NCBI GenBank assembly: GCA_921293015.1
Contig: OV121087.1
Location: 36,377,235 to 36,441,234, forward strand
Length of the DNA stretch: 64,000 nt
DNA from: Phorcus lineatus
Lineage: Eukaryota > Mollusca > Gastropoda > Trochida > Trochidae
Direction: 5' to 3'
How positions within the stretch are numbered: position 1 is the first letter of the stretch; each line of letters opens with the position of its first letter. The notes under the pieces were generated by a model. It was not told the origin of the DNA. It saw nothing but the letters and a program-made list of their open reading frames with translations, and made no database searches. Below are positions 1-64,000 of this stretch, one piece after another. A program made the translations under genes and the position numbers.

Positions 1-1483
1 AATTCTTTACAAACCTAAAATATAACAGTTGTATATTTCAGGTAACACTCGACAGCTCTATGTTAACATAGGTTTAATTCATTGTAATGATGATTAAACT
101 AAACTCCCACTTATTCAATCCCATTTAAGTCATCAAACGAAACAATGGTGCTAGTTTATCAAAAGTTGGGTGTATACAGTTTAAGTTGTGTGTACTATTT
201 GTGACCAGTACTCGCTGTTTTACATTTATATCAATTATGTCAGTGCTAGAAATATACATTGATTTTAGCATGAGAGTATTGTGTCATGAGGGCCTATTTC
301 TGGGCACATAACACCGTGTTTTAATTGTTTTAAAGTTCAGGCATTTCAATTGAAAAGTTTTAATTGATATCATGTCAAATAAATGGACAATTAATATCTA
401 AATGAAAAGATTTTAAATCGTTTCAATAATTACCTTAGCTCCACATAAGCGGTTACTCGTTTAAACATCAAACGAAAAAAGTATCACTCAGTTCATTTAA
501 CCTATTAACACAAACACCATGCTTAAGCATGCGTCCTATTCAGCGTTTACGACAGGATCAGAGAATACTCGCTTTTCCAGTTGGTCTGTTTGAATCTGAT
601 GTTGTTAGAATTAGATAGATAAACAAGACTATATATACAGTTGCTGAACGGGATTGTATCTGCATTGAGACCACACTACAAGGTCATATGGAACTGAATC
701 TTTATTATTGCACTTGTGTTTACCATGTGAATGTGAAACCTTGTGACTATTTTGTAATGTTATTGATTTAATGTGTGCCGTATGGAAGTGGAATCGTGAC
801 TGTATTGGAACAGGTGTTTACCACATGATAATGGGACCTTGTCACTGTTTTGGAAGCAGAGTGTGCCATTATTGTGGAACCGTGCTGTTGATTTGGAACT
901 TAAATTAACCTTTTGAAAGTGGATCTGGTTTTGAACCATTGTTTATAATATGAAATGGAACTTTTTTCTTATACCAGATTAGTGTTCACCTTTGAACATC
1001 AGTTGCCACTGTATTGAAAAAAAACTGTTGACATAGAGAAAACGGTTCTTACTCTTTTGGAACTATATGAAAGTTGACCTTTTTAATTGATATTGGAACT
1101 AGTGTTTTTATATGAAAAACCTGTATCTGTAAGTGTTTATGACGAAATTATGGTCATATATGAACATTGAAAACATTGTCAATGTTTTATGAATAGAAAA
1201 TTATTTCAAAACGAAGTTCAAACATTCTCATTCTCATGCTAACATTATTCATCATCAACAGTGAAAAGTGAAAGTGGAAACTTTGTCTAGGGTTGTATAG
1301 AAATTGCCTCATGTTAGGTTTGACGCTGTTAATCATTATCAAAATTATTCATGTCCCGTGACCACTTATTATTGGAGTTTATAACGATAATACTTTCACA
1401 CTAAAAGCTTGAAGCTTCTATATGTTCCGAGGTGGTATACTTATTCATAATAGGTGAAGTCGAAAACTTTGGAGATCTAAAAT
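1..1483. other. Non-coding sequence with recurrent TGGAAC motifs
   Basis: No gene is supported. Between about 685 and 1110 the hexamer TGGAAC recurs (near 688, 807, 881, 895, 955, 1060, 1097), often near GTGTTTA, suggesting a decayed direct repeat. The 300 bp before the candidate exon at 1484 could hold its promoter, but I see no clear TATA or initiator. Confidence 0.4.
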
Positions 1484-1603
1484 ATGGAGTTGGAAGATAT
1501 ACCTGAAATGGACGAGGATAATATATCCATTGATGATGATATATCTGATGAATATATATCTGCTGATGAGGATATAATGGTGAATGAGGAACGTAAAGCA
1601 AAA
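1484..1603 (+). CDS. Candidate alternative first exon, acidic 40-residue N-terminus
   Basis: ATG 1484 follows an in-frame TAA two codons upstream (1478-1480). It is open for 40 codons and ends GCA AAA at GTAAGT (1604), phase 0, compatible with the acceptor at 52668. The peptide is strongly acidic with repeated Asp/Glu/Ile runs (MELEDIPEMDEDN, then SIDDDISDEYISADED) and ends basic (EERKAK). It is the longest candidate first exon here, so the least likely to be a chance ORF, although part of the Asp/Ile pattern comes from a repetitive GATGATGATATATCTGATGA stretch. If spliced, an acidic tail would precede the basic patch of the INF2-like exon. It could also belong to a different gene. Confidence 0.45.
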
Positions 1604-2223
1604 GTAAGTATGTCTTCAATAATGTAATGAAGGTGTGTGGCTAACGGTGAGAGAATAAAAACACAAGGGCACAAGAACTTATACTTCTTTTAAAGTTATC
1701 TAAATTTCCTCTCTTGCTAATTTCACTGACATTAAGTCAAACGAAAGCGTCAGTTACATTCTCACAGAGCATCAACGACAAACATCGTTTTAATTTATAA
1801 ACAATGGTGAAATGGTGAAATACGCCATTTTGGATACATTAAAATCCGTATTTTAACTGAGTGAAATAATGATACGATTCTATACTCAGTAAAATAACCC
1901 TACTATCATATGATTTTTTTCCTAATGAAAGGACCAATTGAATGACGTCATGAGAAGTCCACGATAGTGAAACGATATGGCTACTCAATTCATAAAATTA
2001 ACGTAATATGCGATACATTGGGGGATATGATAAACCGCACATTGACCTTTCTTGTCGAATAATATGTATATCTCATACTTTATCATTAAGCCCAAACGGA
2101 TTGACCACTCAGTCACCAAGCTTTGCTAAAACGCATCCCAGCAATTGACAGGTACATTAAAGACTCAGTTTAAACCGATTTAACTTATTAAACACATATT
2201 TGATATTAATAGAGATCAATTTC

Positions 2224-2360
2224 TATGGATTTACAACTTCTCTATTGCAGGATTGCGACGTTTCGGTGTAGATACTAACACCGTTATCAAGCAAGTGATA
2301 ACGGTTTTAGTATCTACATCGAACGTCGCGATCCTGCAATAAAGAAGTTGTAAATCCATA
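2224..2360. repeat. Long near-perfect inverted repeat (hairpin)
   Basis: A 65-base left arm (2224-2288) and a 64-base right arm (2297-2360) are reverse complements with only a few mismatches, separated by 8 bases. The left arm contains GGATTGCGACGTTTCGG and the right CGAACGTCGCGATCC. The arms are far longer than chance allows. It could be a foldback/MITE, a transposon end or a microRNA-like precursor. Confidence 0.8.
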
Positions 2361-5300
2361 AAACTTGTTCTCTATTCATTACACCAACTTCTAAATGCCT
2401 CTTAAAGAAATCTTTGATATTACCATATACTCATATGTAATGAAGCTGTTTGAAATCTTAATAATCTTTCGCGATGATAACTGCAATTTAGACCATTCGA
2501 CCTCATGCAGAATATGGTATACTTTCTTCTACACATCAGCGTACGTTAAATATTCAGATTATTAAACAAATCGCTGACCCATCTATAATTAACCTTCGCA
2601 ATAAAGTTTTTGAGAAAAGCTTTAATATTATTTATTTAACAAAAATGCTATGCAATATTATACTTTTACATCAGGTGACATTCCTGGATAATTCAATAAA
2701 AAAAAATCAATCCAATTATTAACCTCGAGTATCCTAAACATGTTATGATAACAGAAGTTATATGAAACTAATGTAGAAATATATCTAAGCCCACTGGGCA
2801 CAAGTTCTTAAGCGCGTGTATGTATCATTGTAAGATGAATATCGATTCGAAAATTTAAACAAAAAAAGAAACTTGGAACAATATAAGTTCGTGACTTAGA
2901 TTTTAGTTGAGGTCTTATACATGTATGTTATATGATATTATGAATATGAATACCAGAGTGTAAATTTTAATGAAATATTCTTTATATACGTGTTAAATAT
3001 GTAAGACACCTGGGGGCAAACTGATGATTCAGTGTTATATATTTCTTATATTTCAAAACTTTTCAAAAACTTTTGTCTGAATAATGTCACGGCAACAGTC
3101 TTCAGTCTTATTCGTGATTACAATTCTTTGCGTTTATAATTTTATAAGATTATTTTCACACTTTTAAGAATTGTTCTGGATTTTCAATATAAATATATAT
3201 AAAATAACATCATGAGCACTTAATTTATGTTGAAGAATATCTTTATTTTTGATTGGTTATCATTCGATGAATCAAGAACGTTCTATTTAATCACTGTAGG
3301 AAATATTATTTATATATTTTAGAAACAATGACATCGGCTTGATCTTAAAGGTAAATTAATTTTATGATAACATGAATATGGTTGTGTATACTCTCTAAAT
3401 CGACATCTCATTAAACCGGAATAATTTCCATTTTAAGGAAAGGGGTGTTTGGCTGAAAAAAGTATATTGTCCAACAGTTTTTTAATAAAATGACCCATGA
3501 GAAGGAAATTTAAATATATATATCATTGGTTACCTTGTCCCGATTTTTTCTGATCATGTTTACTCAGTACTCAAGAAATTGAAAGGAAATAAACAAAGAG
3601 GATTCACATGATGCATAGAACAAACGTGTCGAATACTTTTGAAGAATAATGTGTAAACATATTTTTCTAAAAATATCAAAAATCATGATAAATGTTTTAC
3701 TAAGATTTTATTTCTTAAGTGATATATTTCAATTCGTTGTAACAGCGCATTTTACAAGCGTCTTGAGCATTTACTCCGTGTGGACAGATAAGACAGAATA
3801 TCATTATCATAATTACTCATTACATAATTAACATACATATACATGCACAGATGATCTGCATGTTGTTTCAATTTGAGTATCTTATGTGTATTATTGCACG
3901 AAGATTTGGAGAGTATGAATGGCGTTCATACGATATTGATATTCTTCTATATACCGTTTATTGTTGTATATGTATGTGTTTGATTGGGCAGTTCTATCTA
4001 GGTACGTTTTATTGTGGAAACAAAATACCGCGAGATTTCTTTTACGTTTTAAATTCGAGAAAAACAATTATAATAAAGTACCGGGATTACTTTTCGATGT
4101 TAGTAGAACCCTCATTTAAAGTTCATTATCTTTATCATGTTAATTCTTGTTAAGCCAATAAATATCTCAAGGTAATTCCCATCTCTATTTGACAACTTCT
4201 CAAATAGTTGATTGTATGAGTCGAGATTCCTTTGTGCTATATACCTCTTATTGCTATTCGTGAAGGGAGATAACTGTTGAGTTGTAAATTCTTCTGAAGA
4301 CCACGTCCAGTGCTTAGCGATCTTTGAAGGTCGTCGTCTTATTTACTTTACGCTTACCTGTCCTTTCCCGGTCCTTCAGGTCTCGTCCACAATCTTTAAT
4401 GTCCTGGATTTAACGTAGCTCGTATGAGTATCAACATTGTCAAGTTTCCACATATATTCCCTTCTGTGGTGTCTATTTGGTTTTGATCTAATTTTGGATA
4501 CAAAAAAGACGATAAATTCATCTTTTACCATTTACATGATCGTTAATGAGATTCATAATGACATGAACCTATTGGTATTCGATGTCCCATCTAAATGGGT
4601 GAGTAGTTATAGTTTAACATCAAAAAGCACGGACTAAGATGTCAACCTTGGCGACCTCACTTTCCAAATTTAAAATTTACTTTTCAAACTTCAAAATTGA
4701 GTTACTTTGAAGAGATTACATTAGTAATAAATCGTCGGAACTCATTTAAGAAATATCAAAATTAGTTTACGAAAATATTTCATTCACGCTCGGAAAACCT
4801 ATCTTCTAATGTTACGATGTTGAGTCACATACATGTATATTGTTTGATTGAAATACCATGTGCATTTGAACATAAACGTAAAACAATGCTATTGACAATA
4901 GCTTTAAAGGAATGAATATTCAGTTGAAGTTAAACTGAACACACAAAACTAAGCACAGCCGTTGCCATATACATACTGCGACATATTCCTGATAAACTCA
5001 CTAGACAGGTTGTACAGGGGATTGATTTAAACTCTATTAAAACAGGAACCTAGTATACGCCTTTTTACATCCTTTTCAAATCTAAAGAACGTGATGGAAG
5101 CCATTATTTTTATTTCACTTTGTTAACCCGAACGCTGTTTTTAATACAATTTGTTATGAATATGCATGCAGTGACTTGTGGATTTTATTTCTTCCATGAA
5201 GCATTTAAAATGTTTAACTTTTTGTGTGTTTTTTTATCCTTTAGTCACGTGTGTGTGCAGTGAACATGCCTTATTTTCTAATATAAATGTTTTTCTTTCG

Positions 5301-5512
5301 CACTGATATTTTCACATTGTCACATCATTCGTTTTAATAAGGTTTCCTCGTAATTGTTAGTTTTGTCTTTTTAAGTGCGTTCTTACTTCAGTCTTTTTAC
5401 CTTTTTGTACTATTTTACACTTTTACCAAAACTTTTGCGTATAAGAACTTTTGTCCCCCTTAATATTTGTTAATCAATTCCAATTTTTGGTCCAATGATA
5501 TTTATTTGAACT

Positions 5513-5558
5513 TCTGGTATTCATTTAAATCTCTTTTTGTTCTTCTTTCATCCAAAAT
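5513..5558 (+). repeat. Direct repeat, copy 1 of 2 (other copy 6688-6734)
   Basis: About 46 bp (TTCTGGTATTCATTTAAATC onward to ATCCAAAAT) recur at 6688-6734 with one or two differences, about 1.17 kb apart. The second copy is embedded in the TC microsatellite, so it looks like a local duplication. Confidence 0.75.
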
Positions 5559-5839
5559 GTGTATATTTTCTATTCTTGTACCCACTTACGTTAAAAGCAT
5601 CCTGTTGACTTCGGTGTATGTTACTTGCTTTAAAATTGGAACGTCATCAGCTTCCCCCGCTATTGCACAGATGGTCCTCGTTATAAAGGTATGCCAGTAA
5701 TCAGCCCTCCACCCTCCTCTGATTCAGCCAGATTTGGCGCGAAGCAGCGCGTGACACAAACACCCACTCGCCAATATTTGTCACAAATTCTCGTGCAGTC
5801 GACAGCTTACTGAATGTGTCTGTGTTTTGTGTTCTCGCT

Positions 5840-5905
5840 ATGTTTTCTTCGATATGGATTACTGTCGTTATTGGGATTATCGTAATAATAGTTGTTGGAT
5901 TCATG
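5840..5905 (+). CDS. Candidate alternative first exon encoding a transmembrane-like N-terminus
   Basis: The segment runs from ATG 5840 for 22 codons, ending TTC ATG directly at GTAAGT (5906), phase 0, compatible with the acceptor at 52668. After MFSS the peptide is almost wholly hydrophobic (IWITVVIGIIVIIVVGF, residues 5-21), about the length of one membrane helix. The frame is open upstream to a TGA at 5720-5722, but 5840 is the first in-frame ATG. The preceding 140 bp (5700-5840) are locally GC- and CpG-richer than the flanks (for example GGCGCGAAGCAGCGCGTGAC), as expected of a promoter and 5' leader. The predicted product is a membrane-anchored formin isoform. The composition is AT-rich, and a hydrophobic peptide is easy to get by chance in such DNA, so transcript proof is needed. 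Confidence 0.48.
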
Positions 5906-6497
5906 GTAAGTTAATATATTTCTTGATATTTTATTTTCTAATATTAAATTTATTGATGGGACTTTATTTTGCAGTTTTGCCAAACTGCAATTTACTGTTG
6001 GAATAATAATCAGTTTATCAAATTTTCCCCTAACACATGATTGATGTTGTAATCAACATCGTCGCAATCTACGTCTTTGGAAATATGGATTTTTTTGTAT
6101 CCATTTCATTTTTTTGGTTTAATTCTTAATGCTTTTAATTTAAACATAAATCTCCGTGTTTGGAAATCGAACAATATCACTTGAATGTTCGTAATTTCGC
6201 TGATTGAATAAGTAATGATAAGTTTATGATAACATGTTTATACTTCAGCATCAATTTCAGGTACTTTGTGCCACTGTTAAATACTTTAGACTTCTCTCAG
6301 TCGCAGTGAGCGTGTATGGTTATTCGATTTATCCAGTGATAAGTTATCTTTCAGGAAACCACTCACTCTATTAAGAATTAACAAGATTCGAGACTGGTAA
6401 ATGGGAGTTGACATTTGTATTTGTGTTTCGATATCATTCTGATGCAGCACCACATTTATTGAGAAAAGACTGTTATCGTCATTGAAAATGCACAGGT

Positions 6498-6600
6498 ATT
6501 TCTCTCTGTCTCTCTGCCTCTCTCTCTCTCTGTCTGTCTGCCTCTCTCTCTCTGTCTCTCTGTCTCTGTCTGTATCTGTCTGTCTCTGTCTGTCTCTGTC

Positions 6601-6667
<67 letters not shown>

Positions 6668-6880
6668 CTCTCATGTCCCCCCTGCATTTCTGGTATTCAT
6701 TTAAATCTCTTTTTGTTCTTCTTTTATCCAAAATTCTCTCTGTGTCTCTCTGTCTCTCTGTGTCTCTCTCCTGTCCCTGTGTGTGTCTCTCTCATTCTCT
6801 CTCTGTCTCTGTCTCTATCTCTCTGTTCTCTCTCTCTCATTCTCTCTCTGTCTCTGTCTCTATCTCTCTGTTCTCTCTCT

Positions 6881-6956
<76 letters not shown>

Positions 6957-6957
6957 A
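6498..6957 (+). repeat. TC/TCTG microsatellite tract
   Basis: Long runs of (TC)n and (TCTG)n, interrupted at about 6660-6735 by a unique segment that duplicates 5513-5558, and at 6820-6885 by two copies of a CTCTGTCTCTGTCTCTATCT unit. All long ORFs on both strands here (Ser/Leu or Arg/Glu repeats) are translations of the microsatellite. Confidence 0.95.
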
Positions 6958-7110
6958 TACATCTTCGAAAAGGATTTCGTTTCACTTCCAATTGCCATCG
7001 TCTGATGTTAAACTAAAGGTTAACTGATCTGATGTTAAACTAAAGGTTAACTGATCTATACTACTCTATATCTCTGTTAATTCTGTCTATCCTTTTTATT
7101 TGTCTATCCC

Positions 7111-7181
<71 letters not shown>

Positions 7182-7290
7182 ATACATCTTCGAAAAGGAT
7201 TTCGTTTCACTTCCAATTGCCATCGTCTGATGTTAAACTAAAGGTTAACTGATCTGATGTTAAACTAAAGGTTAACTGATCTGATGTTAA
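6953..7290 (+). repeat. Duplicated microsatellite flank containing a minisatellite
   Basis: The sequence starting CGTAATACATCTTCG occurs at 6953-7057 and again at 7178-7290. Each copy is preceded by a (TC)n tract, the second at 7112-7177. Both end in tandem units GATGTTAAACTAAAGGTTAA, two in the first copy and three in the second. This is a recent tandem duplication of about 225 bp. Confidence 0.88.
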
Positions 7291-8065
7291 ACTAATGGTT
7301 ACCTGAGTAACTGTACACACTATGGTATCAATGACTTTTTTCAAGATAATTGCTGGTTGCTTTCTTGTCAACAATGTTTGGTCGAGTTTATGTTTGACAA
7401 TTTGTCAAAAAAGAACACTTGACGATACCGAGGGAAATGATGGTGGCAACTTTCGCCACATTATTATATGTATAACCTCCGTTCTAAAATATCCTCGTTA
7501 TTACAGACTTTTACTATTTTAAATGATATTTTTGGACAAATGAAAGTTGAAATCGATAAATTTATATATATAATATCATATCGATTAATGTGACAATTGA
7601 ATGATTGTTGCAGATAGTGGGTATACTATGTGCATGAGGTTTTGATGTTAAATGTCCTCGTGTTTGCATAAAGTTGCCATTTAAAGGATTTTTGTCTAAA
7701 ATCTATCGATTAGTTTTCACTGACCACCATAACAAGACATGTATACTTGAATGGAAGGAGATTTTTAATTTTACCCCGGGCACTATTTTACTGGAATTTT
7801 AGTCAGCAAGCTATGTACCCGTTTTTTCAATCTAAATTAGAGATGATCCAATAACAGTTTAGCCCCATTAGATAGGAATACTATCACAGTTAAACTTAGA
7901 AAAACTCCAGCAAGTCTTGACATGACTGACTGCAAACGATAGAGTAACCTTGTGTTTGACATTTTTAGTTTTCAATATCTCTTGATAGTGCTGTGATGTT
8001 AGAAAATGAATTATATATTTAAAAAAGCTTAATTTCAAATTCAACTCTTTGATAATTCATGCTTT

Positions 8066-8660
8066 ATGCAGCTGCATTCCGAAAGTTTGTTCACTTACTA
8101 CTTTATCTTAATGCAAAAATCATGTAATTTGGGTTAACTTTGGACGTCAATAAAATAACGTCAACAGAAGGATTGTCTTGTAAAATAGCCATTCTTAACT
8201 TACTTGGAGTTTGTCTTGTCTCTCGTTCAAAATTCGAACTTTGGCCTGACGAAATATAGACAGAAGGGGTCATATTTTCGATATATCGATTTCCTTAAAT
8301 TTCGTATCGATCCATTGAACAAAAAACCCCAGCACAATCGTATTGAACAAATCGTATTGAACAAACATAACCTTTTAAAAAACTTGTTGATCACTTACAG
8401 GTTTTTATAGAGGAAAAAACTAATTTATTCGAAATTTTGACCCCTTGTCACTTCTTTGGCCTGACAAAAGTGTTAGGGTTAACTATTAGATATGATATTC
8501 GATTTGTTAAGATACAATGGACTTTATCTTCTGTTTTAAATCTATTAACTGTTTCTTTTCGAGATGCTACGATTCAAAAAGGACATTCCAAATTAAATGA
8601 ACTTTACACTGGGAAACGCAGTAATGTGAACAAACTTTCGGTATGCAGCTGTATTTAACA
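8066..8660. repeat. Inverted-repeat-bounded segment (possible decayed foldback element)
   Basis: GCAGCTGCATTCCGAAAGTT followed by TGTTCACTTACT near 8070-8103 reappears as its reverse complement near 8618-8652 (AGTAATGTGAACAAACTTTC then GGTATGCAGCTG). Homology fades inward and no clear target-site duplication is seen. The interior also repeats TTTGGCCTGAC (about 8240 and 8455). Confidence 0.5.
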
Positions 8661-11582
8661 TTTTTTTTCAAATTTTCCGAATTATGTATCCAAATGCAAT
8701 GTTGATTAATATAATTCAACATATACAAAACTTTGATGAAGAAGGTTTTGCTATACCCTCCCACTGTGAAATCTTAAATTTGTTTATATCTGTTTCGATT
8801 GTGTGATATATCGCAACATACATGGTTATGTTGAAAACATGTATTAACAACAGCCTGTCGAATCTTGATTTCATTCTTTATCTCAGTCTAAAAAATTTGA
8901 GTCTTGGGTGACAAATCTTGAAGATTATATAACTCTTTCGTGCAGTTTGGTGTTCTATGGGTACTGTATTAAGTTCCTGATCATTTGACGAAAGTATATA
9001 AACCACCTCCATCAAGAGGTGTTTTTTGTATGAAGAAATGGAAAACGCTTAGCCATGAGCAATCAATATGTATCAGCAGAAAATGGTGAACTTCCAGGTA
9101 TGGTCAGGAGAAATGAAGCGTGACACGGATAGCTTTGAACAAGACAGTGAAGATAAACTTTTCTTAAAACGTAAACATCGCCAAAAATTATCCACAGCTG
9201 AATGGCCGAATGAAGAACGACCGACCGACTAATATCCTTATGCTTCCGAGGTGAATCATTTGGCATTTGAAAATAAGTATAGGGTTTCGACTTTGACACC
9301 TGTTGAGCAATACATGACATTCCCTTTCAAACTTGCAAAAAATAATTCCGTCAAGCTTCCAAAGTCCATCTGTTGCAAACCCATCCGGTAGGCATTTCAA
9401 TTCTGACGATGACGTCATTGCCGCTTTGTATTGATTTGACGCCCAAGACGGAGACGTCAAAAAATGGTATAAAATTCAACGATTAAAGTAGGGTGTCATA
9501 CATATTTGTTTTAAATTTTGCTGTAAGAAAGGTCTATGATTGGTAAGAGGATGATGACTTTATAGCTCCCATGGCAATATGACAATAAAAGTTTTACAAA
9601 GCAAAATATTGCGATCTCTATCGATATATTGGTTGTGTCGAAGCCTACAATACAAGCCCAAAGATTCAATAAATACAAGGTTGTAATTTATACAACACAA
9701 GAAAGGGATTTTTCTTTATTTAAAAGTTCTCTTTTATGTATCCGTAAATTGTACCTATCTATACAAAACCATTGATAAATATGACATACACTTTCAAACT
9801 TAATTTTTTTGCATTTATCGCAAGGTTGAGTACCGATAACGTCTCGCAAACGTTTTTATTCCCTTTTCAAAATGAAATTGAAGCCTTATGTTTAAATGAT
9901 ATCAAAACACATTGTTATATTGAATGATTATACCTATCAAATATATAAAAATTAATTATTCATTCATTCATACACCAAACTTCACCATTTACAATTATAT
10001 TTCTTTTATCATAATGTCACGTGCATTGCATTGTTTTATATTGTTATTAGTAACGCTTCTTTGAACATTTGCATTGGTTGCTTATGTTAATGTAATTGAA
10101 CTCTGTTATTAAAAATAACATATTTAATACAATTTTATAAATTATGTCGTTATCTCTTGAAGTTTTGTGTCTTTATATTTGCATATAAGCTATTAACAAT
10201 ATATATTTCTTGTTGTGAAATTAAAGAATATTGTGATTATAGTTTCGAAGCTCTCTTAGCGTTAGACATACCATTAACCATGGCATATGACGATCTCAGC
10301 ACAAAGAGAGCTATTTATACCCCCGCCATTTTCCAATAGTACATAACAGGAATACCTTGTACATAGAGCCTTGTATTGATGAGCTTCAGTAGAACGTTAA
10401 TACAACCTGATATTATCATGTGACGGATAAATGCCGTCGGGAAAACTGTGAATTAGATCTGGTCGGAATGTAAAACAGTACTAAGTAATAAATTGATGGA
10501 AGATATTTAAGCTGTTTAGTGGGTGAAATATTGTTTAAGGCCGCTTGGGCAATATTTCAGCCATTCGGGGCGATTTAGATTGTTTAAACACTCAATGAAG
10601 AAGGATGGTATCGATTGATCAGAATATACTTGCCATTTTCCAACCTCTTATCATTTATGAATTGGGATTTTGCGTGTTTTTGCTAAAAACATTTGAAATA
10701 GTAATTTCTATGAATTCAGTGTTACATGATCTACTGTTTAGATAGTTGATGACAAAGTTTTTGTACAATGTGCCGTAATGAAAGGGGAGATTTCATTTTT
10801 TTAAAGAGGAAAGAATATAATGCCCTTTTGTTTCAAATTATATTTCATATAACACGCATGAATTTTCTTTCAATTTACACGAGCTTTTTTTAGAATTGGG
10901 TTAAATGGGTTTTATCGCTTATATAGATATCTATGAACTATTAGAGCTATCTGAAACAATCTATTCCATGTGTTATTCGATTGTGAATTACCCCTTGTAC
11001 ATGCCCGGCTAACTGTCAGTTTTATGTCCCATTGATTTGAATGAAATACATTTGAGTTTATAAATTTGGCCCAAAAATCGACCAGCGCCATTGACCTAGA
11101 TGTTGTAGATAGATAACTGATTGGTTAATAAAGACAGACATCGATAAAAAAGATAATTCTCTTATCAAAACAGCAGAGATCGATTATATAGAATAATTTA
11201 AAAAATTAGTTTAAGGTAATGAGATTGCAGTTTTCTTGTATTGCTTGCATTTGTCAATTGGTCATATTCTATACATTTTGTTTCACAGAAAAATGCGATT
11301 ATTTGAATATTATAAAGTATCATTAATCAGCGACAAAAGTGAAACATATATATCCTATCTACATACTAACAGTAATGAGCCGACATCATAGAAAACGTGA
11401 TACCACACCACAGTTTAATGATGACAATGGTTAATGTACAAAGAACGTACTTTCCCCTACTTGATCTGTCCAATAAAGCAGAATACAGCAGGTTTATTAA
11501 TAGTTTATTACTCGCCCGTGTAAGATACTGCAGTGTAATATCTATACCACGATATTAAAATAGTGTAATACCGGTGCACGTA

Positions 11583-11621
11583 TGACGTCATACAATGTAA
11601 TATTGCGTGGTTATGACGTCA
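11583..11621. promoter_or_regulatory. Paired CRE-like sites (TGACGTCA)
   Basis: Two palindromic TGACGTCA octamers, at 11583-11590 and 11614-11621, the consensus bound by CREB/ATF bZIP factors. An ATGGCGGCCAAG follows at about 11644, but that frame stops soon without a good donor. Further copies of the octamer are at 1943, 9410, 14962, 18855, 21071, 30043, 34751 and 58130. Confidence 0.45.
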
Positions 11622-13133
11622 CAATGTTAGCACCATCGTCACAATGGCGGCCAAGTCATGTTTCGTTCAGCACACTTTCGGCAATTATGTTTGATTACTG
11701 AGGTCAAGTAATAAACAGAATACTAAACTTCATTCAATTTAATACTATATCTTTATCAAACCCGTTAATGATTTGGTATCAAACTCGCTTTCGCTCGTTT
11801 AATACTTCATCTACAAAAATAGTATTAAATGGAAGGTCGTTTAGTATTCTCTATGTATGACATTTTATACATGTATCTTATCGAAGCTGTAGATAGTAGC
11901 TTTCGTGGAAACCATATTCGATTTCTATTTATGTAGTGAAATTATTCCATATTAGCCACTAGTAACACGTCACGCAACGAGGGATCTTCATTAAACATTA
12001 CATCCACATCAAGCATATACCATCCTATGATATTACTGACTGTGATCATGTGTACATGTATGAACATTGGGTAACAACGTAATTATACATAAACTACTTA
12101 ATTAGTAATTAGCAATTGTAAGCACTAGGGAATGCGTTTGTAATCCAGAAATATTGCTTTTATTATGTACGATTGTACAAGGATGCGAAAGTATTACATG
12201 CACGGCTGTGGTCACCGTTTGTGATCAACTTAGCATAACGGCATATGTTCGTTAGTGGGGATTGTTTGACGGTTGTAGGGAAGTTTAGAGGTCTTATGCT
12301 ACTGACAGCATTTGCTACAGTTCTTGATTTTCATGTCAAGGAAAATGCGTGGAGAATTAAGAGTGAGTCATTTTTATTTTTATTAATCGCTGTTTCATGA
12401 AAAGTTATTCGTACATACTGATTTTTTTCATTTAATTTTTAAATGCTACTATTTTTGTGAACAATTTTTTATTTTTTTCCCAATATTTTGAACATATTTA
12501 TTTGCAATTTAAAAGTGTTTCTGTTGATTTTGAACAATACTGTTGAATAAGATTGTAATTAAATAATCATATTCGGTACTTTTATACAATGGATGAATAA
12601 TCGTTTAAGTTGCAGAAGAATGACTGAAAAGTAAAATTTGATTTTTGATTACTTTGGGACAGAAAAATCGTGTTGTTAATCTTATTTGAAGTTCTGTAAA
12701 ACTTTGTGCAACTTAGGTTGTTGTTGAAGAATATCGATAAAAAATTGATATCGACTTTATATATATATTTAAACGACTTTAGTAAACATTTATTGTTAAT
12801 GAATGTAAAATATATAGAACCGTGTTAACAGTTTTGATATGTTATAATCTTATAACAAACACCAAGCGAATTTTGATTACGTATTTCTGGCTTGTGGTGC
12901 ACCAAAACGTTAAGTTTCAGATGTATTTGACATTTAGATATCTCTGTGATACCTGTTTAACATGATGAAAGTTCACTTGCTCCAGGAGAGTCCCTGAATG
13001 GAAGTTAGGTATGATGAAGAATTCATTGATTATTTCTAGATAATTCTGGTAACTCAATGACACCTTTTTACAGAAACAAAGTGACTTTTGAGGGAACTAA
13101 CATTGAGCAAAGCACTAGTATTCATCTACTAAC

Positions 13134-13193
13134 ATGGACATGGACAGTATAGCAAGAACCACCGATGTTGCGGTGCACGCAGTGTACGACGGG
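13134..13193 (+). CDS. Candidate alternative first exon, 20-residue soluble N-terminus
   Basis: ATG 13134 opens 20 codons ending GAC GGG at a perfect donor GTAAGT (13194), phase 0. The peptide reads MDMDSIARTTDVAVHAVYDG. GC content is above 50 percent, a sharp step up from the AT-rich flanks; the 250 bp that follow are an A/T repeat. Adding these residues in frame to the INF2-like exon at 52668 would give a soluble variant. No known motif is recognised in the peptide. The compositional jump and perfect donor are the main support; without transcripts it remains a prediction. Confidence 0.48.
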
Positions 13194-13254
13194 GTAAGTT
13201 TCCGTCCTAGGTGTAGTGGCATGAACATGTAAATATATAATAATATCAACCCAA

Positions 13255-13455
13255 AAAAATGATATGAATATGAATATAAAAGAAAAATCATATGAACATA
13301 AATTTAGATAAAAAATCATATGAATATGAATATGAATAAAAATCATATGAACATAAATATAAATAACTTATCTTATGAATATAAATAAACATCAAAATCA
13401 TATAAATATAAATAAAAAATCATATGAATATAATCAAAATAATAAATCATACCCA
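13255..13455 (+). repeat. Degenerate AT-rich tandem repeat
   Basis: Repeats of AAAAATCATATGAATATGAA-like units, each about 20-30 bp, directly after the candidate exon ending at 13193. The minus-strand ORF of FIFIFI-type residues over this stretch is a product of the repeat. Confidence 0.8.
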
Positions 13456-16400
13456 ATATCAACATAAAATATTACCACGTGAAAATAATATCAATCCGCT
13501 ATACAAATCGTAGTAAGATTATTATTCCGAAAAGTTCTTGTTATGAGCAAGTCTATGAAGCTTAATTGAGATCTCCGAAACTCTTTTTTTTATTTGAGGC
13601 ATTGTAGATCCATTGTAGATACCTTTGTTTATTATAAATCGACCTAGCTTTAGAAAACTGAAAATCTCAAACGAGCTTTGCTTTTAAGTTACCCGAGGTT
13701 GAGCTGTGTTGAAAATGTGTGAAAAAGAAAGATTGAAAATACCCTAAACAATTAAAAATATGCTTTTAAAAGGCATGCAATTCCGATAATGAAATAATAT
13801 TTTTTGCTTTAAAATGGGAGTGGTTGTTGTTCAAACTATTTTGGTTCAGACAAATTGGGAACAAATGTGAACTTGCACTTAGCACCGATGTGGCCTATGC
13901 GCATATTGCCCTATTCTAACTATTTATTTCAAAATCAAGATATGATCAGCTTATAATATAAATTCATTCTCAAGAAAGCATTACTTCGTACTACCACTAC
14001 TTCCGGTGGAATAATACCTTATTTGGTAGGTTCATTTGGGGTACGTTCGTCGTATTTAATGTGACAAGTTTGGCCAAATTTTACCTGGTAATTTTTACCG
14101 AAGAAGTATTTAAGTGAATCATTTGTTTCATGTTACAACGTTCGTTGGTTTTCTTTGATAATGATAGTAAAAAGGCGTTCAAGAATTTACATGGAATACA
14201 GATTTATGTTATATGTAACAAAATGGACTTTCAATGTATACTATTAGGCAATTGCAATCGACCTTGTCTTATCGTGAATAATGGCCATCGTGAAGTGCGA
14301 AACGAAGGTTCAGTAAAACTTTGTAATTTTTTATGACATGTTGTTGAGGTCATAAACATTTTACTTTGCATTCCCAAAATAACCCGATCATCGCCAATGT
14401 GGTATATGTCCAAAATGTCAATATTTAAAAAGGTAGAAAGAACCTTTTTCAAAATGCGAGATCATTTTTGAGAATTTTCCTGTAAATAAATTAGAGTTTC
14501 CTCCAAAAAATAAACCACTGTCACACGTAGATCTATATATGACATACCAATCCCTTTTCGAAAATTAACAAGTTCATTCAGTTTACATTCTCAATTCATC
14601 CCAACTACTTATCGAGGACCTGGCACAGTAAACAGTATATATTTCACCTACTGTTTCTACAGGTGTGAGGACAGTCTGAATACCTGTTCAGGTGAGAGTC
14701 CACACACCTGACCTGAATACCTGGCCGCGTCCAGACAGGAGGAACATAAATAATTTTACTTAGGTCAGCTGCAGACAGTCGGTGTGTACCCTTACTAATG
14801 GTCAGGTCAAACGGGCAATTTGATTCTTGTTTAGGCATTATTAGGCGAGCAAACGTTTCATAAAATTTTTACGAAAAAAGTTTACATGCATTATAACCAA
14901 TTCGATTTCATCTGAATGAGTAAAACTGCACGGTGAATTGTCACCGCCTTCAGTTGATTTATGACGTCACAGACGATGGAATAACTGAACTCTCAATGAT
15001 GATTCTAATGGCGCAAACGTTGACGTTTAAAAACGCAATATGGTTTATATGTGCACACATGATATATGTGATACTAGTAATGCTAATCTATGGATAAATA
15101 TATCTTCTCTAGCGATAAACTGGTATAATAAAAATTAGTAGCCATTACTTATATTATTATGTAAGTGGAGTCAGTTTATACCACGAAAAAAATCCGAAAA
15201 CGGGAGGAATTGTTTTTTATTTGAAATTAACTTAATATGTTAAGTAACACCCCGATAAATAAGCGACTAATGACCTATACCTTTACGCCTCGTGTAAAAG
15301 TGAAAAAAATTGAGGGAAAGGATTAACCGTGAAAATTTTAACACGAGTAAGAAGTAATAACTTGAGCAGTGTCTAATTTGATAAAAATCAAAAGATATCA
15401 TACTTGTGCTTATACTGGAAACTATATAAACTGGAAAATTATGTCAATTGATGGGCACATAAAATATCCAATACTCCAACCGCAGCTTCGTGTATACATT
15501 AAAAAATCTGTGTTCCTAATGATATTGAGTAAAACAAACGCACTCAACTTAGAGTTAGAGGAGTCCAAGCACAGTCCTATCCGTTTAGAGAGGTATGTAA
15601 TCAGTACATGATTGTAACATAACCCAATTGAAAAATGTTACTAAGGGTAACATTTTGGTTGCTTTAGATTTTACAACTAGATAAATAAAAGCGAACAGTC
15701 GGTAAAATAGAATGAGAATAAGTGAAGCCATTCATCTGCGCTACTGGCGTGAAAAGCCATACTAGGGAATTAAAAGATATTGTTGAATAGTATTATCATA
15801 AATCATTTATTAATGTTTAGATATTCTGTCATTACATATAGTTTATTTTGATAATGTTGTAAAATAAGAAAAAAAGTACGGCGCCTTTTACATGTCATCT
15901 TCCATCAAAACAACATGGTGGACCGTATATACGAAGCCGATAGGCCAGCCACTTTAAGAATTGACATCGCTGGGTAATCCTTTATAACAAATTTTAAATT
16001 TCACTGGAATATTGTTTATAATTTTGAAAACGAAAATTATTACTCTTAATAGGCTATATGATTTTGAATAACTGATATCAAATCAAATAACAATTTCAAT
16101 GATTTGTAAGGAATGTGAAAATGTAAACTAAAATAAAAAATCTTAGAACTTAAAAAAGAACTTAATTTTTTATTCAAATGCTGTATCTGAAATATATCAC
16201 TATAACATTACTATAAGATTATATATACACCTTAATTTATATGTGACCATTTCTCGTTATAGACAATGTGAAAGTAAATTCAAATCGTAGGGTCACACTC
16301 ATTAAGTCATCCTTATTTTAGAATGTCGTATTGATACATAAAAATGAAGGCCCAAACTGATAGTAAGGTGATGCCAAATCCTGTTGAGCATATTATTGCT

Positions 16401-17060
16401 GTTTTGATATCTTCACATTTTCAATTTTTTGATTTTATCATGCTTCATCTCGCCCTAATACATCAACGTACTTTGAATCCTCATAGTTCCTTCAAATCCC
16501 TGATATCTATAATGACAAATGCTCCGTATCGCTCTCAAGATAACCAGGAAGTGAAATAACTCCCATTCAGCAATAACGACAGTGCCCGGATGAAAGGATC
16601 CAAGGGCTCGAGATATTCATGCAATATATGGCCGCAATCTGGAAGCAAAATTGGGCATTTACCTCGACAGTTATTAGGGTATTGTAGAAGCTGTGCGGAT
16701 ACAAATTCATCGACGTAGGTTGAGGGCTTCATCATTTGTGAAAGGAGAATAATACAAGCTGATGCAATAATGGCTTATTATAACACACATATGAGAATTA
16801 TGTCCCGATTTCGGATATCAAATTAAGTATGTGTGAATGATCATAAACAATTTCTTCCTTAGTGATATGTACCTCAAACAAATTTCACACCATCGTTCTC
16901 ATAATCAAAGTGAACATTATGGGCAATAAAATGGAAATTTTCCGCATCAATGCCCATGGTTGATTGAAATATGTGACAATAAACCACAGCATCACTGTGA
17001 ACATATGCACATATACATCCCAGTGCGAGTTGGATCCATGTGGTCGTGTAAACAAAACAT
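13456..17060. other. Intronic/upstream sequence without supported genes
   Basis: AT-rich. A GC-richer patch at 14640-14740 has several CAGGTG/CACCTG E-box-like words (for example CTACAGGTGTGAGG, TTCAGGTGAGAG, CACACCTGACCTG); one could act as a donor of a non-coding exon. A CRE-like octamer is at 14962. The sequence from 16550 to 17060, ahead of the candidate exon, is somewhat less AT-rich than its surroundings. Confidence 0.4.
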
Positions 17061-17150
17061 ATGGAGCTAGGAATATGGAGCGAAATTTTGATGGTGTTGC
17101 TAATAGTTGGGGTGACAGCAGCGGACCTTGTCGCAATGTTTGCATGGGAC
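17061..17150 (+). CDS. Candidate alternative first exon encoding a hydrophobic signal-anchor-like N-terminus
   Basis: The open segment starts at ATG 17061, four codons after an in-frame TAA (17049-17051). It runs 30 codons and ends GGGAC at a perfect donor GTAAGT (17151), phase 0. The phase matches the acceptor at 52668, so splicing would fuse it in frame to the INF2-like exon. The peptide begins MELGIWSE, then has a hydrophobic core ILMVLLIVGVTAA (residues 9-21), Asp, and LVAMFAW. GC content (about half) is clearly higher than in the surrounding AT-rich DNA and resembles the secure exon. The strongly basic residues that would follow the core predict a cytosolic formin moiety with the N-terminus on the other side of the membrane. 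Alternatives are a first exon of another gene, or a chance ORF next to a chance donor. Confidence 0.55.
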
Positions 17151-18450
17151 GTAAGTACATAGGTTACTAGACTGGCTCGACGTCTCTGAAAAATAATTAT
17201 TTTAAAGGAAAAATGACAAGTGTTAAGGCGATCTATAAAGAACAATCAATTCGTTGCTTTAAAAATACTCTCCCTTCATATCTGATTTTGAAATGCCCTT
17301 TCAAGGAACAGTAGTATGGTTTTTAGATTAATAATGTGATCACACGAAAACGCTAATAACTGTTAGCAAATTGCAAGAAAATGTTATTTAAACAAAAGTG
17401 GCAGTTATAATTTGAAGGCACCATGATCAGTTAAGCAATTCTTGACCATTTCTCTACCTCGAATGGTAAAAAGGTGTTTACACAAAAATGGCCGCTAGGG
17501 GTTTTTGCTTGATAAATGATAATTTATTCTACGACTAGTTATGACGAGGTTTACTAATGAGATGTTTGACTCTCTGAAAATAATTCATTTGGCTTAAACT
17601 AATGATTATTGGGTACATTTGAAGAAATGACATTAACAAAAACATACTTATGCCCTTTAAAGAAGGATGATTGATATAGACTGACTAGCAGGTAATTTAG
17701 TAATGACCTCTGACAGTGTATGAAATAAGACCATTAGATACATTTTACATGTAGGTCTTCATTTAGTATGTCTAGATTTACACAAGGGCAGGACCCAGAA
17801 ATTAACATTCTACTATAACTCAACGCAGATTTAGTTTTTCTATAACGTCTAAACTATGTCATTATGTTATATATACTTTATGAATAATTATAACATAATA
17901 AATATATAATAACGAAATAAATTATTCCCGGCCTATTTGCCAATGCCATAGCAGACTTCATTCCCAAATATCCACCTGGTGTTTTTCTCTGTGAATTGAC
18001 TTGAAACCAGTTTCTATAACTTTAAAAATAAGATGTATAAAATGCAACTTCAGACAATGTTAGTGCTGTAAAACAGCAGCATAAGTGAATAAGTGAATGA
18101 ACAAAGTCATTCAGTTGGACAAAATATGATACAACTTTACATGATTTTTAATAACCACTATCACAAACGTGATTTCACTACACTGTATGATCGTGCTACA
18201 GCAGCTGTCAATAGGACTTTTTGTCCAGGATATTAGATGTCATAGTTTATCTGACATATATGTTTGAATACAAGCTGTTGACATATGTTCATCAGCTCAC
18301 CACTACACATTCCGAGTTATAATGTTAAGTATAATTCAGAATGGCATACAGTTTTTGCATAGCAAGTATAGGCTTCATTGAATCAATGAAACGTTTTCAC
18401 ATATTAGAGCTCAGTTCTTTGATTCATGATTTACGTGTAGTGTTCCATTT

Positions 18451-18616
18451 GTGTGAGGTGAAGTGAGGTGATTTGGGGTTTAACGCCGTTTTCAAGAGTA
18501 TTTCACTAATATCACAACTACTAGTATTGTTGTAGGGAAAATCCCGCAACATCATTGTGGTTATGCATTGCGGTGAAGCCTGCGGCTGGAATTAGGACGG
18601 TACTGCGCTGAAGTTC
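18451..18616 (-). mobile_element. tRNA-derived SINE (family 1), 3' portion, reverse orientation
   Basis: The reverse complement of this segment aligns with the 3' half of the full SINE at 41488-41777: shared CAGTACC, the GCCGCAGGCTTCACCGCAAT block, TGCATAACCAC, and a tail AACGGCGTTAAACCCC followed by CACCTCACTTCACCTC. It is diverged and lacks the tRNA-like head. Confidence 0.75.
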
Positions 18617-19935
18617 AACGTAACGTTTCACTTTCTATTTTTATGTGATGTACAAGCGTTGCTAGGCATGTAGAAGTAACATGATGCATGGTGGGAGATG
18701 CTTGTTGTATCATGCTGGAAGCGTGATGCTTGATGCGTGATTTAACCCCTTTTGTTTGACAGTTAAAACAAAGTTTTCAAACTTTAAAGAAACGTTATGA
18801 CTGACAGATGCTACCGTTAGTTTATGAAACGCTTACAAAAACATGATGTCATCATGACGTCACCAGACCAAAGTGATATTCTCTCTTGTGCACTGCATGC
18901 ATTATATTCACCCTGATATGTTTGCTCTCCTTGGTTATTATCAATAACAAATACATGTAATGTCTTGTTCATGACTGCGAGTATATCACTTTATTCAGAA
19001 CCGCAAGGAAGATAATTTAGGTTGAAAGCTTCTACGATATCCGGGTGTGCTTTACACATATCATAACGTTTCATGCAAGCTGTCGGAACTGATCGTCAGC
19101 TACTGTTGATAATAGTGATTAAATCGTGTACCGTATTTCTCCTAAAAATCCCGTCATCCGTTATAACAGGGGAAACGGTAATCTTTGGCCTCAGTAGAAT
19201 ATCGTTTGCCTATATACTCAAATAGTGTTGTCGTGTATCCTAAAGTACTACTAAAAGAGTTCATCTTGCGCCTTATTATTTCAGGATTACATTCATCATT
19301 TATCATTCATCTTTATAAACAAGAATAAGTCATTATGCTATTATCCCAGGAGTAAATCGTATTTGTTATTTTGTTCTGGTGTACTTGCAGTAAGTATCTG
19401 CGCAAGAACTCAGAGCGTGAATCACGTTACGAATAATTTAAGGGGAATACCATGTAACTAATAATTTCAGGATTTTTCCATGTAGAAGAACACTCCGAAA
19501 GACCGTGTATCGAGTAACCCGAGGAGTAAATCATGACTTGTGCATTATATTACCAGAAATTAGAAACACATATTGCATTACTCCAGGAATGAATTCTGTA
19601 CCATAAAAGTCACATGATCTAGCTTTTTCAGGCGCAAACCATACAGGAATCTACCGTTATATTCCAAGAATAAAATATTTAAGATTTGAATTCAGTAGGT
19701 AATGATACTCTATATTAAATCAATAGTAAATAATATGCACTACCACTCAATAAGAAGGTTATTTCATACTATTGTCTATTTCATACTATGCTTTGTTACT
19801 CCAAGTGAAAATCGTATTTCTCCAGGGGTACTTTAGTATAGAGGGTTATTCGGTTTATCACTTTATCACTATATTCCTTTTGAAGATTTTGATCATTAAA
19901 TAGCTACTAATCATTGTCATCTAGACCAAGTATTT

Positions 19936-20052
19936 TAGATGTATTATCAATCTTTTTGATGTATTATCAAGCTTTTTCAGATGTATAATCAAATATGTAT
20001 TATCAAGCTTTTTCAGATGTATTATCAAATAAGTATTATCAAGCTTTCAGAT
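19936..20052 (+). repeat. Minisatellite of GATGTATTATCAA units
   Basis: Five to six copies of a unit of about 18-37 bp, with core GTATTATCAAGCTTTTTCAG, in tandem and slightly diverged. Confidence 0.8.
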
Positions 20053-21306
20053 GCGCTAGCTGTTTAAGACAATCGACTGTTTAAAACAATCCGAATTCAG
20101 CTACAAACCATTAAAATACGAACCCTGAATGGTAAATGAAGATAATACCTGAATTCAAAGTAGACCGATATATATATATAGTTTAAAACACCTAAGCCTG
20201 ATACTATATCAGTATAACAATTATTCCATTAATACATATGATAGTATAACTACTTTATGTCTATTTGAACAGAGGACTATACAAGGGAAGGTGTGGCTGT
20301 AAGATAATGCCATGTACATCGTACATCATTTTTGTTTGTTTTTGTCATAACTAATTTATCAAATTTTAAGCTGGCATAGGCGTCATTCTAAAAAGAGAAA
20401 TCGTGGAATGTGATTCATAGATTTCAAACTTGTCAGGGCCCATTACTTTAAATTATGAATCGAGTACTTCTAAGTTTGTGCCTACAGAAAGCATTACGTC
20501 TTGGAGGTTATAATAACAGTAAAACGTAAAAGTTTGTCATTTTTTCTCCAGTTTTATAATCATCAATTATCGCCATGACTGATTAAGCAGAAATACGCTC
20601 GAGGGGACCACGGTTGGTTTAACACAAGACAGATAGGTAGTATATACATGTATATCATTGCCCGATTGGGCCGACATGGGTATGTGTCACCTAAATTCGT
20701 CACATTCCTGACCTTTTTTTATATTGCATCTGCAAAATAACATAGTTGCACACAACAAACAGGGCTTTGTTAATGTGCATTGTTAAACAGTTGCCGGGAT
20801 TATTGCATTTGTGTTATTTGCATGTTCTCTTTGACCTGGAGAACAATTGTTCATTGTTGATATTCATCACACCCCCGTACAGGATTTAAAGCTACACCTT
20901 GTATAATGAGCTGTTTTAGACAGGTAGGTAATTTCAATAATCAATCCAGGTGTATCATAATTTACATTAAAGTTTTTTTAATAATTACCTTATCTTTCCA
21001 CAACTTCATTATGTGAGTGTCATAAGATAAAAGTACATCTTTGACATTTATTGTAACGTCATAACGTTGATGACGTCACAGTGATTAGACTAAAATTTAG
21101 TCTATAATGTTGTTTAATAAGTTACTATTCCTTCATCCATAATATTTTTTTCAGGACTATAGTGATGTAATGGACTCAGGTCATCAAGAGCGTAATAATA
21201 CTTGAATATTTTCATATATGATATATTATTGAGTAGTATATATGAAGCCTTTAACGCTTAACTATGTATGATTTAATTTTTGACGCTCAGTGTGAATGTA
21301 TGGGGA

Positions 21307-21327
21307 GGGGGGGGGGGGGGGGGGGGG
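21307..21327 (+). repeat. Poly-G tract (21 G)
   Basis: An uninterrupted run of 21 G preceded by TGGGGA. It is striking in AT-rich DNA, could form a G-quadruplex, and is prone to length variation. Confidence 0.9.
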
Positions 21328-21424
21328 TGTTGTGAAATATTGTTGAAAATGCTGAATGGGATGGTGGAAGGTTTGAAATATCTTGATCTCTTTTACCGAG
21401 AGCAAATGATGAATTTTCTTTTAC

Positions 21425-21635
21425 TAGCCGGGGGTGCAGATCGATCGGTAGAACGTCCGCTCATCACCTGGAAGGCCTGGGTTCCATTCCCGAATGCGCC
21501 ATACCAAAAGACGTTAAGAGATGGGAGTTGTTTCTTCCTTGCATGACACTCATCTTTTTAAGGATAGAACATCGATGTTACTGGCGCTGCGCTATGACTA
21601 CCGGGTCCTAATGGCACACAGCGTATTTCCGATTT
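21425..21635 (+). mobile_element. tRNA-derived SINE (family 2)
   Basis: The tRNA-like head includes GATCGATCGGTAGAACG and a B-box-like GGGTTCCATTCCCG. It is followed by CATACCAAAAGACGTTAAGA and ACTGGCGCTGCGCTATGACT. A second copy lies in reverse orientation near 40150-40345, sharing these blocks in the same order. The ends are not defined. Confidence 0.65.
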
Positions 21636-24600
21636 ATAATGTTATGAGGACAGTGAAGAGTTATTACTATAAAGTATACCTGTATCTGTAACTTCACCGA
21701 CTATTGATATAGTATATATAGTATAAAGATTGTTGTTACATTATCCATAGCGTCTGCCGTTCTTGGTCTTCTGATTGTATACACAATTTAATATTGCCGC
21801 TATCGTAGTTTAAACGATTAAATGTAGCGTTGCATTTTCTACCTACGGTCTTTAAGATTTAACTTTATACATTGAATACATACATATTTCTAAATAACTA
21901 ATATGGTGGATCTCTAAGCGCAGATCGAGAGTACTACTGAGATATATGCATTATTCATACTTACGAAATATTGGCGTGCATCAGTCTCTAACCATATGCA
22001 AAAACTTGCATCTTAAACTTTGAAAAGGTCTTCAGTGAAGTTAAATAGTCCCTCTACAGTTTGCTGATAGAATGTGAAGAATTGCACTTGCTGAAAGTTA
22101 TTGTAAATTTCATGACATCATGACTTTTACTTTACCCTATCCTGTTAATGTTATCAACAAATTTCAACACGAAGATGTAAGGGTTGAAGCTTTGAGATAT
22201 AATCTAATGTTTCACAAACACTTAAGATAATTACATATTTATTAACAAAATGAAGTGTTCGTGTTTTATTTATATATTATATATTTTGAAAAGTTTTAGA
22301 ATGTTTTTTTTATGGCTGCGGTAAATCGGTCAGTGTTATGGTTGAGAAGCGGACCATAAAATCTCTAACAAAAAATACCATCAGTTTGAATTGAGTCCAA
22401 GCTGTTTCCGAATACAAAACAAAATATCGTTCATTCGATTGTTGAAAATTAACAGTTAACAGCGGTTGATTATTTACATTGATTTTTGTAGATTGTATTG
22501 AATTTGTAATTAAGTCTTCATGTATTCATGTTAGGGTTAGTTTGCGATGAAGTTAGCAGTACATACGTGTACAAGATTTTAAGCGCTACTTGATAGATGG
22601 ATTCAGGGTTTTGGCAAGAGGTAGGTAAATCTAAATTAGTTGAGTGAAAATAGTAGTAGTTTTATACAACACAATTAGGATAGCATGCGTGTCTTGATAT
22701 GTTATGATCGATATATAATTTTTGAAAGTGAAATATTTTTTAAAAATTAATTTTGTTTGAGAACACCCCCTGAATAGAATTGTCCCTCTGTTAATAGTGT
22801 ATGGACTTTCCAGAGGTACAATTCGATTCAGGGGGTGTTATCAAACAAAATTTTAAATATTTTTAATTGTCTTTAATGACCCGAGGGCCCGTGACTCGAA
22901 CAGCTTAGTTGAGTATATGTTGGTATACATTTTAGGATGACCGAATAGATAGAGGAAATATGTAAACAATAACAACTTTAATATCATATTTCAACATTGT
23001 GCATCATTAAACACACGTTTTATTCAATGAAGTCCAGTTGTAGAGAAGTGTAACTGTAAAAAATCCATTTATGTCGACTTGTGAATCAAGAGACATAGAT
23101 TTCATACAACAAAGTCCAGCCGCAGAGAACGTAAACTGTTAGAGAATTCATTTAGGGCAAAGTGTGCCTGATTTTACTTGGATTCCGAAACCAACTGATC
23201 CTGAAAAAAATCCAGATAGTGTGATCCTAAATATACCGATCCTACATTACTTCCATTCATAAATAACATGTTTTTTTTTTATTTCAAAAGGCTTCCATTC
23301 GCTTTGATGTATATAAATACGTATCTATCCAAAAGATCTGACAATTCAGAAAAAGCTCACATTGTATCGTGTCTGTTTTGTTAAACAAATTACTTTCTCT
23401 ATATTTACCATAGAGCTTCTCGATTGCTAAGTCGATGATAGCTGTCCTCATTTATAACCTGGAAAAGTACTACAGCGTTAAAAATTAATCGGGAACCATA
23501 GGTGAAAATGTAGACGTTGAACTAGAGATTAATTTCCGTAAAAACTTGTTCTCTTAATTAGATTCTCTAAGAGACATGTCCCTCTCGACTGGTGGCGCTC
23601 GATTAAATTGTACAAATTAACCCCGTGAAGAATCCTATACTGTATGGTGTCCGACTCAAGAGGTATGGATGTGACAATAAAACAATTAGCAGTCATACCA
23701 GTATGTGCCAGACTACACTTTATGGATCTGTGAAATTTGTAATTATTACAATGTAAACCTTATCCCATGTTATTACTTTTTTGAAGCTTTCAAATAATTA
23801 TTTTCAGAGAAGCTTTCGTTAGTAGCATAGATTTCGACCGAAGGTTTCTTTCAAGATTAAAATAAAAACATGTGTATAATGCAATCAAATATATCAAGAC
23901 GAATATCATTCGTAAGGAATGTCGCTAATTTGTTTGTTAAATTATGGTACAATTTGTACATGATATTAACATCTTGCGGTCTAAGCATACACCCATCATC
24001 TTCGGATTCTGTTTATAGATTATTGACGACTAAGCTAGAACGTGAAATAATCACATCGCTGATATCTATGACATTCAGTTTCACTTTGAGCTGTAACATA
24101 ATATTCGAATAGTTTCAAATGCCATTGGCCATTCTCTTTATCTAATTTGAAATTATAGCATACGGCGATTGACTCTTATTCTACGGATGTATTTCAGACG
24201 AGCAAGAATTATTCAATGGAAACTCCACGCATTTCTAGTTGTCTACTTTCAGTCAATACTACGTTTTTTTCATTTCTTCCCACAGATGTTACTCAAGTCA
24301 TTTATGTCCGAATTATAGCTGTAACAAGTAGGAACATAGTTGTCGTTTTTTCAAAATTCCCTTAGCGAAAATATTTGAAACACGGATGCCGTCCTTTCCT
24401 AGCAAATCGAATATCGTCTGAAACGTACTTCTGTCTTGTGAGAAATATGTGCGCTTCGCAAAAGTGAGGGAACCCATGTCTTCGCGACAGTTGCGGATAC
24501 ACATCGATTTCTCGGATTTAAAATATCGCTGCCCACGGGCATTTACTGCGGGAGGAGGGCCTTCGTTTGATAATGCCCAGGGGTCATGATTTATCAAACT

Positions 24601-24977
24601 TATAAACCGACAGAAATTAACGCTCTAAAATTGCATAGTTGTCACTCCAGCCGCTGTACTCCAGTTGTATTTAATCGTCGGGGTTCGGCGTAGAGGTATA
24701 TGAAGTATACGGGTTCAAGACCACATATCGCCAAAACATTTGAAAATTAGAATTTGAACAACGAGTTATTTTTCAAAAAAGAATAGTGTTATAAAACATT
24801 ACCTCTCATAACCACCATCCACCCCCACGACACCCTCCCCTCTTTTCCAATTTTAGTTAAATCAACAAATTCACATTTAGAAGCTAAATTTTAAAATGAA
24901 ATAAAATATTTCAGACGTATCATGTCGACTAGTCAACAAGTTTTTCAACACTGTTGGACAACTGTTGATAAGACTTG
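21636..24977. other. Intronic sequence without supported genes
   Basis: Apart from the hairpin at 22751-22850 I see AT-rich unique sequence. The stretch 24290-24560 is less AT-rich and open on the minus strand, but the peptide is not recognisable. Confidence 0.35.
22751..22850. repeat. 100-bp hairpin with 40-bp arms
   Basis: The left arm 22751-22790 (TTTTGTTTGAGAACACCCCC...) and right arm 22811-22850 are reverse complements with about four mismatches, around a 20-base loop. The size and mismatch pattern are those of a microRNA precursor or a tiny palindromic MITE. Confidence 0.8.
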
Positions 24978-25437
24978 TTAAATAGCCACTCCGTGATTTT
25001 CATAACATATTATTTACCTTTGATACGAACCTAAATGTCATATGTGGTGATATAAAATCAAAATATCTTAACTTTTCATGTCAAAAAGACATATATATGA
25101 CAAATACTAGTTTTCCTTGAAATTAAGAAATAGCCTTATAAATGCAAGGTGTAGATATCACGTCCAATATACATGGATACTAGTTAACTTAATAAACATT
25201 ATCAACTCCTAACTGTTAGTTAGATAAGTCTTCAAAATTACGTTTGACTATTTGACGCGCGCCACAGTCCGGTTTTCGATCATAATTGCGACGTTCTGCC
25301 TTCATATTGTCACTGTAAAATCCCCAAAAAGCTTTAAAATGTCTCTTTTTGGTAACAGTCGATGCTTCGCGATCAAATGACACCATTGATCAAGTTTGGC
25401 ATATATGACTCCAACAATTCACGGAGTGGCTCTTTAA
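24978..25437 (+). mobile_element. TTAA-flanked MITE, copy 1
   Basis: About 460 bp. The left end TTAAATAGCCACTCCGTGA and right end TCACGGAGTGGCTCTTTAA are terminal inverted repeats flanked by (or including) TTAA. Internal landmarks shared with the other copies are ACGTCCAATATACATGGAT and ATTTGACGCGCGCCAC. There is no coding capacity; it is a non-autonomous DNA transposon. TTAA duplication is typical of piggyBac elements, but a longer TIR with a TA duplication cannot be excluded. Confidence 0.88.
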
Positions 25438-26768
25438 CAAGTCATCACCCAGTCATCATTTTAATGATAACCGCATCAAGTATCGTCTGAAATTTTTTCA
25501 AATATTTTTCTTTACTTGATACCTACTAACCTATTTTACTTGGTTATTTCAAGCTAGAAGGTATCTCCCTGCCAGCTGAAAAATATAGCATTTGTTCTTG
25601 CAAAGACGCATACATCAATAGGAAAAGAAATTCCCTGTACAATAACTGTCACCTTCTATTCATTATTAATGTCTTTGGTATGGGCGATGCAGTAGCAATG
25701 TGCATCTATGGCGTGGCATCATAAGTCTTCAAGGAAGGATACAGCCCGTCTATTTATGTGAGAAAAAGATATTGTGAATCTACGAGATAAAAAAATGCTT
25801 CTGTTTTTTTTACTTACGAAATATAGACTGAAACCACGTCTACATCTAAACATGTTGTTTTTATATTTGCCAAACTAGAAATTTATTGTTTATGCCTCGA
25901 ATATCGAAACAATAAAAATGAGTGAAAACCACTTCCTCTTACTCAGCCTATTGTTACGTAAAACATAAGGGAATATTCAACAGGCGTAGGGTTACCATGG
26001 AGATACTATTAGGATGCGTAAGTGAAGAAGAAGAAAAAAAGAGAAAAGCCCACACTATGTATTTTGAGTGTCAAGTGAAAACACCATTTACATCACTCAG
26101 TGAAAATTGCATTGTGAAACCCATAAATCCTTGCACTTTAGAGCAGAGAGGGGGAAATCATTGAAGCTCTGAAACCTTTCATTAATGTAGATTTGAAAAT
26201 GTTTGAACTACTTTGCTCTTTCACAGCTGTTACGTTTTAACTTTTATTTATGGTCTTTGTCTGTGTATCTACAAAACATCAAGTATTAGTAGTAAAACCT
26301 GATTAGTTTAAGTGTTTGAAAGAACAATAATTTGTAAAGACAAATTAGATTCATCTGCACCTATTCTTAGTACATCAATGCCAGTATGATCTTTATTATC
26401 AACTATGAAGGAAGTTCTTAGACATAGATTTTTTTTTATAGATCTCCTATCTTTGCAATAAGCTTTACACTATACAAGTGAAGATCTACATGTATGTTGT
26501 GATGACAATACAATCTAAAATTGCAGTTGTTTTATAAGAGACCTGGCTCTATACTTGATTGGGTCAGTGGTGGATTAGAATACATGATGTGTACGGACTG
26601 TGTACTGCAGTTATGATAACCTGTTAGGATTACAATAGTACATTGTAAGTCTCTGGAAGAGCAATCTCAATGGCACTGCAGTCTTTTCTCAGTTACAAGT
26701 GTGCATAAGATATACTGGGCGTACACCGTCAGATGCCTATCAAATCGATTGGTAAATTGCACCTAAGG

Positions 26769-27265
26769 GTAATGATTGGGCTTGTTATGGCTTGGGATGC
26801 GTATTATGTGACGATTGAGGGGTGAAGTAACGAAGATATCATATTTAGCCCCCACATAATAAGCAAGATCGCGTCTGAATTCGAGCCTCGAGTAAGGCTA
26901 TGTCAGTGGTAGCTCTCGAAAAAACACTGTAAGATAGAAGTTCTTACTTGCAAGGTAAATGATTGGGTAATTATAGATTAGGATGCGTATTATTTGTGGA
27001 TTGAAGTGTGAAGTAGTGAGGACGTTTGTCGCCTCCTTTACTAAAAGTAAGATCGCGTCTTAATTCGAGCCTCGAGTAAGGCTATGACAGTGGTAGCTCT
27101 CGAAATAACACAATAAGAGAGATGCAGTACTGGATATATACGGACAAGCAAAAGGGGAGGATATTACAAGATGGCAATGTAACTGATTGGTAACGGGAGC
27201 GTGGATTCAAGGTAAATGATTGGGTTGTTATGGATTAGGATGTGGGTGATGTGGTCAGGTCGTTA
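26769..27265 (+). repeat. Tandem repeat of about 185-250 bp units
   Basis: Two units, starting at 26769 and 26955, share GTAA-TGATTGGG, GGATGCGTATTAT, AAGATCGCGTCT, AATTCGAGCCTCGAGTAAGG and CAGTGGTAGCTCTCGAAA. A third partial unit begins at 27211. No protein is encoded. Confidence 0.85.
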
Positions 27266-29504
27266 TGTGATTTGGGTTGTCATGGGCACCGATGTAGTAA
27301 AAGATGGCGAGGCGATGCCGACAAAACGCTCTATACAAATTCGTTTCATTATTAATACCACTTCACGTTTTTGATCAATATGGAGCAGATAGTTAATATT
27401 CTTGAGTATTTGAGAAGAATTGCTTCCGCAAGTCTGAGGAAATAGTTCGTTCGTGATGCAGCTAGGAAATGATATTGTTGTAACGTAAGTCGAAGCCTAA
27501 CCAGTGGATTCATCGTCGAGTGTGAATTTGAAAAGTGTTTCAGGCTTCATGATGTTGTCTTTTCAAACTAACACGTAGTATTTTCGATTTAAATTTATTC
27601 GATCTAAATAAAATTAGATCGACAATTCTATATCAAGTATGACATGATATTAAAACTGTAGGCATGTAGCACCAGTTCGTATATACAATCGACAATTTCA
27701 GAAAGGAGAGGGCCATATGAAATTTTATGCTTTTATAAAATTATTCATTCACCTTATATAACGAATTGTGTAGAACAAATTAGCTACAAACGTCAATGTA
27801 ACCGAGTTATTATAAAAGAAATGGGTTCGGGTGTCTTGGGCTGAAAATGGCGGTATAAGTTAAAATGGAATTCGAATGTTCGTATATTGGCTTTGTTAAT
27901 AAGCCCTTGATTCATATGATTTCATATCATATCCTATTGATATAAATATTTATGTTCAAAGCATTGAAATGCTCTTGTCATTACGAAGATGTAAATTAAA
28001 GTCATCTCATATGAAATAATTGCCGAAAATCCGAATATCTGACTCTTATTTGTTTTATTTGCTACGTCTCTGTGAGTCGTATTATTTATCCCTTTCATTT
28101 GACCATAAGCTTAAACAATTGGACACCATTTAGTGACATTGTATCCGTTTGCCTCTGTAGGATCGTATGAAGAATTTAAGTTATCTCTTTATTTCTTTTT
28201 CTTTATCTCTTTGAAAACTATTAAACTTAAAGGAACTGTAATACGTTTTTCAAAAGGAAATAACTTGATATTAAAAAAACGCATTTAAAACTATTATTAC
28301 TCAGTTGCAAAACAGTCATTTTAAATCAATAAAAGGCGTATTCATACGAAGTCAATTCCATGGCTCAAATGATTAAAATATGTTCTTACTAAAATGGCCG
28401 CATGCATTTTTCGTATGGAGCGTGATAATTTCCTCGACGACCTGTGAAGAAAGTACTTACTGCATACAGTCATACTTCGTTTTGAAATTCGAATCTATAA
28501 CATTAAAAAAAAGTGCTACAATGTATTTAAGAATTTGGTCAGTTCTACAAAGCCCTCCTAGACAAACGGGATCGTGACACAACATTTAACTCTAAGCTAA
28601 GGCCGCTATTAGTAGTAAACGTGATTTGTGTATATGAGCCCCAGTCGCCCAAGCGAATCCTTACAGGTTTCATCGCATTGAATATAGAAATATTGGGTGT
28701 GCATCGTTTCCCCCTGCACTATGGCATGCTGTTTCAATCGAGGAGTCTTGTCATGGGATATGCCTAACAATTCAAAGAACATGTCGTTTAACAAATTTTC
28801 GATTAAGCATATATAGTTAGTTCTTCTGTACTTGTATGATATCCTCTTATTTATTAAATGTCACATGTACGGTTTTAGTGTAAGTGTTACGTCCATAAAA
28901 TACATTTCAGCAATTGATTTGAGTGAATCGCATTAAAAAAGCTAAGGATAACTACTCGACGAAAATGTGGCTTCAATGTAAGCAGCGTTAAGGTTACCTT
29001 GACCTCTCGAATCGACCAAATAAGTAAATGTTTTCTTATGTCAAGTAAGATCAATGGGTAGTTATGTTATCAACATATATACATTTTGGAAAAACTAGTA
29101 CCGACTATCCATTTCTTTGAACATTCCTAATTTGAAAGTAACCCTCTAATTTTATCATGAAAGATACATGATTCACGTTTCTTGTTTCGAAATTGATTTT
29201 TTACTTCAACTATAGAATTTCAAATATATTTCTGATTTAATTAACGTCATTTATAATTAAAACATTATTAGAAGAATATCAAATATATATTTGAAGTTTA
29301 CAAGTTATTATTAAAGTTTATGCTCTTGTGTCTGTATATAGTTATAAAGCTTCATCATTCATGTACGTATTAAATAACGTATCTCGTGACGAAACAGTTA
29401 AACAAACAATCACATATTTACCAAAACATTACCAATGACACCAACCATATGTCGTCTTAACACCTGGTCGTCTAAATCAGAACACAGCCATCTGACAGCT
29501 GTAA
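27266..29504. other. Intronic/upstream sequence without supported genes
   Basis: AT-rich unique sequence; nothing recognisable on either strand. Confidence 0.35.
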
Positions 29505-29640
29505 ACCAACACGTGTTGCACACTTTGCACGAAAAGTTTTGCATTTCACGGACACGCTTTGAACATTTCCACGAGAATTGTAATTTCACGTGCCAGCAGT
29601 TTTGACATTAGCACGAGGGACTTGTACATTTCAGGTTTAT
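29505..29640 (+). promoter_or_regulatory. Degenerate 23-25 bp direct repeat rich in CACG ahead of a candidate exon
   Basis: Successive units of the form TTTTGCATTTCACG, TTTGAACATTTCCACG, ATTGTAATTTCACG, TTTTGACATTAGCACG and CTTGTACATTTCAG occur about every 23-27 bp. An E-box CACGTG lies within and another just before (AACACGTGTTG). This sits 60-195 bp upstream of the candidate first exon at 29699, so a promoter role is plausible but inferred. Confidence 0.45.
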
Positions 29641-29698
29641 CAGTCGGAGACAGTTTAGTATTTTCTGTCAAAGTTTGATATCTTTCACTTTTCGAAGT

Positions 29699-29722
29699 AT
29701 GGCGGAATCATTTTCTGAAGAG
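29699..29722 (+). CDS. Candidate alternative first exon, 8 residues (MAESFSEE)
   Basis: ATGG at 29699 starts eight codons (MAESFSEE) ending GAG at the donor GTGAGT (29723), phase 0, compatible with the acceptor at 52668. An Ala-rich or acidic short start ending in a splice donor is a common form of first coding exon. The 200 bp before it hold a degenerate direct repeat rich in CACG (see 29505-29640) and an E-box CACGTG, which could be promoter elements. The peptide is too short to judge by itself; support comes from the donor, the phase and the unusual upstream region. Confidence 0.38.
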
Positions 29723-30068
29723 GTGAGTTTGACTGGTTTCCTATTTGTAGACATCATAATTACATGAAATAATTAAGACAAATGAGTTGGCGTCCATTGC
29801 TATTGAAACTTAAATTACGCTCTGATATGTGGCACACATCTTTTCGACATTTGAGGAAATGTTTGGCCCCATCAGAGTGCTAAAACATCGGTCCAATATA
29901 TTGATAATAACTATCACAGTGAGAAGATTTATCCAAATATTGTGCCATTTCAGGATGTTGTATGTGCTTAGCTATCAAGAAATAATATATCACTGTACGT
30001 CTAAGAATCAGTAAAAATATATGACGGCGATCAATTGGTTAATGACGTCATCAATGACTTTTTCCATC

Positions 30069-30231
30069 GCAGTACCACCCAGGGTTAGTTCCAGCCGATA
30101 GCCTCAGGTTTCGCTGCACTGCATAGCTACAATACTGTTGCGGTCTTTCTTCCTGCAATATTACTAACAGCCTTGATATAAATGAAACAGTCTTGAAAGC
30201 GGCGTTAAACCAAAGAATACCTCACCTGACC
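30069..30231 (+). mobile_element. tRNA-derived SINE (family 1), 5'-truncated
   Basis: It matches the 3' half of the SINE at 41488: GCAGTACCACCCA, TAGTTCCAGCCGAT, TGCATAGC, CCTGCAATATTAC, TCTTGAAAGCGGCGTTAAAC, then CTCACCTGACC. The tRNA head is missing. Confidence 0.85.
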
Positions 30232-31856
30232 TTACCCATATAATTATTGAACACATTCCCCTTGCTGTTAGATAAGATGGAAAGATGTTGTCATAACTTC
30301 GTTTTCATGTCACATTAGTAAAAAATTACAAAATAAATATGACTTCCTTATGTCATCTATGACTTACATGTCATATCCCAATTAGTAATTTCTTAACATC
30401 GTATTTTTACAGTTTTTCACATGCCAAACTTATGTTAAATGACACAGTTTGATATTAGATCGACCCAGTTCTTCCTGGTGTTCGTAACGTGTTTAGTTGT
30501 CCAACCTGACACATGATGACTTTGATTAGTGAAACAATATATTTTGTTGTGTAAGGCCGCTTTTACCCTCACTTGCATGTGACGATAGATAAATGTGTTT
30601 GTCCTCGAAGTTTGAAAAGGATGCTAAAATACTCGGTAGTGAATCAACGCCACATGGGAATTTTAATATTGGTTTAGCGAGACGCAGCGTCAATCAATTA
30701 TTCACTGCGGGATGGAAACGTTTAGCACGATACATACAAATCCTTAATAATTGATCAATTTCTTGCGCCTGGATCAAAAGTGACTCTGCGAAGTCTGCCT
30801 TCTGAGACATGATGTCATAATGAAGTAAAACCACAATGACATGTACATCATATGTGCACATCAGCACTTTTCATTTCTGTCAAGTTGCTCGTTTTCTGAC
30901 GCCTGTGTTGTCGTAAAGCAATTGTCGGTGCGGTCGTTGAAAGATAAATTCACAGTTTGCATGCTATTTCTACATGATCTTAGTTGTAAAACATTGGTAA
31001 TACAAATCAAAAAGTGCTTTTAGCTCAACGGGAACATATGCATAGTTGTGCTCTCGCTATTGCATAAGAAAATTAACACGTTTTCAATTGATGCAACAGA
31101 TGCAAACTGGTATTGTACTAAATCTTTATCATGAATTAGTACGGGATCATATATATAGCGCTCGTTTTTGTTGAAACATATTAGGGCTTTCAAATAAATG
31201 CATGTTTGATTTCCCCGTAAAATTAGTTTTAAAATATTTTTTTATTGAAGATGTTTATTCATGATGAAATTGTTCTTATCAGGGTAAAAATGGTGTTGTA
31301 GTGCCTTGAAGTACAAACTCATAGCCTAAACAAAAGTTTCATACAAGATCTCGATTCATCGGTATTAACAGCAATATTAGTAGATGCATTTTGATAAGTG
31401 GCGTTAATGACAGGGACTACTTTGCGATAAAGAAGGACTATAATTACATTGCAAGGAGAGGGAGTGGACTATTTAGATTTATTTAAAATTCTATTTGAAA
31501 AAAAAACTTTATTTGAGTATTTAGAAAGACATATTTTGGGGCCGTTATCCCAAGATATGGATTTGCATTTTTTATATTATTCGGCATACTTTCTACATCG
31601 AAAACCCCCCACAGAGATACCACAAAACCCTCGATTGATTAAATCCTGTAACTCGCCTATTGCCCAATGGTCTTTACACCACAATAATTGTTGCTTGCAT
31701 GTCGATCCGTACTCATCCGTCATTGTTTTTCAAGCATCAGCCGTCGCTTCAACTCCGATGAAGAATGACTTGTGATCTGAATTAATGGCTTGCATTTCCA
31801 AAGCTAAGGCCGCAATTTTTCATGGTACATCACATTGAAGAATAGCCCAATTCCAG

Positions 31857-31990
31857 AGCTTGGTCTAGCCCAAAGGTTCTCTTTAATCTGGGAGCAGACC
31901 ACTAAATAGAATTCCCTCGGAGCTTGGACTAGTCGAAACTGCGGTTCTCTTCAATCCGGAAGCAGACCGCTAAATAAGATTACCTTTGGG
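31857..31990 (+). repeat. Two tandem units of about 65 bp
   Basis: The unit AGCTTGG-CTAG..., GGTTCTCTT-AATC-GG and AGCAGACC-CTAAATA occurs twice (starts 31857 and 31921); a third GCTTGG begins at 31989. Confidence 0.75.
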
Positions 31991-32792
31991 CTTGGTGTCG
32001 CCTGTTAACACTACAGTGCAAATGGTCGATAATTGCGGATAGAGACCGATTTGCTGACTGTGGCTGACTCTTTAAAATTACCTTGCTGTAGAAGGAATGA
32101 CTGAAATACCAATTTCAGACCATGTTATATGCATGTGTGTTTGGAATTAGGAACATCTTGAAAATGTTGTCAACTCAACTTTTCGAACGGATAAACGTCT
32201 TACTTGATATACCTTATTGGGATTTACTTATCTTTATCAGAGAGAATTGAAGGTAAATATTGAATTTTCTGTTTGAATTAATTCACGATTCAGCGGTTTG
32301 TATTTTCAAATTCGTGAACAGAGGAGAGAAAGTTAACTTGTTAAAGAGGAGTTTATGGTTATCGATTACTATGTGAAGTGATAAAATGTTCAGTGAGAGA
32401 ATTGATAAAGATAATGAGCATTTTGAATTGTCTATCAGTTCAGAAAATTTCGTTCATCAACAAAATCTCTGGTAGTGAAAAAATTTGACCCTTATCCAAT
32501 AGAATATGTATTAATATAGGCGTATAGTAAATAACATTTGTCCAAAGTTCCATAAGCATAATCAAAATATTTGCAAATATCAAACATTGTACTGTCTATC
32601 TTATAATGTGTGATGACGATCGAAGCGGAAACTTATTAATCTGTCATCTTTGACACGCATTATAAGTTGCAATTACAGAAACACGTATATGGAATGGCGA
32701 TTAACACCTGTTAAATATTGAAATCATGTTGTTTTTGTGAGAAATTAATGTATAGCAGAAAACACCCCGAATATTCCCGTGTCTACAGACAC

Positions 32793-33229
32793 CAGTCTGA
32801 TTAAAATCGACCGTGTTCCGAGGAATAAAAGTTTCAAAATATTGACTCTACCGAGATTCGAACTCTATCTGTCTAGACTATCCTTTCCACAACGGTCTGA
32901 CCGCAGCCTTACTGCTCGCACGTGCTGATACCAGCCTAGTCAAACTAAGTCATAAGCGAACCAATCACATCATCGCGTTTAAAATAAGGATAGCGGCGAT
33001 CAAGGTTAACGAATGGTAAATGGGAGTTACTTGCCCCTAGCTACAGAGACCGAATGCTTTTGCCGCACGCATTGGGATTGGTTAGCTGAGTTTACACGTA
33101 AGAACGTGCGCTACAGGAGGCTCAGACCGTTGTGGCGAGGATAGCCTAGACAGAAAGTGTTCGAATCTAGGTAGAGTCAATATTTTGAAACTTTTATTCC
33201 TCGGAACACGGTCGATTTTCATCAGATTG
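32793..33229. mobile_element. hAT-like foldback MITE with about 107-bp terminal inverted repeats
   Basis: The left arm 32793-32899, starting CAGTCTGATTAAAATCGACC, and the right arm 33122-33229, ending GGTCGATTTTCATCAGATTG, are inverted repeats with few mismatches around about 220 bp. Flanks are ACAGACAC (left) and ATAGACAC (right), an 8-bp near-identical target-site duplication as made by hAT transposases. There is no ORF. A truncated relative lies at 49709-49830. Confidence 0.82.
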
Positions 33230-36200
33230 TATAGACACCAAGCAGCAATGTACTTTCGATATTCCGTCAGATTGTACCTTGATGTACCTTGACTGTATCC
33301 ATTGTCCTCTGTATGTTTTGATAGAGTTTATATTGTCAATTGTTGAATCCTTAATGCGTATTGTGATTATGCAGCCAAAAGTCTATGAACTAAATAATCA
33401 ATGAACCAGAGATGAAAGAAATCGTTGGGTCGTTCATAAATCATAAGTGGTTGTGAATTACAGAGGAAATTTGACTGAAATCGAATGATTTTTGATTGGC
33501 ACCAAATACCTAGATTCGATCCAGAAAAATGCTTGATAGAAGGGAAACGTTAAAGAAATGCTACATTATTCAAACTTGTACAATTTTGTATCGATTGATG
33601 TATATCCCCTATCGCGTTCTATTTTATGTCTCCCATTAAGATAACTAATAATATACCAATAACTGTAAATTATTTCTTATCTCCCCTCATTTAGATAGTG
33701 AAAACGTTTTCAAATATAAATCATATTCCAAAGTAACATGTAACTAATCATTTTCGAATTTGGAAGGCGCAGTATGATACAAGGTTTACTTGAACTTTGT
33801 TGTTGAGATTGGTTTTGTTCGATGATATTAGCTTCAAATTTCAGTAAGAAATGGAAGATTTATCTTCTATCCTTAGTCTGATATCAAAATAGTATATAAT
33901 GCATAACCACATCGATGGTACGAACACCATTGAGAGAAACCGCTTGTTCGGTGAATACGATTTCTGTATATATCGCATGAAACAATTGTAAAAAAGTAGT
34001 GGATTCGTTTAGGAGTCAGACAAATATACGGAATGGGAGCCTGTAGTGAAGAACAGCGGAGTATTTGATACACTTTATGAACCCGAAAAAAATCGATAAT
34101 ACAGTTACTTGCTGTTAGATCGGGAGATTAGTAGTGTTATTTTTCATCAAAGCATGCAACAATTGAGTTTGAAAGTCCAATTTTAAATATGACGTGAAGG
34201 CATAAGTCGATAAACTCGCATAGGATGCCAATAACAAATAAAGGTACATCGGCGTCAAACGTCGCTGCCCTTCGATGCATGTTTCCTTCAATATTTTGAA
34301 ATTTAAAAGTGGGTAATCCCTGCCATTTCTTATGTTATGCTGCCTTAAATTGTCCATGCTTCCGAACTGAAGAACCTTGATGTCTTATATATGTGTTCAA
34401 TGGGGTTGAGGTCAAGTCTTGAAACATGCAGGATCCTTCTTTCCGCAGCGTTGTATGAAGACATTTGTTCCCTGTGGTAATGAAAGGTAAAATATTATCA
34501 GAATGTGATGTACGAGTAATAAAGGACACATTGAAACTGAAATAAAAAACAGTAGGATAATGATAACAGGCATATGCTTTTCGGTTTATATTTTAATTCT
34601 GACTGGCAAAATGTGTCTAGCCTCGTAACTAATTGGCAATAGGACAAGGCTGGCGACGTAGAACAGAAAATGAAACAGTGTTAAGCTTCAAATAATGATA
34701 CAAAAATGTCGTTTTAGATCAATGTTAACATTTTGCAACGATTCACGTGATGACGTCACCATGGAAATTAACACCCTGAACGGAAAACTGTAGGCAGATG
34801 TTGACTTGGTATCCACTTCCGTTGTAAATGGCACTTTCTATCGATTTTTTGTTTCGTGACAGATTGATTTGTTCATTTGTTTACGTTTGTCTTTATAATG
34901 GTTTCGTGTAGCCTTAATAACTTGCATGCATATAGATCTTTGGTTGTGGTTCGGATCGTGCTAGTGCAGGGTTGACTTGTCTAGCTACACATCAAATCGT
35001 TCTCGAGTTAAACCCTGGCTGGTCCTATATCTGTGTGCTGTAAAAACTGTTCTATGTGCAATTAAGTGTCTCTGCAATGTTATATTGTTTTCATTCGTTG
35101 ATGCATTTCAATTGTTGTATCCCCTGGAGGTAGACCTGGAATTAGTTTTACATTTGTACGTTGTTGTACAGTAATTCGTCACACTACACATTTTTTCTGC
35201 TTACAAAACATTATCACATTTTCTCTCCTGGTGACATCAAGCAAAGTCATAACATAATATTTATCTATTATTTTACGGGATCGACTTTTTAAAAAGTTAT
35301 ACTTTGGCTGAAGGTTCAATGTATTCTATTATCTTCAAGGACATATATCCTTGAACAAATGCCAAGGGATTTTAGACCAATTACATTTGCTGGCTAGGTT
35401 ACAGGGTAAAGCGTTACATTTTACTCACTCTTCAAACGTCATTAGTGGTATGCTAAGTGACGGGTTTTGATGGCTTAACTCCCTTGGGATATCTATCAAA
35501 ACGAGGCGATTGATTTCTCTTTCTTCCCCCGAGCTGAGCAAATTAATTTGACACTTCCGAGTTTGGTTGAAAAGGCTGCCGGTTCTTCCGTTTACATGGC
35601 ATTAATATTGTAGTATGCGCCAAAAACGCTTTATAGAACGCCTTTTCATAACGTGAATTAGAAAGTTAAGAAGTTGTTAAAGAGAAGTCATACCTTCGGG
35701 TTAAACCTAGATAGAAAACCTTTTGTGATTTTTTCCATGGGAATCACGTACTATACAGTTTATTTGTGTAACCAACATTACAAATTTGCTATTTCTTTTC
35801 AGCTACATATATTTGATGGTTCGTTTTTGGACTGAAAATATTTTTGAGTACAATTAAACCAACATGTAAGAAATGAGAATTAAGTATTGTTAAAAAAATG
35901 TGCAACGGGGGACATTGTATTTAGCGGCGTTCATATGTACAGTTTGTCTCATGAAGCATTGCACTCTGTGTCTCAAAATTTGGTAAAAACCTTCATTTTG
36001 GTATTATGCAACTCAAGTCAAAGGTGGCGCCGATCTCAAACCACGGCTTAGCGTGAGGCAGCAAGGTTTAAATCAGGCAGTGATGATGACCATGCGATGT
36101 ATGCCTTTCTTAGGAGGTCGAGGTTGCAAGTTTTTCTTGGTTTATGCTTTACGATCTTCTGTTATTTCGGCAGCGTGTATTGTGTGATTTGAAATATTGA

Positions 36201-37868
36201 TAACTGTTTCTGTAGAGGCATATTTCACATGAAAGATGAATCATAGACACTTACACGATACCGTCGGTTTTTAGTTTCAAAACATTAAATTCGAATCGCG
36301 AGAGGCTTGTATTGAGGTTCGAAAACGTGGGTGACAAAATCTTTTGGTAGACACAGTGCTGTTTGAGATCACCGCCATTTTCTGTTTTTCTGTTTCTGAA
36401 AAGTCATAATAAAGTAACATCCATTACTTATCAGAAGAGGCATTCAATGTGCTCTACGTCACGAGTCGTGCAGAGAAGCAAACCTTGGTAATTCGCAGTA
36501 AGAATATCGAGCTATCACTTTTGCATTCGCTGTGGAGTTTAATGAAAGAAGACCAATTCCCATGGCTTTAGGCACTACACTATCAATTAGTTCTTTATGA
36601 TCTCTCTATGGCTGGATAGGTCGGTAGTTCATATCTAAATGCCTTAATTCAGCTTCTTTATTTTTGAAACAGAACTTATGATTTGATAAAATCAGCTTGT
36701 TTTATATCAATTAAATGCTGTATTATATGATTCTACATTGAACTCAATGAAATGTTTTGGGTTGCTAGTTCGAATAGAAGCCCTCAGGTTCCAATGGAGA
36801 GCATAGCAACAACCGCTCATCGCTCTCAAGGTGCGCTACCAAACGAAAAATAAGCCTTTAAGATCATTCCCCATTTGATACGTCGAGTGAAAGCTGTAAA
36901 ACGGCATTATCAACAAAATCAATAACAAAAAGCATATAACACCATATTAATGTTCTTTATAATCAAATATTAACTGGATTTGTAAATATCGGATGATTTT
37001 GCAAAATCTATAGGGCATTTCTATGTTGTAATTTCATATTTTACTTTGGTAATGTTACGAAATATGTTCCACAGAACATACAACATTATCCTACATACAA
37101 TCACAGTGACGCCAATCATGTGCCCCAAGAGAGAATGAGAGACGCAAATAACAATATATATCATTATCAGGAAGCCATGAAAACAAGAAAAATCACAAAA
37201 TGGCTTCTTAGTGACAGGCACGTCCTGTTAGTTTAACGCTAAGGCTTGGCCTTGATTCCAATATCTATTAAGTACATGTTTTTGATTTGCAATGAAGCGA
37301 AAGACATGTATACTCCCGTAGTGGTTCTGAGGATTTTTTTTGCCGCATGAGGTGCAACTTGATTTTGTTATAGATTATTCGCGGTTTATTTTATGTATTA
37401 AGCATATTCATTTCACGTTTTCCTTTAAGAATTTCGATGTTTCATCATTCATTTCATCTTTTCATCGCCTTACCAGATGAGCTGTTTTGACAAGTATTCT
37501 GCGTAGATAGGATTGCAAACCGAATTAAACCTTATTTTAACTGTTCTATAAGCAGCAAGAACAAGTAAGTAGTTCTAGTGAGGACATCGGCGGAGGGGGA
37601 TGGAAGGGGGGATCCCCATTTAGGTAATTTTAAAAAAACCCGATCGTATGAAGGATGAACCCCCTTATAAAATTCTGAGCTCCGCCACTGAAAGTAACAA
37701 TCCATACATGCAATACTACTCACCATGGCTATGTCGGCTTTCTAAATGCTTTCTTAAACCAAAAGCGTTGCAAAATCCCTGATAACCTCGCCTCAACTTA
37801 ATTTGTATATATCCATTCCATCATTCATACCTCAAAGAAGGCCCTACTCAACGTTGCCTAACACATAG

Positions 37869-37870
<2 letters not shown>

Positions 37871-37937
<67 letters not shown>
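37871..37937. repeat. (TA)n microsatellite
   Basis: About 33 uninterrupted AT dinucleotides. Confidence 0.95.
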
Positions 37938-37939
<2 letters not shown>

Positions 37940-40149
37940 CTCTTGTCTTGATTTACGTCTTCTGTCAAAATTAGGGCAGCAGCGTTTATCAGAATGCTAT
38001 TGTAACAATTTTACATCTTACATAACCTTCCGTTGTTGAAATAATGTTATGTCAAGACGGATGCCATTATCCAGGCGACATTTATCAATGCATAATCCAA
38101 CTTCCGGTATAGTGGAGCAGACGACACTAATGTCCCGCGCAGACGTGAAGCGATATCGCATGGCCGAGAGTGGAAATGGTTCGCATGGCTTGTATGTGAT
38201 GATTATAGCCTCGCGGATATCCCAAGCAGTTTTCATTAGATCTTTGGTGTTAGTTTCATGAAAGGCACGCAAAACAAAGGTTTGGCATAAATGCGACAAT
38301 CCCATCTAGCCCAAGGGCAACTAGTTTCCGTCTAGTGTTTAATTGTGAAGATTTGCGGTGTCGTAACATGCACGAGGAACCATGTGACATTTACCAGTTA
38401 TTGCATTCCATATCCTAAGGAACAGTGTTTTCCATCGGCTGTGTTAATTTCCTTGGATTTTAGGATATTTCTGATTAGGTAAGACTTTTTATGAATATTT
38501 TCTACAAAATCAAATAGAATTTCGTGCTTTATTTTGGCGATGTACAGAACTAAAGTAATTTTAGGAAATTTTTATCAATAGTTTTTTATTTTGAGGGAAC
38601 ATTTGCTTATGGCTGCCTTTTTCATGTTTTGAATAACGATTTTCATGCATTGTTTATTAATCATGTATATGTTTCTGATTTTGGTAAGACGTTTCCACAG
38701 CATAGTGTATTGATACGTGTCGCGATACTAGAGATCCATCTCACTTTAAGGAGTCACAGATATTTGTATATGGTTTTAACAACAAATAAATCTAACTTAA
38801 TAACGCTTTTGTTGATATTTTAAACTTCATTTTTTTACTTCCATAGCCTTGCACATATGTAGGACTTTATGGTGCAAGAAATACAATATCTGCTATTCCT
38901 AAAATCATAAAACATGTTTATGTATTGCTTCGCTACAGAGACTATTCTATTTTAGACATGTATCGTTAAGAGTCATGTCGTATTTTGAATAATTGATAGT
39001 TTTTGTCTAATCTTAATTTTAAAACTTTGATTGATAATTCATGTTAATTCCTTTCAAGATAAAAACTGTCTATGAATTTTATGTTAATTATTCAAAGAAA
39101 TCAATATTTAAGAATCATGAATTTCCAATGTCTTAAAGCAAGGCTATTCAGACATAGCCTTGGCTTTATGTTCCAACCATGTTTTGAACCTAAGAAGAAG
39201 GTTTTCGAATATATTATTCATATTGTAAGTTGTATGTAAAAACCAATTTTTCGATGCATTTTCATGTCAATATTTACATTCAATGAAAGCCTTGATTACG
39301 GTTGTAGGGGAAATACGACCCGAAAAGAAATTATAGGACTAATATTTTGGATTATCGATAAAAATGTAAACATCTTTCATTTGCATAAAATCACAACATG
39401 TTGTGTGATAGCCATTTTTATCATAATTGTCCATATCGGAAAACCCTTACATGTCGTCACAAAAATCCCAGGTCGAGCTATTCCTTTCACAAACTTTTGA
39501 GCCTAATTGATTTCTGTGTATATCATTAAGTAAATGACTAGAATTTATTAAGTGGATAGCGTTACCTTTTCCCTTTTGTTGAGGTTAGAAAATGATTTCT
39601 CAAATGAACTGAAATTAATTTTACAAACTGCGAGGCACACCCTTGGGGCTCATATTTCAGCCATGTTTACAATCTATGTTAGTCAAAGTGGCGGTGCCCT
39701 GTCTTGTCAATAGAAGTTTGATTGATGCGACCTCTGAAATTGACATGGTAGTGACCTATTTGATATTGAAGTCTCAAGTATGTGTTCTAAGCGGCTTATC
39801 CTGAAGAGAAAGTTGAAAACCTTTATCATTAATCGTTTTTGAGGGGATGGTTGTCGTTCCACAATTTATTCTGTTAACTTTTCGTTTAAGAATTACTCAG
39901 TATTTGATTTCAAATGGGATATATAAGCTTGTTTGGCGGTTACTGGAAACAATCGTGTCGATATGACCGACTTACAGGGAAAAGTGCTCTTGAATTTTAA
40001 AAATTTAAGTTGTACATGTAAGGATATAATTAAACAATTTGTGTGTGTTTGTTTTTGGATACTTTTGTGTAAAACAGTGGGTCTCCCCCTGAAATAAAAA
40101 TGAGTCTATTTAGATATAATTTCTTGGCAAGCGCATTTGACAGGCTCTA

Positions 40150-40345
40150 TGCAGCGCCAATGAACTCAATATTCTATCTTTATTGAATGCCGAGCAAGAA
40201 AGCTCTATCTCTCATATTTACATCTTTTGGTAAGAGGCTGTCGGGAATGGAACCCAGCCTTCCAGTATGATATAAGCGGATATGTTCACTTATCAAGCGA
40301 GAAATAATTCTTGTCCTAATGGTGATTAAACACACTAGTGCACGC
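40150..40345 (-). mobile_element. tRNA-derived SINE (family 2), reverse orientation
   Basis: Read on the minus strand it contains TGGAAGGCTGGGTTCCATTC and TTACCAAAAGATG, then CATTGGCGCTGCATAGAGCC, matching the copy at 21425-21635 block by block. The ends are approximate. Confidence 0.65.
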
Positions 40346-41487
40346 CAATATTTCGTAAACACAACGAATGCACAGATACTGCACATCACTCGATATTACT
40401 CACTATCCTCACTCAAGTAATCTACCTCGTAAGTTGTTTAACAAATATTTACGTATTCAGGTAGTAAAGAGGAAGTATTTAATATGTTACGTTACATTAA
40501 ATCCGCATGAACTACGATATCGAAAATATTAAAAATTTGCTCATAACAAGAAAAGCGGAAACGGCAGCCGCTATGGTCAATCTAACAAGAATGCTAATAC
40601 TGTGTTATTAAATCGGTTAATTTACAACATTGCTTTCATAAAACATATTTCATGATTTTTTCTCAGTTCAGAGTTTAGGTAAATTCAATAGCTGCACATA
40701 ATACTAGTTCAGCCGTTTCCAAGATAGATTTTTCCATAGATTTTTGAATGTCCAAGCCGACAGCGGCTGTCTTAACGTTTTCATTGTTGAGTGCAGGTAA
40801 ATTGTAAAGAATGTTTAGTCGTTCATTGTATCGATAGAAAGTTTAAGTGAATGCATAAGTCCTCGTAAACCTTAAAATAGCCAATTTAAACCGTATAAGA
40901 GCGTGCACTAGTGCCTTTAAACTAATGACCACGACAAATTCCAGAGTTTGCATAATTTTTACAGTGTTTGCGTTATTTGCTATGTATATATACAATGTAT
41001 CGTATATCATGTAACATAAGAGATATTTTGATATTGACAAACCATAAAATTACGTGTAGTTTGTTGTCTTGATTTAACCTTAGGTAGCCCTTAAATAAAT
41101 AAAACCCTATCTGGATATGATCATCGTCTCCAAGTGTTTTAATGGCTCGAAATACGTACTAAAATTTACGTATAGCTTTCTTATAGGACTGTCAGGACTA
41201 GACTTTAGTTAGGTAAAGTGATTTGTGTAACTTAACCGAACTTAGTACGTTTATTCTTTATTCATTCAAAATATTGTCATGCAGTTGGTTAAATTCGTTT
41301 TCCTTTTTGTAGGTCACATTATGTACCTAAGAAAATATGACACAGTGTATTTAACGTCACTAAAGTTGTATTCAATAAAAAATATTTTTACTCAATATGA
41401 AAATGTGGTGGCAGCTAGTCATTGTTTGAAATACTACGGTGTTCTATGAATGTTCCTTTGGACATAATTCATCTCTTTATATTTATC

Positions 41488-41777
41488 GGGGGCGGGATAG
41501 CGCAGTGGGTAGCGCGTTCGGCTTCGGATCAGGAGGTCCGTGGTTCGAATCCAGGGCAACTTTGTCTGCAGTAGAGAACTGTTCTACACGCAGTCAGGTT
41601 TGGGTGCAATGCTACACTGAAATTCAGCGCAGTACCACCCATGGTTTGCTAGTTCCAGCCGATGCTCGCAGGTTTCACCGCAATGCATAGCCTCTCCCTG
41701 CAGTAATACTAGCAGCCGCGATATAAGTGAAAAAATCTTGAAAGCGGCGTAAAACACCAACTCACCTCACAACTCAC
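41488..41777 (+). mobile_element. Full-length tRNA-derived SINE (family 1) with target-site duplication
   Basis: The 290-bp element opens with a tRNA-like head (GCGGGATAGCGCAGTGGGTA; A-box TAGCGCAGTGG near 41499; B-box GGTTCGAATCC at 41542-41552). Internal polymerase III promoter boxes are thus intact. A unique body follows, then TCTTGAAAGCGGCG and an ACTCACCTC-type tail. It is flanked by 15-bp direct repeats with one mismatch (CTCTTTATATTTATC at 41473-41487; CTCTTTATATCTATC at 41778-41792), so it is a fairly recent retrotransposition. Confidence 0.92.
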
Positions 41778-41792
41778 CTCTTTATATCTATC

Positions 41793-43998
41793 TATAAATG
41801 ATCTTCTCGAACACGACTCTCCTGGAATGTGACCTATGACCTGGATATTCGTCATTAATGCTTAATTGTTTATAGTACCGCTCTTCCTTGGTTTCCGTGT
41901 GAAAAGGTCAGAGTTCGTCATTAGACGTATCAGTTCTCGCGAGATCCGTTGTATCACCGTTATTTCAAGGAGACTTCGGTTAGAATATGTTCGTGACACC
42001 AGTATCATATTCCCATAAGGCGTTTTCGTTAATTGATAAATTCATATGAAGTTTTGGGAAATATTTGCTGTGCTATATTTTAAAATAGGTCGTTACAAGT
42101 GCATTGTTGAATAAGATAATTTTGTTTTACCTTACTAGTATTTTTTCCATGAAACTTACCCTTGATTGATAGATCCATAATTGAAATTTAGCAAACATTC
42201 ATTTGAGGGTTATTGCCAAAAGTCATATTACATAAGTCGTAATTTGGATTTTGCATGGTCAGTGTAATAAAATTATTTTCCTATTTGTGTAGGCACTGTT
42301 TACATATAGACACTATGCAAGACATTTGCAAAATGACATATTATTCATCTTAATTATAGATAATTATTCATAATTTAATTAGTATAATATACAGGAATTG
42401 ATAAAGGGATAGGATGCATCATTAGTCGAACGAATATAACTGTGGTTAAATGATGACATGAACAAATGATAATATTTATGACTAAAAGGTAGACAAAAGT
42501 TAACGGATACATGTATAATAGCTTTTGATCGGTGTGACTCGTACACATTGCTCTTAGTAACTTAAAGCGTGAATTAACTAAAGACAATGTACTGCATTGT
42601 TGAAAAAAAGTCATTTAACGAAAAAAACAACGATACGTGATTTGGTTATAGGCATTTCGTGTTAGGAAAATAGAAGCTGTTTAAGACACAATGTTTAATT
42701 TGTCATTTTATGAGAACAAAAAAACTATCGCAGTCTTCATTCACAAACACATTTACCATAATAAAGAGTTTTCGTTTGGTTGAAATCGGTATTTTAATCA
42801 TTCATACTGATTGAAAAGAGCTTTAGATGGGAAACATGACGTTTTGGTTGATTCTGCAATTAGGTTTCTTTACTTTTGCCATTAGGAGAAATTGCACTAC
42901 ATGATACCTACTTCTTATGTAAACGATGAATGATGTGAATAAAGCGTGTCCTTCTCATTTGGTAATTAAAAACATTGCTGGAAATATTCCTCTTCGGTAC
43001 ATAGTTCTTTATAACTGATAGCAATGGTTGGATAGATTCTGTCCTATGAAGGTTTCAAACATAAAGATGGATGCATTTGTGTTGCGAACTTCCTCTGGCC
43101 GAAATACTTTGGCTTTGGTTTCAGAACAAATCTTGCAAGTTGCAATTGATTTAGAAGGTTTAAGAAAACGGGTTATGAATGACCTATTTATTGTCAAGGG
43201 GTTATTTAATCAGTTGCTACAAAATGACTGAATTGTGTTTCATGTCTTGTTTCAAGATTTTTTAACACGGAAATGCCAAATTTAGTCGTTTTATATTGAC
43301 ATTTCGACAAAACGTGCAATTAATCTATTTATCCATCCTTATGCAAGATTATGGAAGTAGTGAAAACTATATATCTTCCGCGGATCACCTTTTGATAAAA
43401 CTTTCGTATCATAAATCCGTATATCGACACTCATCTCTTCACAAAATACGTTCTCATCGACTGTCCATTTAAGATTCAATATTCAAGACACTTTATTTGT
43501 AGAAAGGCCAAAGACTTGACAACATGTCAGAGAGTAAGACTGTCACTTTAAGTAAATAATAAACCAAGCCAGTGGCATAACAGCTCGAGCTCTGAACTCT
43601 TGCTAATTAACCACCGCCACAAAATACAGGATCGTAGCCGTGAAGAGAGAGAAGACGCTATTTAGCACGCTAACGAGAAAGGACGTGACAATTTGTCATA
43701 TTTTGTCACAGTTGTCAGCAAATTACCAATTCCAGCATTCCTGGAAGAGTGATACCTCTTTGAAGGGAACGGCCTCCTCAAATCGATATATCCCTACTCC
43801 CAATGTCATTAGGCTCGTTAATCTAACTAGGGCAATGAGAGCTAGAGTCTCACTCGCCCTATTTGCCACTTGACATAAGAAATAGCTGGCTTATCGGCGT
43901 TTGCAATTACAGACATACATATATTTCATCTTTCTGTGCCTTAGGAAAAAGGATATATATGTCACTATGTCAAATGGTGCTATTAACATCCTCATGTG
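41793..43998. other. Intronic sequence without supported features
   Basis: AT-rich unique sequence on both strands, with no recognisable ORF or repeat. Confidence 0.35.
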
Positions 43999-45595
43999 CA
44001 CTGTAAACAATTACCGTTGAATTAACAATCCATGTACCGTTTTTTCTATACGGTAAAATACTGTTGTTCTTTTTTACGGTGCATCACTGTAAATAAAATT
44101 GTCCTACTGTCGATCTACCGTTATTCCAATACAGGGCGAAACCGTGATTTACTTTACCGGCAAAGTACTGTTACAATACCATAAAGACGGTAATGCATGT
44201 TTGTTTTAGAGAATTGTGGGGTATAATACTGTAAAGTACCGTTTCGAATTGCATCATGGGATGTAATCCGGGTATGTAGTTGATGGGCGCCATTTTTCGG
44301 AACCACGTTTTTATCCAGCGGTAGGCCATATATTTGGCGCTGTGTGGTATTTGAAAGGGTACTTTATTTTGTTTACGGATTTTTAGATTATTTACATTTG
44401 GTATTATGTAGTTGTTTATATTCATGCTGCTGTCAACTTCCGTAGGTTTATTTTGGAGCGTTCTGTAGACGTATGTCAAGCTGATGGTAGCCTAACTTTC
44501 ACTTGTGGGATTTGGCTCATCTATTTGATCTCATTTTTTATGACTCTGGTTTATATGATGTTATAACGAAAGCTCAGTTAGGTTATTCAGGTTAGGTACC
44601 GAGTTTAACTTTTGACTCTAATTTGACCAAAAATTTAGTTGTTTAACATGAGATACATGACAAAGAAAATAGTCCCTTTGTATTGTCATATTTCCATTGT
44701 TACTCAGATTTATGTTTTAAGATAGTTTTAAAACACCAGCATAAATTTCCATTGATAAAGCTAAAATAAGAGTTGAGAAGTCATAATAATACCATGGTAC
44801 AATAATATGTGACCATTTTGCGAAATGTCAGCTTGATGCTGGATTTTTTAATGAGGTGTACCAAGAATGTTTGAGAGAGTTCTTGCACATTCTAGTCTGC
44901 AGACAAAATTCATATATTTAAGTTGATGCAAAAAATCCTGCTCTTATGATTTATTTACAAATCTTTTGTGATTTTTGGGTTACTAAAGATTGTCTTTTCC
45001 GAATAAATATCCAATGTTTAACTCAATTGGTATGTTGTTTTTGGAGACAAGTTAATGTTAACTATTTTCACCGTTGCATGTTCTATTGGCAAGCTGTTTT
45101 GTCAGTTAAGACAGACTGATTGAATTTATAGATCCCTGGGAACCCTTCAGTTGTTTCTATTCTCATCCCTGTGCTGTACCAATGGTATATTGCATCTGCT
45201 TGGCAACAGAATCATGTACATACAGGGCTTTACTGTATCTATACAGTGTTTGTACCGTATCTATGTATCTTAGTACGGTATATTGCTTGGCAGTTGGATG
45301 ATTGTACCGTACCTACGGTAAATTACATGGCAGCTGGTTGCCAGCAAGTAACCGTAACTACAGGGTTGTACCGTATCTACGGTATATTGCCTGGCAGCTG
45401 GTTGCCAGCAATTTACCGTAACTACAGGGTTGTACCGTATCCACGGTATATTGCCTGGCAGCTGGTTGCCAGCAATTTACCGTAACTACAGGATTGTACC
45501 GTATCTACGGGGTCACAGTTTCTTAAAACGGTAACTTGCTGGCAACCAGCTGCCAGGCAATATACCGTTTTAAAATACGGTAATTGTTTACAGTG
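43999..45595. mobile_element. Non-autonomous CACTG-ended DNA transposon with internal minisatellite
   Basis: Left end CACTGTAAACAATTACCG (43999) and right end CGGTAATTGTTTACAGTG (to 45595) are perfect 18-bp inverted repeats. ACGGTA/TACCGT words are scattered in both subterminal regions. CACTG termini with subterminal repeats resemble CMC (CACTA/Chapaev) elements. No transposase ORF is present. No clean target-site duplication is visible. The interior is otherwise AT-rich. Confidence 0.75.
45268..45520 (+). repeat. Minisatellite with about 64-bp units inside the CACTG element
   Basis: About three and a half units of TACCGTATCTACGGTATATT, then GCCTGGCAGCTGGTTGCCAGCA, then TTTACCGTAACTACAGG. 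A reverse-complement copy of the GCCAGGCAA/GCTGGCAACC block sits just before the right terminus (45535-45565), so the tandem array appears derived from the subterminal repeat. The 104-codon ORF here is a translation of the repeat. Confidence 0.88.
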
Positions 45596-45666
45596 TGAAG
45601 AAACAAATTGAACTATTGGGAGACAATGTTATTGAATAAAAGTCTAAAAGAAACCATCGAAGTCAA

Positions 45667-45738
45667 CCTCTGTCTCTGTGTCTCTTTGTCAATCTCTTAA
45701 GATCTGACTGTGCTTCTCTCTGTCTCTGTCTGTCTGTC

Positions 45739-45783
<45 letters not shown>

Positions 45784-45812
45784 TTTTCTCTCTCTCTCTT
45801 TTTGTCTCTCAC
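45667..45812 (+). repeat. (TCTG)n/(TC)n microsatellite
   Basis: TCTG and TC repeats of about 140 bp lie 70 bp beyond the CACTG element. The minus-strand Arg/Glu/Thr/Asp ORF is an artefact of the repeat. Confidence 0.92.
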
Positions 45813-47060
45813 TGACCTCATTATCTCATTTCCAGTAAATATATTTAGTAACGACAATATACTGAATTTGACAGTTATAGATTAACACAAAGTTATATCG
45901 AGGTTGTTTTAATCCAGGTTAATTAATCTAGTTGCGGAAACTCAACGTCTGGGGGAATTTCAATAACGTTGTTGTCTATTGAGCACAACTTTCAACCATA
46001 TAAAAACTCCTGGTTTGGTTTAAGGATCATAAATGACGATTGTTGTTAAAAAATATACGTGCGACTGACGAAATGGATCTTTCACTAGATGTAGAGTCGG
46101 AAGAATGCGACCTTTTTATTTACATAGGTCAAGATTAGGACTGCGTGACGTTTTGATCTTCTACAACACCCAGAAATAGTTGTTCTGTTTACTTGACAAT
46201 TCTAAAGCTTATTTTCACATGTCGTTAATCCTAAGTATTCATTATCATTTATCTTAAAACGGGTTGGAAAATTCTAAAACAAGGAACCTTTTCAATAGGT
46301 TGCTCATTTTGATTTCCTTGCCCATATGAAATTCAAGATAACTATACAATGTATTTCGCCGATTGTGTCATTAACGTTTAAATGCAACGTTGCATATTGT
46401 TATACGTTTTTACTTTCAGAGCATGTAAAACTGCTTATATAACCTGCCTGCATGTCTATTGGTATTCATTGAGACATCCCTTGGCCTATCCCTCAAATAT
46501 TCCGGTTTTACTGGCTAAACCGGTGCAATAAACTACCGAATGAAACGGTCCTGAAATAGAAAATTGTATATCGGCGTTATACACTGTCGATTGGCGTCGA
46601 ATTCACCTTAAATGACATGCTGGAGGGAAGAAGACAATTTTGTATCGTTAGCGAGATCATGTATTAAATCCCTGCTTATTAGAAGGTTAATGCCTGAGGG
46701 GATTATCAGAGTTTTAAGGTTTTAGTTATTTATAGTTAGCATAATTACAATAATTGGTATCTCATGGCAATATCTGTACGAGTTATTGGATTAATGATAA
46801 AAGCTTGATGTGATATTTTGGTGCTCCTTTCTTTTGATGAAAACTTGTCTTCAAACACTTGTGCTAATGTCAACATAAAGCAGTTGTGTCCGTTAAAAAA
46901 ATAACACACATGTTTTTACTTATTTGTTTATCTTAGTGTAAACATTATGTTATGTGTGTTTGTTTATCAGGTTAATGCTACAAGCATTTTCTATCGAAAA
47001 GTTAAATTCCGAATTATGAGGGAAGTGGACTAAGAAATTCTCCATCTGATTTGATTAGAC

Positions 47061-47537
47061 TTAAAGAGCCACTCCGTAAATTTCATAACATATTATCTAT
47101 CTTTGTTACTAACCTAAATGTCATATGTGGTGATATAAAATCAAAACATCTTAACCTTTCATGTCGAAAAGACATACATATGACAAATGCTGGTTTTCCA
47201 TGAAAATCTAAAAACAGCCTTATAAATGCACAGAGGTGTAGATATCACGTCCAATATACATGGATGCTAGTTATAAAACCTAACAAACACTATCAACTCC
47301 TAACTGCCCTCCTGACTGTTTTAGATAAGTCTCCAAAATTACGTTTGACTATTTGACGCGCGCCACTGTCCGGTTTTCGATCATGATTGCGACGTTCTAC
47401 CTTCATATTGTCACTGTAAAAAAACAACAAGCTTTAAAATGTGTCTTTTTATTAACAGTCGATACTTCGCGATCAAACGACACCACTGATTAAGTTTGGC
47501 ATATATGACTCCAACAACTCACGGACTGGCTCTTTAA
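47061..47537 (+). mobile_element. TTAA-flanked MITE, copy 2
   Basis: 477 bp. Ends are TTAAAGAGCCACTCCG and CGGACTGGCTCTTTAA. The internal sequence follows copy 1 throughout (ACGTCCAATATACATGGATG, TATTTGACGCGCGCCACTG). Confidence 0.9.
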
Positions 47538-47924
47538 GCTATACTGTTTGATCAAAAGAATATTTAGGGAACATATCATGATGAGCGAAATTCTTCCAAA
47601 ACGAAAACATAACTTGATATTTGAGATTCATTTGTTATGATTATCTCGATGAAAGTTTTGATTTTGGCCTCATCTCATCATTTCTGGCTACTTTACTTAA
47701 TTATTTTGGGAACAAAAACCGAAGTTTTAATGTTATTCAAGTAGATTCATGTCATTTCGACTCTTTCCATGTTGTCGATGTATCTTGGCCGCCATCGGCA
47801 GAAATTCCTTCCGTTACTGAATAAAATATTGAATATTTGTTTTTTTCTTTCCAACATGGCTTATGGTTTCTCATTCTTTATGAAGCGGCCATGGAGTATA
47901 TGTTTGAATTGTGGTATCTGAGGG

Positions 47925-48078
47925 CTGTAGAGAAGTGTTCTTGCAGTCAGTTTATGGTTCTACGGACAGCCGATGATTTCCTATATAGCTAGTTCCAGCT
48001 TGTGCATAAAGGTTTCCTATCTTGGTCGCAGGGATCTTCTTATCATTGCCCTATAATAATACTGGGAGCTTGATAAAT
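47925..48078 (+). mobile_element. Highly diverged SINE (family 1) relic
   Basis: Order-preserved remnants: GTAGAGAAGTGTTCTTGCAG, CTAGTTCCAGCTTG, AGGTTTC, CCCTATAATAATACTGGGAG. It aligns to the SINE at 41488 but is badly decayed, and it lies directly before a diverged MITE copy. Confidence 0.5.
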
Positions 48079-48088
48079 GTTGACATTC

Positions 48089-48420
48089 TTAAAGAGACAC
48101 TCCACTGCATAAGTTATAAGTCAGATGCGTCAAACGTCATCAATGCTGTAATTTCATCGATAGATAAACGGTTCATTATATTGACAAATAATGGCGATTT
48201 CGATCGAAAATCGGAGTATGAAGCGCGAAATAGTCAAACGTAATTTTTGAATTATGGAGTTACATAACTCTAATCATATAAACCCAAGCATGTTTTGCCA
48301 GACGGTCGTTCGATTTTCACTGAAACCGATTTATTGTCATATCTTTGGCATTAAAGATGAGACGTAGAGATATTGTCAAAATATATATGAGCAGATATGG
48401 TATTTTAGCACAATTAAAAA
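48089..48420 (-). mobile_element. Diverged, inverted copy of the TTAA MITE (copy 5)
   Basis: It begins TTAAAGAGACACTCC. The reverse complement of 48185-48250 reads AAAAATTACGTTTGACTATT then CGCGCTTC... and CGATTTTCGATC, matching the MITE interior. GATTTTCACTGAAACC near 48313 matches its other half. The right terminus is not recognisable. Confidence 0.6.
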
Positions 48421-49319
48421 AATTCTTTCAAATCACGGAAACAAGATTCTCTTTTTTTAAAAGAAATAGTTATAAGTATATATATGTAACTCTTTAATCA
48501 CCAGATTATATATATATATGTGTGTTCTTTTTGATACAAAGAAAGGCGAGCATGCTATCCTTTTCTCTCAAACCAATTGCTCTTGTATTTAAAAAGTAAT
48601 ATTGATATCTTCTTTACTTCCGGACTCTCGTGGGTAAATCCCGACAGAGCAAATCAATAAGATTATTTGGTTTGTGTAAGAGATGACATTTTAACCTCAA
48701 TTTATTTGTCGGTTTAGGCCAATTTACAAAAGAAAAACGATAAAAACCTCATTCTCTGTGAAAGTGATGTATAGTTATTTGATTGAAGCGTTAACATAAT
48801 TCTCACGATAGAAAATATCTTCCAGGTAGTGTGTTTGTCAGCGAAAAAAAACTGTTTGAGGAAATAGTTTAATCATTTAATTTCGTTAATGTTTGATCTT
48901 GTGAGACATGACTAGTATTAACACATTAAGGACCTATACATAAAGATAGAATGTCTTCAAATCGGGGAAATTAATTGTTCGACAAAAATTTCATCCTCTA
49001 CGGAAATTGATTTATGACTTTTATGTTTGCCAGAATATGATTCTCTGAAAACGTATCACATATAGTGTCCTTTTGTTCGTATATAATTCATTAAAGAATG
49101 CCTTTCAAATATTTTGATATATAATTTCATGGTTGCATATATTGGATGGATATTGATTGGTATGATAACGGACCATGGTTTCAAATCCAAAGGTAGGTTT
49201 ATAATCTATCGCTAATTAGCTTCGGGGTCAGGTTGAATACGTATCCTAAAGTTCGAATTCCGTAATAAATTCAGCTATTTTTGTTTGTTGTTTAGAACTT
49301 TTCTTCAAGGATTGCGGTT

Positions 49320-49545
49320 TTTGCGCAAGACAACTTTGAGATCCAGTACAATACCGTTCATGGTTAACTTTTTCGACTAAGGTTAATTTACTCAGAGCTA
49401 GCCATAACTGAAGTGCAAGCCTTCTTCGCGAAGTGAAACTAGTCACAAATCCACTCGTGCTCACATGGTTTCAACGCAGTGCAAACCTATCAGGTAAAAC
49501 AGCATGTCTCCCTTTGCGTAATACTTGTGACCACGATGTAGGTTG
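49320..49545 (+). mobile_element. Diverged SINE (family 1) relic
   Basis: Blocks resembling CAGTACCACCCATGGTT (here CAGTACAATACCGTTCATGG), CATGGTTTCAACGCAGTGCA and CTCCCTTTGCGTAATACTTG align in order with the SINE at 41488, with intervening insertions. Confidence 0.4.
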
Positions 49546-49708
49546 AAGCGAGACTGCGTCCATAATAGAAGTGAGACTCATCGTTATCGACCCGGGCTAA
49601 CTAACCTACTCGCTGACGGTCCACGCTACTGCATCTCATTAGGCCGGGTCGTGAACGATGAGACATTTCTAATTTGGACGCATTCTCACTTTAAATGTCC
49701 ATATCACA

Positions 49709-49830
49709 CAGTCTGATTAAAATCGACCATGTTCCGAGGAATAAAAGTTTCAAAAGATTGACTCCACCCAGATACGAACTCATATCTGTCTAGGCTATCC
49801 TCTGCACAACGGTCTGAAGGCAGCCTAACT
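49709..49830 (+). mobile_element. Truncated copy of the hAT-like foldback element
   Basis: It begins CAGTCTGATTAAAATCGACC and continues through GTTCCGAGGAATAAAAGTTT and CTGTCTAGGCTATCCTC to CACAACGGTCTGA, matching the left arm of the element at 32793. The loop and right arm are absent. Confidence 0.82.
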
Positions 49831-52649
49831 GTGATTGTGCTGTTTGCAAAATTTCACGAACATTGTTAGGTTTGAAACACTCGTAAAAGAGTAGTTTATG
49901 CTTTGTTTCAGTGTATATTTTTGCACGACATTTTAATATGGAATAACCCATATTCCTGATGGTGAAGATCACATTGATCAAAGTTAATACTTACTTTCAT
50001 TCTCCCCCAAATAGTGGTAACTCCGTCATAAATTCCTATATAAACCTCTGAACTAATAAGAGCATTTCTTGGTATAGAAATGTATCGTTCAAAAAGCCTC
50101 AGTTTTTTTCTTATGCTTGGGTGAAACTAAACTTTATTCGAATATAAACTCTGCACTTTCGGTCTTCTTTACAGAAAACAATCGCCTTATTTAGCGATTG
50201 CTTCACTACATAGAACTCAGTGACACAAATATACTATCCATATATACTATCCATATATGCGGTGTTTTCGTTGGCTGATATATTGCTTCTAGTGTATGTT
50301 ACAATATTTTTCCGCTAGGAGAACCTGCTGGTAGCCCGAGCAGGAAATGTTATTACTAAAGCGGTTAGTTACTTAGTACAGACATTTTAGGAGCTACCCC
50401 TGCGTGAAGAGAAATTTTCGCTTCATGCGTAGGCGTAGATTATACAAATGTGATTTTTTTCTCAGAATACCTCCAAAACATGCTTGAAGTTATACCGACT
50501 GAACAAAATGAAATATATCTCCTGGACATGGAAATACGTTCATTTCCATCAAACGAAACTTTTCATATATATGCAATAGATATGCAATAGTTAGATAGTT
50601 AAATCTTAAGATAGTCTATGTTTAAGTATATGATGTAATAGACACTCTTTTTATAATCAACTACATGTGCAAAATATATTTATGTTCATTGTTTACTATC
50701 TTATTTCACTGGTACCGTAGAAATGTCAATTTACTTAATATAAATCCCTATATTAACTTAATGTGTTAACAGGTATATTCATTCTGTAAATTAATGTATT
50801 TGTGTAAATGTATATAAGAATGTCATTGATCTTCGGTTCAAATTGGAGGAAATAAAGACTCGTTCCAAAAACGTCTCTAAACATGAGTACAAGTTGGACA
50901 CAGAAATCCTATAATCGATGTCGTAAAATGTTCATGTGCTTCCGATAATGTTCAATCAAGATAAAATAGTTAAATATTCGTCCAGTTTCCCAATAATTGA
51001 AACTCCAGTGAGTTAACTTGACTTGGGACATTCGAGTCAAAACTAATCATGGTTGTCATAGTCTATCCTAAACACGTCATAACTCTTTTGGATGCTAACA
51101 TTTATGTATTTAATAACTGAAATATTGCTGACAACATGTCAAACCCTTCTCGCTCAATTCTTCAATCAAGTTTCAAACGCGACCCACTGAAGCGGTCGTA
51201 AAAGAACTTCAGAAGGCGAGACACAATGACATAGTTTACTCTCATTCTCGGTTTATGTAAACACGTTCTACGCTGTTGGCTTAGCCTTCAGCTTTCGTAT
51301 GTTTGAGCGGTCTAATTAATTTCGAGGAAACGAAGTGCTTTTTTGACAATTCAATAGCCTTTTATTTATGTACTCATAAAGCTATTACACATACTATGCC
51401 GGATATGAATCATATTAATTAGTAGTGTAGGCCTATAACATACAAGTAATGTTTAAATCAACAACGCCCTCGAATGTTTTATAAAATAACGAATACGGGT
51501 CACAACAACCAACCAGGTATGAGGGGTGAACATTTATTATGGAATGCAGTTCACAGGTTCTAAAATATCGCCCCAGTAGGAGCTCTAAATATCACCCGTC
51601 TACCCGGGGTGTATGTCGTGCTACGTGGGATCGGCTTGACAATATAGGTCACACTCCCAAATATTGAAAACAGGAAAGGGGATAATTTCATATCCCTCCC
51701 ACGCTGAATAAGTTGAAGTTTGGATTTTTGCGTTGGTTTGTAAAAGTGAGATTCGCGGATATATTTTTGTAAGTATTAATGCCACATTCGTTTATTTAGT
51801 TGACATGCCATAGGATAACCTAATGTCCATTCATGTTAAAGATCTGTTAGCTCGGTTTGAGGACACATTTTAGATAGGGATACACTTTGTTAGTATGATT
51901 GTTCTATAGGATATGTCCGTATACCACCTACATGGTGATAGCCTTAAAGTTAGTAGAACTGGAATGTTTATTACGTTATTCATCAACTGATAACAGACAA
52001 TATAACAATAACGTCCAGTCTGTGGTAACAGGTTTTAAAAGGGATAGCCACTTAAAAAATTCAAGCTTTCTGGACTAGGATTTTGAGGTCTAGATGAGAT
52101 ACGTAGCGCATGTTTTTAATCACATAAATTGTCATAGGGTCTATGTATGAAACACGAGCTTACATAGTGAAATGTATTTGAATCCAATATTTGTGAGCGG
52201 CTGCATTTTCAGTATTCTTAGAACACTTGGTATGTTTAACTTTTCCTGGTACACCTGCCATATTTCACTTCCTTGGTACAATTTGAATGTACATATTGTC
52301 GTTTACTTGTATGTGTGTTGGAGATTTATGTCAGACAGACGGAAATAATGATTTTTATTTAATTCGTTATGCTCTTTGAATGGGTAAAGTTCAATGCACA
52401 TGTCATATACATTTCATGATTTTTGTGCACACATGTTATAATAAATACTGTCATACTCAAACATGTGGATTTCCAGATTCGGGTTATAAGATGAACTTAT
52501 GTACACTTGTGTATTAGTCCAAATAACCCTTAATACTCCCTAAAACACGTGTCATAGTAGTCAACGTACATAGTACATCTGTATTTTTTATCCTTGATTA
52601 TCAAATGACTGGATGAATAAAGGCAGGAAAACGAAAGGGTAATAATGTT

Positions 52650-52667
52650 CTTTACTTGTTTTTTTAG
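52650..52667 (+). promoter_or_regulatory. Splice acceptor of the INF2-like exon
   Basis: The tract TTCTTTACTTGTTTTTTTAG ends at 52667. Translation of the exon from 52668 (GTG TGG TCA AAC ATG) is open, so an upstream phase-0 exon reads straight through. Confidence 0.8.
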
Positions 52668-53610
52668 GTGTGGTCAAACATGTCCAGTCTCTTTCGACGG
52701 GTCAGCAACCTCGTATGGGGGTCCCGTCGGTCCACGAGAGAGAAAGACAAAAAGAGTCCTCGAGGAGGACGAAAGAAGAAAGGAAAGAAGGAGAACGAGG
52801 ATGACTCGAAGAAACAAGCTCTAAATAATCCCAGTGGGACGGATCACACTTCAGTCAGCCGAGACGGTCATGCTCAGAAAAGCAAAATGGCGGCTGTAGC
52901 AGACGACAGTTTAGATGGCGATGTGACGAGGGCTGAGACACACGCTGAACCCGCGGATATGATTGTCAGCTGCAGAAGCGACAAACTCAACAACAACCCG
53001 CCTGGTGCACGAGATATGTCGGATGCACAACTAGGCTCTGGCAAACAAAACATGGACTCTCAGTGTGAACAACAGAGCAGTAAGGAGAAGGAGTTCACAG
53101 AGTCGGGGGAGTCGCAGAACTCAGGCTTAAGTCATTTGGATCATTTGTCCGATAAGGAGGCTTCTATTCTGCTTAACGAAATGTACGGCGATTCGCCATC
53201 CCATTCGGATAAGGAGGGAGAGGCAGCGAAAGAGAATAAACCCAAGAAAAAAGGATTTAAACATATTTTACGAAGAAAAATAAGCGCCACTTTGACGAAC
53301 ATAGACCTGGAGCAGTGTGATCCTGAGATCTGTGTGAGTCTTTTGAAGATTCCTTCGGTGAATACGTTTGGTGCCTTAAAGAAAAAGGTCAAGTCTAGTG
53401 GAAAAGTGTGGATCCAAGGATTCCTGGACGCCAATGGTCTTGATGCTCTTATAGATTGTGTGGATACCCTGGGAAGTAAACGAGTCACCCAGCTCTCCGA
53501 CGCTCTGTTACTCCTTGAATGTGTTGCTTGCATTAAAGTTGTCATGAATTCCAAAAGTGGTCTGGAATGTCTTGTACAGCATCCTGATTATGTCCGAAGA
53601 CTTACAAAAG
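52668..53610 (+). CDS. INF2: INF2-like formin, N-terminal coding exon (start of DID/FH3 domain); partial gene
   Basis: INF2-family formins nucleate and sever actin filaments; the DID domain encoded here binds the C-terminal autoinhibitory region and regulators. The exon follows a T-rich tract and AG at 52666-52667, with an in-frame TAG at the boundary, so coding must enter by splicing or start at the ATG at 52680 (A at -3). Counting from that ATG: a basic patch at about residues 15-36 (RRSTREKDKK, GGRKKKGKK), a Ser/Glu/Lys-rich probably disordered stretch to about 206, then the DID start from D214 (DPEICVSLLKIPSV, GLDALIDCVDTLGSKR, QLSDALLLLECVACIKVVMN, YVRRLTK). This matches the INF2 N-terminus closely, including conserved SDALL and VMNS. 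Vertebrate INF2 has only about 30 residues before the DID, so this N-terminus is much longer. The donor GTACGT at 53611 leaves phase 1, as expected ahead of the next family residue (Ala). GC content is well above the flanks. The remaining DID, FH1, FH2 and C-terminus lie outside the window. The family assignment is confident; the true start depends on the upstream exon. Confidence 0.9.
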
Positions 53611-54194
53611 GTACGTATCACTTCCTTTCGAATCTCGGAAATTATCTCTCAAATATCACCGATTAACATTATTTTGTAGTCCAAATGAAGAAATGGTTAC
53701 CTTTCTTCAAATGAAAATGTCTGTGAAAGAAAATACCAATAGTACGTTGAATATAACGCATTTCATTCAATGTTTGAAATGAGAATATTGAAAGTTTTAC
53801 TTTTACTTTAAACACATGATCAACTACCATTTAGCGACTAATAGGACCGATTTTTTTTATTTGATTGAAGAAGAGATATAATTAAAACTGTGTTCTGAAT
53901 ATTCGATCTGGGATTTGCTAATTAATTACAAAACTTCAAGAGGTAAGCTACACAATACTGAAAATACCTTTACGTGCACCTTTCATCACATACTAGTTTT
54001 AGAGGTCATGTTTTTAATCCATAAAGCACGCATGGATATGCTATAAAATGTCATACCGTGAAAACTATTGTTGCTTGAACTTAGGATATGCTGAAACTCA
54101 ACATGGTGTCCTGTGAGAAACACAAATAAGGACCCTTATATTTTATGCATATACATTATTCGAATTGAGAAGGATCTAAAAGGAACGACGTTGG

Positions 54195-54700
54195 TTTGTT
54201 TTATGTTTATAGTGTTCTTTGAACGAGGAAATGAATGTCTCAGTGGAAGATTCAGTAAATATTATTATGTATTTATTTACATCTAATGCATTGAGCATTG
54301 TTCGATTTGAAATGTCGGGAAGGAAAGGACAGAGTTTCATTTTCATGTATATAGTGATCTTGAAACGAAGAACAAAATGTTTCATTGTGAGATGTAGTAA
54401 AATGATTATGAATCGAGTCATGATATATGCATTCACATTAATCGAATTGAAGAGATTCGGGTAGGAAAGGACATAGTTTCATTCTATTGTATTTAATGTT
54501 CTTTAAAAGAAGAAATGAATGTCTGAGTTTAAGATTCAGTAAATTTGATTATGTAGTGATTCATAATTAATGCATTCGAATTATTCCAAAATAAGAGGGC
54601 ATCGGGAAGGAAACGAAAGTGTTTAATTTTATTGTATTTAATGTTCTTAAAAAGAAGAAGGTAAGTGTAATATTTAGTAAATTTTTTAATTGAATACATC
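54195..54700 (+). repeat. Tandem repeat of about 140-bp units, about 3.5 copies
   Basis: Units starting near 54195, 54332, 54475 and 54622 share TTTCATT-TATTGTATTTAATG, TTCTT-AAA-GAAG, AATGAATGTCT, AGATTCAGTAAAT, ATTATGTA and TCGGGAAGGAAA. They are diverged. Small ORFs on both strands are repeat artefacts. Confidence 0.85.
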
Positions 54701-54800
54701 TGAAAGGTCATATCGTTTATTGCAACTTCTTAAGTTGTACATTACGTATCCATTACAGCCCTTTGTCGCAGAATCCTTTGGAAACGAAATATCGTATACC

Positions 54801-55278
54801 TTAAAGAGCCACTCCGTGATTTTCGTAACATATTATTTACCTTTGATATGAACCTAAATGTCGTATGTGGTGATATGAAACCAAAACCTCTTAACTTTTC
54901 ATGTCCAAAAGACATTTATATGACAAAAACTGGTTTTCCATGAAAATCTAAAAACAGCCTTATAAATGCACAGAGGTGTACATATCACGTCCAATATACA
55001 TGTATACTAGTTATATCATCTAACAAACACTATCAACTCCTATCTGCCCTCCTGGCTGTTAAAAAATCTCCGAAATTACGTTTGACTATTTGACGCGCGC
55101 CACTGTCCATGCAGTTTTCGATCATAATTGCGACGTTCTACCTTCATTTTGTCACTGTACAAAACAAATTAGCTTTAAAATGTTTCTTTTTGGTAACAGT
55201 CGATACTTCGCAATCAAATGACACCATTGATTAAGTTTTGCATATATGACCCCAACAACTCACGGAGTGGCTCTTTAA
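54801..55278 (+). mobile_element. TTAA-flanked MITE, copy 3
   Basis: 478 bp with intact ends TTAAAGAGCCACTCCGTGA and TCACGGAGTGGCTCTTTAA. The interior matches copies 1, 2 and 4. There is no ORF. Confidence 0.92.
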
Positions 55279-58200
55279 GGTCGTTATGAAAAGGCAAATT
55301 TTGTATGACATGGTTGTCGTATTATATGACATTTTCTGAGACTCCTTTTTTAATGTCATCGTTTTGACAGACTATGACAAAGTGTCACAAAAACTCATTT
55401 GTCATGGTATAAATACTCACAAAAAAAAACCTGCCTCTGAGGGGGGATATTTTTCAAACAACAAATTGAAATTTGTCATGAACAAACAGAATATTCTACT
55501 CAACGTCTCAGAAATTCAAATCACAGATTTAGTCTTCGCGGAACAGCCATTCTGTGAAATGATACTTTTCAATATAAGAATTTTTTAACAGTTAACAAAC
55601 GAACAAGAAATCACATTTAAAAAACCCTACACTATTAACTGCCATATAAACGGTTCAACGGATCACAGAAAGCAGCTATTCAAGGAGTGAATGTTACCAT
55701 CATGCAAGAAAAATCCATATTCTATAACGCAGGAATGCTACACATCTATACACAAGGAATAAAGAGAGAAATACCATTTAAACTTACATTACTAACAATT
55801 CATCGCATGCCAGATGCCATTTATTTTGTGTAAAAGCAATTATCACCACTCTAAAGCACATTTTATAACCTCTCGACGCCACTTTATACATTACAAATAA
55901 GAATCTACGTTTGTATTGTACAGGGGAAAGCTATCCGAACTAACTACCATGACCTAAATGTTAGGCCCTTCAATTTTCATGCATAATTGATAACAAGATT
56001 TTTGCATTGCATAAAAAATTCAACTTTTAATAGCGCCAACCACCAATGAACCGTGAACAAACGAAGCAGTTGATGCTTTCTGCACTCTGAAATAGTTTCT
56101 TCTGTTTTCCTTAATAATTGATGACAATACAGTTTGTAGCCAAGTGAACTATCGGCTTTTTAATCAATTTAACGCTTTTGAGAGCCGAAGGATAACCAAA
56201 CGAGAACGATATGTCAACAACGATGTTGACAACGTCAAAGTTTGTTTCATCGATGTCCAGAAAAGAAGCGAAGCTACTAATTTTTCCCTTGTGAACTTTG
56301 TAGAGAATTCGCAATTTAGTGGAAATGGAATTTCAAATGGAAATCCGACTGGCCTTGCACGAAAACCCAAAGTCACACCCCTTTCAGTCTATGAGCACTA
56401 TGGTTACGTTTGGGTAAATATTGTTTTGACAACGCCATCAAAACTCTTAATTTTTCAATTTCCTAAATATTCCTAATGAGGTAAGTTGATAATAAATTAT
56501 TTGAAGAAGAAAATATTCTTCGTTTACCGGATGATAGTAGGCTAATCGATACACTAGATAGATATACTCAATATATATATTCAATATGACCAGAATGCAA
56601 TATCGATATGCATGTGTTTTTTTGGGGGGAACAATGCAAGTCTGAAAATACAATATATATTATCATCACAGTGAATTTAGATGACAAAATCTTGATGCAA
56701 AGAAAAGGTAACCCCTAATGGTCAACGTGAAGCACGATTGATATAGTGACCACACCTTAAACCTACATGACATACTTAAAAAGAATTCGTTGTGACGATA
56801 AAGCAGTTTTACGATTCGATACGTTTCACGTTATCTCATGTTCGATGGGATGCATATCCTGGTGATGTTTGCTGATTAAAACAGTGTAAATTGAAATAAT
56901 GAAAGAATAACTTATTTTGCTGTAACGCTTGATTCAATAAAGTTTTATCACGATTTGGACATTTAAAAAAACCGAACTAAAATCGTGTTTAAAGTGAGAT
57001 ATAACTTCAGGAGATCATTTTGACAGTAGATTTTGAACATTGCCTCACAAAGTACATTACATCACAATTGTTTTACATCATGATGTAAGGACATCACATT
57101 GCTGTGACATCGTAAAGATGAAGACGTAATAATATGTCATTACCGCATTGGTAGTCTAAGAATACCGTTCTGTTGAGATGTACATTTTTCATTGAAATAT
57201 AATTAAGATGATTTTTAGTGATAAGTAGAATGTCACCGTCGTGTCTTCTGATATGAATTATACCGCCACTCGTTGATGAAAGTGAATTTATCTCCTTTAA
57301 AAAATGTATAAATTTTGATAGTAGACGACACTTTGATGAGGTTATCTATATCAATACCAAAGTTGTAATTCCAGGCGAGGAACCTTTTAAGGAACATTCT
57401 TGAGCGTCGTGAATCTTGCCAATATTTGCTTCCTCCCCACCAGGTTCTGTTGGCATTTAGGATGATGTTTTATGAAATATTCAACTGATCGTCAAAGGGT
57501 GACGATGCGTCTAAGCAATCATACCTAAACTTCGGTAATCCTGTTCTCTCTAAAGGTTTTTGTTAGGACCCTACAGAATATTCGGGATCCTAATTTTAGT
57601 CACTCTTAACTCCCACTTGAATAGACGGGTAACTTTCCTTATGATGGAAGTTGGAAGACTTACACAAGTAGCCTTTGTCAAAAGAAGGTCTCCCTCGATA
57701 ATTAATAAACCTCATCTGGCCAAGCTGAACTACCGAGAGAGCCTTACTCAACAGACCAATAACCCTATCATTAGTTTTATCTTAAAACAATATGAAGTGG
57801 GATCTCGATATCTTATCTTGTCTGATAGATCATCGGCCACTTTTCGATTTGGACAATGATTCTAAAAGCAGCTGTACGTACATGCTTTATAATCGAAATG
57901 AATTGCAGTTAGATTTTGTCCATTTTGGCATCATTCTCTATATTCATAACAAATAATTATTCATTTGAAACACGCAGCTTGTGTTGTTCGATCAACCGAA
58001 TAGACTTCAGCTTTTTCGGCAGAAGTCGTACGGTTTGGATCCTTTAACTGCAGATATGATATATATCGTTGTTCACACTCCTTGAAGATGGTAATTATTA
58101 AGTACCTGAATTGTTTTCAAGAAATATATTGACGTCAATATTCTTAAACACAGGTCAGAGAAGTACTGTCATGCTAACCTCGAAACCTGCACACTCTCTG

Positions 58201-59489
58201 CAAAACAAATAGTTGCATATTCGTGCTAATGTTTGTAGAGAAAAACAGAAAACGCTGCTTTGCAAACCTTGTTTGAGAACGAATTAGACAGATTAGCGAC
58301 CGAGTGACAACACACGACGCAAACTTTAGGTTTTGTCTGACGCTTCAAGATAGAGCCTTTGTTATCCGAAAAAATAAAATAAATAAAAACACGTTTTCGA
58401 AAAGGGTTTCGGCTCGTATAATGAGAAACTAAATTTAGAAAAATGCAACTCCAGATTTTAATCCTGTGATACATGTTTGTAAGATCCGTTGTCTAAACAT
58501 AAAAATCATTATTGAAGGCGACCTTATCTTAAAGCTCTGTTTGCAGTTATGCTCAACCTATTACTTAATTCTTGAAAGTAGACTTATAAGAAAACAATCT
58601 CGATAATGAGGCACTGTGTCTTTTTGCATGACAGGCAACTTTGATGGAATGTAATAAAGGGGTACTCAAGCAACAACCTTGACAGTGTCAACTATAATGA
58701 ATAAGGAATTTATTCAGAGTAATTTCTTAAAAAGTTTTGGTCTAGTGAATAAAGGCGATTCATTCAAAAAAGTAAAAAAGGATGTGCAATTTCTAAACAT
58801 TTTTAAGTATCCAGACAACATATTTTATTCATTACTACGGTGTCAAGCTGTCCCGGTAGAAACATTCGATTGAAAACAAAAGAGACTGAATATGAATGCA
58901 AGTTCTATTTAACATAGATGGATTGAAACTGAAAACAAATCAGCAAAGAGAATCTATTTGGAAATGGAAATGGTATTTTTAAGAACTAACATCTTGCTTT
59001 CAATGAAAACGATGTTTCGACTAAATTATGTTATTGTCATGACCTAACAAAAATAATTTGAAAAAAAGTTTTGTTGTAAAATGCTTTAAATTAAGACTGA
59101 ATGATTTATTTTAAGGTAGATAAGAGGGTGTTAACCTTTTTTTTTTGACTCGCCAGACCCCTCAAATTCAACAAATCCACTAAGTGTTAGTTTGAACAGA
59201 GACAAGTATATATCATTTGGCAATTTCCGATCATGGGGCTTGTGATTTATTCATGGCAACCTGGCTGTAATCAGTTTTCTGATTGTTTCAAAACTGAAGA
59301 TTACTTTTATCAGCTTTATGACAAACGTTTAGTGTCAGTGGCAACAAAATCTCTTATATGCTGAAATGTCAATGCACTTTTAGTTGAAACATTTAGTCAT
59401 TGTGTTTTTGATAACGTTGTTTGGAACAAAAATTTCATATGATTCCATAAAGGAATTATTTCCTTAAATGATATTTTCATATTTAAATA

Positions 59490-59664
59490 TTTCAGCGCAG
59501 TACCACCCATGGTTCGCTAGTTCCAGTCGATGCTCGCAGGTTTCACCGCAATGCATAGCCACAATGGTGTTGCGGGCTTTCTCCCTGCAATAATACTAGC
59601 AGCCGCGATATAAGTGAAATAATCTTGAAAGCGGCGTTAAACCCCAACTCACTCACTCACTCAC
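59490..59664 (+). mobile_element. 5'-truncated SINE (family 1) with target-site duplication
   Basis: Starts at CAGCGCAGTACCACCCATGG and ends in (ACTC)n. The 13-bp direct repeat TCATATTTAAATA flanks it (59477-59489 and 59665-59677). It lacks the tRNA head, the classic result of incomplete reverse transcription during LINE-mediated insertion. Confidence 0.92.
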
Positions 59665-61451
59665 TCATATTTAAATAATTGACATGCTCTCTCCTATCAA
59701 CGTCTTTTGTGTTTTTGGGAACACGTATTTCTGGACCTCTTCAGTGACACGTGTCTTTGTGATGTAAGCGTGGGTTTAGGTTATTTTGCTGAAAAAAGGC
59801 TCACAAAACAGGCAAGCGGACGTTATTTTTGTAGCGAAACAATGACTGGGGTCTTGTAAATGTCAACCTGGTTTTATAAAGTTTACGCCAGCAAATGAGA
59901 CGACACAATACTAGTGAACTTTCAAAAACGTCGGTTGTTAAGATAATTAATAGGAAATGCGGTCCATATGACATAAAGTCACAAATTCATTTTTTAAAAT
60001 CTTTTGATTATTTAATTTTTGAAATTATCTTTGTTTATTGATGTTTTACAGCTTTAAAAAAACTTAACGACGTTTTCAGTGAATTGTGCTTGGTTACACG
60101 GCTTGATAAATGATAATGATAACGTATAAACACAACGTAAATGACATTCAATTTAACTTATGATAGCCCTAATTATTCATAGGTTAAATATGTTATATAT
60201 AAATGCATATGGTATGTCATGTACTATAATGATAAAATCTATGGATCATAGAATGAAAACATTTGTTATTATTGGTATTACTAATCTGCTTAACTTTTTG
60301 TCGACAAAATGGACAACTTAAACACTTTATTAACGATCATGAGAAGGACACAGGATTTTTTTGGTTATTTCTTGCGATAAACGATAAACAAATGTTGATT
60401 TCTTTATCTTTGTAATTTCATTTTAAGTCCCTTTAAATGAGAGGCTATATTTCATAATAGGCCTTTATCAACGGTTATATTTCAAATCAAAGTAGCTCAT
60501 AAACATCAAATACTCACGAATAGCCCTTAAGTGAAACGATGTGTAAAGTTCACGCGTGAATATTTCATTGGCCTAAGCATTTAAACCTAATATAGGTCAG
60601 AGGTCAAATCGTTTTGAAAAAATAGAACCTTTTCATAGATAGAGCACCCATGGTAGTTGCAATAACTTGATCACTTACAGACCTCCTTTTATGTACATGT
60701 TTTAATGTTCATGAATTCAAAACAACTTTTGATGGATAATCATTCTCATTCCACGTAGGTCGCTCCGTCATAAGTAATTATAGGAATTGGGTATTCAAAG
60801 AACCTCTTTTCGATATAACTAAGTATTTGAATCGGAACTCGTAAATTGACCGCCACGAAAAAGATTTCAATGAAAGCGCACGCTGTCAATTTTAATAATA
60901 AGAAAGTTTTCAGATTATATTGTTCAATATTCACCTGGTGGGTAGCATAATACTTCTTATTGCCATAACGTTTCGAACAATAACATCAATAGACGAAAAC
61001 AATGTATTTGTGCCTTCGAAAGCAGGCAATAATTGATGGTTATCGACACCATTCATCTAACACGAGGTGTAGAACATAATCTCATTCGATATGTAGAACA
61101 TAATCTCCAAATCTCATATGATCTCGTACAACGCATAGCCAATAATAAAACATACCCGGTTAGTGACAGTTCTTATGCCAACTAAGTCAGGAATATGTTA
61201 TGTTATGAAATCTTCGATGAATTATAGATACGTATCAAGTGTGTTATGTAGCACATAAATCCCTACTTATCAGCCCTCGAGATAGTGTGTAACAACGTTG
61301 TAAAAACATACTGATAACCAGAATCACCTTGGACTAATTAGTCAGAATAGGAAGACAGATTGTTTTTAACCGTCTCTCCTGGTTGCAGTGACATATTCAT
61401 GCACAGTTAATAGCAAAGTAAAACCTGCGTTAAAAATATTGAATATGTTCA

Positions 61452-61918
61452 TTAAAGAGCCACTCCGTGATTTTCATTACATATGACTTACCTTTGATAC
61501 GAACTTAAATGTCAGATGTGGTGATATAAAATCAAAACATCTGAAGTTTTCATGTCCAAAAAACATATATATGACAAATATTGGTTTTCCATGAAAATCT
61601 AAAAACAGCTTTATAAATGCACAGAGGTGTAGATATCACGTCCAATATACATGGATGCTAGTTATTAAACACTATCAACTCCTAATTGCCTTCCAGGCTA
61701 TTTTAGATAAGTCTACAAAATTACGTTTGACTATTTGACGCGCGCCACTGTCCGGTTTTCGATCATAATTGCGACGTTCTTCCTTCATATTGTCACTGTA
61801 AAAAACAATAAGCATTAAAATGTGTTTTTTTGGTAACAGTCGATACTTCGCTATCAAATGACACCATTGATTAAGTTTGGCAAATATGACTCCAACAACT
61901 CACGGAGTGGCTCTATAA
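61452..61918 (+). mobile_element. TTAA-flanked MITE, copy 4
   Basis: 467 bp. Left end TTAAAGAGCCACTCCGTGA; right end TCACGGAGTGGCTCTATAA, one substitution from the consensus. The interior matches the other copies. Confidence 0.9.
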
Positions 61919-61931
61919 CTTTTGATAAATT

Positions 61932-62205
61932 CATCTGATCAGGAGGTCCGGGGTTCTAATCCCACCAGGGGCGCGGTATCTTTGTCTGTAGTAGAGAAAT
62001 GTTCTACACGCAGTAAGGTTTGGGTGCAATTCTACACTGAATTTCAGATCATTGATCAGGACCATGCTTCGGTAGTTCCAGCCAATACTCTCAGGTTTCA
62101 CCGCAATGCATAGCCACAGTAGCGTTGCGAATTTTCTCCCTGCAATAATCCGAGCAGCGGTGATATAAGTGAAATTAAAACCCCGAATGAACTCATCTCG
62201 CCTAT
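61932..62205 (+). mobile_element. tRNA-derived SINE (family 1), lacking the first part of its tRNA head
   Basis: Starts inside the tRNA-like region (GATCAGGAGGTCCGGGGTTC, B-box GGTTCTAATCC), then GTTCTACACGCAGTAAGG, GTTTCACCGCAATGCATAGC, CCCTGCAATAATC. The tail is decayed. It begins about 14-20 bp after the end of MITE copy 4. The 98-codon minus-strand ORF across it (ending GGIRTPDLLIR) is a spurious tRNA-antisense ORF. Confidence 0.85.
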
Positions 62206-64000
62206 TCTTTATGGTAATACATCCCAATATATCACATTACAGCGATGGGTATAAGGTAAGGAAGCATTGATGGTAACCCTGAGAGCGATAATAGAAAATT
62301 CCCTGAGAACAAGATTATGTGACGCAAAGTAAAATTAACATTAACCTAGGACTTATCAGTGTTTATTCTAATATTGTGTAGAATAATATCTACCACTAAG
62401 ACCCTACATAACAATGTTGTTAGCAAACTCAGCGATAAGACGCCCGAGGGAACAACAATGACCTACAATACGTGATTGACAATAGGTACGTTAAACCATG
62501 TCGTTATAACACATCGTGATGATAATATGATGTATCATAAGTTATGTCATTGCCTTTGTAGAAGATGATATATAATATTCATGTGTGTGTTTATCACGGA
62601 GATAAAGGCCTTTCTGATTGTTGTAAAGTTATATCATTCTGCGAGCTAGAAGAAAGATGATTTATTTATGTTTATGAAAATGTTTCTTATGTCGAAAGTG
62701 ACTATTTTGATTTATAAAAAAGGTTTTGTTTATCACGTGTGTTCCTCACAAATGAAGAATTTAGCTCCAACCTGTTTGTGAAATTTAAGTTTTGGGAAGT
62801 GTTTAAAACTTCAACGGATGTAAAATCACTGAGTTTCCCTCACAGATGTTTATCCGGTCTTAATTTTTAAGGTTCCTTACATAAAATATAGAATAAGAAA
62901 CTCAATACATTTATTGTGTGTCGAAACATTTTTGGGTTTTTAATCACCATCGCATCAAGTTTGTTTACATTCGTTGTTTATTTTGCATTGTTTGTGATCA
63001 CAACGATGTAAACATTTTCCCAAATACATATTTACTGTTTATCATATTTACTTTAACACCTTCGCCAAAATTGAACTGTTTGTAAACAATTTTATAATAA
63101 CATCATTGCAGATTTTGTTGATTTAACTGTGCTATCTTTGTATCAAACAAATTCCGTGTATAATATAACACCAGTCATTGTCTTTTTGTTGAATATTTAA
63201 ACTGAGTCGTCAAAATACCAACAAAGACAGACAGGGAAATAAACAATAAAGACAGCAAATATTCAGGGAATAATTTTCCTCTTTCGGTATTTCCGCGATG
63301 ACAATGATTTCTGAATGTAGCGTGTTTAATCGAGGAAGCATATTTTCATGAACTTAACATGCAGATGCGTTTGAGAAATTAACATATTTGTACAAAGTCT
63401 GGCATTTATCTAATAAAATTGCTTCGAAAACTTGATACGGTATCACTGAATACATATAGATTTTCCATTGTTGATCATGAAAATATTTCGATAATTCCGT
63501 GCAGAGAATAATAAACGATGTTATGGATGTCAAAAGAAATCCTTATATCAATCATCGTAAATATTTGGAGCATTTGCTGTAGGCTGGCCAAATCCATTGA
63601 AAATTTCAGTAGGATGGTGCTTCAAATCTTCAAAATATATTTCACGTTTTATAAGTCGGTTATGGACCTATCAGTAAAAGATATGTGTAGTGAATATCTA
63701 CATCGTAGTTACTCATGGCTATATAGTATAATGCAATTAAGTATTTTACAGAAAATTGGTCCTTTATTCATGGAATTGTTTAAGCCGGCATGGTGTATGT
63801 TTTCTTACTCAAGTACATGTATAAGCTTCTTGCTTGGCATGCTGTAAGTAAGGATATGTTTGCATGTATGACCGATTGTTGTTATAACTGAAATACAACA
63901 CTATAATCATCCCTATCTCAAAATGTCATAGTAAGATGGATGTAATTAGATAGTAAACCTATAGAAATGTTGTATTGTTAACCAGGGCTCAAAAACAAGA

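Follow-up and report, generated by a model that had tools for sequence, protein, structure and literature searches.

An INF2 exon and the formin body downstream

The window analysed here (the whole stretch of 64,000 nucleotides from the gastropod Phorcus lineatus) contains one exon, exon A, of a formin gene that continues downstream (Table 1; positions beyond the window follow the same numbering). Judged by similarity, exon A is a real INF2 exon. It codes for an N-terminal extension of about 200-207 residues and the first half of the diaphanous inhibitory domain (DID). A Pfam search identified Drf_GBD in it (5.4e-10) and a comparison with the PDB gave an INF2 match (7.4e-24), so that an earlier, sequence-only reading was right to call the formin INF2-like. 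In a scoring partly trained on exon A itself, it ranks first of 213 plus-strand exon candidates in 264 kb. A basic stretch, KKKGFKHILRRKIS, was read by eye ahead of the DID, where vertebrate INF2 has a calmodulin-binding helix.

The second half of the DID begins in exon 3, which is followed by an FH1-FH2-WH2 body. Together with exons 3-5, exon A matches human INF2 residues 25-282 at 261 bits (exon 4-5 edges judged by eye), and its junction with exon 3 is gapless (YVRRLTK/ALDTSN versus human YVRQLSQ/ALDTSN). A genome-wide FH2 search located the FH2 matches, the last of which has an internal TAA, as is seen where matches overrun exon ends. The motif CIIDRLLKDIKKGYSLRK, found by a loose pattern search, resembles the human WH2/DAD motif. 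With an N-terminal DID, FH1 followed by FH2, and a WH2/DAD-like motif, the predicted product has the features of an INF2-type formin. No CAAX box was found where the WH2 frame ends, and another membrane anchor is therefore conceivable.

The phase-0 acceptor that had been claimed at 52668 is present and scores well: a generic, approximate matrix places it among the best 0.4% of 2513 AG sites. Because this acceptor is good, some exon 1 is expected 5′ of exon A. Should exon 1 be untranslated, translation most likely starts at the in-frame ATG at 52680. Upstream exons may thus be untranslated, and since this ATG lies only 12 bases into exon A, upstream phase-0 coding segments are unnecessary.

Table 1. 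Features of the INF2 locus and of the upstream segments (window numbering unless given as C12; a slash marks an exon edge or the start of the ATG; donor ranks are among 3176 GT sites, by an approximate splice-site matrix)
Feature	Position	Strand	Details
Acidic segment	1484..1603	+	donor rank 36; overlaps 15-base tandem repeat (1531-1569)
Membrane-like segment	5840..5905	+	MFSSIWITVVIGIIVIIVVGFM/GTAAGT; donor rank 7; codon use non-coding
Segment	13134..13193	+	MDMDSIARTTDVAVHAVYDG/GTAAGT; donor rank 4; sole listed segment with coding-like codon use
Membrane-like segment	17061..17150	+	MELGIWSEILMVLLIVGVTAADLVAMFAWD/GTAAGT; donor rank 34; codon use non-coding
Segment	29699..29722	+	MAESFSEE/GTGAGT; donor rank 1; A at -3, G at +4
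Further phase-0 segment	39072-39224	+	51 codons, longest of all
Acceptor of exon A	52648-52667	+	TTCTTTACTTGTTTTTTTAG/GTGTGG at 52668
Exon A, INF2	52668..53610	+	314 codons plus one base; donor GTACGT (53611), phase 1
In-frame ATG of exon A	52680..52682	+	MSSLFRRVSNLVWGS...; A at -3, context TCAAAC/ATG
First half of DID	53289..53610	+	gapless alignment with human INF2, through residue 130
Exon B	ends 81783		first half of DID, phase 1; 28 kb downstream of A, 17 kb past window end
Exon 3 shared by A/B	starts 91476		second half of DID, then FH1-FH2-WH2 body
FH1	94417-95541		proline-rich frame
FH2 matches	C12:36473924-36474094, 36474785-36475054, 36477585-36477785		
WH2/DAD-like motif	103970		CIIDRLLKDIKKGYSLRK; after FH2, shared body

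A second exon for the first half of the DID

Exon B likewise codes for the first half of the DID and is 41% identical to exon A; by itself it matches human INF2 at 55 bits (6.5e-14). Its frame, which is free of stops over 146 codons, opens with a separate start codon and includes an N-terminal tail private to B. A and B thus display the features of alternative first exons, namely separate ATGs, the same end phase and one common acceptor: exons A, B and C (the last from a paralogue) all end in phase 1, and exon 3 opens with CT, by which GCT is completed. Stop codons close the frame of B just 5′ of its ATG, and A and B could therefore never be read in one protein.

A genome-wide search with exon A found exons for the first DID half at A, B, C and D, and a weak one at E. 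A corresponding search with exon 3 gave a single match for A/B, one for each of C, D and E, and a further weak one that carries a stop. Two first halves for a single exon 3 are found only in the A/B set. We consider it probable, on the strength of these similarities and phases, that the locus is an INF2 gene with two alternative first coding exons which swap half of the autoinhibitory domain. An upstream promoter would give a transcript of exon 1, exon A and exon 3, and a promoter closer to B one of exon B and exon 3, such that the N-terminal tail and the first DID repeats would vary and the DID portion from exon 3 onward would stay constant. We infer that both starts are used and that the exchange has a regulatory effect; a cell could then choose which of two versions of a single actin nucleator to make, each regulated in its own way.

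It might be argued that A and B sit in two genes, one of whose bodies was lost or lies elsewhere, and share no transcripts. The tree places A nearer human INF2 and B nearer C, the DID exon of a tandem INF paralogue, although the support for grouping B with C (88/89) falls under the 95/80 mark of the tree tool. However, the one exon 3 and body found in the stretch between A and C lies downstream of B, and A joins that body seamlessly. The 38 kb following exon A, in which B sits, yielded no formin body. Similarity searches detect exons 3, 4 and 5 in paralogue C as well as in the shared body, but gave no further copy of any of them in the interval from A to the shared exon 3, and the genome-wide FH2 search found nothing in this interval either. 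We regard two separate genes as very improbable.

An ordinary INF2 gene deserves more weight, even if we deem it unlikely: its single exon 1 would be untranslated or code for a short stretch, exon A would hold the start codon, and exon 3 and the body would follow, with B an unused, decaying remnant of a duplicate. The donor of B is weak (GTAAAT, 2.1 bits by the approximate matrix), which counts against its use, and no TCAKTY or TATA word, and hence no recognisable core promoter word, was found within the 150-200 bases before its ATG, which counts against B as a first exon. Its branch is longer than that of A (1.09 versus 0.48), and paralogue C shows that the locus duplicates; B could be what is left of a lost gene copy. 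Against this stand the open frame, the phase-correct donor and a coding-like synonymous codon use (0.174, leave-one-out). In simulations of neutral decay over half of the A-B divergence, moreover, exon B stayed free of stops in only 14 of 2000 runs. By the same approximate matrix, the best acceptor 5′ of the B ATG within 81200-81384 scores 0.19, and 0.85 within the frame, compared to 3.5-5.7 for exons A, C and both exon 3s. Two middling acceptors lie about 510-530 bases 5′ of B (2.97 at 80812 and 2.15 at 80836), so that B might not be a true first exon but a second one that carries a long leader.

Segments upstream of exon A

The sequence-only reading had proposed that five short segments upstream of exon A form an array of alternative first exons feeding 52668. 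Alternative first exons do appear to exist in the gene, as the A/B pair, but the proposed array is mostly unsupported, and B, the better-supported alternative, joins exon 3 and not 52668. The segments themselves are as described: all five start with ATG, are open and end in phase 0, four at GTAAGT and one at GTGAGT. On the plus strand, 1-52667 holds 11 such ATG-to-GTRAGT phase-0 segments, seven of them of at least 20 codons; four of these seven had been named, and those at 4536-4598, 39072-39224 and 50948-51007 omitted. That several of the five serve as alternative coding first exons joined to 52668, with acidic, membrane-anchored or soluble N-termini, is compatible with the A/B pair, and we regard it as improbable.

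The claimed excess at 20 codons or more is real when compared to Markov sequences of orders 1, 2, 3 and 5 (100 each): their mean is 1.4-1.9, and the observed seven was reached in 0 of 100 at every order. However, the excess is modest, strongest at this very threshold and weak from 22 codons on. For orders 1, 2, 3 and 5, respectively, the observed number was reached in 3, 0, 0 and 2 of 100 sequences at 8 codons or more (nine observed), in 1, 2, 0 and 2 at 15 or more (seven), in 10, 7, 4 and 9 at 22 or more (four), in 4, 9, 5 and 10 at 30 or more (three), and in 9, 8, 6 and 9 at 40 or more (two). Neighbouring DNA yields 3.2 (upstream 100 kb, plus strand), 2.9 (downstream 110 kb, plus strand) and 2.2 (minus strand, 264 kb) segments of at least 20 codons per 52.7 kb. 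The same donors give three such segments in phase 1 and one in phase 2; phase 0 is thus the richest, a point in favour of the array.

Codon use speaks against it. A synonymous codon bias is seen in 19 of 19 known exons (leave-one-out), whereas four of the five segments resemble non-coding DNA and only 13134 is positive. The segments at 1484, 5840, 17061 and 29699 score no higher than the mean of non-coding DNA and fall within the bottom 0-4% of chunks taken from known exons, though the 8 codons of 29699 are too few for a coding test to be of use. The opening 20 codons of exon C also score about zero (-0.035), and short N-terminal exons can therefore look neutral. When amino-acid content is included in the score, 1484 and 13134 look coding; we rejected this for 1484, whose synonymous part is null-like and which overlaps the tandem repeat, and it is probably a chance occurrence. 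Coding on the opposite strand at 17061 was likewise discarded (-0.28 per codon in the minus-strand frame).

The transmembrane-like character attributed to some N-termini was borne out, in a post hoc test of a feature that had already been pointed out: 5840 and 17061 exceed about 99.9% of simulated local open segments in hydrophobicity (fractions of about 0.001 and 0.0005), and among the 33 comparable segments of the 264 kb they alone reach a hydropathy of 1.6. As coding first exons, both have a low probability. A jump in GC content holds inside 13134-13193 (0.55) and 17061-17150 (0.48), but the surrounding 500-base windows are ordinary. An origin as dispersed repeats was dismissed for the two segments searched genome-wide, 17061 and 29699, both single copy (29699 at the sensitivity of the search used), which fits the array as well. 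No close second copy of any of the five was found in the surrounding DNA examined, where weak matches of short length were seen for 5640-6105 and 16861-17350.

Further points favour the array: the strong donors at 29722, 13193 and 5905, the missing CAAX box, and the lack of any other strong plus-strand exon candidate in 1-52667 for the segments to feed. No candidate there scored above 16.6, compared to 100 for exon A, in a scan that was trained on the 19 known exons, yet recovers 12 of them at its print threshold and misses B. As to other genes, none of ten window frames of 100-128 codons (five in 1-52 kb; repeat-derived and shorter frames excluded) reached the Pfam cut-off, the one sub-threshold hit having an E of 0.18; no Rfam family reached its gathering score and no tRNA was found in the window. 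Exon A, however, carries its own ATG. We take the five segments to be mostly chance, although one of them may be a translated or untranslated exon 1; 29699 is the best candidate for exon 1 of the exon A transcript.

Relation to known isoforms

In human INF2, variants at L69, G73 and V108 lie in exon 2 and those at G157-L162 in exon 3 (PMC10368640). These positions bracket residue 130/131, where A joins exon 3, such that exon A ends where human exon 2 could end. However, the human isoforms are described as different at the C-terminus (PMC11589041), whereas here the first DID half would vary, and the N-terminal extension of human INF2 is given as 35 residues (PMC9616786), in contrast to about 200 in exon A. 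We found no report of alternative DID exons or of a second exon-2 equivalent in INF2 in the excerpts that made up the literature searched.

Isoform choice in formins and other nucleators offers partial parallels. For Spire, another actin nucleator, a mitochondria-anchored isoform reportedly comes from an alternative exon. There, too, isoform choice alters where an actin nucleator acts, but an anchor is added (PMC4574297), whereas the A/B pair would exchange half of a regulatory domain. C. elegans FHOD-1 is likewise one formin gene with several isoforms, long and short, with partly different tissue roles; its cassette exon carries a coiled coil, and no DID is replaced in the account given (PMC6027879). 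Drosophila Form3, a relative of INF2, is an INF-type formin with an N-terminal DID and two transcripts of 11 and 12 exons, but it lacks the DAD, and the excerpt of PMC12045603 does not mention an alternative DID.

A more far-reaching combination, which we regard as highly unlikely, is a switchboard of N-termini: a promoter array would give A membrane (5840, 17061) or soluble (13134, 29699) leaders, an internal promoter would give B, and the tandem paralogue C would have arisen when promoter B and the body were copied together. If true, promoter choice would set both the membrane versus cytosol placement and the autoinhibition of one actin nucleator.

In a series of ten index patients, variants in INF2 exon 2, which codes for the first DID half, were associated with neuropathy and kidney disease, whereas only kidney disease accompanied variants in exons 3-4 (PMC10368640). 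The exchange of exons A and B, if true, would be a ready natural comparison of the first DID half, with the second half and the DAD held constant. It would also mean that INF2 regulation has been diversified at the inhibitory domain, beyond the C-terminus alone.

Two first-half DID exons for one formin body

The exon at 52668, exon A, had been read as part of an INF2-like formin, and database comparison bears this out. In this genome of 958 Mb in 74 contigs, it ranks first among 213 exon candidates on the forward strand of a 264-kb stretch, carries Drf_GBD (Pfam, 5.4e-10) and matches human INF2 in the PDB (7.4e-24). Within 100 kb of the window on either side, the strand of exon A carries two further exons of the diaphanous inhibitory domain (DID): B, 28 kb downstream of A (41% identical, 7e-16), and C (38%, 2e-14). 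In a comparison of paralogues, B is followed by exons 3 and 4, the next DID exon, FH1 and FH2, and so is C; the interval from A to B has none of these.

All three first-half exons end in phase 1 (slash, splice site: A, ...ACA AAA G/GTACGT; B, ...GCA ATA G/GTAAAT; C, ...GCC GCA G/GTAGGT), the phase in which the shared exon 3 starts (TTGCAG/CT CTT GAC). A protein assembled from translations of A and exons 3-5, with the exon 4-5 edges set by eye, aligns to human INF2 25-282 with 261 bits, gap-free at the junction and with small gaps further on. The junction, at residue 130/131, fits the human exon 2/3 boundary, which the variant positions taken from PMC10368640 bracket between residues 108 and 157. 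At the positions of human W64, G73, C104 and N110, A and B both keep the residue; the positions at which they differ include those of human L76 and V108. The two forms have in common the remainder of the DID, FH1, FH2 and the WH2/DAD motif; no CAAX box ends the WH2-motif frame (...NKDESKC), which is possibly not the last exon. One body is thus provided with two interchangeable first-half DIDs carrying different tails.

Genome-wide, exon A finds six matches, namely A, B, C, D, a weak one in E (E-value 0.0098) and one at chance level; exon 3 finds five, in the shared body, C, E (1.2e-5), D (0.0012) and a weak stop-containing one. Hence C, D and E each pair a single first half with a single exon 3, while A and B have a single exon 3 in common. 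A direct match to human INF2 (9.9e-20) marks gene D as INF2-like.

Coordinates of the features (window numbering unless on contig C12), with donor rank among 3176 GT sites, fraction of non-coding segments scoring as high with amino-acid content included, synonymous-only score, and known-exon chunks scoring as low
Feature	Position	Strand	Donor rank	Fraction	Synonymous-only	Chunks as low
Segment	1484-1603	+	36	0.020, coding-like	about -0.25	0%
Segment	5840-5905	+	7	0.860, not coding-like	about -0.25	2.9%
Segment	13134-13193	+	4	0.009, coding-like	0.095
Segment	17061-17150	+	34	0.086, marginal	about -0.25	1.8%
Segment	29699-29722	+	1	0.143, uninformative	-0.43 (eight codons, little weight)	3.9%
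Exon A	52668-53610	+
Gene C, tandem INF paralogue after the INF2 gene, with own DID exon, FH1, FH2, WH2-like motif	119493-158100	+
Gene D, 18.6 Mb away on the window's own contig, DID exons then FH2	C12:17786362
Set E, more distant, formin-like; DID-first-half frame, exon-3-like frame (53% identical to shared exon 3), FH2 exons near 6.18 Mb	C12:6222182 and 6215178	-
Dispersed repeat set 1 (SINE-like by reading)	24977-25438, 47060-47538, 54800-55279, 61451-61919
Dispersed repeat set 2 (SINE-like by reading)	30059-30220, 41555-41765, 59491-59652, 61975-62198
Long CT repeat, 27-base units TCTGATGTTAAACTAAAGGTTAACTGA, two clusters	6501-7306
64-base tandem unit, 3.3 copies, palindrome-like word CCGTA...TACGG	45302-45510

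Exon B as a possible start

From its ATG, exon B stays open for 146 codons up to a weak donor (2.1), and its synonymous codon use resembles that of known exons (0.174, leave-one-out). Stops shut this frame immediately 5' of the ATG, so B is unable to extend a protein started at A. No acceptor above 0.85 lies in 81200-81384 (exon A, 5.7), and farther upstream acceptors of 2.97 at 80812 and 2.15 at 80836 are still possible; B is therefore either a true first exon or an exon with a long leader. B and C group together in a five-row tree with support 88/89, under the mark for firm support. Taken as real, this grouping would make gene C a tandem duplicate of exon B and the body, and B would have served as a start before the duplication.

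The upstream segments

The sequence-only reading proposed five upstream ATG-initiated segments as alternative coding first exons, spliced in phase 0 to 52668. All five are in the sequence exactly as described, but do not amount to an established array. Between 1 and 52667 the forward strand holds seven phase-0 ATG-to-GTRAGT segments of at least 20 codons, four of them among the five; the fifth has 8 codons. None of 100 Markov sequences at each of four orders reaches seven, and the counts at thresholds of at least 8 or 15 codons are equalled in 0-3 of 100; the claimed excess of long segments weakens at thresholds of at least 22, 30 and 40 (4-10 of 100). Neighbouring real DNA has 2.2-3.2 segments of at least 20 codons per equal length, and the same donors give three in phase 1 and one in phase 2.

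Synonymous codon use speaks for one segment. The synonymous-only score, trained on a small set of 1575 codons, exceeds 0 in 19/19 homology-supported exons (leave-one-out; 0.023 for exon A to 0.503). Among the five only 13134 is positive, a value equalled by 5.6% of non-coding segments; the others lie at or below the non-coding mean (about -0.21 to -0.24). A known N-terminal stretch can also come out low, however, exon C scoring -0.035 over its first 20 codons.

Furthermore, exon A opens with GTG TGG TCA AAC ATG, and this in-frame ATG, 12 bases past the acceptor, makes coding first exons unnecessary, since an untranslated exon 1 would suffice. Exon 1 of human INF2 is probably untranslated.

The segments are kept as candidates, if improbable ones, because of their donor ranks, the start context of 29699 (A at -3, G at +4) and two hydropathy values, 2.84 for 5840 and 2.55 for 17061. 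Simulation from local sequence gives such values in 0.05-0.15% of segments, and no other of the 33 segments of at least 19 codons (264 kb, both strands) reaches 1.6. An initiator-like TCAGTC lies 59 bases upstream of 29699, with 0.35 such words expected per 150 bases.

Copies of both dispersed repeat sets turn up throughout the window as well as in the introns of the formin. On the upstream side, the closest strong exon candidates are about 60 kb from the window; between them and the window, at a distance of about 26-38 kb, are long frames that resemble transposases and reverse transcriptases and on reading alone look piggyBac- and DIRS-like.

The idea of alternative first exons for INF2 is better supported by the A/B pair, with B beyond the window, than by the listed array. 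Promoter choice would swap the tail and the first DID repeats and hence may alter regulation, while the exon-3 part of the DID would stay constant.
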